Of a stretch of 63,947 nucleotides of DNA, positions 1-63,947 are shown piece by piece. The stretch covers positions 1 through 63,947 of the forward strand of contig JAFVQM010000009.1 of the NCBI GenBank assembly GCA_017504795.1, read 5' to 3'. Below the pieces are notes generated by a model. It was given only the letters and a program-made list of their open reading frames with translations, made no database searches and was not told the origin of the DNA. Origin of the DNA: Clostridia bacterium (GTDB lineage Bacteria > Bacillota > Clostridia > Christensenellales > Borkfalkiaceae). Each line of letters opens with the position of its first letter. Position 1 is the stretch's first letter. The translations under genes and the position numbers were made by a program.

Positions 1-43
1 AAAGCCGATATTTAATAAAAACTATTCAAATTCAAGTAATTAC

Positions 44-72
44 TTGACAAAATTATATAAAAGTTATATAAT
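44..72 (+). promoter_or_regulatory. Promoter of the pyrimidine operon
   Basis: TTGACA at 44-49 and TATAAT at 67-72 are separated by 17 bases, a perfect sigma-A promoter. Transcription would begin near 80, giving a leader of about 130 bases before pyrR. Confidence 0.85.
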
Positions 73-79
73 TTAACTA

Positions 80-197
80 ATCTTTAATTCGATACAGAGA
101 GATCGGCAAGAGTAGTTGAATAAAATTGTAGCCCTTTTATAGTATAAGGGTGTATTTTAGTAAAAACTTTAAGTCTTGCCGTAGGCAAGACTTTTTT
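80..197 (+). promoter_or_regulatory. PyrR-type transcription attenuator leader
   Basis: A small hairpin at 91-104 (GAU/AUC closing a purine-rich ACAGAGAG loop) resembles the PyrR-binding anti-antiterminator of Bacillota. Bases 104-111 (CGGCAAGA) are exactly complementary to 174-181 (TCTTGCCG), the 5' arm of the terminator just before pyrR, so an antiterminator competes with the terminator. A further hairpin lies at about 131-151. By family knowledge PyrR bound to UMP would stabilise the 5' hairpin and allow termination. The structure is seen in the sequence; binding by PyrR is inferred from the gene that follows. Confidence 0.75.
171..197 (+). terminator. Attenuator terminator upstream of pyrR
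   Basis: A ten-base stem (171-180 with 184-193, loop GTA) is followed by a T run to 197, directly before the pyrR ribosome site. It is the terminator arm of the attenuator. Confidence 0.8.
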
Positions 198-210
198 GTT
201 TAGGTGGAAT

Positions 211-759
211 ATGGCTAAAAAAACCTTGATAATGGACGAAACGGCAATTTATAGAGCCTTGGCGCGCATTACTCACGAACTTATTGAAAGAAATAAAGGC
301 GTAGGCTCGGTGTGTTTACTCGGCGTTAAAACGCGAGGCGTTCCGCTTGCCGAAATGCTTAAACAAAACATTAAAAAGTTTGAAGGGATTGACGTTCCTA
401 TCGGGTATATCGACATAACTTTACATCGTGACGACATATCTGAAAGTGACAAAAAAGTATCGGCTGGCGACTGTTCGTTCCCCTGTGATATTAGAGATAA
501 AACGGTTATTATCGTTGACGACGTTATGTACACGGGTAGAACTGCGCGCGCGGCGATAGAGGCAACCTTTTCGTACGCTCGCCCCAAAGAACTTCAATAC
601 GCAGTTTTAATCGACCGTGGGCATAGGGAACTTCCTATACGCCCCGACTACGTTGGAAAGAACTTGCCCACGTCAAAAAACGAAATCGTCAAAGTGTGCC
701 TTAGTGGAGTTGACGGGGAAACGGCAGTATATATAAAGGATAAAAATGAAAGAGATTAA
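211..759 (+). CDS. pyrR: PyrR bifunctional pyrimidine regulator / uracil phosphoribosyltransferase
   Basis: PyrR binds the leader of pyr mRNA in response to UMP and also carries uracil phosphoribosyltransferase activity. The 182-residue product has the phosphoribosyltransferase fold, with the PRPP-binding motif IIVDDVMYTGRT at about residues 99-110. The start was set at the ATG at 211 because AGGTGG lies just upstream; an in-frame TTG at 196 would fall inside the attenuator terminator and is unlikely. First gene of the operon; its end overlaps pyrC by 14 bases. Regulation: the attenuator at 80-197 should give autoregulation. Confidence 0.93.
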   Translation: MAKKTLIMDETAIYRALARITHELIERNKGVGSVCLLGVKTRGVPLAEMLKQNIKKFEGIDVPIGYIDITLHRDDISESDKKVSAGDCSFPCDIRDKTVIIVDDVMYTGRTARAAIEATFSYARPKELQYAVLIDRGHRELPIRPDYVGKNLPTSKNEIVKVCLSGVDGETAVYIKDKNERD

Positions 760-1945
760 AGCAAGCGTTATCGCAAACGGCGATATTAAAAATTATATAG
801 AAAACGAACTTATAGGGCGGTTTAGCGAGTATAATAAGCAAGGGCTTACGGCAATACCGTCACTTGTTGACGTGCACGTTCACTTCCGCGAGCCGGGGTT
901 TTCGTACAAGGAAACGATAGCGTCGGGTTGTAGTTCGGGCGCACGCGGTGGATATACTACGGTGTTTACAATGCCAAACCTAAATCCCGTGCCTGACAGC
1001 GTTGAAAACATAAAGGCTCAACTTCAACTTATCAAAGACCAAGCGAGTATAAACGTGTATCCGTACGCGTCAATAACGATAGGGGAAAAGGGCGAAGTTT
1101 TAACGGATATAACCGCGCTTTCAAAATACGCCGTTGCCTTTTCGGACGACGGTAGGGGCGTTCAAGACCAAAAGATGATGGAAGACGCTATGCGCCTTGC
1201 CAAAGAAAACGGCAAACTCATATGTGCGCACTGTGAAGATAATTCGCTACTGTTTGGCGGTTATATCCACAAAGGCTTATACGCCGAGAAAAACGGACAT
1301 AGGGGAATATGTTCTGAAAGTGAATACAAACAAATCGAGCGCGACCTTGAACTCGTAGCAAAAACGGGCGTAAGTTATCACGTTTGCCACGTTTCGGCAA
1401 AAGAGAGTGTAGCGCTTATTCGCGAAGCGAAAAAATCGGGGCTTGACGTAAGTTGTGAAACCGCGCCCCACTACCTAATACTTTCGGATAAAGACTTATT
1501 AGAAGATGGGCGTTTCAAAATGAACCCGCCACTTCGTGACGAGAGAGACAAACGCGCTTTAATAGACGGCGTTTTAGACGGGACTATTGAAATTATCGCA
1601 ACCGACCACGCACCGCATAGTCAAGAAGAAAAGTCAAAGGGGCTTGAAAAGAGTGCGTTTGGTGTAGTTGGGCTTGAAACGGCGTTTTCGTCACTATATA
1701 CCCACCTTGTAAAAAAGGGAATTATAACGATAGAAAAACTAGTTGAGATAATGGCGATAAACCCGCGAAAGAGATTTAATTTATCTTACGACAAAGGCTT
1801 TACGGTTTTCGACCTTGAAAAAGAGTATATCGTAAACCCGAGCGAGTTTTTATCAAAGGGGAGAGCAACCCCGTTTGAAAATATGAAATTTAACGGCGTA
1901 TGTAAACTTACTGCGCTTGACGGCGTAGCCGTATACAAAAATTAA
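746..1945 (+). CDS. pyrC: Dihydroorotase
   Basis: Zinc amidohydrolase that cyclises carbamoyl-aspartate to dihydroorotate, third step of pyrimidine synthesis, cytosolic. The 399-residue length fits the class found with PyrR in Bacillota. Visible motifs: DVHVHFREPG at about 42-51 (first two metal-binding His), SDDGRG at about 132-137, HCED near 153, HVCHVS near 212-217, and ATDHAPHS at about 285-292. The start overlaps the end of pyrR, so the two are translationally coupled. Eleven bases separate it from carB. Confidence 0.95.
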   Translation: MKEIKASVIANGDIKNYIENELIGRFSEYNKQGLTAIPSLVDVHVHFREPGFSYKETIASGCSSGARGGYTTVFTMPNLNPVPDSVENIKAQLQLIKDQASINVYPYASITIGEKGEVLTDITALSKYAVAFSDDGRGVQDQKMMEDAMRLAKENGKLICAHCEDNSLLFGGYIHKGLYAEKNGHRGICSESEYKQIERDLELVAKTGVSYHVCHVSAKESVALIREAKKSGLDVSCETAPHYLILSDKDLLEDGRFKMNPPLRDERDKRALIDGVLDGTIEIIATDHAPHSQEEKSKGLEKSAFGVVGLETAFSSLYTHLVKKGIITIEKLVEIMAINPRKRFNLSYDKGFTVFDLEKEYIVNPSEFLSKGRATPFENMKFNGVCKLTALDGVAVYKN

Positions 1946-1956
1946 GGAGAAAAGTT

Positions 1957-4900
1957 ATGGCAAAGAGAAAAGACATTAAAAAGATACTTATAATCGGTTC
2001 GGGCCCTATCGTAATAGGTCAAGCGGCAGAGTTTGACTACGCTGGTACTCAGGCTTGCTTAGCACTTAAAGAAGAAGGTTACGAAGTAGTACTCGTAAAC
2101 TCTAACCCTGCAACCATTATGACTGACACGACCATCGCCGACAAGGTTTATATGGAACCTTTAACGCTTGAATACGTTGCTAAAATTTTAAGGTACGAGC
2201 GCCCCGACGCTATCGTTCCGGGTATCGGCGGTCAAACGGGCTTAAACCTTGCTATGCAACTTGAAAAGAAGGGTGTTTTAAGAGAGTGCGGTGTTGAACT
2301 TCTTGGAACGTCAAGCGAAAGTATCGAAAGGGCGGAAGACAGAGAACTTTTCAAAGAACTTTGCCAGTCTATCGGCGAGCCGACTATCCCGTCAGAGATT
2401 ACTTACAGTTTAGAAGAAGCCAAAGAATCGGCTAAGAGAATAGGTTATCCCGTAGTTTTAAGACCTGCTTTTACCTTAGGCGGTACGGGTGGCGGTTTTG
2501 CAAATAACGAAGAAGAACTTATCGAAATAGGCATAAACGCTTTCAAACTTTCGCCCGTTCATCAAGTTCTTATCGAAAAGAGCGTAAAAGGCTATAAAGA
2601 AATAGAGTTTGAAGTAATGCGTGACGCGAACGACACGGCAATCACCATCTGCGGTATGGAAAACGTTGACCCCGTTGGCGTTCACACGGGCGACTCTATC
2701 GTAGTTGCGCCTATACTTTCACTTAACCAGCACGACCACGATATGCTTAAAAACAGCGCCCTTAAAATTATAAGGGAACTTAAAATAAACGGCGGTTGTA
2801 ACGTTCAGTTTGCGCTCAACCCAAATTCTAGCGAATACTACTTAATCGAAGTTAACCCAAGAGTTTCGCGCTCGTCGGCGCTTGCGTCTAAGGCAAGTGG
2901 TTACCCGATAGCAAGAGTTACCGCAAAAATTGCAGTAGGTATGTCGCTTGACGAAATTCCCGTTGCAGGCGGTACTGCGGCAATCGAGCCAAGGCTTGAC
3001 TATATCGTTGCTAAATTCCCACGTTTCCCGTTCGACAAGTTCTCGTCGGCAGCGAACGTGCTTGGTACTCAAATGAAAGCAACGGGCGAAGTTATGGGCA
3101 TAGGTTCTACGCTTGACGAGTGTATGTTAAAATCCGTTCGCTCGCTCGAAATCGGTTGCTATCACTTGCACCTTCCTAAATTTGATAAGTTTACGGAAAA
3201 AGACCTTAAAGATTACATTGTTGACACCAAGGACGATAGCATTTTCGCCGTAACCGAACTTTTAAGGCGTGGCGTATCCGTGAAAGAACTTCACGAAATT
3301 ACTAAAATTACCGAACTTTTCCTTGACTGCTTTAAGCGAATAGTCGATATGGAAGAAATCTTAAAGCAAAAGCCTTTCGACCTTACCGCGCTTAAATTGG
3401 CAAAAACTCTAGGTTTTTCGGATAGATACATAGCAAAACTTTGGAAAGCAAAAGAACTTGATATTTATAATCTTCGCCACCAAAACGGAATAGTTCCCGT
3501 ATTTAGAATGGTTGATACTCTTCACACGGGAAAGTACATTGCTTATCTTTACTCTTCGTATATGGGTAAAAACGAGTCAAGGCTTACCGATAAGAAAAAA
3601 CTCGTTGTACTTGGCGCAGGTCCTATCCGTATAGGTCAAGGCGTAGAGTTTGACTATTCTACCGTTCACGCCGTTCAAACGATAAAGCGTTCTGGCTACG
3701 AGGCTATCATTATAAACAATAACCCCGAAACCGTTTCGACCGACTATACCACGGCGGATAAACTTTATTTCGAACCCCTAACCACCGAAGACGTTATGGA
3801 AATTTTAGAGTTCGAAAAGCCGGAAGGGGTAATCGCGTCACTCGGCGGTCAAACGGCAATAAACCTTGCTCAACCGCTATTTGATAGGGGCGTTAAAATC
3901 GTAGGAACTGACTGCGAGGCAATAGATAGAGCGGAAGATAGAAACGCGTTTGAAAATCTTCTTAACGAACTCAATATTCCAAGGGCGAAAGGCAGAGCCG
4001 TTACCAAGATAGAAGACGGTATTTCGGCAGCGAGAGAAATAGGCTATCCCGTTCTCGTTAGACCTAGTTTCGTTCTCGGCGGTAGAGCGATGCAAATAGT
4101 AGCAGGCGAAGAGCAGTTAAAACACTACCTAAAAACCGCCGTTGAAATCGACGAAGATAAACCCGTACTCGTAGACAAATATATTCAAGGTAAAGAAGTT
4201 GAAGTCGACGCTATTTGCGACGGTATTGACGTTTTCGTTCCAGGTATTATGGAACTCGTTGAAAGAACGGGTATCCACAGTGGCGACAGTATTAGCGTAT
4301 ATCCTACGTTTAGCATATCCGATAAAGTTAAGGGCGTTATACTTCAATACGCTAAAAAACTCGGCTTAGGTATCGGCATAAAGGGTTTATATAATATTCA
4401 GTTTATCGTAGATAAAAACGACGACGTTTACATTATAGAAGTTAACCCCCGTTCGTCAAGAACCGTTCCTTTCCTTTCAAAGTCAACGGGTTACAGTTTA
4501 GCCGATATCGCAACCGAAGTTATTATGGGTAGAACGCTTAAAGAACAAGGAATTTTCACGATTTATCCTAACGAAAAGAAGCGTTGGTACGTAAAAGTTC
4601 CCGTATTCTCGTTCAACAAACTCCGCGGGCTTGATGCTTACCTTTCTCCCGAAATGAAATCAACGGGCGAGGCTATCGGTTACGACGATAAGTTAAACCG
4701 CGCTTTATATAAGGCGTTACAAGCGTCTGGCATGAGCGTTCAAAACTACGGTACGGTGCTTGCTACCGTTGCCGATAAGGATAAGGATGAAGCGTTACCG
4801 CTTATTAGAAGATTTTATAATCTTGGCTTTAACATTATGGCTACCGAAGGCACTGCTAAATTCCTTAAACAAAACGGCATTAGAACGCACGCTGTTAAAA

Positions 4901-5130
4901 AGATTTCTGACGGGTCTGACGAGATTTTAGACGCTATCCGTCAAGGCTTTATCAGTTACGTTATAAACACCAAAGATATCGGCTCGAAAGGTCAAAATAC
5001 TGACGGGGCTGAAATCCGCCGTGCCGCAACTGAAAACAACGTTAATATCTTTACCGCATTAGATACCGTAAATGTTCTTCTTGACGTACTTGAAGAAATC
5101 ACTCTATCCGTTTCAACGATAGATGCGTAA
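1957..5130 (+). CDS. carB: Carbamoyl-phosphate synthase large subunit
   Basis: Makes carbamoyl phosphate from bicarbonate, ammonia (supplied by the glutaminase subunit) and two ATP. At 1057 residues it is full length. The two homologous ATP-grasp halves are plain: N-terminal IIGSGPIVIGQAAEFDYAG near residue 11 and the repeat LGAGPIRIGQGVEFDYS near residue 550; both halves contain EVNPR metal/ATP motifs. The C-terminal MGS-like allosteric domain (TEGTAKFLKQNGI) occupies about 930-1057. The small subunit gene carA is not next to it, which is unusual since carA normally precedes carB; it may be elsewhere. Confidence 0.95.
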   Translation: MAKRKDIKKILIIGSGPIVIGQAAEFDYAGTQACLALKEEGYEVVLVNSNPATIMTDTTIADKVYMEPLTLEYVAKILRYERPDAIVPGIGGQTGLNLAMQLEKKGVLRECGVELLGTSSESIERAEDRELFKELCQSIGEPTIPSEITYSLEEAKESAKRIGYPVVLRPAFTLGGTGGGFANNEEELIEIGINAFKLSPVHQVLIEKSVKGYKEIEFEVMRDANDTAITICGMENVDPVGVHTGDSIVVAPILSLNQHDHDMLKNSALKIIRELKINGGCNVQFALNPNSSEYYLIEVNPRVSRSSALASKASGYPIARVTAKIAVGMSLDEIPVAGGTAAIEPRLDYIVAKFPRFPFDKFSSAANVLGTQMKATGEVMGIGSTLDECMLKSVRSLEIGCYHLHLPKFDKFTEKDLKDYIVDTKDDSIFAVTELLRRGVSVKELHEITKITELFLDCFKRIVDMEEILKQKPFDLTALKLAKTLGFSDRYIAKLWKAKELDIYNLRHQNGIVPVFRMVDTLHTGKYIAYLYSSYMGKNESRLTDKKKLVVLGAGPIRIGQGVEFDYSTVHAVQTIKRSGYEAIIINNNPETVSTDYTTADKLYFEPLTTEDVMEILEFEKPEGVIASLGGQTAINLAQPLFDRGVKIVGTDCEAIDRAEDRNAFENLLNELNIPRAKGRAVTKIEDGISAAREIGYPVLVRPSFVLGGRAMQIVAGEEQLKHYLKTAVEIDEDKPVLVDKYIQGKEVEVDAICDGIDVFVPGIMELVERTGIHSGDSISVYPTFSISDKVKGVILQYAKKLGLGIGIKGLYNIQFIVDKNDDVYIIEVNPRSSRTVPFLSKSTGYSLADIATEVIMGRTLKEQGIFTIYPNEKKRWYVKVPVFSFNKLRGLDAYLSPEMKSTGEAIGYDDKLNRALYKALQASGMSVQNYGTVLATVADKDKDEALPLIRRFYNLGFNIMATEGTAKFLKQNGIRTHAVKKISDGSDEILDAIRQGFISYVINTKDIGSKGQNTDGAEIRRAATENNVNIFTALDTVNVLLDVLEEITLSVSTIDA

Positions 5131-5147
5131 TTTTATAAAGTAAAACT

Positions 5148-5876
5148 ATGAAACAAGTAATATTTGAAATAAAAAACAACAAACCGCTTAACGCTCAAAT
5201 TATGGAAATGACGCTTGCGGGCGACAACCAAGGCGTTAAAGCGGGGCAGTTTATCAATATTAAGATTGACGGTTTTTATCTTCGTAGGCCGATATCCGTT
5301 TGCGAAATTGTAGATGGTGGGCTTAAAATTATCTATAAAATAGTAGGTAAGGGAACGGAAGTTTTAAGCCGTATGAAAACGGGCGAGAAGTTGGACGTTT
5401 TGATCGGGCTTGGCAACGGCTACGATTTAACGCTTTCGGGCGACAAACCGCTACTTATCGGCGGTGGCGTTGGCGTTCCGCCTATGTATGAACTTTGCAA
5501 ACAATTGATTGCGCAAGGAAAACAAGTGACTGTAATACTTGGCTTTAACGCTAAAAGCGAAATCTTTTACGAAAAAGAGTTTGAAAACCTTGGCGCAAAA
5601 GTTTTAGTTACCACCGCTGACGGCAGTTACGGTATAAAAGGGTTCGTAACCGATGCTATGAAAGGCTTAGATTATTCATACTTTTACACTTGCGGGCCAG
5701 AGCCTATGCTTAAAGCAGTTCATAAACAAAGCGTGACTGACGGTGAAATGAGTTTTGAAGAGCGCATGGGTTGTGGCTTTGGTGCGTGCATGGGTTGTTC
5801 GTGCAAAACGCTAACGGGAAACAAGCGAATTTGCAAGGAAGGTCCCGTTCTTAAAAAGGGGGAAATCTTATGGTAA
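5148..5876 (+). CDS. pyrK: Dihydroorotate dehydrogenase electron-transfer subunit PyrK
   Basis: Iron-sulfur flavoprotein that passes electrons from dihydroorotate (through the PyrD subunit) to NAD+. The 242-residue protein has the ferredoxin-reductase fold: FAD-binding YLRRPISVC near residue 46, the GGGVGVPPMYEL nucleotide-binding stretch near 105, and C-terminal cysteines in CGFGACMGC and further C residues binding a 2Fe-2S cluster. It overlaps pyrD by 7 bases, as expected for subunits of one complex. Confidence 0.93.
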   Translation: MKQVIFEIKNNKPLNAQIMEMTLAGDNQGVKAGQFINIKIDGFYLRRPISVCEIVDGGLKIIYKIVGKGTEVLSRMKTGEKLDVLIGLGNGYDLTLSGDKPLLIGGGVGVPPMYELCKQLIAQGKQVTVILGFNAKSEIFYEKEFENLGAKVLVTTADGSYGIKGFVTDAMKGLDYSYFYTCGPEPMLKAVHKQSVTDGEMSFEERMGCGFGACMGCSCKTLTGNKRICKEGPVLKKGEILW

Positions 5877-6784
5877 ACACTAAGGTAAACTTATTAGGTA
5901 TTGAACTTGATAACCCCGTTATTCCTGCAAGCGGAACGTTCGGTTACGGCTACGAGTTTAGTGGTCTTTACGACATAAATTGTTTAGGCACGTTTTCTTT
6001 CAAAGGGACTACCAAAGAGCCAAGGTTTGGAAACCCCACGCCTAGAATTGCCGAGTGTACGGCAGGTATGATAAACGCGGTAGGGTTACAAAACCCCGGC
6101 GTTCACAAGGTAATTGAAGAAGAACTGCCTAAACTTAAAAAGTGCTTTAATAAAAAAGTAATGGCTAACGTTTCGGGCTTTTCGGTTGAAGAATACGCTT
6201 ATACTTGCGAACTTCTTGACAAACAAGAACAAGTAGGTTGGCTTGAAGTTAACGTAAGTTGCCCCAACGTTCACGGTGGCGGTATGAGTTTTGGAACTCA
6301 GCCGTCTGCCGCTGCGGAAGTGACAAGGGCGGTTAAAAAAGTGACCAATAAGCCGATTATCATTAAACTTTCGCCAAACGTAACGGATATAGTATCCATA
6401 GCCAAAGCGTGTGAAGACGCGGGCGCGGACGGTATTAGTTTAATAAACACTATGCTCGGTATGAGAATTGACCTTAATCGCAAAAAGCCGATAATTGCAA
6501 ACGTGATGGGTGGTTTTTCGGGCTCGGCAATATTCCCCGTAGCGCTTCGCATGGTGTATCAAGTATCGTCAGCCGTAAAAATCCCCGTGGTTGGTATGGG
6601 CGGCGTATCTTCGGCGGACGACGTTATCGAAATGATGCTAGCAGGCGCAACCGCGGTTGAAGTTGGCGCGTATAACCTAGTTAACCCCTACGCTTGCCGT
6701 GACATAATAAACGATTTGCCAACTGCTATGCAAAAGTACAAAATAAATTCGCTTAGTGAAATTATAGGAGGAGCAAAAGTATGA
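5870..6784 (+). CDS. pyrD: Dihydroorotate dehydrogenase catalytic subunit (class 1B)
   Basis: FMN enzyme oxidising dihydroorotate to orotate as a heterotetramer with PyrK. The 304-residue length and the preceding pyrK identify class 1B. Visible motifs: PASGTFGYG near residue 19, VNVSCPNV near 128-135 with the class 1 catalytic cysteine, and [17 protein letters not shown] near 241, the phosphate/FMN site. ATG at 5870 follows AAGGGGGA. Its stop overlaps the pyrF start by 4 bases. Confidence 0.94.
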
Positions 6785-7482
6785 GTAAAGACGTAATTAT
6801 TGCGCTTGACTTTGATAGTAAAGAAAAGGTGTTTAACTTTCTTGACAAGTTCGAAGGCAAAAAGCCGTTTGTAAAAATCGGTATGGAATTATACTATGCC
6901 GAGGGCCCCGAAATCGTAAAAGAGATAAAGAGCCGTGGGCATAAAATCTTTTTAGATTTGAAACTTCACGATATCCCCAACACCGTTAAAAAGGCTATGA
7001 AGGTTTTATCTGAACTTGACGTTGATATGACCAACCTTCACGCAAGCGGTACTATAAATATGATGAAAGGCGCTATCGAGGGCTTAACCCGTGCAGACGG
7101 CACTAGACCTATGCTTATCGCAGTTACACAACTAACGTCTACCGACCAAGAAAGTATGGAAAATGACCTTTTAATTAAAGAACCTATCGACAAAGTCGTT
7201 ATGCATTATGCAAGTAACGCTAAAATCGCCGGGCTTGACGGAGTTGTTTGCTCACCCTTAGAAGCAGGCAAAGTTCACGGCGTTTGCGGTAACGAGTTCG
7301 TAACGGTTACCCCGGGCGTAAGGCTCGCGGGCGACGCGGTAGGCGACCAAAAGCGCGTAACCACCCCCGCACTTGCTAGGGAACTCGGTAGCGATTATAT
7401 CGTAGTAGGTCGTTCGATAACGGGCGCTGAAAACCCCGTTGAAGCGTATAATAGATGTTTAAGAGAATTTTTAGGAGAATAA
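6781..7482 (+). CDS. pyrF: Orotidine-5'-phosphate decarboxylase
   Basis: Decarboxylates OMP to UMP, the last step of the pathway. The 233-residue TIM barrel belongs to the short PyrF family of Bacillota: ALDFDSKEK at the N-terminus, the catalytic stretch [13 protein letters not shown] near 58-70 with its Lys and Asp, TPGVRL near 179 and VVGRSIT near 212 for phosphate binding. AGGAGGAGC precedes the ATG, which overlaps the pyrD stop. Confidence 0.95.
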
Positions 7483-7486
7483 AAAT

Positions 7487-8128
7487 ATGAATAAACTTGA
7501 AAAACTCATTGCGAAAGATTTGCTTTCTATAAAGGCGGTGTTCTTCCGCCCCGAAGAACCGTTCACTTGGGCAAGCGGTATTAAAAGCCCGGTGTATTGC
7601 GACAACCGTTTGACCTTAACGTCAGTAAAAGTTAGAAACGACGTTGAAAACGGCTTAGCAACCTTAATTAAAGAAAACTATCCCGATGCCGAAGTTTTAA
7701 TGGGAACTTCAACCGCAGGTATCGCCCACGCCGCAATAACGGCGCACCTTCTCGATATGCCTATGGGTTACGTTCGTTCGGGCGCAAAAGACCACGGCAG
7801 ACAAAACCAAATTGAAGGTAAACTTGAAAAAGGGCAAAAGGTAGTTGTCGTTGAAGACCTTATCTCAACGGGTGGCTCGGTTATCGAAGTAGTTAACGTT
7901 TTAAGAGATGCAGGCGCGGAAGTTTTAGGCGTTGTTTCTATCTTTACCTACGGTATGAAAAAGGGCTTAGACAGACTTAACGACGCTAACGTTAAAAATA
8001 TTTCGCTTACTAATTTTGACGTTATTGCCGAAGTTGCCGCAGAAGAAAATTACGTAAAACCGTCGGACGTGGAAAGGCTTATCGCGTTTAGAAACAACCC
8101 GTCGGACGAAAGTTGGATAAAGGATTAA
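7487..8128 (+). CDS. pyrE: Orotate phosphoribosyltransferase
   Basis: Joins orotate and PRPP to give OMP. The 213-residue protein carries the PRPP loop VVVVEDLISTGGS at about 119-131 and the flexible catalytic loop with Lys/His residues near 100-108 (AKDHGRQNQ). Four bases separate it from pyrF and four from pyrB, so the operon is tightly packed. Confidence 0.94.
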   Translation: MNKLEKLIAKDLLSIKAVFFRPEEPFTWASGIKSPVYCDNRLTLTSVKVRNDVENGLATLIKENYPDAEVLMGTSTAGIAHAAITAHLLDMPMGYVRSGAKDHGRQNQIEGKLEKGQKVVVVEDLISTGGSVIEVVNVLRDAGAEVLGVVSIFTYGMKKGLDRLNDANVKNISLTNFDVIAEVAAEENYVKPSDVERLIAFRNNPSDESWIKD

Positions 8129-8132
8129 GATT

Positions 8133-9203
8133 ATGAGAAGTTTAATTGACGTTGTTGATTTTTCAGTTGAAGAGATAAACGAACTTATTAAAACCGCGCT
8201 CGATATACAAAAAAACCCCGATATGTATTCGGAAACGTGCAAGGGTAAAATTCTTGCAACGTTGTTTTTCGAGCCGTCAACTCGCACTCGTTTGAGTTTT
8301 GAAACGGCTATGCTCCGCTTAGGCGGTAGCGTTATAGGGTTTTCGTCGGCATCGAGTTCGTCTGCATCAAAGGGCGAAAGCGTAGCCGATACCGCAAAGG
8401 TAATATCAACGTACGCCGATATTATCGCTATGCGCCACTACAAAGAAGGCGCGCCTTTCGTGGCTAGCCAAAACGCAAATATCCCCGTTATCAACGCGGG
8501 TGACGGTGGGCACTGCCACCCAACGCAAACGCTTGCCGACCTTTTGACTATATATCGCCGTCACGGTGGGTTTGACAACTTAACCGTAGGTTTTTGCGGT
8601 GACTTAAAGTTCGGTAGAACGGTGCACTCTTTGATTTCGGCACTTGCAAGATATTCGGGCGTAAAAATCGTTTTAATATCGCCAAAGGAACTTAAACTTC
8701 CCGATTACGTAATTAAAAACGTAATCGAAAAAAGTGGACTTTCCTACGTAGAAACCGATAGTTTAGAAGAGTATATGAACCAACTTGACGTGCTTTATAT
8801 GACGAGAGTTCAAGGTGAACGCTTTGAAGATAAACTCGAATACGAAAGGCTTAAAGATAGTTATATCCTAACGCCCGATAAAATCGTTTCGGCAAAATCT
8901 AGTATGACTATTATGCACCCACTTCCGCGCGTTAACGAACTCAGCGTTAAAATTGATACGGATAGTAGGGCTTGCTACTTTATGCAGGTTGAAAGCGGTA
9001 AACTTATGCGTATGGCACTTATTATTAAACTTCTTAAAGAAGCCAAAAACCCCGAAAAAGAAGATAGGCTTGCCACCGCTAATGAAAGCGTTATAAAATG
9101 TAAAAACCCCGCGTGCATTACGACTACCGAGCAAGAAATTATTCACTACTACAAATCGGTTGACGGCGAGCGCCACTGCATTTATTGCGACGCGAAAATT
9201 TAA
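8133..9203 (+). CDS. pyrB: Aspartate carbamoyltransferase fused to a PyrI-type zinc domain
   Basis: Condenses carbamoyl phosphate and aspartate. Residues 1 to about 305 form the catalytic chain: FFEPSTRTR near 46-54, the mobile SSASKGES loop near 75-85, HPTQ near 129, and MHPLPRV near 263. The last 50 residues are extra: KCKNPACI near 322-329 and CIYC near 348-351 match the four-cysteine zinc domain at the C-terminus of the regulatory chain PyrI. The N-terminal nucleotide-binding domain of PyrI is missing, so the fused domain can hold a contact between chains but not bind CTP or ATP in the usual way. Last gene of the operon. Confidence 0.93.
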   Translation: MRSLIDVVDFSVEEINELIKTALDIQKNPDMYSETCKGKILATLFFEPSTRTRLSFETAMLRLGGSVIGFSSASSSSASKGESVADTAKVISTYADIIAMRHYKEGAPFVASQNANIPVINAGDGGHCHPTQTLADLLTIYRRHGGFDNLTVGFCGDLKFGRTVHSLISALARYSGVKIVLISPKELKLPDYVIKNVIEKSGLSYVETDSLEEYMNQLDVLYMTRVQGERFEDKLEYERLKDSYILTPDKIVSAKSSMTIMHPLPRVNELSVKIDTDSRACYFMQVESGKLMRMALIIKLLKEAKNPEKEDRLATANESVIKCKNPACITTTEQEIIHYYKSVDGERHCIYCDAKI

Positions 9204-9211
9204 TTATAAAA

Positions 9212-9237
9212 AAAACGGCTCAGTCGAGCCGTTTTTT
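9212..9237 (+). terminator. Terminator of the pyrimidine operon
   Basis: CGGCTC and GAGCCG form a perfect stem flanked by A and T runs, 9 bases after the pyrB stop. It can act in both directions and also ends the converging gene at 9244. Confidence 0.9.
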
Positions 9238-9243
9238 AATTGC

Positions 9244-10845
9244 TTAAAAGTTTAATTTTCCAGAAATTAGCATATCTAGTAGTTCTTTTAAGGACTTTCC
9301 CTTTATACTTTCTTTAATGTTTTTGAGTTTGTCTTCGATAATTTCGTCAAGCACTTTCATACCTAAAACTTCTACGGGGGCTTTATCGTCGGTTAATATA
9401 TAAGATGACGGCTCAACCATTTTCATTTTACTAGAAACCGTTTGCATTAGCGACCTTAACGGATAATCGCTAATAATTAGTTTGGCGTTTGTAATAAGCC
9501 TTTCTTTCACGTCGTAATCGTTTGATGCAAAAAGTTCTACGTTACCGCCAACGTCACACGTGTAAACGCTAGAAAAACAACTTCTAACCGTGCCTTCTAA
9601 GTAGTCGTTAATAGCGCCTTCGTTTTTCGAGCGCATATTCATATTGATAACCATAACCCCGTCTTTGTTTAGGTGGTTTTTAACGCTTGTGAAAAACTCG
9701 ATTGACGACATTTGAAAGGGAATCGTTATATCGCGGTAAGCGTCAACCAAAATAACGTCGTACTTATTTGTAGTTGCGTCCAAAAAGGCGCGCCCGTCTT
9801 CTTCATAGGTGGCAATTTCTTTGGGAAGATCAAAATACGTTTTAGCAATTTCTATAATTTTACCGTCTATCTCAACCCCGTCGATAGAAGAAACCTTAAA
9901 CCGCTTTAAGCACTCTTCGCCGTACGTTCCAGAGCCCAGCCCCAAAATGCAAATGGATATGGGCTTAGTTACACCGCCTGCCATAACGGGGCCTGCTAAG
10001 GCGTAGTCGTAATACCAGCCTGCAAGCGTGGAGTTTTTTCTTTTAATTGATTGAAAACTAAATAGTGCGTTTGTTGAAAATATGATTTTTTCGTCGTCTT
10101 CTTCAACTCGAAGATAGTTGTAAATTGATTCGCCCTCGTAAACTATATCGCTTTTCCAAAACGCCGTGCCTATCTTGTTTGAAAACAAGCCTAGTATAAG
10201 CGCGATTATAAAAATGACGATAGTTTTTACGATATGCCGTTTTTTGTATATAAAATAAATTAAACAAATTATATATAAAACGCTTGCAAAAACTACGAAA
10301 GTTAGCGTAGTGCCTATAGACGGAATAGTTACGAAAGTTGGTAAAAACGTTCCTATTATACTACCTATCGTGTTGCACGCTTCGATTATGCCCACCGTTT
10401 TACCGTTTTCGCTAATATCTTTAACGGCAAACTTTACAAGGTTTGGCGTAACCATACCCAAAACGAGTAGTGGAAACACGAAAACTAGTAAACACGATAT
10501 AAGCGACGCCCAAATCAGATAATTTTTAGTTACGAAAGTTGCAAGTATTAGCGCAACGCCCGAAATTACGAACTTGCCAAAAACGGGTATAAGCATCGTA
10601 AAAGTTGCCGCAGCAAACAGCCAACCGAATAGTTTTGACGGATTGTCGAACTTATCCGCCATTTTACCGCCTATAACGTTGCCTATTGCCATGGCTATCA
10701 TAATCGTTCCGATAATTATAGTCCACACGATTTGTGACGACGAAAAGTACGGAGCAAGCAGTCTTGACGCGCCAAGTTCAATCGCCATAACCGACGTTCC
10801 CGACAAAAACGCCGTAACGTAATATATCCACTTTTTATCTTTCAT
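9244..10845 (-). CDS. Membrane-anchored spermidine-synthase-like protein
   Basis: The 533-residue product begins with about seven hydrophobic segments (residues 1 to about 220) arranged as in the fused transporter-like/spermidine synthase proteins, followed by a Rossmann methyltransferase-like domain. In the latter, ICILGLGSGTYGEE near 268 is the nucleoside-binding glycine loop, VEIDGKIIEIA near 291 the ribose-binding acid, and DVILVDAYRD near 330 lies where spermidine synthases have their catalytic Asp. Polyamine transfer from decarboxylated SAM is the family's reaction, but many membrane-fused members have no proven substrate. Single gene with its own promoter; no speD was seen in the window. 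Confidence 0.8.
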   Translation of the reverse strand: MKDKKWIYYVTAFLSGTSVMAIELGASRLLAPYFSSSQIVWTIIIGTIMIAMAIGNVIGGKMADKFDNPSKLFGWLFAAATFTMLIPVFGKFVISGVALILATFVTKNYLIWASLISCLLVFVFPLLVLGMVTPNLVKFAVKDISENGKTVGIIEACNTIGSIIGTFLPTFVTIPSIGTTLTFVVFASVLYIICLIYFIYKKRHIVKTIVIFIIALILGLFSNKIGTAFWKSDIVYEGESIYNYLRVEEDDEKIIFSTNALFSFQSIKRKNSTLAGWYYDYALAGPVMAGGVTKPISICILGLGSGTYGEECLKRFKVSSIDGVEIDGKIIEIAKTYFDLPKEIATYEEDGRAFLDATTNKYDVILVDAYRDITIPFQMSSIEFFTSVKNHLNKDGVMVINMNMRSKNEGAINDYLEGTVRSCFSSVYTCDVGGNVELFASNDYDVKERLITNAKLIISDYPLRSLMQTVSSKMKMVEPSSYILTDDKAPVEVLGMKVLDEIIEDKLKNIKESIKGKSLKELLDMLISGKLNF

Positions 10846-10877
10846 AAAGTACCGCCTATTAGTAGTTTACGTTAAAT

Positions 10878-10906
10878 ATTTTATAATATATATAACTAAA
10901 AGTCAA
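10878..10906 (-). promoter_or_regulatory. Promoter of the spermidine-synthase-like gene
   Basis: On the minus strand TTGACT (10906-10901) and TAAAAT (10883-10878) are 17 bases apart, 33 bases before the ATG at 10845. Confidence 0.65.
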
Positions 10907-10910
10907 TATA

Positions 10911-10937
10911 AAAAAACGGCTCATAAAGAGCCGTTTT
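10911..10937 (-). terminator. Terminator of the uxa operon
   Basis: ACGGCTC / GAGCCGT stem with a five-base loop, A run on one side and T run on the other; it lies 13 bases past the uxaC stop and resembles the terminator at 9212. Confidence 0.88.
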
Positions 10938-10949
10938 TGTCTAATTTAT

Positions 10950-12308
10950 TTAGAAACCGAAATAAGATTTAGCGTTATAATAAGCGATACCTTTAACTAT
11001 TTTTTCAAGTGCTTTATAGTCGCTAGGGTACTCGCCGTCTTCAACCCATTTGCCTATTAAGTTACACATAATTCTTCTAAAATACTCGTGGCGTGGGTAA
11101 GATACGAAACTACGGCTATCAGTAAGCATACCAACGAACCTTGCTATCATACCAAGGTTAGAAAGCGCTTGCATTTGCGCTTCCATACCGTCGCGCTGGT
11201 CGTTGAACCACCAACCCGAACCGAACTGTATTTTGCCGGGGATTCCACCACCTTGGAAGTTGCCTAGCATAGTGCCTAAAACGTAGTTGTCTTTGGGGTT
11301 AAGAGTGTAGAGAATAGTCTTGGGTAAGCAGTCCTTTTCTTCAAGCATATTCATAAACTTAGAAAGATTTTCTGCAATGCATAAGTCGTTAATACTATCA
11401 AAGCCAACGTCCGCACCAAGTTTATTATACATCTTTTTGTTGTTGTTTCTAAGCGCGCCTATGTGAAGTTGCATAGTCCAGTTGAGTTCGCTATACTTTT
11501 GAGCACAAATTTTTAAGATGCTACACTTGAAAGCGTCAACTTCATCTTGCGATAAAACCCCGCCTTGCATAAATTTATCAAACGCCTTTTCCCCGTCGCC
11601 ATCGCTAAACGGAACGTATTCGAGTGCGTGGTCTGAAAGACGGCAACCATACTCGTTAAAGTACTCAATTCTATCTTCTATCCACTCAGTAAGCGCCTTA
11701 TAGGTCGATATTTTAATACTTTCTAGATACGGTTTGAAAGTAGGCTGGTCAATGTTAACCGCTTTATCGGGGCGGAAGGTAGGAAGAATTTTAGTAGAGA
11801 ACCCTTTAAGCGCTTTGTGGTATTCAAGGGTGTCGGCGGGGTCGTCAGTCGTGCAGATGATTTCTACGTTAGACATCTTTATTAAACCCTGCGCTTTATA
11901 CTCTTCTTTCTTCAAGCACTCGTTAACCGTATTCCAAATTTCTTCGCAGGTGTCTTCGTTTAAGGTTTTATCAATACCGAAGTATCTTTTAAGTTCAAGA
12001 TGCGTCCAGTGATACAAGGGGTTGCCGATTAAAAGGGGCATGGTTTCAGCGAACTTTTTGAACTTCTCATAATCGTCTTTTCCGCCCGTTATATACTCTT
12101 CGTCAACACCGTTAGTTCTCATTTGACGCCACTTGTAATGGTCACCGCCAAGGAATAAATCAAAAGCGTTTTTGAACTGGTAGTTTTCAGCAATCATCTT
12201 GGGGTTTAAGTGGCAATGATAGTCGATAATCGGCAAGTCTTTTACCATATCGTAAAGTTTTTTAGCCGTTTCGGTTTTAAGCATAAAATTGTCGTTAATA
12301 AAACTCAT
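10950..12308 (-). CDS. uxaC: Uronate isomerase (glucuronate/galacturonate isomerase)
   Basis: Converts D-glucuronate to fructuronate and D-galacturonate to tagaturonate. The 452-residue metal hydrolase-fold protein has the N-terminal metal motif DYHCHLNP at about 29-36 and the family features of UxaC, such as QLHIGALRNNN near 285 and SDGDG near 231. It overlaps the uxaA stop by 4 bases and is the last gene of uxaB-uxaA-uxaC. With only UxaB as reductase in view, galacturonate is the more probable substrate. Confidence 0.95.
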   Translation of the reverse strand: MSFINDNFMLKTETAKKLYDMVKDLPIIDYHCHLNPKMIAENYQFKNAFDLFLGGDHYKWRQMRTNGVDEEYITGGKDDYEKFKKFAETMPLLIGNPLYHWTHLELKRYFGIDKTLNEDTCEEIWNTVNECLKKEEYKAQGLIKMSNVEIICTTDDPADTLEYHKALKGFSTKILPTFRPDKAVNIDQPTFKPYLESIKISTYKALTEWIEDRIEYFNEYGCRLSDHALEYVPFSDGDGEKAFDKFMQGGVLSQDEVDAFKCSILKICAQKYSELNWTMQLHIGALRNNNKKMYNKLGADVGFDSINDLCIAENLSKFMNMLEEKDCLPKTILYTLNPKDNYVLGTMLGNFQGGGIPGKIQFGSGWWFNDQRDGMEAQMQALSNLGMIARFVGMLTDSRSFVSYPRHEYFRRIMCNLIGKWVEDGEYPSDYKALEKIVKGIAYYNAKSYFGF

Positions 12309-13675
12309 AGGGTAACACCATCCTTAAATATTGATATTTCGCGGTAGCCGTTAACTTCGTTTTTAGTTTGTTTTCCGCTCGCTACTTCTATAATATAATC
12401 AAAAAGTTCGTCCGTCAAGAGATTTCCGTCTAGAACGGGGCTTGCATCAAAATCAATCCAACCGCTTTTTCTAACCGCTAAAGCGTGATTAGTTGCAATT
12501 TTTACCGTGGGAACGGGCGCGCCGACGGGCGTACCGCGACCGGTAGTAAATAAAATTATATGAACGCCACACGCCATAAGGTTAGTGATAGCGACGATAT
12601 CGTTGCCAGGGCCGTTTAATAATGATAAGCCGTTCTTAGTCAAAACGTCACCGTAACTTAAAACGTCAACCACCTTAGAAAGCCCACCCTTTTGAATACA
12701 GCCGAGCGACTTTTCTTCTAGCGTAGTGATACCGCCTTTTTTGTTGCCGGGCGACGGGTTTTCATAAATAACTTGGTTGTGCCTTGTGTAGTAGTCCTTA
12801 AAATCGTTGATGAGCGAAACGGTTTTATCAAAAATTTCTTTTGACTCGGCGCGCTTCATAAGTAAATGCTCCGCACCGAACATTTCGGGAACTTCGGTAA
12901 GTACGCAACTACCGCCCATTGAAATAAGTTTATCAGAAAGCCTACCAACTAGCGGGTTTGCGGTTATGCCACTATACCCGTCGCTACCACCGCATTTAAG
13001 CCCAAGTTTGAGTTTTGAAACGGGAATAGGTTGGCGGGTGAACTTGCTAGCGTACGCTTGAAGTTCTTTAACGAGTTTAACGCCTTCACCTACGTCGTCA
13101 CTATAATCTTGCGCGTTCAAAAATTTAACTCTATCGGGGTTGTAAGCGCCAAGTACTTTTTTGAAAACGTCAATATTATTATTTTCACAACCCAAGCCGA
13201 GAACGAGTACACCGCCTGCGTTTGGGTGGTTAACCATACCTTTTAGAATTTTTTGGGTAAGTTCTTGGTCGTCACCAAGTTGCGAACAGCCAAACGGGTG
13301 TGGAAAATGTAGCGCCCCCGTTTTATTTGCAATTTGTTCGGCAACCTTGTTTATACAGCCAACGGTGTTTACGATCCACACGTCGTTTCTAATGCCGATA
13401 GATTTGTCTTCACGGATATATCCCATAAAAGTTTTATCGCTAGACACTTTGGGAATATCGTAAAACTCAGGCTCGTATTTATATGAAATATTGCCCGATA
13501 GGTTGGTTTTTAGGTTGTGCGAGTGAACGTGCTCGCCCGCACTTATATCTTTGGTGGCGTGCCCGATAGGGTTGCCGTACTTGATAACGTTTTCGCCTTT
13601 TTTAATATCGCAAAGGGCGTATTTATGCCCGTCGCTCAAATTGACTTCAACGTTGTCGAGTTTATTTATTAACAT
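12305..13675 (-). CDS. uxaA: Altronate dehydratase
   Basis: Dehydrates D-altronate to 2-keto-3-deoxygluconate. The 456-residue chain holds the N-terminal SAF-like domain (to about residue 90) and the large C-terminal UxaA domain, with GCSQLGDD near 127, LGLKCGGSDGYSG near 222 and TTGRGTPVGAPV near 376. The ATG at 13675 was preferred over the upstream ATG at 13696 because GAGG sits properly before it; this leaves a 14-base overlap with uxaB. Confidence 0.94.
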   Translation of the reverse strand: MLINKLDNVEVNLSDGHKYALCDIKKGENVIKYGNPIGHATKDISAGEHVHSHNLKTNLSGNISYKYEPEFYDIPKVSSDKTFMGYIREDKSIGIRNDVWIVNTVGCINKVAEQIANKTGALHFPHPFGCSQLGDDQELTQKILKGMVNHPNAGGVLVLGLGCENNNIDVFKKVLGAYNPDRVKFLNAQDYSDDVGEGVKLVKELQAYASKFTRQPIPVSKLKLGLKCGGSDGYSGITANPLVGRLSDKLISMGGSCVLTEVPEMFGAEHLLMKRAESKEIFDKTVSLINDFKDYYTRHNQVIYENPSPGNKKGGITTLEEKSLGCIQKGGLSKVVDVLSYGDVLTKNGLSLLNGPGNDIVAITNLMACGVHIILFTTGRGTPVGAPVPTVKIATNHALAVRKSGWIDFDASPVLDGNLLTDELFDYIIEVASGKQTKNEVNGYREISIFKDGVTL

Positions 13676-14951
13676 ATTTTGAAACCTCGCTTTCAAGGAA
13701 AGATAAATCTTCGCCCCAAAGTTTTTCGTTTGCTAAAATTTCTTTAACGCTAGCCGACTTCATAAATGAAGTTACGTCTTTATCGTCGTTTGTCATATCG
13801 GTTTTATAAAAATCAATGAGTTTTGCAAACGAGAAAATTAAGGTGTTTGGCATCTTGTTATAGCGCTTTATATATTCGAGTATCGAAGGTAAAACTCTAA
13901 CTTTGAACTTGCTAACCGAGTTGAGCGCGATAGACGATAAGTAGTGTTTAATATACGGGTTTGCAAATCTTTCGATAACGCCCTCGGCGTACTCAACGAG
14001 TTCGTCCTTAGGTAGGTCAAGGGTAGGAATAATTTCGTCAAACACGCAAGCGCGTACGTGCGCGCACATCTTTTCATCATCAATACAACTCTTTACCGTA
14101 TCAAACCCTGAAAGGAGCGCGTAGGGAACAAGCGAAGTGTGAGCGCCGTTTAATATTCTAACCTTTCTAGTCCTATACATATTGAGTTTGTCTTTTGTAA
14201 CTATAACGTTAAGTCCTGCCGACTTAAAGGGGAGTTCCTTTTCGATATCGGCATTGCACTCGATAACCCAAAGGTGGAAATACTCGGAAGTGTTAACCAT
14301 ATTGTCTTCGTAGCCAAGACCTAAATCTTCGCCACGCGGATATCCCGTGTTAATGCGGTCAACCAAGGTGTTTGCAAACACGTTGTCATTTTCTATCCAC
14401 GCCTTAAAGCCGTCGCCTAAATTCCAAAGGTCGGCGTACTGTAAAACGCATTTTTTAAGGTTGTCACCATTTCTGTCGATAAGTTCGCAAGGAAGAAGTA
14501 TAAAGCCTTTAAGCCCTAAATCGTATCTTCTCTTTAATAAAAGAGTAAGTTTAGCAGGGAAGGTTTTGGGCGGAACGTCAGTCATTTTATCTTCGGTTTC
14601 AAACACGATACCAGCCTCGGTAGTGTTAGAAACGATAAATCTCATATCGGGGTTTTCGGCAAGTTTTAAGTACTCGTCAAAATCGTCGTACGGTTTAACG
14701 CAACGCGAAATAACGTCAATTATAGATTTTTCAACGCCTTCAACACCGCGGATAACGTGCGTGTATACGCAGTTTTGTTTTTCGAGCATATCGCACATAC
14801 CTTGCGCTATGGGTTGAACTACTACCACGCTACCGTCAAAACTGCCGTTGTCGTTAAGTTTTTGTATCATCCAGTCAACGAAACCGCGTAAAAATCCGCC
14901 TTCGCCAAACTGTATAATTCTTTCAGGTCTAATTTTCTTTTCAAAATTCAT
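13662..14951 (-). CDS. uxaB: Tagaturonate reductase (altronate oxidoreductase)
   Basis: NADH-linked reduction of tagaturonate to altronate. The 429-residue protein is of the mannitol-dehydrogenase/fructuronate-reductase family: FGEGGFLRGFVDWM near residue 16 is the nucleotide-binding start, and KVRILNGAHTS near 267 holds the catalytic Lys-Asn-His set. First gene of the uxa operon; GGAGGC precedes its start. The divergent AraC gene at 15080 is the likely regulator. Confidence 0.93.
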   Translation of the reverse strand: MNFEKKIRPERIIQFGEGGFLRGFVDWMIQKLNDNGSFDGSVVVVQPIAQGMCDMLEKQNCVYTHVIRGVEGVEKSIIDVISRCVKPYDDFDEYLKLAENPDMRFIVSNTTEAGIVFETEDKMTDVPPKTFPAKLTLLLKRRYDLGLKGFILLPCELIDRNGDNLKKCVLQYADLWNLGDGFKAWIENDNVFANTLVDRINTGYPRGEDLGLGYEDNMVNTSEYFHLWVIECNADIEKELPFKSAGLNVIVTKDKLNMYRTRKVRILNGAHTSLVPYALLSGFDTVKSCIDDEKMCAHVRACVFDEIIPTLDLPKDELVEYAEGVIERFANPYIKHYLSSIALNSVSKFKVRVLPSILEYIKRYNKMPNTLIFSFAKLIDFYKTDMTNDDKDVTSFMKSASVKEILANEKLWGEDLSFLESEVSKYVNK

Positions 14952-15079
14952 AATATGCCTCCTTAAAGCATTTACTTTTAAGATAATTATACATCAAAAC
15001 AACCTTAATTTCCTTAAAATGCTTGATGTTTTTACGCAAAAATCTTGATTTTTTTGACATTTAATCGTATACTTATATT
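14952..15079. promoter_or_regulatory. Divergent uxaB / araC-type control region
   Basis: On the minus strand TATAAT is present (14991-14986) without a good -35 box, as is usual for an activator-dependent promoter. On the plus strand TTGACA (15054-15059) and TATTAT (15076-15081) are 16 apart. CCTTAAA occurs twice, at about 14961 and 15012, and might mark a regulator site; this is only a suggestion. Confidence 0.5.
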
Positions 15080-15871
15080 ATGATAGAAGAATTTTATTTT
15101 GATAAGTCAAGCAATGTAAAAGGCAGTAAAAGTTTAAGCCACTACCACAGTTTTTTAGAAATATACTATATGAAAGAAGGTAGTTGCAAGTACTTTATTG
15201 ACGATAAGTCCTATCTCGTTCGAGCTGGCGACTTGGTTATGATACCGTCTGGCGTTATACACAAAACCAACTACGATAGCCCAACGCACGTAAGGTGGCT
15301 AATAAATTGTTCAAACGAGTACGTTCCTAAGTCGCTACAAGATATAATTAGCAATATGACAAGGCTTTATAAGCGTTCAAAACTCACCGAAGAGTGCGAA
15401 GTTATTATGACGAAAATTGAGCGCGAATACTCTCGGCAAGACGAGTTTTCTAGCGAAGCGTTAAAAGGTTTTATATACGGTTTGCTTTTTTTACTGTTTA
15501 GAAATTGCGAAAATCAAGAGCAAGCGGTTTATTCAAGCCCACTTATTCAAAGGGTAATATTATATCTTAAAGAAAATTTAGGCGGAGAAATTTCGCTTAG
15601 CCGTACTGCGGAAAAATTTGGGGTTAGCGATGAGCATCTATCTCGAACTTTCAAAAAGCAAACGGGTTTTGGGTTTTCAGAATACCTAAATATTATAAGA
15701 CTACAAAAAGCACTTAATATGTTGAAAAACGAGCCTGGTAAATCGGTAAACGAAGTAGCCTTTATTTGTGGATTTAACGATAGTAATTATTTTTCCTATA
15801 AATTTACTAAGGCGTACGGCGTTTCGCCACGCTCGATAAAAAAATTAAAAAAAGTTGTTAAAAATCGTTGA
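15080..15871 (+). CDS. AraC-family regulator, probable activator of the uxa operon
   Basis: 263 residues: an N-terminal cupin sugar-sensing domain (SHYHSFLEIYYMKEG near 20-34, GDLVMIPSGVIHKT near 51-64) and a C-terminal double helix-turn-helix (about 160-263; SRTAEKFGVSDEHLSRTFKK, then CGFNDSNYFSYKFTKAYGVSP). It is transcribed away from uxaB, so control of hexuronate use is inferred from position. No Shine-Dalgarno sequence precedes the ATG and the best -10 box reaches the start codon, so the start may lie further in, or the message may be leaderless. Confidence 0.82.
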   Translation: MIEEFYFDKSSNVKGSKSLSHYHSFLEIYYMKEGSCKYFIDDKSYLVRAGDLVMIPSGVIHKTNYDSPTHVRWLINCSNEYVPKSLQDIISNMTRLYKRSKLTEECEVIMTKIEREYSRQDEFSSEALKGFIYGLLFLLFRNCENQEQAVYSSPLIQRVILYLKENLGGEISLSRTAEKFGVSDEHLSRTFKKQTGFGFSEYLNIIRLQKALNMLKNEPGKSVNEVAFICGFNDSNYFSYKFTKAYGVSPRSIKKLKKVVKNR

Positions 15872-15896
15872 CAAAGAAAAATCATGGTGCTACAAT
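15868..15896 (+). promoter_or_regulatory. Promoter of the Ile T-box unit
   Basis: TTGACA at 15868-15873 and TACAAT at 15891-15896, 17 bases apart. The -35 box overlaps the stop codon of the AraC gene. Confidence 0.85.
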
Positions 15897-15902
15897 AGGC
15901 TC

Positions 15903-16180
15903 AAATTAAATAACTTAAATTTCAAAAACTGTGACGAAGACTGGCTAAGTAGGAGTTTTCAGAGAGTCGGCGGGTGGTGTGAGCCGATAACGAGTATTTA
16001 CAACCTATCCCTTCTGAGTTGAAGGTGTGAATTATAGTAACGCCTTTCGTGACTTCTGCGTTAACGAATAGGAATTGTTGGATTCCAAAGTGGCAACTAG
16101 TTTAGTTGCAATTTGAGTGGTACCGCGAGTATATTTACCCGTCTCAAAACAAAAATTTTTGTTTTGAGATTTTTTTTTAC
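15903..16180 (+). ncRNA. T-box leader, specifier AUC (isoleucine)
   Basis: Hallmarks seen: AGAGAG bulge followed by the apical TCGGC...GCCGA hairpin with a GGTGGTGTGA-type loop (15961-15988), the T-box GTGGTACCGCG at 16117-16127, and a terminator at 16142-16178. The specifier was read from the base of stem I: AAC + TGTGAC + GAAG on the 5' side pairs as GAAG/CTTC and AAC/GTT around a K-turn, giving codon AUC at 16007-16009, one base before the CTTC arm. This is the same layout as the well-known glyQS leader. TGGT in the T-box fits a tRNA with discriminator A, as tRNA-Ile has. Ile starvation should switch on the gene at 16213. Confidence 0.85.
16142..16178 (+). terminator. Terminator of the Ile T-box leader
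   Basis: A fourteen-base perfect inverted repeat (TCTCAAAACAAAAA and its complement) followed by nine T. It competes with the antiterminator containing the T-box sequence. Confidence 0.88.
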
Positions 16181-16212
16181 AAAAATAAAATTCCTTAAAG
16201 GGGGTTAAAAAT

Positions 16213-18480
16213 ATGAATACTAACAACACTTTATCAAGGCTTTCAGAGATAGCAACGAGAATAAAAGAACTCAGAACTATATTAGATTATTCTGTTTACT
16301 ATATGGCTGAAAAAACCGAAGTTTCCCAAGAAAAGTACCGCGAATACGAAAGCGGAACGGTAGATATTCCGTTCACTTTTATACATAAATGCGCGCTTGT
16401 TTTCGGCGTTGAAATGACCGAACTTTTAGAAGGTAGCACTGCAAAACTTTCAACGTATACGGTAACTAGAAAGGGAGCAGGGCAAAAGACGGCGAAGGAA
16501 GACGGTATTGATATTGCTAACCTTGCACCCAAGTTCAAAGATAAACTTGCCGAGCCTTACTACGTTACTTACGAATACTCGCAGGCGCAACAAAATAAAC
16601 CTATACATTTAACAACCCACTCAGGTCAAGAATTCGACCTTGTGTTAAAGGGTAGTTTGAAAGTTCAAGTAGGCGAACACGTTGAAGTTTTACAAGAAGG
16701 CGACAGTATTTATTACAATTCGTCTACCCCTCACGGTATGATAGCGATAGGCGGTGAAAGTTGTACCTTCGTTGCGGTGGTAATGTCTGGCGACCGCACG
16801 GCTGAAACGGTTGTTAGAAAGAGCGTTATGTCGGCTAAAAAGTCCGAAAAACTCGTATGCGAAAAGTTCGTAGTTCCCACCGAAAACGAAAACGGCGAAC
16901 TTCTCGATATTAAGTTCAAAAACACGGATACCTTTAACTTCGGCTTTGATATAGTTGACGAGATTGCAAATCGCTATCCCGATAAACTTGCAATGCTCCA
17001 CCTTGATAAAAATAAAAACGAACGCCGTTTTACTTTTAAGGATATAAAAAGGGCGTCAAACCAAGTGGCAAACTACTTTACGTCACTCGGCATCAAGCGT
17101 GGCGATAAAGTTATGCTAGTGTTAAAGCGCCACTACCAGTTTTGGTTCTCAATGGTAGCGCTCCACAAACTCGGCGCGGTTGCAATACCAGCAACTAACC
17201 AACTTAAAGAGCACGATTTCGAGTATAGATACAACTCGGCTGGCGTAAAAGCAATCGTATGTACCGCCGACGGCGATACTTTTAAGTACGCTCAAAGCGC
17301 GGCTAAAAAATGCCCCCAAGTTGAAAAACTTATAATGGTTGGCGGGGCAAGAGAAGGCTGGCACGATTTCGATAAAGAATACGCACTTTTCTCGGGAAAA
17401 TTCGAGCGTTCCAAAGATTCTTCTTGCGGTGACGATACGGCGCTTATGTTCTTTACGTCAGGCACGACGGGAAACCCCAAAATGGCGGCTCATAAGCACA
17501 CGTACGCGCTCGGTCATTTCGTAACGGCAAAGTACTGGCACTGTTGCGAGCGTGACGGGCTTCACCTTACCATATCCGACACGGGTTGGGGTAAATCGTT
17601 ATGGGGAAAACTCTACGGTCAATGGCTTTGCGAGGGCGCAGTTTTCGTTTACGACTTTGATAAGTTTGACGAAAACGACATACTTCCGATGTTTGCAAAA
17701 TACAACATCACCACTTTCTGCGCTCCACCTACTATGCTTAGAATGCTTATCCGTGGTGACTTATCTAAGTTCGACTTATCGTCAATTCACCATATGACTA
17801 CGGCAGGCGAGGCATTAAACCCAGAAGTATTCAAGCAGTTCAAAGAAGCAACGGGGCTTGAAATTATGGAAGGCTTTGGTCAAACCGAAACTACGCTTGC
17901 AATTGCAAACCTTTACGGCACTACGCCTAAAATCGGCGCTATGGGTAAAGCAAGCCCGCAGTTTGACGTGGATATCGTAGATGCTGACGGCAACACCGTT
18001 GCCCCCGGCGAAGTAGGCGAAATTGTAATTCATACCGACAAAGAAGTTCCTTGCGGACTTTTCAAAGAATATTATCTTGACGAAGTTAAGACCAAAGAAG
18101 CGTGGCACGACGGGGTTTATCACACCGGCGACACTGCTTGGCGAGATGAAGACGGGTATTTCTGGTACGTCGGCCGTGTTGACGACGTTATAAAGTCTTC
18201 TGGCTATCGTATAGGGCCTTTCGAAATCGAATCTGTAATAATGGAACTTCCTTACGTTTTAGAGTGTGGTGTTTCCGCCGTTCCCGACGAAGTTCGCGGT
18301 CAAGTAGTAAAGGCAAGTATCGTGCTTACTAAGGGCACCGAGCCTAGCGAAGTACTTAAAAAAGAAATTCAAAAATACGTTAAAGACCACACCGCGCCTT
18401 ACAAATATCCAAGAGTGGTTGTGTTTAGAGACGAACTTCCTAAAACTATAAGCGGTAAAATCCAACGTAACAAGTTATAA
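16213..18480 (+). CDS. HTH-cupin-acyl-CoA synthetase fusion (Ile T-box controlled)
   Basis: A 755-residue three-part protein. Residues about 8-68 form an XRE-type helix-turn-helix; about 115-190 a cupin barrel (LTTHSGQEFDLVLKGSLKV, GDSIYYNSSTPHG); about 240-755 an AMP-forming acyl-CoA synthetase of the medium-chain type, with FFTSGTTGNPKMAAH near 412, GFGQTETT near 552, YHTGDTAWRDEDGYFWYVGR near 636 and the C-terminal catalytic lysine in SGKIQRNKL. All catalytic motifs look intact. ATP, a carboxylic acid and CoA give acyl-CoA. Because its leader reads Ile, 2-methylbutyrate (or propionate) is the inferred substrate. AAGGGGG precedes the ATG. Why a ligase carries a PuuR-like HTH-cupin unit is unknown; it may sense an acid or acyl-CoA and bind DNA or simply regulate the enzyme. 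Confidence 0.88.
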   Translation: MNTNNTLSRLSEIATRIKELRTILDYSVYYMAEKTEVSQEKYREYESGTVDIPFTFIHKCALVFGVEMTELLEGSTAKLSTYTVTRKGAGQKTAKEDGIDIANLAPKFKDKLAEPYYVTYEYSQAQQNKPIHLTTHSGQEFDLVLKGSLKVQVGEHVEVLQEGDSIYYNSSTPHGMIAIGGESCTFVAVVMSGDRTAETVVRKSVMSAKKSEKLVCEKFVVPTENENGELLDIKFKNTDTFNFGFDIVDEIANRYPDKLAMLHLDKNKNERRFTFKDIKRASNQVANYFTSLGIKRGDKVMLVLKRHYQFWFSMVALHKLGAVAIPATNQLKEHDFEYRYNSAGVKAIVCTADGDTFKYAQSAAKKCPQVEKLIMVGGAREGWHDFDKEYALFSGKFERSKDSSCGDDTALMFFTSGTTGNPKMAAHKHTYALGHFVTAKYWHCCERDGLHLTISDTGWGKSLWGKLYGQWLCEGAVFVYDFDKFDENDILPMFAKYNITTFCAPPTMLRMLIRGDLSKFDLSSIHHMTTAGEALNPEVFKQFKEATGLEIMEGFGQTETTLAIANLYGTTPKIGAMGKASPQFDVDIVDADGNTVAPGEVGEIVIHTDKEVPCGLFKEYYLDEVKTKEAWHDGVYHTGDTAWRDEDGYFWYVGRVDDVIKSSGYRIGPFEIESVIMELPYVLECGVSAVPDEVRGQVVKASIVLTKGTEPSEVLKKEIQKYVKDHTAPYKYPRVVVFRDELPKTISGKIQRNKL

Positions 18481-18650
18481 ACGGCGCAATACTTCGTTTC
18501 TGCCGTCGCCGTGTGTCTGCAATGACCAACAAGGTCTATTGCAACCACTCGTCTAGGCGAGCCTTGTCTTGCTTGTTTCTAACTCGTTACATATATTGTA
18601 ATAGGCTTTGAGTACAAATTGCCTTGTCTTGCTTGTTTCTAACTCGTTTC
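18481..18650 (+). repeat. Intergenic structured repeat, copy 1
   Basis: Begins right after the acyl-CoA synthetase stop. Core hairpin TGCAAT-GACC-AACAA-GGTC-T-ATTGCA at about 18518-18544, then a CTCGTCTAGGCGAG hairpin and the tail GAGCCTTGTCTTGC. A 28-base stretch at 18561-18588 is repeated exactly at 18621-18648. Related copies lie at 21349, 25893, 27504, 36990 and 37165. No coding potential was seen. Confidence 0.8.
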
Positions 18651-18728
18651 TTATGCGAAAAATCGAGAAAATAACTTTAATTCGTTTTTTACGTAAGAAA
18701 TAAAACTTGTAAAAACACTTAAAAATCG

Positions 18729-18757
18729 TTGACAATATTCAAAAGTAGTGTTAAATT
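18729..18757 (+). promoter_or_regulatory. Promoter of the Val T-box unit
   Basis: TTGACA (18729-18734) and TAAATT (18752-18757) with 17 bases between; a TATAAT a little further down (18761) is too far from the -35 box. Confidence 0.65.
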
Positions 18758-18763
18758 TAATAT

Positions 18764-19025
18764 AATTAAATTAAAAGCGACGACGAAAAGTTACTTAAAA
18801 ATCCACTTTTTTCAGAGAATCGGCGTTTGGTGCAAGCCGTAAAAAGTCTTTTGAGTATGTAGTTTCCGAGCTGAGAGAAAGAAAGGTTTACCGATTAGAA
18901 TCTCTCCGTGACTTCTGCGTTAACGAATAGGAATTGTTAGATTCCAAAAGTGGCAACTTAGGTTGCAATTTGAGTGGTACCGCGGGATAAAACTCGTCTC
19001 AAAGCAATTTGGGGCGAGTTTTTTG
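18764..19025 (+). ncRNA. T-box leader, specifier GUA (valine)
   Basis: Contains CAGAGAA and the apical CGGC...GCCG hairpin (18813-18839), T-box GTGGTACCGCGG at 18974-18985 and a terminator. Stem I base: AGC (18776-18778) + GACGAC + GAAA (18785-18788) pairs with TTTC (18863-18866) + CGA + GCT (18870-18872); above the loop TACTTAAAA pairs with TTTTGAGTA. This places codon GUA at 18859-18861, one base before the TTTC arm, as in the other two leaders. A Phe reading (UUC, 18864-18866) would break the GAAA/TTTC helix. The stretch 18908-18960 is nearly identical to the Ile leader, so leader and gene were duplicated together. Confidence 0.8.
18991..19024 (+). terminator. Terminator of the Val T-box leader
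   Basis: AACTCGTCTC (18991-19000) pairs with GGGGCGAGTT (19011-19020), followed by a T run. Confidence 0.82.
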
Positions 19026-19067
19026 TTTATAAAGTCAAGCGCCCTTAAAAAGACACTTGGAGAAGGT

Positions 19068-21347
19068 ATGGAAGAATTAAAACTAAAAATTAAAGAAATT
19101 AGCGAGCGTATTAAAGAACTTCGTGAGATTGAAAACGTAACGGTTGCCGAAATGGCAAAGTTAACGGGCGTAACCGAGCAAGAATATCTAGACTGTGAAA
19201 ACGGCGTAAGCGACTTAAACTTTGCGTTCATTTATCGTCTAGCAAACGCCCTTAAAGTCAACGTGACCGAACTTATCGAAGGTTACACGCCAAATCTTAA
19301 ATCGTACACGGTAACTAGAAACGGCAACGCGCCTATGGTAAGTAACGCCCACGGTATGACGTATTATAACTTAGCAAGCGCTTTCAAGAAAAAGATTGCC
19401 GAACCCCTTTACGTCGTTAGTAAGTATAGTGAAGAGGCGCAAAACACTCCGCTTGAACTCACTACCCACAACGGTCAAGAGTGCGACCTTATTATCGAAG
19501 GTAACTTGCTAGTTCAAATAGGCAAACACCAAGAAATTTTAGGACCTGGCGACAGTATTTATTATAATTCTGACACACCGCACGGTCTTAGAGCCGTTGG
19601 CGGAAAAGATTGTATTTTTTACGCTATCGTTCTAAACCCCACGGGCGAGCCGATTCCCGAACTTAGTAAGGAAATTATTCCGTCAAAACCCGTCAAGGTG
19701 GACGACGGCAAGAAGAAGAGAATTTACAAAAAGTATATCGACACCGTTCTTAACGAAAACGGAACGCCAACGTCTATCACTTTCAAAAATTACGAAAAGT
19801 TCAACTTCGCGTTTGACGTGTTAGACGCTATTGCGGAAAAAGACCCTGATAAACTTGCTATGTTACATATTAGCAAGGATAAAACCGAAAGGAGATTTAC
19901 CTTTAAGGATATCAAAAAGGAAAGTAACCGCGTAGCCAACTACTTAAAGTCGTTAGGCGTTAAAAAGGGAGATAGGGTACTTTTAGTATTAAAGCGCCAC
20001 TATCAATACTGGCCTACTATGATGGCGCTTAACAAACTCGGCGCTATCGCAATACCTGCAACCAACCAACTTCAACCGCACGACTTCGAGTACCGCTTTA
20101 ACGCGGCTGGCGTAAGTACGGTTATCGCTACGGCGGACGAGATGGTTGCGGATAATATTGAAAAAGTTTTAGATGCTTGCCCCACCGTTAAAACTAAAAT
20201 AATCGTTAACGGCAAAAGAGAAGGCTGGCACGACTTCAACGAAGAATACACCTTGTATTCCACCCACTTTAACCGCACGGAAGACACCGCTTGTGGCGAC
20301 GATTTGATGCTTATGTTCTTCACGTCGGGAACGACGGGCTATCCCAAAATCGCCGCTCACTCGTTTACCTATCCGCTTGGGCATTTCCACACGGCAAAGT
20401 ACTGGCACAACGTAGATCCTGACGGTATTCACTTTACAATATCCGATACCGGCTGGGCTAAGTCAATGTGGGGAAAACTTTACGGTCAATGGCTATGCGA
20501 AGGCGCAATTTTCGTTTACGACTTCGATAGGTTTGACGCTAGCGAAATTTTACCAATGTTTGCAAAGCACCAAATCACCACTTTCTGCGCACCGCCAACT
20601 ATGCTTAGAATGCTCGTTAAAGAAGATATTTCTAAATACGACTTATCGTCAATTAAGCATATGACTACCGCTGGCGAAGCGTTAAACCCCGAAGTTTACC
20701 GCCAGTTTGAAAAGGCTACGGGCTTGCAGATTATGGAAGGCTTTGGTCAAACCGAAAGCACTATGATTATCGGCAATATGACGGGGGCTTCGCATAAAAT
20801 CGGCTCAATGGGTAAGCCCGCACCTATATACGACGTTGATATCGTAGATAGTGACGGTAATTCCGTTGAAGACGGTGAAACGGGTGAAATCGTTATCAAA
20901 ATAGGTGACAAAGCGCCCTGCGGTTTATTCAAAGGCTATTATCGTGACGAAGAAAAAACTCGCGAAGTTTGGCACGACGGGTATTATCACACGGGCGACA
21001 CCGCTTGGCGTGATGAAGACGGGTTTTATTGGTACGTTGGCCGTGTTGACGACGTTATTAAGTCAAGTGGTTACCGTATAGGACCTTTCGAAATCGAATC
21101 GGTAATAATGGAACTTCCCTACGTTTTAGAGTGTGGCGTTTCTGCCGAGCCTGACGAAGTTCGCGGTCAAGTAGTAAAGGCAAGTATAGTACTTACTAAG
21201 GGTACCGAGCCTAGCGAAGAATTGAAGAAAGAAATTCAAAACTACGTTAAAAAGAACACCGCACCCTATAAGTATCCGCGTATCGTAGTGTTTAGGGACG
21301 AACTTCCCAAGACTATTAGCGGAAAAATCCAACGTAACAAACTTTAA
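19068..21347 (+). CDS. HTH-cupin-acyl-CoA synthetase fusion (Val T-box controlled)
   Basis: 759 residues and a close paralogue of the protein at 16213: HTH (about 5-65), cupin (LTTHNGQECDLIIEGNLLV, GDSIYYNSDTPHG) and a complete AMP-forming acyl-CoA synthetase with FFTSGTTGYPKIAAH, GFGQTEST, YHTGDTAWRDEDGFYWYVGR and terminal SGKIQRNKL. The ATG at 19068 follows GGAGAAGG; a longer in-frame reading from 18963 would lie inside the T-box leader and is rejected. The last 70 residues are almost identical to the paralogue, also at the DNA level, which suggests recent gene conversion. A valine-specific leader suggests isobutyrate as substrate. The lack of a clear terminator before the next genes suggests read-through into the oxidoreductase genes. 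Confidence 0.88.
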   Translation: MEELKLKIKEISERIKELREIENVTVAEMAKLTGVTEQEYLDCENGVSDLNFAFIYRLANALKVNVTELIEGYTPNLKSYTVTRNGNAPMVSNAHGMTYYNLASAFKKKIAEPLYVVSKYSEEAQNTPLELTTHNGQECDLIIEGNLLVQIGKHQEILGPGDSIYYNSDTPHGLRAVGGKDCIFYAIVLNPTGEPIPELSKEIIPSKPVKVDDGKKKRIYKKYIDTVLNENGTPTSITFKNYEKFNFAFDVLDAIAEKDPDKLAMLHISKDKTERRFTFKDIKKESNRVANYLKSLGVKKGDRVLLVLKRHYQYWPTMMALNKLGAIAIPATNQLQPHDFEYRFNAAGVSTVIATADEMVADNIEKVLDACPTVKTKIIVNGKREGWHDFNEEYTLYSTHFNRTEDTACGDDLMLMFFTSGTTGYPKIAAHSFTYPLGHFHTAKYWHNVDPDGIHFTISDTGWAKSMWGKLYGQWLCEGAIFVYDFDRFDASEILPMFAKHQITTFCAPPTMLRMLVKEDISKYDLSSIKHMTTAGEALNPEVYRQFEKATGLQIMEGFGQTESTMIIGNMTGASHKIGSMGKPAPIYDVDIVDSDGNSVEDGETGEIVIKIGDKAPCGLFKGYYRDEEKTREVWHDGYYHTGDTAWRDEDGFYWYVGRVDDVIKSSGYRIGPFEIESVIMELPYVLECGVSAEPDEVRGQVVKASIVLTKGTEPSEELKKEIQNYVKKNTAPYKYPRIVVFRDELPKTISGKIQRNKL

Positions 21348-21348
21348 T

Positions 21349-21545
21349 CCCTTATAAACTTCGTCTATCTTCGTTAACTGCTTTGTTTACAGATTTCGAT
21401 GACCAACAAGGTCTATCTCACCCTGTAAACTTCGCGAGCCTTGATATACTCGTTTCTAAGGTCTTAAAGAGTAAGTTGTAATAGGCTTTGAGTGTAAATT
21501 GCCTTGTCTTGCTTGTTTCTAACTCGTTACGCAAGTTGTAATAGG
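21349..21545 (+). repeat. Intergenic structured repeat, copy 2
   Basis: GTTTACAG (about 21388) pairs with CTGTAAAC (about 21424) around GACC-AACAA-GGTC. In copy 5 the same helix reads GTTTACGG/CCGTAAAC, a compensatory change. The tail at 21478-21528 is nearly identical to 18598-18648 of copy 1. Confidence 0.8.
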
Positions 21546-21577
21546 CAAAATATAAGATAAAAAAACTACATTAAAAA

Positions 21578-22234
21578 ATGGAAAAGAGAATTATCATATT
21601 TAGCGGGCATTACGGTAGCGGTAAAACGAATATTGCTGTTAACTTTGCAACCGACCTTAAAAAAAGGCACGACAAAGTTGCGGTAGCCGACCTTGATATC
21701 GTAAACCCCTATTTTAGAACCAAAGACAGTCTTGACCTTTTTGAAAGAGAAGGGATAAGGTTAATATGTTCAGAGTACGCAAATAGCAACGTAGATATCC
21801 CCGCACTTCCGCAAGATATTTACGCCGTAACCGACGATACTACTTACAAAATGGTAGTTGACGTTGGCGGTGACGATAGGGGCGCGTTAGCGCTTGGTAG
21901 ATTAACCCCTAAAATCATTGCGGAAAACGACTATGAAATGCTACTAGTTATAAACTGCTATCGCCCACTAACGCCAAACGCTAGTTCTACGGTAGAAGTT
22001 GCTAGGGAGATAGAGTCGGCGTGCAAAATAAAGTTTACGGGCATAGTAAACAACTCCAACCTTGGAGATTTAACTTGTGAAGAAGACGTTTTAAGTTCGC
22101 TGTCTTACGCGCAAGAAATTTCTTCGCTTATGAAAATTCCCGTAAAATACACCACGGTAAAAAGTGACTTATATAAAAGTCTTAGCGGTAAAATTGAAAA
22201 TCTTTACCCACTTAACTTACAAAAAAAGATTTAA
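21578..22234 (+). CDS. MinD/ParA-like P-loop ATPase linked to the oxidoreductase
   Basis: 218 residues. GHYGSGKTNIAVNFA near residue 10 is the Walker A loop and VADLDIVNPYF near 38 the second SIMIBI-type motif; MVVDVGGDD near 90 is Walker B-like. Proteins of this kind often precede VorB-type 2-oxoacid oxidoreductases in Clostridia, so a part in assembling iron-sulfur clusters or the complex is plausible, but no function is proven. No clear ribosome site precedes the ATG. It lies 12 bases before the ferredoxin-type subunit gene. Confidence 0.75.
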   Translation: MEKRIIIFSGHYGSGKTNIAVNFATDLKKRHDKVAVADLDIVNPYFRTKDSLDLFEREGIRLICSEYANSNVDIPALPQDIYAVTDDTTYKMVVDVGGDDRGALALGRLTPKIIAENDYEMLLVINCYRPLTPNASSTVEVAREIESACKIKFTGIVNNSNLGDLTCEEDVLSSLSYAQEISSLMKIPVKYTTVKSDLYKSLSGKIENLYPLNLQKKI

Positions 22235-22245
22235 GGAGAAAAATT

Positions 22246-22452
22246 ATGGCAAAACTTACGATTAACGTTGAAAAATGCAAAGGCTGTGGTCTTTGTGTTG
22301 ACGTTTGTCCCAAAAACGTTTTGGAACTCTCGCCAAATAAAATCAATAAAAAAGGGCATAAACCCGTAGAAGCGGTTAGAGAAGAAAGTTGCATAGGTTG
22401 TGCTTTTTGCGCAACTATGTGTCCCGACTGCATTATTAAGGTAGAAAGGTGA
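22246..22452 (+). CDS. vorD: 2-oxoacid:ferredoxin oxidoreductase delta (2x4Fe-4S) subunit
   Basis: 68 residues with two cysteine sets, CKGCGLCVDVCP near 10-21 and CIGCAFCATMCP near 48-59, each for one 4Fe-4S cluster. It relays electrons between ferredoxin and the TPP subunits encoded next to it. TTAAGGAGAA precedes the ATG. The symbol is by analogy with other Vor/Kor operons. Confidence 0.9.
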   Translation: MAKLTINVEKCKGCGLCVDVCPKNVLELSPNKINKKGHKPVEAVREESCIGCAFCATMCPDCIIKVER

Positions 22453-22456
22453 TATT

Positions 22457-23518
22457 ATGGCAAATAAAGTTTTAATGAAAGGTAACGAAGCAATTGCCGA
22501 AGCAGCAATCAAAGCAGGTTGCAAACACTACTTTGGCTATCCCATAACTCCGCAAACGGAAATTGCCGCTTATATGGCTAAAAAGATGCCTAAAATCGGC
22601 GGTACTTTCTTACAAGCGGAAAGTGAAATTGCCGCTATCAATATGGTATACGGCGTATCTTCGGCTGGTTATAGGGTTATGACTAGTTCGTCAAGCCCGG
22701 GCATTTCGCTTAAAAGCGAAGGTTTATCCTACCTAGCAGGTGCGGACCTTCCCGCGGTTGTTATAAACGTTCAACGTGGCGGTCCTGGTCTTGGTGATAT
22801 TCAACCTAGCCAGTCAGACTATTTTCAAGCAACTCGTGGCGGTGGTCACGGTGACTTCCATATGATAGTATTAGCGCCCGGTAGCGTTCAGGAAATGGCG
22901 TCGCTCACCGTAAAGGGCTTTGAACTTGCGGACAAGTATAGAATGACCGCTATGATTCTTGCCGACGGTACTATGGGGCAAATGATGGAGCCCGTTGAAC
23001 TTGATTTCGACGTTGCGCCCGCACCCGAAAAACCTTGGGCAACCAACGGTACTAAAATGCAAAGAAAGCACAATATAACTAACTCTTTATCGCTCGTTCC
23101 CGAAGAACTTGAAAAGTTTAACTTCGCTAGATACGAAAGATACAAACTTATCGAAGAAACGGAAGCGTTGTGCGAAGAGTATTTGATGGACGACGCTGAA
23201 ATTGCAGTAACTGCTTACGGCATTGCGTCAAGAGTAACCAAAAACGCCGTTGACGAAGCGCGCAAAATGGGTATAAAGGTAGGTTTAATTAGACCTATAA
23301 CCGTATGGCCTTTCCCCAAAGCGCCCTATGAAAAAGCGGCAGAAAAAGTTAACCATATAATTACCGTTGAACTTTCAATGGGGCAAATGATAGAAGACGT
23401 TATGCTTGCAACCAAGTGTAAAGTTCCCGTAACGCTTTGCAACCGCGCGGGTGGTATGATACCTTCGGTTGAACAGGTGTTAGAAGAAATTAAAAAATAC
23501 GCTAAAAGGGGGGAATAA
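22457..23518 (+). CDS. vorB: 2-oxoacid:ferredoxin oxidoreductase alpha subunit, VorB type
   Basis: 353 residues. KGNEAIAEAAIKAGCKHYFGYP at the start, QAESEIAAINMVYGVS near 55 and TSSSSPGISLKSEGLSY near 75 are typical of the alpha subunit annotated as 3-methyl-2-oxobutanoate dehydrogenase VorB. The complex interconverts branched 2-oxo acids plus CoA with acyl-CoA, CO2 and reduced ferredoxin. Substrate preference cannot be read from sequence, but the company of a branched-chain aminotransferase and Ile/Val/Leu T-boxes favours branched-chain acids. Here the reductive (carboxylating) direction is inferred. Confidence 0.9.
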   Translation: MANKVLMKGNEAIAEAAIKAGCKHYFGYPITPQTEIAAYMAKKMPKIGGTFLQAESEIAAINMVYGVSSAGYRVMTSSSSPGISLKSEGLSYLAGADLPAVVINVQRGGPGLGDIQPSQSDYFQATRGGGHGDFHMIVLAPGSVQEMASLTVKGFELADKYRMTAMILADGTMGQMMEPVELDFDVAPAPEKPWATNGTKMQRKHNITNSLSLVPEELEKFNFARYERYKLIEETEALCEEYLMDDAEIAVTAYGIASRVTKNAVDEARKMGIKVGLIRPITVWPFPKAPYEKAAEKVNHIITVELSMGQMIEDVMLATKCKVPVTLCNRAGGMIPSVEQVLEEIKKYAKRGE

Positions 23519-23521
23519 AAA

Positions 23522-24274
23522 ATGGTAGTATTTGATAAACCTAAATCACTTGCAGATATCTCTATGCACTATTGCCCCGGTTGTACCCACGGCATAGTTC
23601 ACCGCTTAGTTGCCGAAGTTATTGACGAACTCGGTATCGAAGGCAAAACTATCGGTATCGCGCCCGTTGGTTGTTCGGTTATGGCGTACAACTACTTTAA
23701 TTGCGATATGATAGAAGCCGCTCACGGCAGAGCACCTGCCGTTGCTACTGGTGTTAAAAGAGCAAATCCTGACGAGCATATCGTATTTACCTATCAAGGT
23801 GACGGCGACTTAGCGTCAATCGGTATGGCTGAAACCGTACACGCTGCGGCTCGTAACGAAAACATAACTATAATCTTTATTAACAACGCCATCTACGGTA
23901 TGACGGGTGGTCAAATGGCGCCCACGTCACTTCCTGGGCAAGTAACTCAAACGTCCCCCTACGGGCGTGACGTTAACGCTTGCGGTTACCCCGTTAAAGT
24001 GTGTGAAATGCTTTCTACCTTAGAAGGTCCAGAATATTTAGAAAGAGTTACCGTAAACAGCGTAAAAGCAGTTAAAAACGCTAAAAAGGCAATTAAAAAA
24101 GCCTTCCAAAATCAAATTGATAAGAAAGGTTTTTCTCTCGTAGAAGTTTTATCTACCTGCCCAACCAACTGGGGTATGACTCCGCAAAACGCCCTTAAAT
24201 GGATTGACGAAAAGATGATTCCGTACTATCCCTTAGGCGTGTATAAAGACAGAAGTAATAAGGAGAATAACTGA
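23522..24274 (+). CDS. vorA: 2-oxoacid:ferredoxin oxidoreductase beta subunit (TPP-binding)
   Basis: 250 residues. YCPGCTHG near 17, APVGCSVM near 50, and the TPP/magnesium motif [10 protein letters not shown] near 97-106 followed by [18 protein letters not shown] near 117-134 are as expected. It binds thiamine diphosphate and carries out the C-C bond step with the alpha subunit. Four bases separate it from vorB, one from the gamma gene. Confidence 0.9.
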
Positions 24275-24275
24275 T

Positions 24276-24815
24276 ATGAAAACTACTAAATATTTATTCT
24301 CTGGTTTTGGTGGTCAAGGTATACTATTTTCGGGTAAATTCTTAGCCTACAAAGGTCTTACTGCTGACAAAAACGTTAGTTGGTTGCCTTCTTACGGCCC
24401 CGAAATGCGCGGTGGCACGGCAAGTTGTGGCGTTATTATATCTGACGGGTCTATCGGCTCGCCTATTATCGACAAGCCTGACGTTTTGATTGCAATGAAT
24501 CTTCCTTCGCTCGATAAATACGAAAGCACGGTGGTTTCTGGCGGTACTATCGTTTTAGATAGTTCGCTTATAGATAGAAAGGTTGAAAGAACTGACGTTA
24601 ACGCCGTTTACGTTCCCGCAACTAGATTAGCAAGTGAAAACGGTATGCCAACGCTTGCAAATATGATAATCGTAGGTAAACTTTTAGCGCTTGAAGGCGA
24701 AACGGGTAGCGAAATTATTGACGAAACGCTTAAAAAAGTAATATCTGCAAAGCATGCGGATATGCTTGAAGTTAACAAAAAAGCAATGCAAATCGGCGCT
24801 GATTATAAGGAGTAA
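24276..24815 (+). CDS. vorC: 2-oxoacid:ferredoxin oxidoreductase gamma subunit
   Basis: 179 residues with [18 protein letters not shown] near 9 and [13 protein letters not shown] near 41-53, the signature of the gamma domain that contacts CoA and the other subunits. It ends four bases before the ilvE start codon at 24820, so the aminotransferase is translated next. Confidence 0.9.
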
Positions 24816-24819
24816 AATT

Positions 24820-25881
24820 ATGGAAATTAAAATAGTTAAAACTCAAAACAAAAAAGTTAAACCCGAACCTAGCACTTTGGGGTTCGGCAAATATTTTTCA
24901 GACCATATGGCTATGATGACTTGGTCGCAAGAAAAGGGTTGGCACAACGCTCGTATCGTTCCGTTTGAAAATTTATCTATCCACCCTGCAAGCACCGTTC
25001 TTCACTACGGCGCGGAAATATTTGAAGGCTTAAAGGCGTACAGAAGAAAAGACGGTGGCGTTCAAATGTTTAGACCTATCGAAAACGTTAGAAGACTTAA
25101 CCGTTCGGCTGAAAGGCTTTGTCTTCCCACTATCCCCGAAGATATGGCTTTTGAACTTTTAACAAAGTTTGTTGAAGTTGAACAGGAATGGACTCCGTCA
25201 AACGAAGGAACTTCCCTTTATTTAAGACCGTTTATGTTTGGTAACGACGAAACTCTCGGAGTTCACTCGGTACACAACGCGGAATTCGTGATTATTGCGT
25301 CGCCCGTTGGCAGTTACTACAAAGAAGGCATCAACCCCGTTAAAATCATGATAGAAAATGAAGACGTTAGAGCCGTTCGCGGTGGTACGGGTTATGCTAA
25401 ATGCGGTGGTAACTACGCTGCAAGCACAAGAGCAGGTAAGCGCGCCGAAGATAAAGGTTACTCGCAAGTATTGTGGCTTGACGGTGTTGAAAGAAAGTAT
25501 ATCGAAGAAGTTGGCGCTATGAACGTTATGTTCAAAATAAACGGCAAAATCGTTACGCCTATGCTTTCGGGCTCAATTCTCCCAGGTATTACTCGTATGA
25601 GTTGTATCGAAGTGTTAAAGTCAAAAGGCTTTGACGTTGAAGAAAGGCTTTTATCGGTTGACGAACTCGTTTCCGCTATGAAAGACGGTACTCTCGAAGA
25701 GGCCTTCGGTTGCGGTACTGCTGCCGTTATTTCGCCTATCGGCGAACTTATGTACGACGGGGTTAAATACACCGTAAACGGCGGTAAAATCGGCGAAACT
25801 ACTCAAATGCTTTACGATATCTTAACTGGTATTCAATGGGGTAAGGTAGAAGATACGTTCGGCTGGGTATATAAAATCTAA
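24820..25881 (+). CDS. ilvE: Branched-chain amino acid aminotransferase
   Basis: 354-residue class IV PLP enzyme exchanging amino groups between glutamate and the 2-oxo acids of Val, Leu and Ile. Motifs: LHYGAEIFEGLKAYR near 64-78, LYLRPFMFG near 129, KCGGNYAAS near 190, and EEVGAMNVMFKING near 229, typical of the long IlvE type. ATG at 24820 follows TAAGGAG, which overlaps the stop of vorC; a longer frame from 24754 lies inside vorC and is rejected. Its position after the Vor genes makes it the last step of the proposed route. Confidence 0.94.
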   Translation: MEIKIVKTQNKKVKPEPSTLGFGKYFSDHMAMMTWSQEKGWHNARIVPFENLSIHPASTVLHYGAEIFEGLKAYRRKDGGVQMFRPIENVRRLNRSAERLCLPTIPEDMAFELLTKFVEVEQEWTPSNEGTSLYLRPFMFGNDETLGVHSVHNAEFVIIASPVGSYYKEGINPVKIMIENEDVRAVRGGTGYAKCGGNYAASTRAGKRAEDKGYSQVLWLDGVERKYIEEVGAMNVMFKINGKIVTPMLSGSILPGITRMSCIEVLKSKGFDVEERLLSVDELVSAMKDGTLEEAFGCGTAAVISPIGELMYDGVKYTVNGGKIGETTQMLYDILTGIQWGKVEDTFGWVYKI

Positions 25882-25892
25882 TTTTTTTAAGC

Positions 25893-26035
25893 CGTTATTT
25901 CGGGCATTATGCGTCGTTTCTACTTAGTCGATAGACTTCGTTGACCAACAAGGTCTAACTCAGCCTATCGCCTTCGTGAGCCTAGCCTAATACCCAAACT
26001 AACGTCTTAAAAGTAAGTTGTAATAGGCTTGTTAA
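25893..26035 (+). repeat. Intergenic structured repeat, copy 3
   Basis: CGATAG (about 25929) pairs with CTATCG (about 25966) around GACC-AACAA-GGTC; the outer helix differs in sequence from the other copies but still pairs. The tail AAGTAAGTTGTAATAGGC matches copy 2. It starts soon after the ilvE stop. Confidence 0.78.
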
Positions 26036-26042
26036 CAAATAA

Positions 26043-26074
26043 AACAACTCCCGTTTGCATAAACGGGAGTTGTT
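26043..26074 (+). terminator. Terminator after ilvE and repeat copy 3
   Basis: AACAACTCCCGTTT / AAACGGGAGTTGTT, a 14-base stem with loop GCAT. The T run is short. Confidence 0.75.
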
Positions 26075-26095
26075 ACATATAAAAAGCATAATAAA

Positions 26096-26128
26096 AAGCC
26101 TTATAGTCAAAATGACTATAAGACTTAT
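26096..26128 (-). terminator. Terminator of the first XRE gene
   Basis: AAGCCTTATAGTCA / TGACTATAAGACTT stem next to the stop of the gene at 26130. Its sequence is nearly that of the terminator at 26411. Confidence 0.7.
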
Positions 26129-26129
26129 T

Positions 26130-26339
26130 TTAATCTAATGAAAATAGTTCGTTAGGCGTAATGTTATAAAGTTTGCAAAGTTCTAATATTTGAGTGTAGT
26201 TAAGTTCAAATACACCGTTTTCAAAACGGCTGTATTGCTGTTGTGTCATATTAAACTTTTCGGCAACTTGTTTTTGCGTTAATTTAACGTCTTTTCTTGC
26301 TTGTTTTAAGTTCGCGCCGATTTTATCTGCAACTCTCAT
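26130..26339 (-). CDS. Small XRE-family HTH regulator
   Basis: 69 residues made up of one helix-turn-helix: LKQARKDVKLTQKQVAEKFN, QQQYSRFENG and LCKLYNITPNELF. This is the single-domain Cro/CI type. It has its own terminator at 26096, sits alone between ilvE and the Leu T-box, and is accompanied by a second XRE gene. Target unknown; control of a nearby promoter is possible. Confidence 0.82.
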   Translation of the reverse strand: MRVADKIGANLKQARKDVKLTQKQVAEKFNMTQQQYSRFENGVFELNYTQILELCKLYNITPNELFSLD

Positions 26340-26410
26340 ATACCTAACTTATCACAAAATGATGTAAAAGTCTACTAAATAACACAAATTTGATAAAGAG
26401 ATTTAATAAT

Positions 26411-26448
26411 AAAAAGCCTTATAGTCATTTTGACTATAAGGCTTTTTT
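26411..26448 (-). terminator. Terminator of the second XRE gene
   Basis: Perfect 16-base stem AAAAAGCCTTATAGTC / GACTATAAGGCTTTTT, directly downstream of the stop at 26451. Almost identical to the hairpin at 26096. Confidence 0.8.
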
Positions 26449-26450
26449 AG

Positions 26451-26648
26451 TTACTTTCTATCTAATAATTCGTCAAGGGTTATATCAAAAAAATTTGCAA
26501 TTGCTATTAGTTGTGATATTGATGGTTCTGTGTATCCCGTTTCCCAGTGCGATATTGTTTTTGGAGAAATATTTAATATTTTAGCAAATGTCTTTTGGTC
26601 AAGATTATTTGCTTTACGTAAAGATTTTAGATTATCACAAAAATTCAT
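26451..26648 (-). CDS. Small XRE-family HTH regulator
   Basis: 65 residues: LKSLRKANNLDQKTFAKILN, PKTISHWETGY and IANFFDITLDELL show a complete HTH domain. The ATG at 26648 was taken since AGGGG lies 8 bases upstream; a TTG start two codons earlier is possible. It is divergent from the small membrane protein gene at 26756, and two copies of a TCAATAATTGAGA site lie between them, so it is probably an autoregulated repressor of both. Confidence 0.8.
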   Translation of the reverse strand: MNFCDNLKSLRKANNLDQKTFAKILNISPKTISHWETGYTEPSISQLIAIANFFDITLDELLDRK

Positions 26649-26676
26649 TATCAATACCCCTATTAAATAGATTGTA

Positions 26677-26727
26677 TCAATAATTGAGAAAAATGCTTGA
26701 CAATCTCAATAATTGAGAGTATATTAT
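26677..26727. promoter_or_regulatory. Divergent promoter with two tandem palindromic operator-like sites
   Basis: TCAATAATTGAGA occurs at about 26677 and again at about 26706; each centres on the palindrome CAATAATTG (CTCAATAATTGAG in the second). The second copy lies between TTGACA (26697-26702) and TATATT (26720-26725), a plus-strand promoter with 17-base spacing for the gene at 26756. A repressor bound there would block it. Confidence 0.65.
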
Positions 26728-26755
26728 AAACATATTTCACACGGGAGGAACATAT

Positions 26756-26917
26756 ATGACGTCTATTTTAATTCTCTTTGCTATAATTGGTGTGGTTGTT
26801 TTACTTTCAAAATTTTTACCTAATATTATAGCATCAATTCCAGCGGTTATTGGTATAATATTTCTTGCAATTATAATTGGCGGTGTTATCTTTTTTGTAA
26901 CTTTACCAACTATTTAA
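26756..26917 (+). CDS. Small two-helix membrane protein
   Basis: 53 residues, too short for usual gene finding but with GGGAGGAA before the ATG and its own promoter. Two hydrophobic stretches (about 3-17 and 26-50) separated by SKFLPN make it an integral membrane microprotein. I do not recognise a family. With the divergent XRE repressor it forms a unit that resembles small regulator/membrane-peptide pairs. Confidence 0.6.
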   Translation: MTSILILFAIIGVVVLLSKFLPNIIASIPAVIGIIFLAIIIGGVIFFVTLPTI

Positions 26918-26958
26918 GAAATATAATTTTATTATTTTGTAAGACAGTAGGAGACATT

Positions 26959-27156
26959 ATGTTTAGTTTATTCAAAAAGCAAAAAAGAAAACCTTTAACA
27001 CTTGAACAGCGTGAAAAAATGGCTGATTTCTGGGAGAACGACAAGTATGAATTTCGCACGCTTATAACCAAAAAAATACCAGAACTCTCAAAAGAACTTG
27101 GTGTTGAAATTGGTATTACGTTTAGCAATATCGATTTTGATTTAACTAAAAAGTAA
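26959..27156 (+). CDS. Small hypothetical protein
   Basis: 65 residues, rich in Lys and Glu (FKKQKRKPLTLEQREKMADF at the start). GTAGGAGACATT before the ATG is a good ribosome site. No membrane segment and no family that I recognise. It follows the small membrane protein by 41 bases and is likely on the same message. Confidence 0.5.
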   Translation: MFSLFKKQKRKPLTLEQREKMADFWENDKYEFRTLITKKIPELSKELGVEIGITFSNIDFDLTKK

Positions 27157-27188
27157 TTAAAAAACTTTATAATACCCTAAAAATTGTT

Positions 27189-27217
27189 TGACAATGGGTA
27201 AAAGTATTGATATAATT
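27189..27217 (+). promoter_or_regulatory. Promoter of the Leu T-box operon
   Basis: TTGACA (27189-27194) and TATAAT (27212-27217), 17 bases apart: a consensus promoter. Confidence 0.87.
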
Positions 27218-27223
27218 ATTTCA

Positions 27224-27502
27224 ATATTTTTTATAAATGCAGTGATGGAATTATTGAAAATTCGTTAGTCGCTTTCAGAGAGTTGGCGGTAGGTGTGAGT
27301 CAATAGGGCTGAGTTTTTAAGTCTCGTTCCGGAGCAGAGTTTTTGAACTAACAGTAGGAAACTTCGGCTTGCCCCGTTATCATGGCATAGAGTTTGTTTG
27401 AACTCGATTTGAGCCCGAATATAATTTTCGGGGAAATAGGGTGGTACCACGGTGATAATAATCGTCCCTAACTTGCAACTAGATGCGAGTTAGGGATTTT
27501 TT
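27224..27502 (+). ncRNA. T-box leader, specifier CUC (leucine)
   Basis: CAGAGAG bulge and apical TTGGC...GTCAA hairpin (27276-27303), T-box GTGGTACCACGG at 27441-27452, terminator 27465-27502. Stem I base: TGC (27238-27240) + AGTGAT + GGAA (27247-27250) pairs with TTCC (27327-27330) + GGA + GCA (27334-27336), a textbook K-turn; above it TTGAAAA pairs with TTTTTAA. The codon one base before the TTCC arm is CUC at 27323-27325. Leucine agrees with the first gene being a LeuA homologue. TGGT in the T-box fits a tRNA ending A-CCA. Confidence 0.85.
27465..27502 (+). terminator. Terminator of the Leu T-box leader
   Basis: TCCCTAACTTGC (27465-27476) pairs with GCGAGTTAGGGA (27485-27496), followed by six T. 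Confidence 0.88.
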
Positions 27503-27503
27503 A

Positions 27504-27660
27504 ATCCCTTATAAGCGTCGTTATACTGCGTTTCTGCCGTCGCAGTGTGTCTGCAATGACCAAAAAGGTCTATTGCAACCACCCGTCTAGGCGAGCCTGG
27601 TCTAACTCGCTTTTAAGGTCTTAAAATAGTTATAACAAGCAATCAAAAAGGTCTATTGTA
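27504..27660 (+). repeat. Intergenic structured repeat, copy 4
   Basis: TGCAAT-GACC-AAAAA-GGTC-T-ATTGCA core and CGTCTAGGCGAGCC as in copy 1, starting CCCTTATAAGCGTCG as in copy 5. It lies between the T-box terminator and the first gene, so unlike the other copies it would be part of the antiterminated mRNA. Confidence 0.78.
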
Positions 27661-27726
27661 TTGTCCTAAACGGTTCAATATAAAACAAAAAACTAAACTT
27701 AATCTATATATAAAGGAGATTATAAA

Positions 27727-29115
27727 ATGAAAAAAATCAAAATCGTAGACGTTACGCTTAAAAAACTCAGTGAAGAACGCGAAGTATCGCTTTTATTCCG
27801 TGAAAAATCGGCAATTGCAAACAACGCTGAACTACTAGGTGCTAACGCTATTGAACTTCCCGCGGTTAAAAACTATCGCGAAGATTCTATCATTTATAAA
27901 TCTATCTCGCAAAATATTCAAAATGCAACGCTTGCTATCCCCGTTGGGTTTAGTAAAGAAGGCGTCTCTATCGCTTGGGAATGCATTAAAACTGCTAAAA
28001 ACCCACGCCTTCAAGTAGAACTTCCCGTATCTACTATTCAAATGGAATACGCATATCACGTAAAGCAAGAAAAAATGCTTGTAAAAATTGCTGAACTTGT
28101 AAAAGAAGCAAAATCTTATTGCAGTGACGTTGAGTTTTCCGCACTTGACGCGACTCGCGCTAACGTTGACTTTTTAGTTTCAGCCGTTCAAGAAGCCGAA
28201 AAAAGCGGTGCAACGTCTATAAGCATTTGCGATAATTCGGGTACGTCAATGCCTAGCGATTTTGCAAGTTTAGTAGAAACGGTTATAAACGCCGTTTCAA
28301 TTCCCGTATATGTATCTGTTTCCGACCGTATAAATATGGGCGTAGCGTCTGCGATAGAGTCTATTTCAAAAGGCGTTTGCGGATTAAAGTGCGCTATGAT
28401 AGGAAAGGACGTGTTACTCTCTGGCGAAATTTCTGACGCGATGAGTGTTTGCGGTGCAAAAATAGGTGCTGAAATAGAACTTAAAAGCACTAAAATTCAC
28501 GCAAGTATCGACGATTTGCTTTCTAAAATAAGCCACAAGTCCTACGAAACAACTTCAAGCATTGACGACGGAAATCAAATTTTACTTGACGACCAGTCTA
28601 CGTTAGCCGACGTTATGAATTCGGCAATCAAACTTGGTTACGACCTTTCCGACGCCGACTGTGGCAACGTTTACAAAGCGCTTATCACCGTTTGCGAAAA
28701 AAGGGGAACGGTTGGCGCAAAAGAATTTGAAGCGCTTATTGCAAGTAACGCTATGCAAGCGCCGTCAACCTATCACTTTGAAAGTTACACCACGACTAGT
28801 AGCAACTTGTCAAAATCAATGTCGCAAGTGACCTTAAAAACGGGTGACGAAACTATTTGTGGTGTAGCGTCGGGCGACGGTCCTATCGATTCTGCTTTCC
28901 GCGCTATCGAACAATGCATAGGCTATCACTACGAACTTGATAACTTCGAAGTTCAATCGGTAACCGAAGGTAAAGAAGCATTAGGTTCTGCGCTCGTTAG
29001 ACTTAGAAATAACGGCAAACTCTATTCTGGCAACGGCACTTCGACCGATATCGTTGGCGCTAGTATTAGGGCGTATATAAACGCCGTTAACAAAATCGTA
29101 GCCGAGGAGGCTTAA
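27727..29115 (+). CDS. 2-isopropylmalate synthase homologue with lost catalytic metal site
   Basis: 462 residues with the layout of LeuA: a DRE-TIM barrel (1 to about 270), a linker, and a well-kept C-terminal allosteric domain (about 345-462; GDGPIDSAFRAIEQ, STDIVGASIRAYINAVN) that binds leucine in true LeuA. In the barrel the TLRDG motif reads TLKKL (residues 10-14), the metal-binding His-x-His is Ser197-Val-Ser199, and the GIGERAGN segment is CAMIGKDVLLSG. Without these ligands, condensation of acetyl-CoA with 2-oxoisovalerate is not expected. It is therefore probably a pseudoenzyme, perhaps a leucine sensor for the ligase encoded next. AAAGGAGATT precedes the ATG; two bases... separate stop and next start by one codon-free base. 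Confidence 0.85.
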   Translation: MKKIKIVDVTLKKLSEEREVSLLFREKSAIANNAELLGANAIELPAVKNYREDSIIYKSISQNIQNATLAIPVGFSKEGVSIAWECIKTAKNPRLQVELPVSTIQMEYAYHVKQEKMLVKIAELVKEAKSYCSDVEFSALDATRANVDFLVSAVQEAEKSGATSISICDNSGTSMPSDFASLVETVINAVSIPVYVSVSDRINMGVASAIESISKGVCGLKCAMIGKDVLLSGEISDAMSVCGAKIGAEIELKSTKIHASIDDLLSKISHKSYETTSSIDDGNQILLDDQSTLADVMNSAIKLGYDLSDADCGNVYKALITVCEKRGTVGAKEFEALIASNAMQAPSTYHFESYTTTSSNLSKSMSQVTLKTGDETICGVASGDGPIDSAFRAIEQCIGYHYELDNFEVQSVTEGKEALGSALVRLRNNGKLYSGNGTSTDIVGASIRAYINAVNKIVAEEA

Positions 29116-29116
29116 T

Positions 29117-31576
29117 ATGAAAATTGTATTTTCTACGAAAAACGTAAATCGTTCGTCCTTTCTCGATACCTGTCGTTACGCCTACGATTACGGATTTAAG
29201 GGTTTTGAGATATACGACGCGATTAAAGAAAGATTAAATCATCACGATAGTATTTTGCGCCGTGACCGTATCGCCGACTCTAAAAGAAAACTCGTAAATA
29301 GGGGGCTTTCAGTTTCCGCACTTAGAATGCCCACCGCTATCGACAGCCAAGAAACTACGGCAAGTACCGTTGAAAAGTACGTGGAAATGGCGTCCGTTTC
29401 GGGTGTTGAAAACGTTATAGTTTACGTTGAAAATAAAGTTGATTTTTCTATTTTAGACGAAAAACTTTTATCTGCCGTTAAAAAGGCTGAGAAGTTAGAC
29501 GTTAATATTTTATTCGAAACGATAGGGTATCTTTGCCACACCGAAAACGTAATAGAGATAATAAACCACTTCTCGTCCGCCGTGATAGGCGTTTCTTGGA
29601 ACGTTAGGGGCACGTATTTTACGGCAAAAGAGTCAGCCGAGTCGACCATTAAAACTTTGGGCGCGTATATAAAGTACGTTCGCCTTGGTGATATGAAAGG
29701 CGATAAAACCGTTTTAATCGGCGAGGGCGAACTCGACGTTGAAAAACTTATAAACGCTTTATCGTCACTTAATTACGACGGGTTTATCTGCGCCGCTTGG
29801 AACGACGAAATCAACGATGCCGATATCGTTTTAACCCACTTTTCTAACTACGTAGCGTCGCTTAACCGTGAAAAAACAACTACTAGTGGCGAGTATTATA
29901 ATAGGGCAAAAACGGGCACTTACGTTTGGAAAAAGTACGACGTTATAGATGCAACTTTTTCAAAAGTGTTAGATACTATGGTCGAAAACTATCCCGACCA
30001 GTATGCGTTTAAGTTTCCTACGCTCGACTATACTAGAACATACCAGCAGTTCCGCCGTGACGTTGACGAGTGCGCCGCAGCGCTTATATCCTTAGGCGTA
30101 AAGGCAGGCGACCACGTTGCCGTTTGGGCAACTAACGTGCCAGAGTGGTATATAACTTTCTGGGCAACTACTAAAATCGGCGCAGTACTAGTTACCGTTA
30201 ACACCGCTTATAAAATTCACGAAATCGAGTATTTGTTAAAGCAGTCTGACACGCATACTCTTATTATGATAGAGTATTCAAAAGACATAAACTACAAAGA
30301 AATAATAAGTGAACTTTGCCCCGAACTCAAAACGCTTGAACCTGGAAAACCCTTATATTCTAAAAACTTGCCTTTCCTTAGAAACGTAGTAACGGTAGGC
30401 TTTTCGATGGACGGGTGCTTAACGTACGAGCAAATGCTTAATCGCGCATCACTTATCCCGCAAGAAGAAGTGAGAAGGCGCGCATCACTCGTAAAGCCAG
30501 ACGACGTTTGTAATATGCAATATACGTCTGGAACGACGGGCTTTCCAAAAGGCGTTATGCTTACCCACCGCAATATCGTAAACAACGGTAAAACTATCGG
30601 CGATAGAATGGATTTATCAACTGCCGACCGCATGATGATACAAGTGCCTATGTTCCACTGTTTTGGAATGGTGCTTTCAATGACTTCTATGATGACTCAC
30701 GGCGGAACGCTTTGTCCTATTCCGTACTTCTCGCCAAAGTCGTCACTCGCGTGCATTAACGATGAAAAAATCACTTGTTTTAACGGTGTTCCTACAATGT
30801 TTATCGCGATGTTTAACCACCCCGACTTTGCTAAGACTGACTTCTCGTATATGAGAACGGGTATTATGGCGGGGGCTAACTGTCCACCCGATTTGATGAG
30901 GCGCGCGTCGGTTGAAATGAATATGCGTGAAATCATCTCGGTTTACGGACAAACGGAAGCGTCGCCAGGCTGTACTATGGGTGAAGTTAACGAAGACTTA
31001 GACCACCGCGTTGAAACGGTTGGTAGTGCTTTCCCCGGCGTTGAGTGTAAAATTATCGACCCTGAAACGGGCAAAGAACTCCCTGATGGTGAAAGTGGCG
31101 AATTCGTTGCGCGTGGCTTTAACATTATGAAAGGCTACTATAAAATGCCCGAGGCAACCGCGCAAGCGATAGATAAAGACGGGTGGCTCCACTCAGGCGA
31201 TATTTGTATGAGAACGCCCGACGGTTACTATAAAGTAACGGGCAGACTTAAAGATATGATAATTCGCGGTGGCGAAAACTTATACCCCCGCGAGATTGAA
31301 GAGTTTTATTTAACAAACCCAAAAGTAAGAGATATCCAAGTAGTAGGCGTTCCCGACGAAAAGTACGGCGAAGAGTGTTGCGCGTGGATAATACTCCACA
31401 AGGGCGAAACGGCTGACGAAAACGAGATGAAAGAGTATGGAAACGCGTCTATTGCAAGGCACAAAGTTCCAAAGTACTTTATGTTTGTTAACGAGTTCCC
31501 CATGAACGCTGCGGGCAAAATTCTTAAATACAAGATGAGAGAAGAGTCCGCAATAAAATTAGGGCTTAAAAAATAA
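29117..31576 (+). CDS. TIM barrel-acyl-CoA synthetase fusion (Leu T-box controlled)
   Basis: 819 residues. Residues 1 to about 255 resemble sugar phosphate isomerase/epimerase TIM barrels, but only some metal ligands remain: ILFETIG near 133 keeps the Glu, while the usual Asp-x-x-His and His-x-x-Asp positions read WNVRG and RLGD. Residues about 275-819 are a complete AMP-forming acyl-CoA synthetase of the FadD-like type: YTSGTTGFPKGVMLTHRN near 470, YGQTEASPG near 614, GWLHSGD near 690, and the terminal lysine in AAGKILKYKMRE. It differs from the two HTH-cupin ligases in both parts. Under a leucine T-box, isovalerate is the inferred substrate, giving isovaleryl-CoA for the Vor complex. GAGGAGG lies before the ATG. 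Confidence 0.86.
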   Translation: MKIVFSTKNVNRSSFLDTCRYAYDYGFKGFEIYDAIKERLNHHDSILRRDRIADSKRKLVNRGLSVSALRMPTAIDSQETTASTVEKYVEMASVSGVENVIVYVENKVDFSILDEKLLSAVKKAEKLDVNILFETIGYLCHTENVIEIINHFSSAVIGVSWNVRGTYFTAKESAESTIKTLGAYIKYVRLGDMKGDKTVLIGEGELDVEKLINALSSLNYDGFICAAWNDEINDADIVLTHFSNYVASLNREKTTTSGEYYNRAKTGTYVWKKYDVIDATFSKVLDTMVENYPDQYAFKFPTLDYTRTYQQFRRDVDECAAALISLGVKAGDHVAVWATNVPEWYITFWATTKIGAVLVTVNTAYKIHEIEYLLKQSDTHTLIMIEYSKDINYKEIISELCPELKTLEPGKPLYSKNLPFLRNVVTVGFSMDGCLTYEQMLNRASLIPQEEVRRRASLVKPDDVCNMQYTSGTTGFPKGVMLTHRNIVNNGKTIGDRMDLSTADRMMIQVPMFHCFGMVLSMTSMMTHGGTLCPIPYFSPKSSLACINDEKITCFNGVPTMFIAMFNHPDFAKTDFSYMRTGIMAGANCPPDLMRRASVEMNMREIISVYGQTEASPGCTMGEVNEDLDHRVETVGSAFPGVECKIIDPETGKELPDGESGEFVARGFNIMKGYYKMPEATAQAIDKDGWLHSGDICMRTPDGYYKVTGRLKDMIIRGGENLYPREIEEFYLTNPKVRDIQVVGVPDEKYGEECCAWIILHKGETADENEMKEYGNASIARHKVPKYFMFVNEFPMNAAGKILKYKMREESAIKLGLKK

Positions 31577-31578
31577 TT

Positions 31579-32382
31579 ATGGTAAAAGGATACGAAATTA
31601 TTGACGCGCATTGTCACATATACCCCGATAAAATTGCCGAACGCGCCGTGCACGGAACGGATACTTTTTACGATATCGTTTCAAAACACAAAGGCACGTT
31701 TAAGGACTTAGTTAGCCAAAAAGAAAGTAGCGGTATAGATAAATTCGTAGTTCAATCGGTGGCAACAACGCCACACCAAGTTAAGAGCATAAACGAGTTC
31801 GTAGCGCGAGAAATCGACCTATACGGCGATTTTCTTATAGGTCTTGGCACTTTGCACCAAAATAGCGAAACTATGAAAGAAGACGTTTTGCACCTTATAG
31901 AACTTGGGCTTAAAGGCGTAAAACTCCACCCTGATATACAAAATTTCAAGATAGACGAAGAAAGATATTTTGAAATTTACGAACTTTGTCAAAAGCATAA
32001 CTTACCTATCTTAATGCACACGGGCGATTTTAGGTACGACAACTCGAACCCCAACCGTTTAATACCCGTACTTGAAACTTTCAAAGACCTAAAAATCATA
32101 GGCGCGCATTTTGGCGGTTGGTCAATTTATGAAGACGCAAGCAAAAAACTAAACAAATACGAAAACTTGTTCGTAGACTGTTCGTCTTCCTTTTACGCGC
32201 TTAAAAAACCCGTGGCAAAAGAGATTATAAACCGCTACGGAGTGGATAGAGTACTATTTGGCTCAGACTATCCTATGTGGGACGCGGGCGAAGAACTTAA
32301 CTACTTTTTCTCGCTTAACCTAAGCCGTGAAGAAAACGAAAAAATCTTATCTAAAAACGTTAAAGCGTTACTTAAATTCTAA
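31579..32382 (+). CDS. Amidohydrolase-family metal hydrolase
   Basis: 267 residues of the amidohydrolase-2 type: IDAHCHIYPD near residue 6 (first metal His pair), LHPDIQNF near 113, LMHTGD near 137, GAHFGGW near 174 and FGSDYPMWD near 225 (final Asp). Members hydrolyse or decarboxylate small ring or lactone compounds; nothing here fixes the substrate. It starts two bases after the ligase stop, so it belongs to the Leu operon. Its role there is unknown. Confidence 0.8.
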   Translation: MVKGYEIIDAHCHIYPDKIAERAVHGTDTFYDIVSKHKGTFKDLVSQKESSGIDKFVVQSVATTPHQVKSINEFVAREIDLYGDFLIGLGTLHQNSETMKEDVLHLIELGLKGVKLHPDIQNFKIDEERYFEIYELCQKHNLPILMHTGDFRYDNSNPNRLIPVLETFKDLKIIGAHFGGWSIYEDASKKLNKYENLFVDCSSSFYALKKPVAKEIINRYGVDRVLFGSDYPMWDAGEELNYFFSLNLSREENEKILSKNVKALLKF

Positions 32383-32388
32383 TAAAAA

Positions 32389-32415
32389 AATCTCCTTTTT
32401 CAAGGAGATTTTTTT
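32389..32415. terminator. Bidirectional terminator
   Basis: AATCTCCTT / AAGGAGATT stem with loop TTTC, A run before and eight T after. It ends the Leu operon and the converging gene at 32415. Confidence 0.9.
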
Positions 32416-33905
32416 TAATCTTTATTGTTTTTAATTTTCAATTTTTCACGCCTGCGCTTAAAGATAAACCTTTCAAAAGGCTCTTCTTTAACGTGCGGTT
32501 TGCGGTGTTCGATAAACGCTAGCGCCGAAGAGTAAAACAGCATAGGCCCTAGTTGGAAAAAGTAACAGTCAAGCAAACTCATAATTAGTAGAGCAAGAAG
32601 AGATAGCGCTATAAACACGTTTTCTATCGTGGGCTTTTTTTTGCAGAGTTTTATAGTTTGTATTCTGTGAACTAAATACGCTATAAAACAAACTAGCCCG
32701 CCCGTTGCTAAAACTTGCAAAATATTGTTGTGCCACATACGTGGGAAAAAGGCGTTCCAACCAACTTCGCTGGGGTGTAGGGTACTATTGATGCCGTAGA
32801 ACCCACCGCCAAGCAAGGGGTATGAATAAAAGGTTTCAACGGCGTGCTTATAAATCTCGTCACGCCCGTTAGAGTTAAGCCCGTTCGCAAAGGAAAAACC
32901 AAACATATTAAACACGTAGTGATTAAACAAGTAAACGCCTGTTAAAAGTAAAATTATAAATAGAGCGGTTATTATCTTAGTTGAAATCTTTTTACTCTTT
33001 GAAAATACTACTATTTGGCAAATAACGTAGAGTAAACCGCCAACTAAAATAGAGTTTCTAGACAGCGATAAAACGTTTGCAAAGAATAAAAGTAATATTA
33101 TAATATTTGATAAAAATACGTTTTTGTCTTTTGCAAGGTAGTAAAATGCAAAGGGGATAGCAAGCGTTACCATAGCGCCCATATTAGTATTGACACCCCA
33201 ACCGCTAATAATGAACGCGTTTTCGGGCTTGCCGTCAACTATAACGCCGTTTGTAAGATATGCAAAAATTATTTGAACTGAAACCACTAAACTAAAACAA
33301 ATTACCGTAAACGCAAGATAGTCTTTTACGACTTTGTTCCACTTAACGCCAAAAGAAATTACGAGATACGGAATAACCATCGCTAAAAACTGAATACCTG
33401 CAAAAATTAGGTTTTTGGTTTCAAACCCTTCAAGCATAGCGCTACCTAGCCCTGATATAAGGTAAGAAATTCCTAAAAACACCATACCGCCAAGCAGTTT
33501 ATACTTGGTTTTTACCGCGTTACTAAAACCTATTTCTCTATCGAAAATTAACCTAATAAGTAAAAATACGGCAACGGCGCAACCCATAATTATAAGGGTT
33601 TTACCGCCGTTATCAAGTAAAAAAATCGAATTTTCCGATTTGCTTGGGTTGTTTTTTATGCTTGGCGCGATATATGAAAATATCATAAGCGGAATATACG
33701 GTAGATAATCTTTACCGAAAACGCTTATATAAATTGCAATACCTGCAACCGCCATATAAAAATAGTAGTCGTACCCTAAAACGTTAGAAACGGCGCAAAA
33801 AACCGCCAAACAAAAAACGAACCATTTTGAGCGGATAAAAGCGCTTATCCAACTGAAAAACGGTAGGTTTGAAAAAATATATTGTTTTTCTGCGGTTTTA
33901 ATCAT
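32415..33905 (-). CDS. O-antigen ligase/polymerase-like membrane protein
   Basis: 496 residues with about 11-12 hydrophobic segments and a long periplasm-type loop containing GRDEIYKHAVETFYSYPLLG near 346 and HNNILQVLATGG near 393, typical of the Wzy/O-antigen ligase (Wzy_C) family. Such proteins link or polymerise surface glycans, in Gram-positives often capsule or teichoic-acid-like polymers. It stands alone, without glycosyltransferases, so the partner glycan is not evident. Confidence 0.8.
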   Translation of the reverse strand: MIKTAEKQYIFSNLPFFSWISAFIRSKWFVFCLAVFCAVSNVLGYDYYFYMAVAGIAIYISVFGKDYLPYIPLMIFSYIAPSIKNNPSKSENSIFLLDNGGKTLIIMGCAVAVFLLIRLIFDREIGFSNAVKTKYKLLGGMVFLGISYLISGLGSAMLEGFETKNLIFAGIQFLAMVIPYLVISFGVKWNKVVKDYLAFTVICFSLVVSVQIIFAYLTNGVIVDGKPENAFIISGWGVNTNMGAMVTLAIPFAFYYLAKDKNVFLSNIIILLLFFANVLSLSRNSILVGGLLYVICQIVVFSKSKKISTKIITALFIILLLTGVYLFNHYVFNMFGFSFANGLNSNGRDEIYKHAVETFYSYPLLGGGFYGINSTLHPSEVGWNAFFPRMWHNNILQVLATGGLVCFIAYLVHRIQTIKLCKKKPTIENVFIALSLLALLIMSLLDCYFFQLGPMLFYSSALAFIEHRKPHVKEEPFERFIFKRRREKLKIKNNKD

Positions 33906-34013
33906 TGAAACTCCGTTAAAGGCTACTATATACTACCTATACATTATGCCATAAATTTGCTTATTTGTAAAGTGGTTTTACAGTTAGTTATTATTGACTT
34001 AAAAAAAGGCGTT

Positions 34014-34805
34014 TTATACCTTTTTTAAGTAATTATTTGGTGAAACCCCGTACTTTGCCTTAAACGAGCGCGAAAAGTTATAAACGTTGCTAAAACCAAC
34101 TTGTTCGGACGCGTCGCTCACGCTAGTTCCGTTGATTATCAAACTAAGCGCTTCTGACAAACGCTTATTTAAGATATATTCTTTAATAGTAACGCCGTAT
34201 TGCCTTTTGAAAACGTTGCTGAGATACGTTCTCGTATAAGAAAACTGTCTTGCAACCGTTTCTACTTGCAAGGGCTCGTAATAATATTTGTCAAGGTAAT
34301 CTTTAACGTCTTTTATAACGCTATTCGAGTCGGAACTCAAAATCTCGCCGATAGCCGAAAGTAATATTTCAATAACGGGTTCGGCGTAAACGGTTTCTTC
34401 TTGGTCAACTAGTTCTTTAATAGAGTCAAAATAATTGCCTTTAACGTGATGAACAACGTTCACGTCGTCAAGTTTTTTGGCGTACGGGCCTGAAAACCCT
34501 ATCCACGCGTACTCGATTTCAGTGTTTTCGTGAAGATAGTACGTTGGAACGTGCGGTTTAACGATGTACGCGTCCCCCGCAACGAGATTGTGTTGCGTTC
34601 CGCTTTCAATAAAAATATCGTTGCCTTTTTTAAGAAAATGAATAACGTAATTAAAGCGCTTGAAAGGACCTGTAAGCCCTAGTTTGTGTTTTATTTTATA
34701 GCCCAAAAACATAGGGGTTAACTTTTCAAAATCGGCTTTGCCGTGATAGTCGTGCATTGAATAGTGTATAGAGCGTTCAACTTGTATAATTTTACTCAAA
34801 GGCAT
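34014..34805 (-). CDS. AraC-family regulator
   Basis: About 264 residues: N-terminal cupin-like sensor (about 40-100) and C-terminal double HTH (ETVARQFSYTRTYLSNVFKR, then QVGFSNVYNFSRSFKAKYGVSP). Divergent from the amidohydrolase gene at 34969, which it probably controls. AAGGAG ends only one base before the ATG at 34805; a TTG two codons downstream (34799) has better spacing and may be the true start. Confidence 0.82.
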   Translation of the reverse strand: MPLSKIIQVERSIHYSMHDYHGKADFEKLTPMFLGYKIKHKLGLTGPFKRFNYVIHFLKKGNDIFIESGTQHNLVAGDAYIVKPHVPTYYLHENTEIEYAWIGFSGPYAKKLDDVNVVHHVKGNYFDSIKELVDQEETVYAEPVIEILLSAIGEILSSDSNSVIKDVKDYLDKYYYEPLQVETVARQFSYTRTYLSNVFKRQYGVTIKEYILNKRLSEALSLIINGTSVSDASEQVGFSNVYNFSRSFKAKYGVSPNNYLKKV

Positions 34806-34817
34806 TCTCCTTATCAA

Positions 34818-34968
34818 AAAGCAAGATTTTGCTTCTCTATTTATTAAAATGTATCATATTTTTAACGTTTATGCAAGAGTAAAATATTGCATTTTGATAA
34901 ATTTAAGCGTGATTATGATATTTACACGCGTGATTTTTTGTGGTAAAATACTATGCGGAGAGAAAATT
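34818..34968. promoter_or_regulatory. Divergent AraC / amidohydrolase control region
   Basis: A 150-base AT-rich stretch between the two divergent starts. TAAAATACT before the ATG at 34969 could be a -10 box and GCGGAGAG its ribosome site. ACACGCGTG (about 34923) is a short palindrome, a possible regulator site. Confidence 0.4.
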
Positions 34969-35994
34969 ATGTTTGGATATATAAAGACTGATTACGATAA
35001 AAAAGTTTACGAAACTGAACTAAAAGATTTTTTACCCGATAATATCGTTGACGCGCACGCCCATATTTGGCGCGTTCAAGACGATGAGTTTGACAGGTCG
35101 AAGTTTCCACAAAAGTGGACTAATAGAGTGGCTGGCGAATGCCCGATAGAAGACCTACTTCAAACGTATAAAGATTTCTTTCCGGGCAAAAAAGTTATAC
35201 CCGTAGTGTTTGGCAATTCCGTTAAAAGATGCGCCCAGCACAACGCCTACGTAAAGTCGGTTAAAGAAAAGTACGGTTTTCCAACTATGTATTGGACGAC
35301 CTACGATATGACACCTGAATTTTTAGAAGAAGAAGTTATAAAAGGTGGTTTTAGTGGCTTAAAACCGTATCTTGGCGGTTGCAGACAAGGCGTAAAACCG
35401 AGTGATGCTAATATTTTAGATTTTTTACCGCACAAACACCTAGAAGTTGCCGATAAACTTGGGCTTAACGTAATACTACACGTTTCTAAAAACGATAGGC
35501 TTAAAAATAAAGATAACGTTAAAGAACTTTTAGAGATAGAACAAAAGTATCCAAACGTTAAACTCACGGTAGCGCATATAGGTAGGGCGTACGCAAACGA
35601 AGATTTAGGCACCGCGCTTGACGAACTTAAAAACACCAAGAATATGACGTTTGATTTTTCCGCCAACACCAACGGTGACGTTATAAGAAGGTGTATCGAA
35701 ACGGTAGGCGTAAAAAGGGTGTTGTTCGGCACGGACCTTCCTATTGCCAAAATGCGTATGAAACGCGTAGTTGAAAACGGCGTGTATATAAACGTTATTC
35801 CAAAAGGGATATACGGTGACGTTTCTAATGATATCCATATGCGTGAAGTGGAAGACGATAGAGAGATTTCAAACTTTACCTACGAGATTGTTCGTGGGTT
35901 TATGAAAGCGTCGAGCGACTTAAACCTAAGTAGGGCGGACGTTGAAGATATAATGTGCAATAATGCTTGTAGACTTTACGGCATCAAATTTTAA
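34969..35994 (+). CDS. Amidohydrolase-family metal hydrolase
   Basis: 341 residues: VDAHAHIWRV near 25 carries the first metal His pair, GLKPYLGG near 127, VILHVSKND near 166, VAHIGRAY near 202 and FGTDLP near 255 the last Asp. Amidohydrolase-2 fold, substrate unknown. The ATG at 34969 follows GGAGAGAA; an in-frame upstream Met at 34849 lacks a ribosome site. It is 26 bases from the NagB-like gene, so both may act on one amino-sugar-like compound. Confidence 0.8.
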   Translation: MFGYIKTDYDKKVYETELKDFLPDNIVDAHAHIWRVQDDEFDRSKFPQKWTNRVAGECPIEDLLQTYKDFFPGKKVIPVVFGNSVKRCAQHNAYVKSVKEKYGFPTMYWTTYDMTPEFLEEEVIKGGFSGLKPYLGGCRQGVKPSDANILDFLPHKHLEVADKLGLNVILHVSKNDRLKNKDNVKELLEIEQKYPNVKLTVAHIGRAYANEDLGTALDELKNTKNMTFDFSANTNGDVIRRCIETVGVKRVLFGTDLPIAKMRMKRVVENGVYINVIPKGIYGDVSNDIHMREVEDDREISNFTYEIVRGFMKASSDLNLSRADVEDIMCNNACRLYGIKF

Positions 35995-36020
35995 TAACAA
36001 TTTTAAGGAGAATTAAAACT

Positions 36021-36989
36021 ATGGGAATTTACGACGGATTTAAGTTCAAACCTGCAAAGTGGTTGCCGAGCAAACATTTATCGCTTGAAGACCTTGAAAG
36101 GCTTAGAAATTTACCACGCGAAGAAATGGAATACGTTAACGAAAACGGCTATCAAGTAAAACTTGTTAGAAACCCCGGTATGTGCGCTATGATGGATATG
36201 TTCTATCGTATCGTTATGAGTGACGTTAACGACACTAAACTCACTATGATTTGCCCTAACCCTTGGGCTATAAGATATCTTTCACTCGTTGAAATGATTA
36301 ACAAGTTCGGCGTTAGTTGTAGAAACGTTCACGCTTTCGCGATGGACGAGTTTGCCGATGAAGACGGTAACGTTTGCCCTAACACCTACGCGCCCGGTCT
36401 TGGCTATTCGTTTATGAATAACTTCTACGGTCGTATCCGTGAAGATTTACGTCCTGACGTTTCACAATGGCACACCTTTAATAACGACGTTAAAGAACGC
36501 GGTGTATACTCGCGTATGATTGAAGACTGTGGCGGTGGCGGTGCTGACGTTATTTATTCGGCTACCGGTTGGCCAGGTCACATTGCGTTTATCGACCCTG
36601 ATACCGAAGAATTTAAGGCAGATAGTTTAGAAGAATTTATCACCTTAAAATCTGGCTTAGTTACTCAAAATCCTATGAGCACTTGTGAAAACTCACTTTT
36701 CTCACAAGTTGGTAAAGCGGGTGACTGTTGGGCAGTTCCCCCACGTGCGGCTACTATCGGACCTAGCGACGTTGTTAATGCAAGAGAAAGAGTTGTCGTT
36801 CACGACTGCTTAAATGCGGACGGTTCGTCTTGGCAAAAAATGATTACCCGTATCGAGAACTACGGCCCTATCTCTAAGGAATGCCCGTCGTCTATCGTTC
36901 GTCTTGGTAAAGGTACTTGCTATATGCTTGAAGGCTTATCAAGTCCTATTAAGTGTTGGTTTAGTGGTATGCAACCCAAAGACGTTTAA
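36021..36989 (+). CDS. NagB-superfamily sugar-phosphate isomerase/deaminase, atypical
   Basis: 322 residues with the glucosamine-6-phosphate deaminase fold: HAFAMDEFADEDG near 106 corresponds to the MDEY general-base motif and ATGWPGHIAFIDP near 179 to GxGNDGHIAFNEP. In the latter the catalytic Asp is Pro and the final Glu is Asp, while His is kept. The chain is about 70 residues longer than NagB (compare the gene at 43863). Related long NagB-like proteins exist in carbohydrate clusters of gut bacteria, with unclear reactions. AAGGAGAA lies before the ATG. Followed by two copies of the intergenic repeat. Confidence 0.72.
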   Translation: MGIYDGFKFKPAKWLPSKHLSLEDLERLRNLPREEMEYVNENGYQVKLVRNPGMCAMMDMFYRIVMSDVNDTKLTMICPNPWAIRYLSLVEMINKFGVSCRNVHAFAMDEFADEDGNVCPNTYAPGLGYSFMNNFYGRIREDLRPDVSQWHTFNNDVKERGVYSRMIEDCGGGGADVIYSATGWPGHIAFIDPDTEEFKADSLEEFITLKSGLVTQNPMSTCENSLFSQVGKAGDCWAVPPRAATIGPSDVVNARERVVVHDCLNADGSSWQKMITRIENYGPISKECPSSIVRLGKGTCYMLEGLSSPIKCWFSGMQPKDV

Positions 36990-37110
36990 GCCCTTATAAG
37001 CGTCGCATAACTGCGTTACTGCTTCGTTTACGGACTTCGATGACCAAAAAGGTCTATCTCACCCCGTAAACTTCGCGAGCCTTGTTCTGCTTGCTTCTAA
37101 GGTCTTAAAT
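36990..37110 (+). repeat. Intergenic structured repeat, copy 5
   Basis: CCCTTATAAGCGTCG start, helix GTTTACGG/CCGTAAAC around GACC-AAAAA-GGTC, then TTCGCGAGCCTTG and CTAAGGTCTTAAA. Compared with copy 2 one A:T pair of the helix has become G:C. Starts at the stop codon of the preceding gene. Confidence 0.8.
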
Positions 37111-37164
37111 ATCGCTTAGCATAAATTTAGGATTTAGCCTAACTTGTTTCTAAGGTCTTAAAAT

Positions 37165-37300
37165 TTTAAGGTCTTATTTACGGCGTATATCTTCGTTTAC
37201 TGCTTCGGTCTTACGACCACCACAACCAAAAAGGTTAGTGTTGTCCGCAAGCCCTTGCGAGCCTTGATATGCTTGTAACTAAGCCCTTAAAATATCGCTT
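37165..37300 (+). repeat. Intergenic structured repeat, copy 6 (diverged)
   Basis: Same order of elements as copy 5, but the apical helix is AACC-AAAAA-GGTT instead of GACC/GGTC, a compensatory exchange, and the outer helix is ACAAC/GTTGT. Ends CTAAGCCCTTAAA. With copy 5 it fills the 380-base gap before the terminator at 37321. Confidence 0.72.
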
Positions 37301-37320
37301 TGAATAAACAAAATAATATT

Positions 37321-37350
37321 AAAAGCGTAGGCTATGCCTACGCTTTTTTC
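37321..37350. terminator. Bidirectional terminator
   Basis: AAAAGCGTAGGC / GCCTACGCTTTT stem with a short AT loop and T run; lies between the repeat pair and the end of the AraC gene at 37371. Confidence 0.87.
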
Positions 37351-37370
37351 TATATAAAACAAATCTATAA

Positions 37371-38114
37371 TTATTTAATAAGGTTAGAAGGTTGTATATT
37401 AAATTTCTTCTTAAATATTCTAGAAAAGTATTTAGGGTCTACGTATCCGCATTCGTAACAAGTTTGGGTTGCGGTAACGTTGCCGCTTGATAACATAGAA
37501 AACGCTTTATCAAGCCTAAGTTTTGTGAGGTAATCAATAAACGATATATTAAAATACCTTTGGAACTTACGTCTTAAAGTTGCTTCGCTAATAAAAAACC
37601 TTTTACATATATCTTGGTAATTGAGATTAGAATTTGAAAAGTTAACGTTAATATATTTTATAACTTCAATAAACGCTTTATCGCTCTCGGCGGAAAGTAA
37701 TGGATTAAAGTCGTTATTTAACGATTGTAAAAAACCGTATAAAAATGATTTTGCACCGTTAACGGAAAATCCACTTTTTAGTTCGTCAACAATATGCTTA
37801 AAAAGCAATTTATACCTTTCAAAATTTTTAAGCGTAATTTTTTCAACCTCTTTATAATTGCAGTCGCTTAGATGAACCACTATGCTTTCGGAATTGTCAT
37901 ACTTTACTATATAAGGTGTGTTTTCAGGCATAAACAGTAAATCGCCAACTTCAGTATTATAAGTTTTACCGTTAATTTCAAAAGTTCCATAACCTTTGGT
38001 TCTAATTGATAGTGCTGAAAACGGGCGTTCTTTTACGTTGAAAGTTCCGTTTTCGTGAAAATACACCTTTGCCGTAATAAGATTAAAAAGTAAATTGTCG
38101 TAATTATATATCAT
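37371..38114 (-). CDS. AraC-family regulator
   Basis: 247 residues: cupin sensor (KTYNTEVGDLLFMPENTPYI near 50) and C-terminal HTH pair (ICKRFFISEATLRRKFQRYF; CGYVDPKYFSRIFKKKFNI). Divergent from the GH20-like gene at 38217 with 102 bases between them, so control of that gene and the transporter after it is likely. Confidence 0.82.
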   Translation of the reverse strand: MIYNYDNLLFNLITAKVYFHENGTFNVKERPFSALSIRTKGYGTFEINGKTYNTEVGDLLFMPENTPYIVKYDNSESIVVHLSDCNYKEVEKITLKNFERYKLLFKHIVDELKSGFSVNGAKSFLYGFLQSLNNDFNPLLSAESDKAFIEVIKYINVNFSNSNLNYQDICKRFFISEATLRRKFQRYFNISFIDYLTKLRLDKAFSMLSSGNVTATQTCYECGYVDPKYFSRIFKKKFNIQPSNLIK

Positions 38115-38216
38115 ATTTTTATTATATTATAGAGTGAGCGAAAAGTCCACCAATTTGAAAGATAATTTAGTTTATTGATATCATTTAGAGTAGTATAATT
38201 TAGTTAAGGAGGGGTT

Positions 38217-39569
38217 ATGGATAACTTTTATTTACCTAAAAAAGTAACGGCAACGACTAACGCTTGTTTAGATACCCAAATTATCAAAGATTTTTTTCAC
38301 AATTTTTCATTTATGGCTAGCGAACTTAGTGTTTTAACTAACGAAGAGTTTATATTTTCATTAGGTAGCGCTAAAAAAGTAGAAGATAATAATTACGAAT
38401 ACGTTATAAACGTTGAAAAAACGGGCGTATTTATTTCCGCAAAAGGTAAAGCCGAACTTATAAGGGGAGTTTTAACGCTTTTTAACCTAATTAAAATGGA
38501 TTATAACGGCAACGCGTATATAAAGTGTGGAGTTTATAAAGAAAATCCTTTAATAGAAGTTAGAATGGCGCATTTTTGCGTTTTTCACGATACTAAACTA
38601 TACGAACTTGAAAGGTTTATAAGGTTTGTAGGCGCGCTTAAATACACCCACGTTATAGTTGAGTTTTGGGGTATGCTTAAGTTTGATGCACTTAAAGAAC
38701 TTGCTTGGGAAAACGCTTATAAAAAGGAAGAAATTCGCCCAATTTTTCAAATTGCTAACGATTTAGGCGTAGAAGTAATTCCTATGTTTAATCATTGGGG
38801 TCACGCATCGGCTAGCCGTGTAAAACACGGTAAACACGTAGTTCTTAATCAAAACCCTGCTTTGCAGTATTATTTTTCTAACGACGGGTGGTGTTGGAAC
38901 TATAAAAACCCTAAAACGCAGGAGTTGCACGCCAAAATTAGGCAAGAACTTATAGAACTTTGTGGCGAGGGTAATTATTTTCATATCGGGTGCGACGAGG
39001 CGTACGGATTTGATTTTTCTATTGAAAGTATGACGGAGTTTTGCTCGTACGTTAACGAGTTATCTGCCGAACTTAATAAAACGGGTAGAAAGGCAATAGT
39101 CTGGGGGGATATGTTCGTTGCAAAGCACGAAGACTTTAACAAAAACAACGTTTACACCGTAAATTCAAAATCGCTTGAAACGGAAGAATTTTTCCTTAAC
39201 AATTTAGATAAAAATATTTGTATTGCAGATTGGCAGTATTGTAGCCCCGAATATCCTATAGAAACTTCGTATATATTCAAAAATGCAGGCTTTAATACTT
39301 TAATTTGCCCCTTTGACGTTGGCGTTAATCAAGTAAAAGCGTGCGTAAACACGGCAAAGGACGGGTTTAGCGGTATTATTCACACCACTTGGCACACTTT
39401 ATCTACGGGATACCCTTTGCTTTATTTATCGGGTAAACTCTGTTATTCGTACAATGCGCCAAATCACGTTGTAGAGTGCGCTAACTTGCTTAGAAAGTGC
39501 TACTTCGTTGACGGCGATTACGAAAAATCAGGCTGGAGCGAAAAGGAAATTTTCCCAAGAACTAATTAA
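38217..39569 (+). CDS. GH20-like beta-hexosaminidase, cytoplasmic
   Basis: 450 residues without a signal peptide. About 1-110 resemble the small domain before GH20 barrels; about 118-430 the TIM barrel, with MFNHWGHAS near 190 and the GH20 signature HIGCDEAYGF near 259-268 whose Asp-Glu pair is catalytic in the family. The usual Asp/Arg motif at the start of the barrel (GxxLDxxRH) reads EVRMAHFCVF, so substrate binding differs from standard enzymes. Probably cleaves an imported N-acetylhexosaminide. AAGGAGGGG precedes the ATG; the EamA transporter gene starts two bases after the stop. Confidence 0.78.
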   Translation: MDNFYLPKKVTATTNACLDTQIIKDFFHNFSFMASELSVLTNEEFIFSLGSAKKVEDNNYEYVINVEKTGVFISAKGKAELIRGVLTLFNLIKMDYNGNAYIKCGVYKENPLIEVRMAHFCVFHDTKLYELERFIRFVGALKYTHVIVEFWGMLKFDALKELAWENAYKKEEIRPIFQIANDLGVEVIPMFNHWGHASASRVKHGKHVVLNQNPALQYYFSNDGWCWNYKNPKTQELHAKIRQELIELCGEGNYFHIGCDEAYGFDFSIESMTEFCSYVNELSAELNKTGRKAIVWGDMFVAKHEDFNKNNVYTVNSKSLETEEFFLNNLDKNICIADWQYCSPEYPIETSYIFKNAGFNTLICPFDVGVNQVKACVNTAKDGFSGIIHTTWHTLSTGYPLLYLSGKLCYSYNAPNHVVECANLLRKCYFVDGDYEKSGWSEKEIFPRTN

Positions 39570-39571
39570 TT

Positions 39572-40411
39572 ATGGACATTTTGATATTTAGCATTGCTTT
39601 GTCTTTTACGGTTGCTCGCACTATTAGTACAAAATCGTATAATAAAACGGGTGGCGACGTTTACGTTTTTAATTTAATAGTTGCCCTTTCGTCTCTTTTG
39701 CCGTTGCTTATTTATCTTGCATTTGGAATAAATTTTAATCTACCTACGATAATTTTTGGTGTAATTTACGGGTTTTTACTTGCTGTTTCTAACTATGCGG
39801 GGTTTAACGCTCTCAAACACGGGCCTATGGCGCTTTCGGGAATGATAACTTCTTTCTCGGTGGCGATGCCCTTAATATTCGGCTTGTGTATAGGCGAAAG
39901 TTTAAGTGTTTTTGGAATAGTTGGACTATTATGCTTAGCAAGTTCTATAATCGTACTTAATATAAATGGTAAAACTGGTGAAAAGATAAATAAAAAATGG
40001 GTGTTTTACGTTACTTTGAACTTTTTAGTTAATGGATTGTGCTCAATAACCCAAAAAATTTATCAATTAAAAGCAAACGGCGTATATTCAATAGAATTTA
40101 CTTTAGTTGCTATGCTAGTTTGTTTTATAATCTACTTAGCGTTAACTATTATAAAGGCAAAAGGGCAGTTCAAAAAAAGCAAGAAAAAATTTTTCGGCGT
40201 TATTTCAGGCATTGCAACGGCAACGGTTACCTTTTGTACAACCTTGCTGGTTAGTATGCAGTCGGCGGTAATATTATTTCCTACGTTAACGGCAGGAACT
40301 ATCGCTACCAACGTAATATTTGGGCGAGTTTTCTTTAAGGAAAAATTTAAAATCAACCACTATCTATCAATACTTTTCGGCATGCTCGCAGTGGTGTTGT
40401 TAAGAATATAA
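39572..40411 (+). CDS. EamA/DMT-type transporter
   Basis: 279 residues, ten hydrophobic segments in two five-helix halves, typical of the drug/metabolite transporter superfamily (EamA). GPMALSGMITSFSVAMPLIFG near 87 and the C-terminal half TAGTIATNVIFGRVFFKEKF near 240 fit. Substrate cannot be assigned; the operon with a hexosaminidase suggests a sugar derivative or an efflux role. Confidence 0.8.
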   Translation: MDILIFSIALSFTVARTISTKSYNKTGGDVYVFNLIVALSSLLPLLIYLAFGINFNLPTIIFGVIYGFLLAVSNYAGFNALKHGPMALSGMITSFSVAMPLIFGLCIGESLSVFGIVGLLCLASSIIVLNINGKTGEKINKKWVFYVTLNFLVNGLCSITQKIYQLKANGVYSIEFTLVAMLVCFIIYLALTIIKAKGQFKKSKKKFFGVISGIATATVTFCTTLLVSMQSAVILFPTLTAGTIATNVIFGRVFFKEKFKINHYLSILFGMLAVVLLRI

Positions 40412-40436
40412 AAAAACGACCTGTAGGTCGTTTTTT
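40412..40436. terminator. Bidirectional terminator
   Basis: AAAACGACCT / AGGTCGTTTT stem with T runs on both sides, between converging genes ending at 40411 and 40438. Confidence 0.9.
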
Positions 40437-40437
40437 C

Positions 40438-41514
40438 TTATAAATATTTAACGTGTGCCTTGCTTTTTGATTGAAGTTGTTCAATAAGCCTTACGGTGTG
40501 GCGCGCCTTGTCAACGTTAACGTACATTTCTTTACCTTTTGTAATTTTGAAATATAACTCTTCGTAAAGTTTAGCCGTGCCAACGTCAAAAGCGGTGCCG
40601 TTAAACTCGCCTTCTTCTTCGTGAGTAATAAGTTTTTCACTGCAATATGCGGGGTTATTTTTAGCGTTTACGATAAAGTTTTTCTTAACGGGTCTTTCTT
40701 CGTTTTCGCCGTCCACTATATACTTCATCTTCCAGTTCGTATTAGTTGCTTGATACGTTCCGCGTGTGCCTTGAATTTTTATGTTGTAATTTGAGAAAGC
40801 GTCCATCGAGTTAACTTCGATATCAACTACGGGCTTGTTGGGAGCGGAAATTATTGCCTTACAATAATCGTCCGCATCACCGCTACTGAGGGGCGAGAGT
40901 TTTACTTCGCCAAATTTTAATTCCCAGTTCTCGTCAAACCCGATAAGTGCAAGACCGATGCCAAGGGGGTGAGGCCCGGTGTTGAACACGTTGCCCGCCA
41001 TACGGGTTTGTAAAGTCTGCCAGTCCCAACGCCTAGCAAAGTTATTGTATCTAATGCTAATTTGTAAAGGCTCGCCAACGACTTTGTCGTTAACTATTCT
41101 AAGCGCGTCTTCAAACATAGGGCCGTATAAAGACTGTTGGAAAACTGCAAGCACAACGCCGTTTTCTTTTGCCGTGTTTTCAAGCACGTCACACTCGTAG
41201 CGGTTTCTAACGAACGGCTTTTCGCATAAAACGTTAAATTTATGCTCCAAAAGTTCTTTGGTTATAGGGAAGTGAAGGTCGGAATACGTGTCGTTCACAA
41301 CGAGATCTATATCCGTTTTATTATAAAGTTCCTTATAGTCGCAAAGAACTTCGCAATTAGGATACATTTCTTTTGCTACTTCGCGCCTATGCTCGTCAAG
41401 TTCAACTACGTATTTTATATTGTAGTAAACGTTTTTATCAGATACGTAATATCTACCGTGAATATCTTTGCCACTTCTACCTTGACCTATTATTGCAAGA
41501 TTTAATTTTTTCAT
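40438..41514 (-). CDS. Gfo/Idh/MocA-family oxidoreductase
   Basis: 358 residues. LAIIGQGRSGKDIHGRYY at the N-terminus is the NAD(P)-binding glycine loop; CEKPFVRN near 97 carries the family's EKP motif; NTGPHPLGIGLALIG near 173 the catalytic His region. Such enzymes oxidise or reduce sugars, inositols or their derivatives. The ATG at 41514 follows AAAGGAG; the frame is open 53 codons further up but that part overlaps the divergent AraC gene and is not coding. Confidence 0.85.
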   Translation of the reverse strand: MKKLNLAIIGQGRSGKDIHGRYYVSDKNVYYNIKYVVELDEHRREVAKEMYPNCEVLCDYKELYNKTDIDLVVNDTYSDLHFPITKELLEHKFNVLCEKPFVRNRYECDVLENTAKENGVVLAVFQQSLYGPMFEDALRIVNDKVVGEPLQISIRYNNFARRWDWQTLQTRMAGNVFNTGPHPLGIGLALIGFDENWELKFGEVKLSPLSSGDADDYCKAIISAPNKPVVDIEVNSMDAFSNYNIKIQGTRGTYQATNTNWKMKYIVDGENEERPVKKNFIVNAKNNPAYCSEKLITHEEEGEFNGTAFDVGTAKLYEELYFKITKGKEMYVNVDKARHTVRLIEQLQSKSKAHVKYL

Positions 41515-41614
41515 AAACAAACTCCTTTTAGTTGTGGTTTTATTGTACACTATTTTTTTATAAATGTTTATAGCAATAAACACACAAAAGTTTTCTAAAA
41601 ATAACCTAAAACAC

Positions 41615-41643
41615 TTGATATGATAAAATAGATATGCTAAAAT
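41615..41643 (+). promoter_or_regulatory. Promoter of the AraC gene at 41662
   Basis: TTGATA (41615-41620) and TAAAAT (41638-41643), 17 bases apart. Confidence 0.6.
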
Positions 41644-41661
41644 ACTAAAAAAGGTACTACT

Positions 41662-42456
41662 ATGAAAAGACACGAAATAATATCAAACGCTGGAAAAATT
41701 GTGTATAGCCACAAATATACCCACCAAAACTTTTATCTTAAAGTTCACTCGCACAACGAGTACGAACTTATTTTTTTTATGCAAGGCGACGTTAGTTATA
41801 CCGTTGAAAACAAAAAGTTCCAACTTAAAAAGTACGATTTAATTATTACCCGCCCGGCGGTGTTTCATAACCTTATAATAAATAGCGCGTGCGAGTATGA
41901 TAGGTATAACTTTTTACTTTCGCCTAGCGGTGAGTACGCCGATATTTTAAGTTCGATAAGTAGTGACGTTGACGTTATTAACTGCGCTGACGACCCTATT
42001 ATTATAGACAGTTTCAAAAAACTTGATTTCTACGAAGAAAATTACAGCGAAGAAGAATTTCAAAAGGTAGCGTGTTCACTTCTTACTGAAATTTGTTATA
42101 AGTTAAAGTATAAAAACGACGCGTCCGTTCAGCCTTACAAACCGTTACCCGATATTATTAAAAAGGCTATCGATTATATAAACGCCAACCTTTTCGAGAT
42201 AAAAGATATATCTGAAGTTAGTAGCGCGTTATTCGTATCTAAAAACTACTTTTTTAGGGTGTTTAAGCAAGAACTTAAAATTTCGCCCAAAAAATACATT
42301 ATTAACAAAAGGTTACTTCGCGCGCAGAACTTACTACGCGCAGGCGAAAAGCCCACCGCCGTGTATCTTGACTGCGGTTTTGATAACTACACGTCTTTTT
42401 ACAAGCAGTACGTAACCGAGTTTGGATACCCCCCGTCACAAGAAACTAAAAATTGA
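41662..42456 (+). CDS. AraC-family regulator
   Basis: 264 residues: cupin sensor with KVHSHNEYELIFFMQGD near 29-45 and KKYDLIITRPAVFHN near 57, then HTH pair (ISEVSSALFVSKNYFFRVFK; YLDCGFDNYTSFYKQYVTEF). Divergent from the oxidoreductase at 40438-41514, its probable target. Confidence 0.83.
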   Translation: MKRHEIISNAGKIVYSHKYTHQNFYLKVHSHNEYELIFFMQGDVSYTVENKKFQLKKYDLIITRPAVFHNLIINSACEYDRYNFLLSPSGEYADILSSISSDVDVINCADDPIIIDSFKKLDFYEENYSEEEFQKVACSLLTEICYKLKYKNDASVQPYKPLPDIIKKAIDYINANLFEIKDISEVSSALFVSKNYFFRVFKQELKISPKKYIINKRLLRAQNLLRAGEKPTAVYLDCGFDNYTSFYKQYVTEFGYPPSQETKN

Positions 42457-42472
42457 TTTTGCTAACGAAAGT

Positions 42473-42515
42473 AAGCCCACCGTTTTTGCATTTTTCAAAA
42501 ACGGTGGGCTTTTCT
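42473..42515 (+). terminator. Terminator of the AraC gene
   Basis: A 16-base perfect stem (AAGCCCACCGTTTTTG and its complement) and a short T run. The remaining bases to 42690 are AT-rich and show no gene. Confidence 0.85.
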
Positions 42516-42690
42516 AAGATAAAATCGTGTTTTTCACGCAAATTTCAATTAGTTTGTATAAAATACGTATTGTGTAACGTTGTACGTTATGGTAAAATTT
42601 GATTAGAAACTAAATTATATGCAAAATGGTTATAAAATGAGAATAACGTTTATTTAATCGAAATATACTCTAAATTTTTTGAGTAATAAA

Positions 42691-42716
42691 AAATGCAAGG
42701 CAGTTGCCTTGCATTT
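42691..42716 (-). terminator. Terminator of the nagB-nagA operon
   Basis: AAATGCAAGGCA / TGCCTTGCATTT stem with a two-base centre, 7 bases past the nagA stop. Confidence 0.85.
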
Positions 42717-42723
42717 TGTTTTA

Positions 42724-43866
42724 TTATATTGCTTTTCCTAAAACGAATACTTTTGAAACGTTTATATCATTATCAAACACGATAACGTCTGCATCTTTTC
42801 CGCTTTCTAAAACGCCCTTGTTAAGCGATAGTAGTTTAGCAGGGTTTTTAGTTAGCATTTTTACTGCCGTTGGGATAGAAACGCCACAGTCACGACTAAG
42901 CGTTCTTACAAGAACGTTAGCGGTTGCGCAACTTGCGGCAAATGCCGAACGGTCAAGAAGTTTACAAACCCCGTCTTCAACGATAAAGGGCGTGCCAGTT
43001 AAGTTGCCTTCTTTTATATTCGAGCCTGCAACGTAGGAACTATCGGTAGTTAAAATAACTTTGTCAGTCCCCTTGATTTTAAGTATCATTTTAATAAGGT
43101 CGGGTGGAAGGTGCTTTCCGTCACAAATGAGTTCAACGCTTAATTCGTCACGCAAGAAAGCCGATTCTATAACGCCTAAAATTCTAAAACCTTTGTCACG
43201 CGTTACGGTTGAAGTGCAACTATATAAATGCGTAACTAAGTTACAGCCGTTTTCAATAGCCACTTTCATATCTTCGTAAGTCGCGTCGGTATGACCGGCG
43301 GACGCTATAATATTATGGCTAGTTAAATACTTGCAAAATTCACCGCCCACGTCAAGTTCGGGCGCGTAAGACCACCTTGAAATACAGTCACCATACTCGC
43401 TAATCAAACTTTCGTAATCTTTTTTAACGGGTGGGGTAATGTGAGTTGGGCATTGTGCCCCCGCTTGTTTTCTAGAAAAGTACGGGCCTTCTAAGTGCGC
43501 GCCTATAAGGTTGGGTTTAACCTTTCCACTTTTTTTAGCGATAGAAACGTTTTCAACCGCTTCTTTCATAACGGGAAATGGCGCAGCCGACGAAGTTGGG
43601 CAAATACTAGTAACGCCGAACTTAGCGTGAAAGTTGCAGGCGTTAATAACGTCATCCGCCGTGGCGTAGGTGTAGGCGTAACCGCCCGTGCCGTGGCTGT
43701 GTGTTTCAATAAAGCCGGGGGATACGTAATAGCCAGTGAAGTCAAAAAACTCGTCCGCTGATAAATCTTCTTTGGTAACTTTTGAAATTTTATCCCCGTC
43801 TATATACAAAAACCCGTCGAAAAGGTCTTCGTTTACTATAATTTTATCACTTTTAATTTTAATCAT
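42724..43866 (-). CDS. nagA: N-acetylglucosamine-6-phosphate deacetylase
   Basis: Removes acetate from GlcNAc-6-P. 380 residues: GFIETHSHGTGGYAY near 55-69, GAHLEGPYFS near 122-131 with the metal-binding Glu, ASAGHTDATYEDM near 190 and ILTTDSSYVAGS near 270 with the catalytic Asp. Overlaps the nagB stop by 4 bases, so the two are coupled and turn GlcNAc-6-P into fructose-6-P, acetate and ammonia. Confidence 0.95.
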   Translation of the reverse strand: MIKIKSDKIIVNEDLFDGFLYIDGDKISKVTKEDLSADEFFDFTGYYVSPGFIETHSHGTGGYAYTYATADDVINACNFHAKFGVTSICPTSSAAPFPVMKEAVENVSIAKKSGKVKPNLIGAHLEGPYFSRKQAGAQCPTHITPPVKKDYESLISEYGDCISRWSYAPELDVGGEFCKYLTSHNIIASAGHTDATYEDMKVAIENGCNLVTHLYSCTSTVTRDKGFRILGVIESAFLRDELSVELICDGKHLPPDLIKMILKIKGTDKVILTTDSSYVAGSNIKEGNLTGTPFIVEDGVCKLLDRSAFAASCATANVLVRTLSRDCGVSIPTAVKMLTKNPAKLLSLNKGVLESGKDADVIVFDNDINVSKVFVLGKAI

Positions 43867-44621
43867 ATAAGTTTTGAACTCTGGTCGTCAAGATAGAGTA
43901 TTGCGTTTTCTTGAAGCCTTAAAATACTTGCAGGGCAGTGCTCGTCAATCGAGCCGTTAAGCGTTTCGTACACCGCGTTTGCCTTGGTGGGCGCAGGAAC
44001 TATACAGAAAAGGTACGGCGCTTTTACGAGAGTGGGAACAGTAAGCGTCATAGCGTGGGTAGGAACGTCACTTATTGACTTAAAGCAACCGTCGTTCACT
44101 TGTTGTTGACGGCAAATCTCGTCAAGTTTAACGGGTTTAACTACCTTTTTATCGTTAAAGTCTGCAACGGGTGGGTCGTTAAACGCGATATGCCCGTTTT
44201 CGCCGATACCCATAATAACGATATCGGTGGGGTTATCAAGCAAAAGTTTGCCGTATCTTTCGGCTTCCGCGTCAGGATTAGTGGTAGTAATGTCTATGTA
44301 GTTTACACTCTTGAAAGGAACGAGCCCAAAAATGTGAGATTTAAGGAAGTTGCCAAAGCCTTGGGGTGCATTTTTGTCAAGCCCGATATACTCGTCCATA
44401 TGATAAGCGTTAACTCTATTCCACTCGATTTCTTTATCTTCAACTAACGCTTTAAGCACGTCGTTTTGCGAAGGTGCTGCCGCAAAAATCATATTGATTT
44501 CGGGTTTTTGTGATAATAAAGCGATAATTCTTTCTTTAATATCTTTTGCTGCTGCCTCGCCCATAAGCGTGCGGTTTTCATATACGTTTACTTTAAGTTT
44601 ATCTTTGATAAATGATTTCAT
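43863..44621 (-). CDS. nagB: Glucosamine-6-phosphate deaminase
   Basis: 252-residue isomerase/deaminase yielding fructose-6-P and ammonia. AYHMDEYIGLD near 71 and MGIGENGHIAFNDPP near 136 carry the base, relay His and ring-opening residues; the relay Asp is Asn here (ENGH), a difference shared by part of the family. First gene of nagB-nagA; promoter at 44647-44675. Confidence 0.93.
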   Translation of the reverse strand: MKSFIKDKLKVNVYENRTLMGEAAAKDIKERIIALLSQKPEINMIFAAAPSQNDVLKALVEDKEIEWNRVNAYHMDEYIGLDKNAPQGFGNFLKSHIFGLVPFKSVNYIDITTTNPDAEAERYGKLLLDNPTDIVIMGIGENGHIAFNDPPVADFNDKKVVKPVKLDEICRQQQVNDGCFKSISDVPTHAMTLTVPTLVKAPYLFCIVPAPTKANAVYETLNGSIDEHCPASILRLQENAILYLDDQSSKLI

Positions 44622-44646
44622 AACTAGTTCTCCTTGTGATATATAT

Positions 44647-44675
44647 ATTATATACTTAGTTATTATAAAAGTAAA
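44647..44675 (-). promoter_or_regulatory. Promoter of nagB-nagA
   Basis: On the minus strand TTTACT (44675-44670) and TATAAT (44652-44647), 17 bases apart. Confidence 0.65.
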
Positions 44676-44689
44676 TAAATAATCGTAAT

Positions 44690-45511
44690 TTATTCTTTAA
44701 TTTTAGTAACTTCGTTTAGGGTTTCGCTAGGCGCTATGCCGAAAGTTTTTTTATACGTTTTTGAAAAATTACTTAAATCAACGTAACCGCATTCAAAACA
44801 CGCCTCGGTCACGGTTTTTCCGCCAAGTAAAAGTTCGCGCGCAACGTTCATACGATAGGATATTAAATAAGAAACTATACTCTCGCCACGCTCTAACGAA
44901 AACACTTTGCTAAGATACTGTGGGGTAACGTGCAGGGTGCTTGCTATGTGCGAAATTTTAAGGTCGTAATTTTTGTAGTTGAGTTTAATATACTCAATCG
45001 CCTTGTCGCAGTACGTTTTAGAAGTAGATAGTGCTAGCGTGTTTTTATTTTGAACTAGATGAGTGATTTTATATAGGGCTGAAAGCGTTAAATACTCGCT
45101 AGTTTTATCATTTTCCCAAACCAGATTGAAAAAAGTGCTTTTGATATCTTCGGCGTTTTCGGGGTAATTGACGGGTGAGTTTATTGATAGTTTTAGCGCC
45201 CCTAAAATTTCTTCCGCTTTATCGCCTGTAAAGTTTATCCAGTAGTAAGTGTAGGGGTTTTCCTTTGACGTGTGATACGCCATAAGCGTATTTTTAGGGC
45301 ATAAAAACATAGCACCTTTTTTAAGCGGATACGCCTTGTCTTCAATAAAAAGCGTGCCTTCGCCCTTTATTACGTAGTGAACGGAATAATGGCTAATTTT
45401 ATGAAGAAGGCTAAAACTTTGCTTATTTTCAAACGTTTCGTAGCCGTAGCCAACCACTACTACGTCCCCTTCTTTTTTGTTGGGAAAGAAACAATACTTA
45501 TAATCTTTCAT
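44690..45511 (-). CDS. AraC-family regulator, probable control of nagB-nagA
   Basis: 273 residues: cupin sensor (HKISHYSVHYVIKGEGTLF near 31; LKKGAMFLCPKNT) and HTH pair (ISHIASTLHVTPQYLSKVFS; CFECGYVDLSNFSKTYKKTF). Lies upstream of nagB on the same strand, 68 bases before it, with a separate promoter for nagB between. Confidence 0.82.
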   Translation of the reverse strand: MKDYKYCFFPNKKEGDVVVVGYGYETFENKQSFSLLHKISHYSVHYVIKGEGTLFIEDKAYPLKKGAMFLCPKNTLMAYHTSKENPYTYYWINFTGDKAEEILGALKLSINSPVNYPENAEDIKSTFFNLVWENDKTSEYLTLSALYKITHLVQNKNTLALSTSKTYCDKAIEYIKLNYKNYDLKISHIASTLHVTPQYLSKVFSLERGESIVSYLISYRMNVARELLLGGKTVTEACFECGYVDLSNFSKTYKKTFGIAPSETLNEVTKIKE

Positions 45512-45547
45512 AGTTTTATTGTAGCATATCGATTAAAAAAATACAAA

Positions 45548-45577
45548 TAAAAAAGCGCGCTATCTAGCACGCTTTTT
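45548..45577 (-). terminator. Terminator of the first lipoprotein gene
   Basis: AAAGCGCGCTA / TAGCACGCTTT stem (one mismatch) with T run, 4 bases past the stop at 45582. Confidence 0.82.
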
Positions 45578-45581
45578 CTAT

Positions 45582-47249
45582 TTAGTTAGAAGCCATTGAC
45601 GGGCGAAGTACCGCATATCTTTCGTAGGCAAATATAGTTACTAAAATGTGTTCTTTTTCGTACTGAGAATCGCTCATGGTAACGAGTTTAACTTTGCCGT
45701 TTGCGTTAGTAGTACAAGATACGACTTGCTTATCGCCAACGTAGATATATACGACGCGGTCGGGTAGAGTTTGACCTTCATATAAATCGTCGCTTTCGGC
45801 AATTATTATATCGCCAACGTTTAGGTTTTCGGTGGTTATAAGTCTTATAATATCCTTGTTAGCGCGGTAGAGTTTAGTTATCTTTTGCCCACCGTAAAGG
45901 TCGGGCGCTACCATTGAGGATAGGCTAGTATTTTTAAGGCTAGCGTTTTCAATATCAATAATATCGTCTAATGCAAGCGATAAATTTTCATAGTCGAATA
46001 GGGTGAGATTAAGCGCGTCTTTATACAAACTTTCTACCATATCGATAGGGTTTGCAAAAACCTTTTGTTCGGTGGCGTACTGCTTTGCCTTAGTTGCCAC
46101 CGCTTGAAGATTTGCGCTAGAAAGTTTTGAAACGCTGTGTTTTATGGTTGCTTGCGTTACGCCTTGCACGGTAGTTTTGTCGCTTACGATAATAGCGCCT
46201 ACGGTAGCGGTGTCTTTGACCTTAGCCGTCCACGAAACGGTTATCGTTTCGCCTGCTTTTATTTCCTTAGTAAAGGTAACCGTTTGACCGTTACACGAAA
46301 CCCCGTCACTTCCCGAAACGAAGGTAAGGTTATTATCTAAAACGTCTTTAATCTCAACGTTTTTGTACGCTAAGTCACGGTGGTTTTTAAGGGTAAGGGT
46401 GTAAGTTACTTCTTCCCCCCTAGTTAGCGCGGTATTTACGCCTTTATTCGAAGTTTTTTCCCCGTCAAGCCCCTTAGCAAGCATACGCGCTTGGCTCTCT
46501 TTGGTGGTGGTTAAACCGCGCGCTATCGGTCTAAGAACGCAAAAACTAACCTTGCCCGAGCCGAAGAGATATCTGTTTGACGAATTCTTAACGAACAGCG
46601 TGTCAACGTCTATTAGTTGAACGGTGCCGTTTAGTTCCTTTCCCTTTTGCCCTTCATTCGTGCTTTCGGGGCGAGAACTTTCAAAGAAGTCGTTTCCCAT
46701 AGAGTGAAGTATCTTTCCGTCACCCACGTAGATAAGTGCGTGGCCGGCACTCGCGGAGCGGTAATCGATAACGTCCCCAGGTTTAAGTTGAGATTTTACT
46801 GAGTTAAGTAGGGTTGCGCGCGCATCTTCGGTAGTGTAGTCTGCGGTATACCACGCGCCGACCACGTCAGGGCTTGATAAATTTTCAAACGCGTAGTTCA
46901 TATAGTTGCCCGTTTGCGGTGATTTTTCAAGCGTGGGATACGGCATAACGTTTTCGCCAAACGCCTCGTAATAAACGGCGTTTACAAATGACGAACAGTC
47001 CAAAAATATCATATGCTGATTAGTTGCTTCTTCTGGTGACGGGTTTATATTTCGCCTTGACATAGTTTGGCTGTAATTTTGTTGAAGTTCTTGGCGATAG
47101 TACGCGTAGGCAACTTCAACGGCTACGTCTTCTTGGGTGTAGTTAGCGTCTTTTGACGCGTCCGCATATTCAACTTCGTCACACGCTGAAAAAGATATAA
47201 GCGCGGTCGTTAGTGAAAGTGCTAAAATAATAGATAGTAATTTTTTCAT
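45582..47249 (-). CDS. NlpC/P60-like lipoprotein with DUF11 domain
   Basis: 555 residues. LLSIILALSLTTALISFSAC is a lipoprotein signal, the Cys being residue 22. About 60-215 is an NlpC/P60-like papain-fold domain: DCSSFVNAVYYEAFG carries the nucleophile Cys and SAGHALIYVGDGKILHS the catalytic His. About 250-340 is a DUF11-type beta domain (GEEVTYTLTLKNHRD); the C-terminal 150 residues are unfamiliar and end in an ERYAVLRPS stretch that echoes the end of the cysteine domain (FCVLRP), hinting at a second, diverged copy. Predicted surface peptidoglycan or isopeptide hydrolase. Start set at ATG 47249 from the lipoprotein signal. Confidence 0.78.
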   Translation of the reverse strand: MKKLLSIILALSLTTALISFSACDEVEYADASKDANYTQEDVAVEVAYAYYRQELQQNYSQTMSRRNINPSPEEATNQHMIFLDCSSFVNAVYYEAFGENVMPYPTLEKSPQTGNYMNYAFENLSSPDVVGAWYTADYTTEDARATLLNSVKSQLKPGDVIDYRSASAGHALIYVGDGKILHSMGNDFFESSRPESTNEGQKGKELNGTVQLIDVDTLFVKNSSNRYLFGSGKVSFCVLRPIARGLTTTKESQARMLAKGLDGEKTSNKGVNTALTRGEEVTYTLTLKNHRDLAYKNVEIKDVLDNNLTFVSGSDGVSCNGQTVTFTKEIKAGETITVSWTAKVKDTATVGAIIVSDKTTVQGVTQATIKHSVSKLSSANLQAVATKAKQYATEQKVFANPIDMVESLYKDALNLTLFDYENLSLALDDIIDIENASLKNTSLSSMVAPDLYGGQKITKLYRANKDIIRLITTENLNVGDIIIAESDDLYEGQTLPDRVVYIYVGDKQVVSCTTNANGKVKLVTMSDSQYEKEHILVTIFAYERYAVLRPSMASN

Positions 47250-47256
47250 ACAGTTA

Positions 47257-47285
47257 ATTGTAGCACACGTGAACGTTTTTGTAAA
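47257..47285 (-). promoter_or_regulatory. Promoter of the first lipoprotein gene
   Basis: Minus strand TTTACA (47285-47280) and TACAAT (47262-47257), 17 bases apart, 8 bases before the ATG. Confidence 0.65.
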
Positions 47286-47363
47286 CACAAAAGTTCAAAA
47301 TGATGGATAAAATTAGTCGTTAAACAACGTTTGAATATATACGTAGTTCTAAAAAATACAAAT

Positions 47364-47392
47364 ATAAAAGCGCGTATAAAACGCGCTTTTAT
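47364..47392 (-). terminator. Terminator of the second lipoprotein gene
   Basis: ATAAAAGCGCGT / ACGCGCTTTTAT stem with loop ATAAA, just past the stop at 47403. Confidence 0.85.
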
Positions 47393-47402
47393 ATATTAAA
47401 AG

Positions 47403-49076
47403 TTATGCAATTTGCGACGGTCTTAATACGGCGTAATGCTTGTAAGAGAATATGGTTACTAAAACGTGTTCTTTTTCGTATTGATTATTAGTCATAGTAA
47501 CTAGCAAGCATTTGCCTTTGTTAGTAGTGCCGTTAGTAGTGCAAGCAACTACTTGCATATCGCCAACGTAAACGTAGACTACTCTGTCTGGATATAATTG
47601 ACCTCCAACAAAATCGTCGTTTTCAGCAATAATTATATCGCCAACGGATAAGTTTTGAGTAGTTATAAGCCTTACTATTTCTACGTCAGTATCGTAAAGT
47701 TTGGTTACACTTTGTCCGCCGTAAAGATTTGGTGCAACCATATCAGCTACGGAGTTGTCGTTGAGCATGTAGTATTCGTCGTCAATAATATCGCTAAGCA
47801 CGTCGGATAAATTTTCATAGTCGAAAAGTTCTACGTTAAGTGCGTCTTTATACAAACTTTCTACCATATCGATAGGGTTTTCAAAAACTTTGCCTTGGCT
47901 TGCGTATTCTTTTGCCTTATTTGCAACTGAGGTTAATTGGCTAGCGGTATAACCCGAAACGGAGTTTTTAATAGTGGTTTGTTTAACGCCGTTAACGGTG
48001 GTTTTATCGCTGACAATAACCGTGCCGGACGGAGTGGTATCTTTAACTTTTGCCGTCCACGAAACGGTTAGGGTTTCTCCCGATTTAATTTCCTTAGTAA
48101 AGGTAACAGTTTGACCGTTACATGAAACCCCGTCGCTTCCCGAAACGAAGGTAAGGTTATTATCTAAAACGTCTTTAATCTCAACGTTTTTGTACGCTAA
48201 GTCACGGTGGTTTTTAAGGGTAAGGGTGTAAGTTACTTCTTCCCCCTTAGTTAGCGCCGTATTTACGCCTTTATTTGAAGTTTTTTCCCCGTCAAGCCCC
48301 TTTGCAAGCATACGCGCCTTAGTATTATCGGTAAGCTCAAGATTACGCGACATAGGTCTAAGAACGCAGAAACTTGTTATATTAAAGTAGAAAAGGTATC
48401 TCGTAGAACTGTTTTTAACGAAAAGTTCGTCAAGCGTCATAATTTGAACGGCACCGTTAAGTTCTTGGGTGGTTTGACCTTCGTGAGTTACTTCGGGGCG
48501 AGAACTTTCATAAAAATTGTTGCCAGTAGCGTGTAAAACGGTATTGTTGCCAACGTAGAGAAGCGCTTGACCTGCTGCACCTCTACGAAGGTTAATAACG
48601 TCACCTGGTTCAAGTTGCTCTTTTATAGAGTTTAATAAATCAGCGCGCGCATCTTCATTTTTATAATCTCTATTTTTCCATGCGCCGATAACTTCCGCAC
48701 TATATTCGTTTTCTAATGCGTAATTCCAAAAGTTAAGCGAGTCGGGAATCATTTCTTCCGTGTCGTAATACATAACGTTTTCGCCGAAAGTTTCATAGTA
48801 TACGGCGTTTACGAAAGATGCACAGTCAAGGAAAATCATATGTTGCGAAGTCGCGTCTTCTGGTGTGGGGTTAATGTTTTGCCTTGACATTGTATGGTTG
48901 AAGTTTTGTTGAAGACCTTGGCGGTAAAAAGCATACGCTACCTCGGTAATTGCATCGGCTTCAGTGTAATTTGCATCGGCGGTCGCGTCGGCATACTCAA
49001 CTTCTTCACACGCTGAAAAAGATATAAGCGTAAGAGTTAATGAAAGTGTTAAAATAAAAGATACTAATTTTTTCAT
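47403..49076 (-). CDS. NlpC/P60-like lipoprotein paralogue, catalytic His replaced
   Basis: 557 residues, same architecture as its neighbour at 45582: lipoprotein signal ending LISFSAC, cysteine domain with DCASFVNAVYYETFG, DUF11 domain and the same C-terminal part. The position of the catalytic His reads AAGQALLYVGNN, so His is Gln and the enzyme is probably inactive or altered. About 230 bases coding for the DUF11 domain (48090-48317) are almost identical to 46260-46490, far more than the rest, which suggests gene conversion. Own promoter at 49083. Confidence 0.78.
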   Translation of the reverse strand: MKKLVSFILTLSLTLTLISFSACEEVEYADATADANYTEADAITEVAYAFYRQGLQQNFNHTMSRQNINPTPEDATSQHMIFLDCASFVNAVYYETFGENVMYYDTEEMIPDSLNFWNYALENEYSAEVIGAWKNRDYKNEDARADLLNSIKEQLEPGDVINLRRGAAGQALLYVGNNTVLHATGNNFYESSRPEVTHEGQTTQELNGAVQIMTLDELFVKNSSTRYLFYFNITSFCVLRPMSRNLELTDNTKARMLAKGLDGEKTSNKGVNTALTKGEEVTYTLTLKNHRDLAYKNVEIKDVLDNNLTFVSGSDGVSCNGQTVTFTKEIKSGETLTVSWTAKVKDTTPSGTVIVSDKTTVNGVKQTTIKNSVSGYTASQLTSVANKAKEYASQGKVFENPIDMVESLYKDALNVELFDYENLSDVLSDIIDDEYYMLNDNSVADMVAPNLYGGQSVTKLYDTDVEIVRLITTQNLSVGDIIIAENDDFVGGQLYPDRVVYVYVGDMQVVACTTNGTTNKGKCLLVTMTNNQYEKEHVLVTIFSYKHYAVLRPSQIA

Positions 49077-49082
49077 ATGGAT

Positions 49083-49111
49083 ATTATACTATAAACTTCG
49101 TCGTTTGTAAA
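49083..49111 (-). promoter_or_regulatory. Promoter of the second lipoprotein gene
   Basis: Minus strand TTTACA (49111-49106) and TATAAT (49088-49083), 17 bases apart; same -35 box as the paralogue's promoter. Confidence 0.7.
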
Positions 49112-49220
49112 GGCAAAATTTTATCTTGTAGATTAAAAAAATACAAATACAAATTAAATAAAGCATAACGATAGGTATATAAACGGGTTTATAATTAAAA
49201 AAACGATTAAGGAGTTTTTT

Positions 49221-50399
49221 ATGGAAAATCAAATTCGTATAGGTATTATTGGCTGTGGTAAGCGCGGTCGTTCAATGTTTAGATGCGTTCTTGAAAAGAG
49301 AGAAGACGTTAAGGTCGTTGCAATCTGTGACACTTATGAGCCCTTTATGGATAAAGTTATGGGCTGGCTTAAAGAAGACGGGAAGGACGAAGGCGTTTTA
49401 GTTACCACCGATTATAAAGAAGCCCTTGCTTGCAAGGAACTTGACTGTGTGTATATCGCTTGTTCGTGGGAAAAGCATTGTGAAGTTGCTATCGAGGCGC
49501 TTAAAAAAGGCATTCCTGTAGCGTGCGAAGTAGGTGGCGCGTACAGTTTAGACGAGTGCTTTGAACTAGTTAAAGTGTACGAAGAAACCAAAACTCCGCT
49601 TATGTTTATGGAAAACTGCTATTATAACAAGATAGAAATGACCGTATTTAATATGCACAAAGCAGGTCTTTTTGGCGACGTTGTTTATTGTAGCGGTGCT
49701 TACGGGCACGACCTTAGAGAAGAAGTTACCACGGGCGTTGAAAAGCACCACTATCGCGAAGTTAACTATTTAACTAGAAACTGCGAAAACTATCCAACTC
49801 ACGAACTCGGCCCTATTGCTAGAATTCTCAATATAAACAAAGGTAACCGCTTTACGTCGCTTGTAAGTATGTCAAGCAACGCAAGGGGTATTAACGAATA
49901 TATAAAAGCAGGCAAAAAGCACGATAAAGAAGTTGAAGGTAAAACTTTTGCGCAAGGCGATATATTCTTAACCACCATAACTTGTGAAGACGGTAGTTTA
50001 GTTCAAATAAAACTAGATACCACTCTCCCGCGCTCATACTCGCGTGAACTTCATATTGCAGGCACGAAAGGTAGATATACCCAACTTTATGACGAAGTCT
50101 TTTTAGACGGGGACGACGAGATGAAAAAGAGTAAATCACTTGACGAGTACAAGGAATACGTTCCCGAAGAGTGGTCGCCCGAAAACGAAGCAAAAATTAA
50201 AGAACTTGGCCACGGTGGTATGGACTGGCTTGTGTTTGACGACTTTTTCAAGCATTTAAGGTCGGGCGAGCCTATGCCGATAGACGTTTACGATATGGCA
50301 GTGCTTATGGCAGTTACGCCACTTAGCGAATTGTCAATTAAGGAAAAGCGAATAGTAGAATTCCCAGATTTTACTAACGGTAAATACAAAAAAGCGTAG
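49221..50399 (+). CDS. Gfo/Idh/MocA-family oxidoreductase
   Basis: 392 residues: IGIIGCGKRGRSMFRC near 6 (NAD loop), CEVGGAYSLDECFEL near 98 in place of the usual EKP motif, MENCYYNKIEM near 125 and NYPTHELGPIARILN near 193 with the catalytic His region. The changed EKP motif and the length place it with GH109-like or related branches of the family, some of which are NAD-dependent glycosidases; this is only a possibility. TAAGGAG precedes the ATG. Confidence 0.8.
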   Translation: MENQIRIGIIGCGKRGRSMFRCVLEKREDVKVVAICDTYEPFMDKVMGWLKEDGKDEGVLVTTDYKEALACKELDCVYIACSWEKHCEVAIEALKKGIPVACEVGGAYSLDECFELVKVYEETKTPLMFMENCYYNKIEMTVFNMHKAGLFGDVVYCSGAYGHDLREEVTTGVEKHHYREVNYLTRNCENYPTHELGPIARILNINKGNRFTSLVSMSSNARGINEYIKAGKKHDKEVEGKTFAQGDIFLTTITCEDGSLVQIKLDTTLPRSYSRELHIAGTKGRYTQLYDEVFLDGDDEMKKSKSLDEYKEYVPEEWSPENEAKIKELGHGGMDWLVFDDFFKHLRSGEPMPIDVYDMAVLMAVTPLSELSIKEKRIVEFPDFTNGKYKKA

Positions 50400-50420
50400 G
50401 CTTTCGCCTGCGCTTTTTTT
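50388..50420 (+). terminator. Terminator of the oxidoreductase gene
   Basis: AAAGCGTAGGC / GCCTGCGCTTT stem with loop TTTC and T run; its 5' arm overlaps the stop codon. Confidence 0.87.
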
Positions 50421-50452
50421 ATGAAATAAACAACTATAAATATCGGCACTTA

Positions 50453-50476
50453 AAAAGCACCTTGAAGGTGCTTTTT
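50453..50476 (-). terminator. Terminator of the MBL-fold gene
   Basis: AAAAGCACCTT / AAGGTGCTTTT stem adjacent to the stop at 50478. Confidence 0.85.
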
Positions 50477-50477
50477 G

Positions 50478-51257
50478 CTATATTTCTTCAACGTTTAAGT
50501 CGCGTGCAATTTTTATATCTACGCCGTACTTTTCGCTATAAGTAGCGCAAAGGTTTTCGCATTTAATAGGCTCGTTAATAATTTCTCTACCGTGGTGGAT
50601 AAAGCGCATTTTCTTAACGGGTTTAGAAACTACGTAATCAAGCACTTTTTCAACCTTGTGATGCCCCGTTTCGTGAAGAAGTAAATCACAATGAGAGCCT
50701 ATAAGTTCGTCAAGTTCAACAGAATTTTTAACGTCCCCACTAAACACGATTTTTTTGCCTTCAACTTCTATAAGATACGAGTACGAGTGCCAACCGTTAG
50801 AACCGTCTTCCCCTAGATGGCGGTTGTGAAGGGCAGTTACTTTTACGTTTCGGTCTTCAAACAAAACCCCGTCCTGAACGCTATTATACTCTACGATATC
50901 AAAGTCGTTAGGTCTACCGTTAGTTACTAAGGTTACGGCACAGTCAAGAATTTCTTTTTTAGGGATAAAAACTTTGAGTTTTTCATTTATTAAACTTCTG
51001 TTTTCTCTAACTATAAGTTTTCTAATAGAGTGCAATAAATTTGCAAGCCCACCCGTATGGTCGATATGCGTGTGTGAGATAAAAAGGGCTTTGGTGTTCA
51101 TAACGTCAACGCTAGATGTAAAGGCGTAATACGAGCAGTTTTCGCCCGCGTCAAACCAATAATTTACACCGTTTGTTTCTAATATAAAAGAAGTGTGGTG
51201 CATACCCAAAATAGGCTCAGTACCCGAACAAGTACCTAAAAATCTAATTTTAGCCAT
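50478..51257 (-). CDS. MBL-fold metallohydrolase
   Basis: 259 residues of the metallo-beta-lactamase superfamily: SHTHIDHTGGLANLL near 58-72 is the HxHxDH zinc motif, LHNRHLGEDG and FSGDVKNS follow, and a late HHGREI supplies the last His region. It resembles RNase Z-like small-molecule or nucleic-acid hydrolases; no specific substrate is evident. Start at ATG 51257 since AAGGAGAACGTT lies before it. Confidence 0.82.
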   Translation of the reverse strand: MAKIRFLGTCSGTEPILGMHHTSFILETNGVNYWFDAGENCSYYAFTSSVDVMNTKALFISHTHIDHTGGLANLLHSIRKLIVRENRSLINEKLKVFIPKKEILDCAVTLVTNGRPNDFDIVEYNSVQDGVLFEDRNVKVTALHNRHLGEDGSNGWHSYSYLIEVEGKKIVFSGDVKNSVELDELIGSHCDLLLHETGHHKVEKVLDYVVSKPVKKMRFIHHGREIINEPIKCENLCATYSEKYGVDIKIARDLNVEEI

Positions 51258-51308
51258 AACGTTCTCCTTAGTGCGCATATTATAACACGCTGAAAACTAA
51301 ATTGCAAT

Positions 51309-51340
51309 AAAAGCCCCAAAGCAGTTATCTTTTGGGCTTT
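51309..51340 (-). terminator. Terminator of the sugar-oxidoreductase operon
   Basis: AAAGCCCCAAA / TTTTGGGCTTT arms with a short loop and T run, 7 bases past the stop at 51348. Confidence 0.7.
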
Positions 51341-51347
51341 ATATCAA

Positions 51348-52355
51348 TTAGTTATCGTTTGACCTTCGTTGAATTTCAAGCGTTGCTCTCGTTGAAGACA
51401 ACACTTCGCTCATAGGAAGAATTTGGTTATCTTCTCCGTTTACAACCCTTAAAAAATCCGTCAAGTAATCGCCTACGTCAAACTCTTCAAGGGGGATAGG
51501 ACTTTCGTTACCTTTAACGTAGTAAAAGGCTGGTTGTTCTTCGCCACCAGATTTGAACTGCTTTTCAGATAGTGAAAAGCCTATCATACCTTCCGTGCCC
51601 CAAATAAAGTATTGCCAGTAGTAGGGGAGTTTGAACTCAACCCCGTCGGGAATAGCGTAAGAAACGTCTGCAATAACGCCCGCGCCGTTTGATAGCGTTA
51701 ACATAAACTGCGCGCTGTCTAAAAATTCGGGCTCTTCTTTGGCGTAGGCGTTCCAACACCTTGCGCCGTTTATCTTTTCAACTTTACCGCCGAATAAGTA
51801 TGAAAGCGTGTCTATTCCGTGAATTGCTATGTCGTTAATAACGCCACCGTGCTTATTCTTTTCAAAGTACCAAGAAGGCCTTCTACCGTATTGAAGGGGG
51901 TGTTGCCCGCCAAAGTACACGTTGTTGATTTTGCCGAGTTTTCCGCTTTCTATTAGTTTTTTAACCGAAGCGATTTTTTTATCAAATCGCATAGTGAACA
52001 TACAACTAACGGTTAAGCCGTTTTGCTTAGAGAGTTTTTCAATCTCGTTGAGTTCACTTAGGCTCGTACAAAGCGGTTTGTCGCATATAACGTGCTTACC
52101 TGCTTTTAGCGCTTCAATCGCCATTTGCCCCCTATCTCCATAAGCGCTACCTATCGCAACTACTTCAACGCTTTTATCGTCTAAAAGCGCCCTATAAGTC
52201 GAATAATTAAAGGTTACGCCCTTTTCAATGGCTGTATTTTTAGCGCTATCTAACTCTTCAAACGCGCCTACAATTTCATAGTCGCTATGGTTTTTTGCCA
52301 TTTCGTAAAGCACGAAAATATGCCCGTGGCGAAAGCCTGCAAATGCTATTTTCAT
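51348..52355 (-). CDS. Gfo/Idh/MocA-family oxidoreductase
   Basis: 335 residues: IAFAGFRHGHIFVLYE at the start, ICDKPLCTSLSELNEIEKLS near 93 with the K-P pair, and GGVINDIAIHGIDTLSYLFG near 170 with the catalytic Asp-x-x-x-His set. Acts on an unknown polyol or sugar. Last gene of the operon that starts at 54199; 9 bases separate it from the next oxidoreductase. Confidence 0.84.
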   Translation of the reverse strand: MKIAFAGFRHGHIFVLYEMAKNHSDYEIVGAFEELDSAKNTAIEKGVTFNYSTYRALLDDKSVEVVAIGSAYGDRGQMAIEALKAGKHVICDKPLCTSLSELNEIEKLSKQNGLTVSCMFTMRFDKKIASVKKLIESGKLGKINNVYFGGQHPLQYGRRPSWYFEKNKHGGVINDIAIHGIDTLSYLFGGKVEKINGARCWNAYAKEEPEFLDSAQFMLTLSNGAGVIADVSYAIPDGVEFKLPYYWQYFIWGTEGMIGFSLSEKQFKSGGEEQPAFYYVKGNESPIPLEEFDVGDYLTDFLRVVNGEDNQILPMSEVLSSTRATLEIQRRSNDN

Positions 52356-52364
52356 AATTTCTCC

Positions 52365-53255
52365 TTAAATTTCGGGGTAGGTTATTTCTACGCGTTTACC
52401 TGATTCGTAAGATTTAATAATTGCATCAATCAATATAACGGGGGCGATAAGTTGGTCGTACGAGTGGGGCATAAAACCTTCTTTAACAACTTTGTCAAAC
52501 ACGTCAACTTCACATTTGTAGCCGTAGTCGAGTTCAATTTTTTCAAATACTGATTTTTCTTCGCCCGTTATCAAACCGCAGTACGAGAAATAGCAGTTTT
52601 CAGCAAATTCAAGGTTAACTGCAAAGTTTTCGTACTCAACTATTGCAAGAACGCTTTTATTTTTTTCAACGGCGGTAACTGCTAAGGGTTTCCAACCGAA
52701 AGTTTCTAAGCAAATTTCAGCAAGGTGAGATGAGTAGAACCAGAAGTTACCCCAGTCGTTTTCAAAACTAAGCGGTGCAGAAGCGTAGCCACCGCGGAAC
52801 TTTTCGCCCATCTCTTCCTTGGCTTTTTTAAGTGCTAAAACGTGATTGTTGTATTTAAGTGACGAGCCACCGCAAAGTGGAACGCCCTTTTCCTTTGCAA
52901 GGCGAACGAGTTCAACCGCTTCATCAACGTTAGTGGTAAAGGGTTTATCTATAAAACACGGCTTACCTGCTTCGATAAACGGTTTAGCGTATTTAGCGTG
53001 GAACTTACCGTCACGGCAAGTAATCATAGCGCAGTCGCACTCGTTTACCATTTGTTCAACGCCTGTGGCAATAGCGTCCGCCTTGAATTTGTCAACTTGT
53101 TTTTGGTTTGATTCGGGGTAGTCGCCGTAAACTAAATTTACGTGGAAATCGGGGTAGTTAAAACTACCGTCTTCTTTTGCAACGTTAAACGCTTTACAAA
53201 AAGAGTTGGCGTGCGAGTTTTCAGTACCTATAAGACCTACTTTATATTTTGCCAT
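52365..53255 (-). CDS. Gfo/Idh/MocA-family oxidoreductase (short)
   Basis: 296 residues. VGLIGTENSHANSFCKAFN near 5 is a modified NAD loop, CFIDKPFTTNVDEAVELVRL near 100 has the K-P motif. The C-terminal beta domain is shorter than in the neighbour and the central catalytic His region reads FYSSHLAEICLETFGW. It may form a two-protein enzyme with the gene at 51348, or be a divergent dehydrogenase. Confidence 0.78.
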   Translation of the reverse strand: MAKYKVGLIGTENSHANSFCKAFNVAKEDGSFNYPDFHVNLVYGDYPESNQKQVDKFKADAIATGVEQMVNECDCAMITCRDGKFHAKYAKPFIEAGKPCFIDKPFTTNVDEAVELVRLAKEKGVPLCGGSSLKYNNHVLALKKAKEEMGEKFRGGYASAPLSFENDWGNFWFYSSHLAEICLETFGWKPLAVTAVEKNKSVLAIVEYENFAVNLEFAENCYFSYCGLITGEEKSVFEKIELDYGYKCEVDVFDKVVKEGFMPHSYDQLIAPVILIDAIIKSYESGKRVEITYPEI

Positions 53256-53296
53256 AATTTATCTCCCTAGGCAAGGTTTGTATAATAATGATTTGC

Positions 53297-54199
53297 CTAT
53301 AATTTAAGTAATTTAATCGCGTTACCGCGAACGAGTTTATAATAATTTTCGGGGGTTAAATACCCGTCGTCTATCATCTTTAACAAGAAATCGTCGTACT
53401 TATACTGATGAGTGTTAAGCGGGCATACCATATCGTATCCAAGCAAAATTCTATCTGAAAACTCTTCGATAAACCTTGCGGTGTATTCTGGGTCTCTCGT
53501 AAAGGCGTTTAATCCGCTACCTGCCGAGAAATCGCAGTAAAGCCCTTCGTAATCGCGCATAAGATTAGCAATTCTACCTTCGGTTACTTTGCCTTTTGGG
53601 TAACGGTTTCGATACTCTTCGGTAATATCACTAGATATTTCTGACCAAAAACACTGCGAGTGACCTAAAATTTTAAGGTTTTTGTGTTTTTTAAGCATTT
53701 TTTCAAGCCTAGGAAGACCTAAATCGTCAACTATGCCGTAGCCCTTACCAAGCCCCGGTGCTATATGGATAGTAACGGGCATATCGCAAAGGCTTGCGTG
53801 GTAAAAAAGGTTATCCATCATAGGGTGGTCGCAATAAAGGTGGGCGGTGAGTTCGCCTATACCTTTCGCGCCGAGTTCTTTATTGTAGTTTATATGTTTA
53901 GAAAGGTCGGCTTCTGCTGAATTTCCGCACATTCTCGGATCTAAGCCCATAAACCATAAAAAGCGGTCGGGATACTTATCGGCTATGCTTTTAACGTCTG
54001 CACTCGTTACGATTTCCGACGAACTTTCAGGGGATACTAGCGACATTAAAACGCCCTTTTCAACGTTTAACTTGTCGTAAATTTCAATAATTTGCTCGGC
54101 GCTGAGTTTTGGGGTGCCCTCGTAAACCTTTGGCGAATAACTAGGGTATGCCGTTGCGTGTACGTGGATATCTATCTTTTTAATGCCTTTAACGTCCAT
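53297..54199 (-). CDS. Amidohydrolase-family metal hydrolase, paralogue B
   Basis: 300 residues: KKIDIHVHATAYP near 6 (metal His pair), GIGELTAHLYCDHPMMDNL near 115, VTIHIAPG near 145, ILGHSQCFW near 178 and LLGYDMVCPLNTHQY near 251 (terminal Asp). More than half of its residues match paralogue A at 56686. Amidohydrolase-2 fold; lactone or ring hydrolysis is the likely type of reaction. First gene of a second unit with a promoter at 54224-54251. Confidence 0.82.
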   Translation of the reverse strand: MDVKGIKKIDIHVHATAYPSYSPKVYEGTPKLSAEQIIEIYDKLNVEKGVLMSLVSPESSSEIVTSADVKSIADKYPDRFLWFMGLDPRMCGNSAEADLSKHINYNKELGAKGIGELTAHLYCDHPMMDNLFYHASLCDMPVTIHIAPGLGKGYGIVDDLGLPRLEKMLKKHKNLKILGHSQCFWSEISSDITEEYRNRYPKGKVTEGRIANLMRDYEGLYCDFSAGSGLNAFTRDPEYTARFIEEFSDRILLGYDMVCPLNTHQYKYDDFLLKMIDDGYLTPENYYKLVRGNAIKLLKL

Positions 54200-54223
54200 A
54201 ATATCTCTCCTTTTGATAGATAT

Positions 54224-54251
54224 ATTATAGCATTATAAAAGCAAAAGTAAA
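54224..54251 (-). promoter_or_regulatory. Promoter of the 54199-51348 operon
   Basis: Minus strand TTTACT (54251-54246) and TATAAT (54229-54224), 16 bases apart, between two genes of the cluster. Confidence 0.6.
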
Positions 54252-54287
54252 TACAGTTTTAATACTTTTGCTTTAACAAAAATAACC

Positions 54288-55307
54288 TTATTTATTAAAT
54301 TCATTTGAAGTTTTATATATTTCTTCAATAATTTTTACTGCCTTTCTACCTTCGCTTGCGTCAATTAAAAGTTCTTCTTCGCCATAAATTGCCGATATTA
54401 AGTTTTCAATTTGGCGCTTGTGGTCAAGGTATTTTAACGTGGCAGGGTCGTTTGCCATCGATAGGTTTTTAAGGTCGTATTCTTCGCGCACGGTGTCTTT
54501 AATAACAAGTTTTTCTATTTTGTTTTCTGATAGAATTACGTAACCGTCACTACCGTTTATGGTAATTTTCCTATTAAACCCGGGGTACGCGCAAGACGAT
54601 GCCATTATAGTACCAAGCGCACCGCTACAAAATTCTACGATAGCAACTGCCGAATCTTCAACTTCGATATCGTGAACGAGCGTTTTGATAACGCCGTTTA
54701 CGTTTTTAATATCGCCTATCATGTACTCGAAAAGGTCTACGCCGTGAATACCTTGGTTCATAAGCGCACCGCCACCGTCAAACGCTAACTTGCCTCTCCA
54801 CGGGCTTGACGAGTAGTATTCGGGGCTACGATAATATCTCATATTGAGTTCGCAAAGCGTAATCTTACCAAGCGCACCGTCACTTATTAAATTTTTAACG
54901 CGAAGGATATCTTCGGAAAATCTAAGTTGCGAAATTACCGTTAAAAGTTTACCCGTTTTTTTGCAAGTTTCAATAATAAGGTCCGCATCTTTCGTGGATA
55001 AAGCCATCGGTTTTTCAAGAACTACGTGCTTTGAGTGATTGAGCGCGTCAATAGCGTTTTGCGCGTGAAAACAACTTGGCGTGCAAATACATATAACGTC
55101 AATTTCAGGGCAAGAAAGCATGTCAAAATAGTCGTTAAACGCCTTAACGCCTCGTTTTTGAGCAAAACTTTCAGCAAATTCATATTTATTATCGGCAACG
55201 CCTACTAGGGTTGCGTTTTCGATATGGCTAATAGCGTCAGCATGTACCGACGCTATTAGTCCGCATCCTAAGATGCCGAATCTAGTTTTACGTTTAGGAG
55301 TACTCAT
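54288..55307 (-). CDS. Gfo/Idh/MocA-family oxidoreductase
   Basis: 339 residues: FGILGCGLIASVHADAIS near 10 (NAD loop), VVLEKPMALSTKDADLIIE near 93 with the full EKP motif, and GGGALMNQGIHGVDLFEYMI near 174 with the catalytic His. Closest in form to inositol/glucose dehydrogenases and to the KijD10/NtdC group that works with DegT aminotransferases, one of which is encoded just upstream (5-base gap). Confidence 0.86.
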   Translation of the reverse strand: MSTPKRKTRFGILGCGLIASVHADAISHIENATLVGVADNKYEFAESFAQKRGVKAFNDYFDMLSCPEIDVICICTPSCFHAQNAIDALNHSKHVVLEKPMALSTKDADLIIETCKKTGKLLTVISQLRFSEDILRVKNLISDGALGKITLCELNMRYYRSPEYYSSSPWRGKLAFDGGGALMNQGIHGVDLFEYMIGDIKNVNGVIKTLVHDIEVEDSAVAIVEFCSGALGTIMASSCAYPGFNRKITINGSDGYVILSENKIEKLVIKDTVREEYDLKNLSMANDPATLKYLDHKRQIENLISAIYGEEELLIDASEGRKAVKIIEEIYKTSNEFNK

Positions 55308-55312
55308 AAAAC

Positions 55313-56674
55313 TTAGTTCTTCTTTTTTTGTTGTTCTTCAGCGTTTTCCGCACCGTGCCATCTACCGCCAGAAGTCTTATCAACGTCACCTTCTAAAAGT
55401 TCAAGATAGTTGTCGCAAACCTTTTTGTAAACTTGGGCGTAGCGTTCAATCCACTCTTTGTTGTATTTGATAAAGCGCGGAACGGATACGCACTCGATAT
55501 ATTCAGACGGCGTACACTTATCGTCGTCAAGTCTAACGTCACGGCCTGAAAATGCGATACGGCTAGGCTTTTCGGTGTTCATAAGGTTAAAGGTTTTGAA
55601 GAATTTGTGGGTATGTAAGCAGAAGTTTACGCCCTCCCAACTTGTAAAGCACTTATTAAATTCAGCAGTTACCGCTTGGCAGAAACGCTTTGAAGAAAGC
55701 CCGCCGAGTTTAGTGCGGTCGTATACTGCTACGGGGCAGTAGAAACCACCCATAGTAGAACCTTCTTCTTCGTTCGTTCTAAGCGGAGTAAGACCTGGTA
55801 AACCTTCAATGCAGTCAAAGAAGTAATTCATTGCCTTTCTGATTTCAGCAGTTCTTTCGTCGTAGTATTTAAGTTGACCAAGCGCGAGTGCGGAACTTAC
55901 TTGGTTTGCTCTACCTTTGCAACCGCCGACACCTATATGGAAGTAATCTTTAAGGTCGTCGCACTCAACGATAAACTTATCGTTGTTTCTTTCGTAGTGA
56001 CCAAACGCAATAGCGCGTTCGTAAAGTTTTCTATCGTCGGTTACGAACATACCTAATTCGCCGGCAGCAAAAGTCTTCATACTCATCATACTCATTGCCG
56101 CGATGTGACCGAAAGTACCTACCTTTCTACCTTTATATAAAGTGCCGTGTGAGTGCGAACAGTCTTCAATAACGTAAAGGTTGTGCTTGTTAGCAATTTC
56201 CATAATACGGTCCATATCGCAAGGGTATCCAAGATAGTGTACTACCATTATCGCTTTGGTCTTGGGGGTGATGCAACGCTCTAAATCGTCAGGGTCTAAA
56301 CTCAAATGCTCGTTGATATTACAAAATACTGCCGATGCGCCAAAGTTTATCGCTTGCGAAACGCTACCCCAGTAAGTTTTGGTAGGGCATATAATTTCGT
56401 CGCCAACGCCAAGGCCTATTGCAAACATTGCCGCGGTGAGAGACATAGTGCCGTTAGTAAACGCCAAAGCATACTTTCTACCTTGCCATTTTGCAAATTC
56501 GTCTTGGAATTTAATGGTTATATCCGTGCCTGAAAATTTATTTTTTCTAACGATATCTAAAACGGCATCTTCGTCTTCCTTAGTGATAATGGGCCACTTA
56601 AAGTATTCTTCCTTAGGTGCGCCTTGTCTTTCTTCAAATAACGGCTTACCGCCTACAAGTGCTAATTTTGCCAT
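55313..56674 (-). CDS. DegT/DnrJ/EryC1/StrS-family aminotransferase
   Basis: 453 residues, PLP-dependent. FTNGTMSLTAAMFAIGLGVG near 73, VIEDCSHSHGTLYKG near 170 with the cofactor Asp, and MSMMSMKTFAAGELGMFVT near 192-210 with the Schiff-base Lys. Family members add or remove amino groups on keto-sugars and cyclitols. With flanking Gfo/Idh dehydrogenases this suggests conversion between a keto and an amino function on a ring. Twelve-base gap to the hydrolase gene before it. Confidence 0.88.
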   Translation of the reverse strand: MAKLALVGGKPLFEERQGAPKEEYFKWPIITKEDEDAVLDIVRKNKFSGTDITIKFQDEFAKWQGRKYALAFTNGTMSLTAAMFAIGLGVGDEIICPTKTYWGSVSQAINFGASAVFCNINEHLSLDPDDLERCITPKTKAIMVVHYLGYPCDMDRIMEIANKHNLYVIEDCSHSHGTLYKGRKVGTFGHIAAMSMMSMKTFAAGELGMFVTDDRKLYERAIAFGHYERNNDKFIVECDDLKDYFHIGVGGCKGRANQVSSALALGQLKYYDERTAEIRKAMNYFFDCIEGLPGLTPLRTNEEEGSTMGGFYCPVAVYDRTKLGGLSSKRFCQAVTAEFNKCFTSWEGVNFCLHTHKFFKTFNLMNTEKPSRIAFSGRDVRLDDDKCTPSEYIECVSVPRFIKYNKEWIERYAQVYKKVCDNYLELLEGDVDKTSGGRWHGAENAEEQQKKKN

Positions 56675-56685
56675 AATAAATCTCC

Positions 56686-57597
56686 TTATTTATCTTCTAA
56701 ATTTAATAATTTTATCGCGTTTCCGCGTACAAATTTGTAGTAATTTTCTTTTGAAATGTACCCGTCGTCGTAAAACTTGTCTAAAAAGGCGTTCATTTCG
56801 TATTGATGGGTGTTAAACGATGCGCAAACGTCATAACCCCAAAGAATTCTATCGGAAAACTCTTCAATAAACCTTGCGGTGTAGTCAAGATCGCGCGAGA
56901 GCGCGTTTAGTCCGCTACCTGCCGAAAAGTCGCAATATAAACCTTCGTAATTTCGCATAAGGTCGGCAACTCTACCGTCTATTACCTTGCCTTTGGGGTA
57001 TCCTGAACGCTGTTTATTTTCAACGTCTTTCGAAAGTTCCGCCCAAAAGGCTTGCGAGTGACCAAGTATTTTGAGTTTTTTGTGTTTTTTAAGCATTGCT
57101 TCAAGCCTTGGCAAACCTAAATCGTCAACCATACCGTAGGTGTAACCCATGCGTGGCGAAATGTGTATGGTAACGGGCATATCGCACTCGCTTGCGTGGT
57201 AAAATAAGTTATCCATCTTAGGGTCGTCAATATAAAGTTGAGCGGTAATTTCGCCAACGCCTTTCGCACCTAGTGATTTGTAGTGGTTAATCAAAAAGGA
57301 TAAATCCGCCGTGTCTTTGTTGTAACAAGAACGCGGGTCTACGTTGCAAAACCATAAAAACCTATCGGGGTGCTTATCTGCTAGATATTTGATTTCCGTG
57401 GTGTTAAAAGTTTGAAAGTGGCTTTCAGGTGAAGAAAGGGGCAAAAGTACGCCTTTTTCAACGTTCAACTTATCGTAAATTTCAATAAGGTCGTCACCAC
57501 TTATCCAAGTGTGTTCCATATTCCACTTGGGCGCGTACTCAGGAAATGGTATCGCGTGAGCGTGTATATCTATTTTTTTGACTTTTTTAACGTCCAT
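56686..57597 (-). CDS. Amidohydrolase-family metal hydrolase, paralogue A
   Basis: 303 residues: KKIDIHAHAIPFP near 6, GVGEITAQLYIDDPKMDNL, VTIHISPR, ILGHSQAFW and ILWGYDVCASFNTHQY, the same set of motifs as paralogue B. First gene of the operon 57597-54288. The pair shows tandem duplication within the cluster, perhaps one hydrolase per related substrate. Confidence 0.82.
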   Translation of the reverse strand: MDVKKVKKIDIHAHAIPFPEYAPKWNMEHTWISGDDLIEIYDKLNVEKGVLLPLSSPESHFQTFNTTEIKYLADKHPDRFLWFCNVDPRSCYNKDTADLSFLINHYKSLGAKGVGEITAQLYIDDPKMDNLFYHASECDMPVTIHISPRMGYTYGMVDDLGLPRLEAMLKKHKKLKILGHSQAFWAELSKDVENKQRSGYPKGKVIDGRVADLMRNYEGLYCDFSAGSGLNALSRDLDYTARFIEEFSDRILWGYDVCASFNTHQYEMNAFLDKFYDDGYISKENYYKFVRGNAIKLLNLEDK

Positions 57598-57713
57598 ATC
57601 TTTTCTCCTTATATCTATTTTATATTATTGCCCAAAAAAAGTAATGGGTGATTTTGCTTGTTTATTGGACAATATTGCTCTCTTTTAATAAAATTAGTAA
57701 AAAATGACAATAA

Positions 57714-57740
57714 AAAACCCTTACTTTGTTCAGTAAGGGC
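57714..57740 (-). terminator. Terminator of the AraC gene
   Basis: CCCTTACT / AGTAAGGG stem with a six-base loop; minus-strand T run follows. It separates the AraC gene from the hydrolase operon. Confidence 0.85.
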
Positions 57741-57745
57741 TAAAA

Positions 57746-58600
57746 TTATTGTTTTCTTGCCTTCATAGGCGATATGCCTTTGAGTTTTTTATACGTGCGG
57801 TAGAAATAACTAACGTCGTCAAAACCGCATAAATACGCTACGTTTTCAACGCTGTTATCCGTTGTTTTAAGCATTGTTTCGGCTATCGATATTCGATACG
57901 ATATTATATATTGAATAACTGAAAGCCCGGTTTCTTCCTTAAATAGCCTGCAAAAATAATACTTAGAAACGCTACATAGTTTAGAGAGTTCGTCAACCGT
58001 AATCTTTTTGTTGTAATCCTTGAAAATTTTGGAAAGCGCAGGCGATATAATTTCGGCGCGCTTTGTGTAAGTATCCGCCTTATAGGTGGATTTTTCGGTG
58101 TTTACGTAATCTCTAAGCAGTAAAACGAAGAACTCCGTCATAAGCCCGTAAATTACTAGGCGGTAGTTTTCTTTTTCTTCGCTAATTTCGTCGTACGCGC
58201 GCTTGATTATCGTTTGCAATCTTTCGTCGCCACGAACGTGGTTGTGAAACCTTACGCCTTTTAGAATAAGTGCTCGCCTAAGGTCTAAGCCGTTGGGGTT
58301 TAGTTCTTTCAAAAAGTCAATGCTTAAAATTATCGATATGTATTTACCTTTCGTGTGGCCGATATCGACGCTGGCGTGCAGTTCATACGGGTTTACGATA
58401 GTAACGTCACCAGGGTTTGCAACGATAACGTTTTTATCTATCATAAGCGTTGAAACGCCTTCGTAAAAGTACTTTATTTCAATTTCTTCGTGAAAGGCTT
58501 TGTCAAACGCGCGCGACTTACCACCGCCGATTATTATCTTGAAATCGCCGTGCGGAAAGGGTATGTTTTGTTGTGAAAGTTTTTCGTTTTTAGGTTTCAT
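57746..58600 (-). CDS. AraC-family regulator
   Basis: 284 residues: cupin sensor (EEIEIKYFYEGVSTLMIDKN near 34; GDVTIVNPYELHA) and HTH pair (VDELSKLCSVSKYYFCRLFK; CGFDDVSYFYRTYKKLKGIS). It lies between the SDR gene and the hydrolase operon and probably controls one or both. Confidence 0.83.
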   Translation of the reverse strand: MKPKNEKLSQQNIPFPHGDFKIIIGGGKSRAFDKAFHEEIEIKYFYEGVSTLMIDKNVIVANPGDVTIVNPYELHASVDIGHTKGKYISIILSIDFLKELNPNGLDLRRALILKGVRFHNHVRGDERLQTIIKRAYDEISEEKENYRLVIYGLMTEFFVLLLRDYVNTEKSTYKADTYTKRAEIISPALSKIFKDYNKKITVDELSKLCSVSKYYFCRLFKEETGLSVIQYIISYRISIAETMLKTTDNSVENVAYLCGFDDVSYFYRTYKKLKGISPMKARKQ

Positions 58601-58613
58601 AACTTTGAAAAAT

Positions 58614-58639
58614 AAGCGGTTACGCTAACGCAACCGCTT
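58614..58639 (-). terminator. Hairpin after the SDR gene
   Basis: AAGCGGTT / AACCGCTT arms with an inner GTTACG...CTAACG pairing; only a weak T run, so termination may be partial. Confidence 0.55.
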
Positions 58640-58647
58640 GGTTTATG

Positions 58648-59412
58648 TTATAAAGTTGCGCCGAAGTCCGAAACTATTACTTGGCCGGTTATTGCCCTAG
58701 ATTCGTCACTTGCAAGGAATAATAAAATGTTGGCAACGTCAATAGGCATACACGGTTTAACGGATAAGTTCATATGCTTATTCATTTGCCCCATCATATT
58801 TGGGTCAAGGGATTTGGGGTCGGTAGTCATAGTCATCGGGGTTACGATAGTGCTGGGGTTTACCGAGTTGCATCTAATGCCCGTGCCGGTAAATCTAAGA
58901 GCGGTGTGCTTGGTAAGACCAATAACCGCTGCTTTACTTGTAACGTACGACGCGCCACCCGTACCAAATGCGCCGGCAACCGAGTCAAGGTTGATAATTG
59001 AACCAGAGTTTTGTTTTATCATTTCTTTAACTACCGTGCGAGTGCAGTATAAGCAACCCTTGGTGTTGATGCCAAGAACGTATTCAAGGTCTTCGTCAGT
59101 ACAGCAGTCAATGGGTTTAAGCCCTGCTTCTAAAACGCCGGCGTTGTTAACCAAAACGTCAATTTTACCGTACGCTTTTACGGCTTCTTGAACCATTGCT
59201 TCAACGTCTTCTACTTTTGAAACGTCACAGCGAACGGGTAAAACTTCGCCACCTTGCGAACGAATTTTTTCGGCAACTTCTTCAAGTTGAGGAACTCTAC
59301 GCGCTGTGATAACTACCTTTGCGCCTTCTTTTGCAAAGAGTTCGGCGGTAGCAGCGCCAACGCCTGAATTACCACCGGTGATAATAGCAACTTTTCCATC
59401 TAAACGACCCAT
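58648..59412 (-). CDS. Short-chain dehydrogenase/reductase
   Basis: 254 residues, classical SDR: TGGNSGVGAATAELF near 12 (NAD(P) loop), NNAG near 91, catalytic Ser in NLDSVAGAF near 143 and Tyr-Lys in SYVTSKAAV near 155-163. Substrate probably a secondary alcohol of a sugar or polyol handled by the cluster. Own promoter. Confidence 0.88.
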   Translation of the reverse strand: MGRLDGKVAIITGGNSGVGAATAELFAKEGAKVVITARRVPQLEEVAEKIRSQGGEVLPVRCDVSKVEDVEAMVQEAVKAYGKIDVLVNNAGVLEAGLKPIDCCTDEDLEYVLGINTKGCLYCTRTVVKEMIKQNSGSIINLDSVAGAFGTGGASYVTSKAAVIGLTKHTALRFTGTGIRCNSVNPSTIVTPMTMTTDPKSLDPNMMGQMNKHMNLSVKPCMPIDVANILLFLASDESRAITGQVIVSDFGATL

Positions 59413-59443
59413 AATTTTTCTCCTTTAAGGTGTTTTTTATTTT

Positions 59444-59472
59444 ATTATATCGCTAAATTTGCTGTCGGTCAA
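59444..59472 (-). promoter_or_regulatory. Promoter of the SDR gene
   Basis: Minus strand TTGACC (59472-59467) and TATAAT (59449-59444), 17 bases apart. Confidence 0.75.
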
Positions 59473-59627
59473 TACTAAAAGTAAAATGATTTTGCTTATT
59501 ATTAGTTATTTTGTTGATATTTTTTTCGTTGTGTGGTAAAATTATGTGGTTAACACGATAGCGATAGTTTTCGCGTAAAGTTGCACGCAATTTGCTAGCG
59601 GTTTATATGCTTTAACTTAATACTTGC

Positions 59628-59672
59628 TTCCTTAGTTAAATGGATATAACAAAGGAGCTCCTTTATCCCTAA
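59628..59672 (+). pseudogene. tRNA-Arg 5' remnant 1
   Basis: Twenty-three bases (59628-59650, TTCCTTAGTTAAATGGATAT plus AAC) are identical to the 5' part of the tRNA gene at 59969. The following bases form a short AAAGGAGCTCCTTT palindrome and no T-arm, so this is not a working tRNA. Probably an old attachment-site copy. Confidence 0.7.
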
Positions 59673-59792
59673 ATATAATAAGATATAATCATATACACCA
59701 CAATGTATTGTGTTTTGCGTTCAAAACGTGCAGTATTGTGGTATAAAATTGGTATATTTTGTATCGTAAAATAACTTTTAAAACATTAAAAT

Positions 59793-59845
59793 CTCCCTGT
59801 AGTTAAATGGATATAACGGGAACCTCCTAAACGCTTGGTCTATCC
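59793..59845 (+). pseudogene. tRNA-Arg 5' remnant 2
   Basis: AGTTAAATGGATATAAC (59801-59817) is shared with the tRNA, preceded by CCTGT and followed by ACCTCCTAAACG, which matches the anticodon loop (CTCCTAA). T-arm and acceptor 3' strand are missing. A second remnant from an integration or excision event. Confidence 0.7.
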
Positions 59846-59968
59846 GTCTAATATACCTAAAATCAATGCTTTTTATGGTAAAAACGGGTAAAAATAGCAA
59901 ATTTTTAAGACTTGAAAAGTTTTAGGAATAATTTTAGGAATAAAAATAAAATAAATTTAATCCATTTT

Positions 59969-60043
59969 GGTTCCTTAGTTAAATGGATATAACAAGCCCC
60001 TCCTAAGGGCTAGTTGTGGGTTCGATTCCCGCAGGGACTACCA
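59969..60043 (+). tRNA. tRNA-Arg, anticodon CCU
   Basis: Acceptor GGTTCCT / AGGGACT (with two G-U pairs), D-arm GTTA...TAAC, anticodon stem AGCCC / GGGCT with loop CTCCTAA giving CCU for codon AGG, T-arm GTGGG-TTCGATT-CCCGC, discriminator A and encoded CCA. All arms close. It is the likely attachment site of the element to its right. Confidence 0.92.
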
Positions 60044-60187
60044 AAAAAACCACAATTTCTTGTGGTTTTTACTATTTTTAGCACAAAATATAGGCATTTT
60101 TGGAATAATTTTGAACTATTCCACTATATCCACCCACTAATATTAATTTAGAGTATATAAACAGTAGAAAAAACTTTTAGAATTTGC

Positions 60188-60193
60188 TATAAT
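60188..60193 (+). promoter_or_regulatory. Probable -10 box of the gene at 60221
   Basis: TATAAT in GCTATAATAG; no good -35 box 17 bases upstream. Confidence 0.45.
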
Positions 60194-60220
60194 AGAGCTA
60201 CTGAACAAAGGAGAAATTTT

Positions 60221-60844
60221 ATGGCAGTTATTCAACCTTCTTTCTATATTGACCCCGAGATTGAAAATGGGCTTTTGATGGGTATTTACAAAAGAGTTGG
60301 TGGCGTTATTAGAAAAGTATCAGATGGCACTATTGTAAAACATTTGAAAGAACTTCCTTCAAATGACAATATAGAAGAAAGTGCAAAATCTGCTATATCC
60401 ACATTTAATTGGAAAGGAGTTGCTATTGGTTTAGGTGTTGTGGCGGTAATCGCTTCAGGTGCTATTATAGCTTACAACACAATCAAGAAGAAATCATCAA
60501 AGCAAAAACAGTCAGATTTTATTAATGGATTTAATGAAGCTATGAAAAATTATTTAACAGTCATCCAAACAGGAGATTTGAGTATTGAACTTTTAGATGA
60601 TTTAATTGCTCATATTGATTTTATAAAAACAAATGCGGATAGAAAAGATATAAAAATCGAGATTTCGATTGAACAATTTGAATCTTTACTTAAAGTTGTT
60701 TACGATTACTCAAATAAATTGGCAGAAGCAAATAACATTTCTTTCGATGAAAGACAATTCAATAAACACGATGTTAATTCGTTAAGCAATATAAAAACGT
60801 GTTTGCAATTCCAAAGAAAAGTATTTAGCGATTTAGCGGCGTAA
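60221..60844 (+). CDS. Hypothetical protein with one membrane helix
   Basis: 207 residues. A hydrophobic segment at about 67-86 (WKGVAIGLGVVAVIASGAII) is followed by Lys-rich KKKSSKQKQ, so the C-terminal 110 residues, predicted helical, should be cytosolic. I do not recognise the family. Placed between the attachment tRNA and the integrase, converging with the latter, it is cargo of the element. AAAGGAGAAAT precedes the ATG. Could belong to a defence or surface system, without evidence for either. Confidence 0.65.
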   Translation: MAVIQPSFYIDPEIENGLLMGIYKRVGGVIRKVSDGTIVKHLKELPSNDNIEESAKSAISTFNWKGVAIGLGVVAVIASGAIIAYNTIKKKSSKQKQSDFINGFNEAMKNYLTVIQTGDLSIELLDDLIAHIDFIKTNADRKDIKIEISIEQFESLLKVVYDYSNKLAEANNISFDERQFNKHDVNSLSNIKTCLQFQRKVFSDLAA

Positions 60845-60851
60845 AAATCAA

Positions 60852-60885
60852 GGGATACCCACAATCAAGTAGGTATCCCATTTTT
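60852..60885. terminator. Bidirectional terminator between cargo gene and integrase
   Basis: GGGATACC (60852-60859) pairs with GGTATCCC (60872-60879), followed by a T run. Confidence 0.8.
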
Positions 60886-60889
60886 ATTC

Positions 60890-62308
60890 CTAAAATAAGT
60901 TGTTTAGTGCGTTCAACGCTTTTTCTTGTGTGTCGGGGATAAAGTGACTGTAAACCTGCAAGGTGATGGTTGAGTCACTATGTCCCATATACTTGCTAAC
61001 CGTTTGTAAAGGAACGTTTTGCGATAAAAGTAAACTGCAATAGGTATGACGTAGCCCGTGACAACAAACTCGTTTGAATCCTTTGTCGTCTTGGAACTTT
61101 TTAAGCCAACCACCAACCGTATGTGGATAAACAGGTTCACGGCAGATATTAACGGCGAAATAGTATTCGTCCACGTTGTTATCAAAATCGTCGTCTATTA
61201 CTCTAAACCACTCACGATATTCCTTCAAATCGTCAATTAAAGGCGTTGGAAGGGGTATATCTCGCGTCGAAGTCTTTGTTTTAGGTTCTTTCTCATAGAT
61301 TCCGTAACCTTTCGCTACAAGCCGATTTCTGCGAATATGTACCACTTGTTTATCAAAATCAATGTCCGACCAACGAAGTCCGTTAAGTTCGCCTGCACGC
61401 ACGCCTGTGAGTAACATAAACTTTATCGGCACACGCTTGTAAATCAAATCTTCGGGAAGTTCGTCAAGCGCCTTCATAAATTCTTGGGCTTCGGCTATTG
61501 AATAAACTTCCTTTTCGTTTACGGGGCGAAGCGATGAATTGCTATTGCCCGAACCTACTTTCGTGGCGCATACGGGATTTTTTGTTATCCAATCGTAGCG
61601 TACGGCTTCGTTAAATACCGTTCTAAGCAATCTTCTATAACCTTTAATGGTTTCGGCTGAATAACCTTTATTTCGTTCGTTAGGCTTAAAATATTCGTCA
61701 AAATCAAGGTTGTAAATTTCGCAAATTTTCTCCGCCGTTTCGCGTACTATGTAATTGCCTTTCTTTTTGAGTCCGTAAGACGAGCAACGGTTTATCACGC
61801 CGTCTCTTGCAAGCGCCCTAAAACTTATAGACTTTGGCAAATCTTTTTTAAGACAAACGGTGTTGTCTTGCTTGCCGTTTTTCTGCTCAAAACTGTTTAA
61901 GAACATTTGCACGTGCCTAACCGTAATCTCGTTTACAGGTTTATACGAAAGCCTATTGTTCTTTAAGTAGTCGCTAAATTTCTTGGTAATGCGTATTCCT
62001 TTTAGGTAGTAATTTATCGACCAATACTTTTTAACGCTTTCAAGCCACTCGGTTGCAAGTTCGTCAAAAGTTAGAACTTTTAATTTCTTTACGTCCGTTT
62101 TTAGTTCATAAGCCTTTGCAAGTTCTTCTTCAAACTCGATGGCGCATTTTTCTACGTATTTATGGAACTTAGCAGGGGTAAAGTCGTTATCGTTTTTGAC
62201 TAATTTATAACAAACCTTTTGCTTGTCTGTTTCAGGGTCACGCCCTAATGCTTGTATCTTTGCTTTTAATTTTCCTTTCTTATCCGTGCTTATCTTAAAA
62301 TAAGCCAT
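60890..62308 (-). CDS. int: Tyrosine site-specific integrase
   Basis: 472 residues. N-terminal arm-type and SAM-like DNA-binding domains (to about 260) and the catalytic domain with LTGVRAGELNGLRW near 302 (Arg), CCHGLRHTYCSLLL near 412 (His-x-x-Arg), GHSDSTITLQVYSH near 439 (His, nucleophile Tyr). Cuts and joins att sites, here probably in the tRNA-Arg gene. GGAGGATTATA precedes the ATG. Confidence 0.92.
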   Translation of the reverse strand: MAYFKISTDKKGKLKAKIQALGRDPETDKQKVCYKLVKNDNDFTPAKFHKYVEKCAIEFEEELAKAYELKTDVKKLKVLTFDELATEWLESVKKYWSINYYLKGIRITKKFSDYLKNNRLSYKPVNEITVRHVQMFLNSFEQKNGKQDNTVCLKKDLPKSISFRALARDGVINRCSSYGLKKKGNYIVRETAEKICEIYNLDFDEYFKPNERNKGYSAETIKGYRRLLRTVFNEAVRYDWITKNPVCATKVGSGNSNSSLRPVNEKEVYSIAEAQEFMKALDELPEDLIYKRVPIKFMLLTGVRAGELNGLRWSDIDFDKQVVHIRRNRLVAKGYGIYEKEPKTKTSTRDIPLPTPLIDDLKEYREWFRVIDDDFDNNVDEYYFAVNICREPVYPHTVGGWLKKFQDDKGFKRVCCHGLRHTYCSLLLSQNVPLQTVSKYMGHSDSTITLQVYSHFIPDTQEKALNALNNLF

Positions 62309-62319
62309 TATAATCCTCC

Positions 62320-62511
62320 TTAATCGTTATTTACGTAATTCAAAAGACTTTTCAGGTCAACTAAAATTTTATTACCTACTTTTACGTTTCTAACTTTATT
62401 TTCTTTACACCAAGTTCTAATGGCGTGTAGGGTAACAGCTGTGTCTTTGTCGTCCTTTTGAATTAACTCTAATGCTTTTCTTACACTTCTAAGCAATATA
62501 TTTTCCTCCAT
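62320..62511 (-). CDS. Small excisionase-like HTH protein
   Basis: About 63 residues; TLHAIRTWCKENKVRNVKVG and the final VDLKSLLNYV fit the winged-helix excisionase (MerR-like) form. Just upstream of int in the same orientation. The ATG at 62511 contains the GGAGG that would serve a TTG start at 62496, so the latter may be the true start. Confidence 0.65.
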   Translation of the reverse strand: MEENILLRSVRKALELIQKDDKDTAVTLHAIRTWCKENKVRNVKVGNKILVDLKSLLNYVNND

Positions 62512-62680
62512 AAAGTTGGAGTATCGGGATTTCTCCGTTTTTCTTCGATGCCTAACATATATTCTCAATGGCAATCCCCGAAGCTATATTCTTAGTAAAA
62601 TCAACGTTTGCTTCCTATTTCATTAAACTTATTTCTATCTTACTTATCCTTTTGAAGTCAAACGGGTTTATATGCAGTAG

Positions 62681-62917
62681 TTAACCTTCTACGTTATCCG
62701 AGCGGTTTTCAAACTGTTCTCTTAAAGCGTTATAGCCCGCCATAATCAAATGAACCTTTGAAAGACCTTTACTCAACAAGAAAGCATCAATTTCTTTTGC
62801 TTCCCTGCGGGGAATACTCGTACCCCAAACTTTATTCTGTTTTTTGCGTTCTTCTTTGTGCTTTGCTTCGTATACTCTGCGACTGATTCTAATAGGTGTG
62901 TCTTGTTTTCTTTCCAT
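62681..62917 (-). CDS. Small accessory protein of the element
   Basis: 78 residues, basic N-terminus (ISRRVYEAKHKEERKKQN) and WGTSIPRREAKEIDAFLLSK, similar in layout to small ribbon-helix-helix-like proteins common in Clostridial integrative elements. AAAGGAGTATC before the ATG. Role in regulation or mobilisation is a guess. Confidence 0.55.
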   Translation of the reverse strand: MERKQDTPIRISRRVYEAKHKEERKKQNKVWGTSIPRREAKEIDAFLLSKGLSKVHLIMAGYNALREQFENRSDNVEG

Positions 62918-62929
62918 AGTGATACTCCT

Positions 62930-63250
62930 TTAATCCACATAAATAAGTTCGTTTAAGATTTCTTCGTCAATGCGGTTTTTGATTTCCGTTTCAATTTTAA
63001 CGTCGTGCATAAAATTTCCCGTCTTTTGATATTCGGGGCGTTTCAAAAGTTTTTCTCTCATAACTTCCCAAATTTGTTCGGCGGCTTTGTCAATGCCGTG
63101 AAGATAGGTGGGTAAATCTTCAATCAACCAATCTCTACCTGTGTCAATAAGATATTGCTTTTTCAAGTTTCCCCATCTGCTGTAAACGTGCTTAACGGGT
63201 GGATGCGAACGCTGATATTCAATTACTTCTTCTAACGTCAAACCTTCCAT
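62930..63250 (-). CDS. TnpV-like transposon-encoded protein
   Basis: 106 residues. SRWGNLKKQYLIDTGRDWLI near 24-43 followed by LPTYLHGIDKAAEQIWE matches the pattern of TnpV proteins (GxLRxxYLxExR...LxxHLxEID). TnpV proteins accompany integrative elements; their action is unproven. AAGGAGATTTC precedes the ATG; 12 bases separate it from the next gene. Confidence 0.6.
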   Translation of the reverse strand: MEGLTLEEVIEYQRSHPPVKHVYSRWGNLKKQYLIDTGRDWLIEDLPTYLHGIDKAAEQIWEVMREKLLKRPEYQKTGNFMHDVKIETEIKNRIDEEILNELIYVD

Positions 63251-63947
63251 TTTGAAATCTCCTTAACCGTAGTGTATTGTCGTATTAATACGAATATCAC
63301 TTTTTGCGAAAGAAGTCAAGCTCTTTTTTATAAAATTCTAAAATTTTTTTACATATTTTTTTCCTCCTTGTGTTTTAGTGGTGAGCAGAGCAAAAATCGG
63401 GTTTCCCGATTGTTTGGATAGGTCAAAAGCGCGATTTTGGCAATTCATTTTACCTGCTTTGAAAAAGCGGTAGAATTGCAACAAAATAATTTTTTAAGCG
63501 GTTTTCTTAACCTGCTTAGGATTTTGGTGTTTTCCGCTTTATTTTTACTAAGTGCAAAACGCTCTCGATAGAATTCATTTTACAAAGTTTCCTCGTCTTT
63601 TAAGACGGGTAATACTGATAATAATTTCTCATTTTATTTTTCTCCTTATTTTAAGTTGCCCTCACTTAAAGGGGCTAAATTGGCACAAAAGTTTAGGTTA
63701 AAATCGAAAATATTTTTTTTACTTGTCAAGCGATTGGAATGTTGAAAATATTTTGATTAAATTAACCCTTCACTTAAAAGGGCTTTTTAGAGCAAAAAGT
63801 AAAGGCAAAATTCAAAATTTCTTAAAAAAATTTTTTCTCTCCATATAAATGGGCTATTTTTGACGTTTATGGGGGTCAAAATCTTCATTTTTAGTGTAAA
63901 AATTTTTACCCCTCACTTAAAAGGGCGATTTTCAGGCAAAACATGGC
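63251..63947. other. Gene-free region with hairpin-like direct repeats
   Basis: No coding frame over 60 codons. CCCTCACTTAAAGGGGC (about 63659), CCCTTCACTTAAAAGGGC (about 63767) and CCCCTCACTTAAAAGGGC (about 63910), plus a weaker copy CCATATAAATGGGC (about 63841), are each able to fold on themselves and are followed within 25 bases by GGCAAAA, GCAAAAA or similar. ATTCATTTTAC is found at about 63444 and 63573. This may be a control or replication/transfer origin of the element. Confidence 0.5.

Follow-up and report, generated by a model that had tools for sequence, protein, structure and literature searches.

What are three acyl-CoA ligases doing behind RNA leaders that appear to read isoleucine, valine and leucine? 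The question is posed by a locus from a Clostridia bacterium, analysed here within a window of 63,947 nucleotides, i.e. the whole stretch of DNA under study (contig JAFVQM010000009.1). The answer that we favour, and with considerable confidence, is that the locus makes the three branched-chain amino acids from branched acids and replaces a classical route that is missing. The genes form three units. Unit 1 is ligase 1 alone; in unit 2, ligase 2 is followed by a ParA/CbiA-like NTPase, a ferredoxin, VorB, the beta and gamma subunits of the same 2-oxoacid:ferredoxin oxidoreductase (VOR) and IlvE; and in unit 3 a LeuA-like gene precedes ligase 3 and an amidohydrolase-like gene. In order along the window, the features are:

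15868..15896, forward strand: promoter-like site of unit 1 (TTGACA-17-TACAAT), consensus match
15922..16149, forward strand: T-box leader 1, specifier AUC (Ile) at 16007-16009; RF00230, 112.3 bits, E 5e-24
16141..16170, forward strand: terminator-like hairpin of leader 1, consensus match
16213..18480, forward strand: ligase 1, XRE-HTH, cupin and AMP-forming acyl-CoA ligase, predicted for 2-methylbutyrate (Ile), Gly460 at 17590-17592; AMP-binding family, sequence comparison
18729..18757, forward strand: promoter-like site of unit 2, consensus match
18771..19004, forward strand: T-box leader 2, specifier GUA (Val) at 18859-18861; RF00230, 106.4 bits, E 2e-22
18989..19022, forward strand: terminator-like hairpin of leader 2, consensus match
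19068..21347, forward strand: ligase 2, XRE-HTH, cupin and acyl-CoA ligase, predicted for isobutyrate (Val); AMP-binding family, start picked by reading
21578..22234, forward strand: ParA/CbiA-like NTPase, a recurring member (in 58 of the best 80 of at least 589 loci); domain scan
22246..22452, forward strand: ferredoxin of 68 aa, probably VorD, carrying two cysteine motifs of the [4Fe-4S] type; from the translation, motifs by eye
22457..23518, forward strand: VorB, 2-oxoacid:ferredoxin oxidoreductase alpha subunit; NCBIfam NF005507, 532 bits, cut-off 399
23522..24274, forward strand: VOR beta (TPP) subunit; below NCBIfam cut-offs
24276..24815, forward strand: VOR gamma subunit; Pfam POR, below NCBIfam cut-offs
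24820..25881, forward strand: IlvE branched-chain aminotransferase; NF009897, 479 bits, cut-off 307, start picked by reading
27188..27216, forward strand: promoter-like site of unit 3 (TTGACA-17-TATAAT), 12 of 12 consensus bases
27233..27472, forward strand: T-box leader 3, specifier CUC (Leu) at 27323-27325; RF00230, 124.7 bits, E 3e-27
27464..27497, forward strand: terminator-like hairpin of leader 3, consensus match
27727..29115, forward strand: LeuA-like protein, HMGL barrel without the catalytic residues and an intact LeuA_dimer domain; domain scan and alignment
29117..31576, forward strand: ligase 3, TIM barrel (AP_endonuc_2) and acyl-CoA ligase nearest PRK12583, predicted for isovalerate (Leu)
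31579..32382, forward strand: amidohydrolase-like gene of doubtful membership (in 20 of the best 80 of at least 589 loci); named by reading

An earlier note, made from the letters alone, had described three acyl-CoA ligases, each behind a T-box, with a VorB-type oxidoreductase and IlvE between them. The latter two stand, both scoring above their NCBIfam cut-offs, and the ligases do belong to the AMP-binding family. What that description missed is that the enzyme part is preceded by an XRE-HTH and a cupin domain in ligases 1 and 2 and fused to a xylose-isomerase-like TIM barrel in ligase 3, and that the set includes the LeuA-like gene, the ferredoxin and the ParA/CbiA-like NTPase. The arrangement behind the leaders holds for ligases 1 and 2, but the leucine T-box precedes the LeuA-like gene, with ligase 3 another 1.6 kb on. 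The 68-residue ferredoxin ahead of VorB is probably the delta subunit of VOR, and the genes between IlvE and the third leader we take, from reading by eye, to be XRE genes.

All three leaders exceed the gathering score of the T-box family (RF00230, 106-125 bits against 93) in an Rfam covariance-model scan. Their specifiers were read in two ways, directly in the cmscan alignment and with a rule that starts from the basal Stem I helix and its four pairs; both return AUC, GUA and CUC, in agreement with the earlier reading of three leaders for Ile, Val and Leu. Every leader carries a hairpin that overlaps its 3' part, terminator over antiterminator, as judged by consensus match only. The promoter-like sites were likewise scored by consensus, which yields 38 sites in that region where 23 are expected. 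Chance T-boxes are ruled out by the E values together with the conservation described below. In one stretch, 41 of 42 bases are identical between leaders 1 and 2, which would follow from a joint duplication of leader and ligase with a later change of specifier. Three further matches in the genome of the window all fall below the gathering score, one of them with specifier UGG; they precede genes that, named by eye, we assume to be trpB-like (behind the UGG specifier), cysE-cysS and thrS, so that T-box control in this genome is otherwise ordinary. The window's own metagenome-assembled genome (MAG), which is 83.6% complete, contains tRNA-Leu(AAG) but neither tRNA-Ile nor tRNA-Leu(GAG).

The same set of genes, which the earlier note had proposed to look for in related genomes, is widespread among them. 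In a survey of 61 genomes (the window's own and 60 relatives), a fused ligase, defined by a score of at least 900 bits, is encoded by 21, and the set recurs in 20 stretches with varying gene order. In these stretches ligase 1 or 2 sometimes lies at a distant site with a T-box of its own, and VOR and IlvE, part of the valine unit in the window, stand in the leucine unit or behind ligase 1 in other genomes. A T-box lies immediately 5' of such a ligase in 16 of the 18 genomes searched, well formed in 15 and weak in G049; the ligases of the other two, G051 (which has the whole set) and G043 (which has the fused ligase), gave no match. In G047 the T-box precedes a ligase that has no HTH-cupin part. 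Of 42 leaders from the relatives and the window, 40 could be read: AUC on ligase 1 (13 of 13), GUA on ligase 2 (13 of 13), CUC on the LeuA-like unit (13) and GUA on the G047 ligase (1). The two unread cases are a second, short match in G031 and the fused-ligase leader of G049, where a well-formed T-box core and terminator (39 bits) are joined to an aberrant Stem I. The contig of G003 ends just past the leucine leader.

A wider scan of genome contigs found at least 589 related stretches, and the analysis continued with the best 80. These go by the names Clostridia, Clostridiales, Oscillospiraceae, Ruminococcus or Ruminococcaceae; a few are called Lachnospiraceae or Bacillota, one is a Solobacterium and one is named only 'bacterium'. 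All are MAGs or uncultured, and many come from samples of sheep, goat, deer, cattle, buffalo, yak and horse. Counting matches that cover more than 60% of the protein, ligase 1 of the best 80 loci has ATC in 69 cases and no T-box in 11 (3 near a contig end), ligase 2 has GTA in 32, GTC in 4, a rule-called CCC in 1 and none in 12, and the LeuA-like gene has CTC in 17, CTG in 8 and none in 8 (3 near a contig end), where the counts without a T-box are upper bounds, since the motif scan is of limited sensitivity and a stricter version missed several known leaders. The CCC call (L151) is GTC by eye, with AAG in place of GAG. Two apparent exceptions were discarded: an ACC specifier (L137) is a false match within the coding stretch of a ligase, and a GTA seemingly on ligase 1 (L104) belongs to a gene matched as two pieces, the front slightly better to ligase 1 and the rear to ligase 2, which was taken as ligase 2. 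The specifier codon thus varies between genomes while the encoded amino acid remains constant for each gene wherever it could be read. Because a single base can retarget a T-box to another tRNA (Grundy, in the account given by PMC2494555), this constancy is telling.

The enzymes follow the specifiers. A tree of the 157 fused ligases from all loci, which include some genomes present under two identifiers (L085 = G006, L082 = G022), separates 82 sequences with an Ile specifier from 48 with a Val specifier by one branch with a support of 100; the remainder are 26 without a T-box found and the single CCC call, which sits on the Val side. Eight alignment columns distinguish the two clades at 90% each, and seven of them lie in the HTH and HTH-cupin stretch (residues 58-116). 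The only one in the enzyme part is residue 460, which is glycine in 94 of 95 members of the Ile clade and alanine in all 62 of the Val clade. In E. coli Acs the aligned residue is Val310, which presumably belongs to the acyl pocket, as we take Val310 of AcsSe and Ile312 of AcsMt to do; that the smaller acid, isobutyrate, should go with a bulkier side chain is plausible.

Among solved structures, ligase 1 is by far closest to 3etc (627 bits, the runner-up 347). This entry, itself named only 'AMP-binding protein', we assume to be MacsMa of Methanosarcina acetivorans, with which the YHTGD offset and Trp259 agree. The archaeal enzyme, whose ligase domain is thus the nearest by sequence, has glycine at the site of residue 460 like the Ile clade, but its solved chain of 580 residues has no HTH-cupin part, which ligases 1 and 2 of the window do have. 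Trp259 of MacsMa, placed through the YHTGD offset from PMC10455477, corresponds to Trp464 of ligase 1, which is invariant in 9 of 9 sequences. The same paper gives 2-methylbutyrate as the preferred acid of MacsMa, and the structure paper that it cites mentions small branched acyl substrates in its title. The nearest curated NCBIfam family for both ligases is MbcS, although they cannot be filed there, scoring 445 and 454 bits against an equivalog cut-off of 850. MbcS takes 2-methylbutyrate and isobutyrate, and isovalerate poorly, according to the relevant part of PMC10026030. The families to which the ligases of units 1 and 2 are related therefore fit 2-methylbutyrate and isobutyrate, their predicted substrates.

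MbcS serves lipid synthesis in Staphylococcus aureus, where it primes branched-chain fatty acids (PMC10026030, same part), and the locus might by the same token supply branched acyl-CoA primers for membrane lipids, with amino acids a secondary matter. This we consider improbable. One ligase for each amino acid with the matching specifier, the linked VOR and IlvE, and the loss of ilvC and ilvD discussed below all point to amino acids, and no FabH was found among ten proteins of the set that were scanned.

The leucine unit is built differently. Its first protein combines an HMGL-like and a LeuA_dimer domain (PF08502, 1e-29) but reaches only 217 against 599 bits for TIGR00973. With these domains and a Leu T-box it could be a classical enzyme that makes 2-isopropylmalate, in which case ligase 3 would have nothing to do with leucine. 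Its residues argue otherwise. Eight positions within the motifs TLRDG, SPIHM, SAED, HxH and GERAGN were compared, which have roles in the active site of LeuA, the HxH histidines as its metal histidines. None of the eight is kept in 30 of 48 orthologues, one in 16 and two in 2, and the histidine of SPIHM, both of HxH and the glutamate of GERAGN are kept in none, whereas six of six true LeuA sequences from relatives retain all eight. The segment containing FAHEAGIHQHG is deleted. In addition, no LeuC-sized frame was found in any of the 17 genomes that encode a LeuA-like protein; they have only LeuC-like frames of 534 to 738 aa, taken as aconitases, or no match, while LeuC-sized frames, identified by reading, occur in 23 genomes (cut short in G025 and G053). 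Finally, ligase 3 directly follows the LeuA-like gene in the window and in relatives. Leucine synthesis by the LeuA-like protein was accordingly rejected, and the chance that unit 3 represents a classical step is slim.

What the protein does share with 2-isopropylmalate synthase, besides the domain families and the Leu T-box, is the regulatory domain, whose stretches GDGPIDAAF and STDI..ASIRAY..A.NK are preserved. A regulatory domain that outlives the catalytic residues suggests that the LeuA-like protein is probably a leucine sensor, putatively for ligase 3 or its gene. Ligase 3 itself is nearest to PRK12583 (670 bits, cut-off 832); its TIM barrel has few fully conserved residues and one weak relative of solved structure. 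From the Leu T-box and the differing family, ligase 3 is predicted, with less certainty than its two counterparts, to take isovalerate. A different family is what the leucine unit would need if the MbcS/MacsMa pocket rejects this acid.

Of the classical genes, ilvC (TIGR00465), ilvD (TIGR00110) and leuC were searched for. Among the 61 genomes ilvC scores above cut-off in 21 and ilvD in 23. Only one of the 21 genomes with a fused ligase has them (G049, for both), compared to 20 (or 21, if a partial match in G012 is counted) and 22, respectively, of the 40 without; Fisher tests that ignore kinship give 2e-4 for ilvC, G012 counted, and 8e-5 for ilvD. Fifteen of the 20 carriers that have neither gene are at least 90% complete and five are less so; G046 and G051 show weak partial ilvC matches (27 and 20 bits). 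The absence of ilvC, ilvD and leuC, for which the earlier note had proposed a search, is thus found in nearly all genomes that bear the set. The exception is G049, where a fused ligase and a T-box-like leader are found alongside ilvC and ilvD, which tells us that the classical route and this ligase can coexist. Conversely, 18 of the 40 genomes without a fused ligase also have neither ilvC nor ilvD by cut-off, and gene absence alone does not imply the module. Nor are the carriers simply devoid of amino acid synthesis, as aroA exceeds its cut-off in 16 of the 17 system genomes and reaches 76 bits in G046.

The opposite direction, in which VOR would oxidise the deaminated branched-chain amino acids to acyl-CoA, from which the ligases would release the acids, perhaps conserving energy, can invoke the reversibility of VOR and IlvE, which occur in amino acid fermenters and serve both directions, but it is rejected as very unlikely because T-boxes with Ile, Val and Leu specifiers switch genes on when charged tRNA runs low, the reverse of what catabolism would call for, while AMP-forming ligases run toward activation and most carriers lack ilvC, ilvD and leuC. 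The claim of the earlier note that the control logic fits synthesis rather than breakdown is supported by the same sign of control and the same missing genes.

Synthesis from branched acids would then proceed as follows. Ligase 1 would activate 2-methylbutyrate and ligase 2 isobutyrate, both from the environment, and ligase 3, less certainly, isovalerate. One shared, ferredoxin-dependent VOR would carboxylate the acyl-CoAs to 2-oxo acids, which IlvE would aminate to Ile, Val and Leu. A shortage of one amino acid would raise its uncharged tRNA, which would bind the matching leader and prevent termination, so that the ligase for the corresponding acid is made; each activation step would be switched on separately by its own leader.

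The design may reach beyond branched acids. Two relatives, G001 and G007, each have a T-box that exceeds the cut-off, with the specifier UAC (Tyr) by alignment, ahead of a ligase. In G001 this ligase is followed 3' by IorA and IorB, both above cut-off, and by a PaaK-like gene below its own; G007 has frames of similar size and an IorA-type match. Both genomes have aroA, so the Tyr-T-box set would be an alternative route and not a replacement. In the window's own genome an IorA is flanked by two PaaK-like genes, and no T-box match lies near it. A more general picture can be offered tentatively, as one that we think somewhat doubtful as a whole: every entry gate would be under double control, by its own T-box RNA and by a ligand-sensing protein domain (for Ile and Val the HTH-cupin; in the case of Leu, an isopropylmalate synthase retired from catalysis, which acts only as leucine receptor and restrains ligase 3), the same T-box-on-ligase design would extend to aromatic acids, and the carriers would make amino acids on demand from the fermentation waste of others.

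The chemistry has a long history. Work in the 1960s on the rumen, as recounted in a section of PMC7356843, described branched volatile acids, growth factors for ruminococci, as being incorporated into amino acids, with isovalerate leading to Leu, 2-methylbutyrate to Ile and isobutyrate to Val (Robinson and Allison 1969, cited there). Passages of PMC10658910 describe 2-methylbutyrate and isovalerate as acids that rumen methanogens use to make Ile and Leu, and those of PMC10311502 the feeding of isoacids to ruminants. The chemistry proposed here is the same carboxylation; the window adds genes, one ligase per acid and RNA control for each amino acid. On the regulatory side, T-boxes govern operons of branched-chain amino acid biosynthesis in Bacillales and Clostridia (PMC2494555, in the part concerned). 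Those operons are alike in that leaders control the supply of Ile, Val and Leu, but they run the classical pathway, whereas the window has acyl-CoA ligases of a carboxylation route under three separate leaders. In the open-licence literature no paper was found that names the genes or places acyl-CoA ligases under T-boxes, though such work may be in print elsewhere.

The specifiers would assign one substrate to each of a set of otherwise generic ligases. With genes put to the chemistry of the 1960s, an old piece of rumen physiology would become testable gene by gene. If the dead LeuA is indeed a leucine receptor, it would show clearly how an enzyme can be retired, and the gene set as a whole may allow gut bacteria that depend on cross-feeding to be recognised from their genomes.

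The AraC-type regulator gene with a cupin domain that lies directly upstream of T-box 1, the leader of the first ligase, occupies the same position in three relatives (G003, G005 and G006). Two kinds of repeat are also found in the window: a dispersed, intergenic repeat of ~108 nt in four copies, and a pair of stem-loop repeats that flank apparent short minus-strand HTH genes.

15080-15871: AraC-type regulator with cupin
18475-18582, 21352-21459, 27509-27616, 36993-37100: ~108-nt repeat
26088-26130, 26406-26448: the two stem-loop repeats (88% similarity), located downstream of IlvE and upstream of T-box 3

Elsewhere in the same genome, further T-box matches are located on contigs C29, C19 and C13 (L004-L006), all under the gathering score; one of these, with the specifier UGG, precedes a gene read as trpB-like, and we take the genes behind the three to be trpB-like, cysE-cysS and thrS.

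Among the relatives, the complete gene set of G051 forms a single colinear run (C13, L054), at which no T-box was matched, and in G049 ilvC and ilvD coexist with a fused ligase behind a T-box-like leader of 39 bits with an aberrant Stem I (L027 4391-4243). In G052, G058, G038 and G059 (L072-L076) the HTH-cupin and the ligase are two separate genes, possibly the state that preceded fusion, and a motif scan detected no T-box ahead of the ligase at these loci.

Two further loci carry a Tyr specifier (UAC):

L191 1273-1495 (G001): T-box ahead of ligase, IorAB and PaaK-like gene
L192 6861-6652 (G007): T-box ahead of ligase, putative IorAB and PaaK-like gene

They may represent an aromatic counterpart of the branched-acid module.
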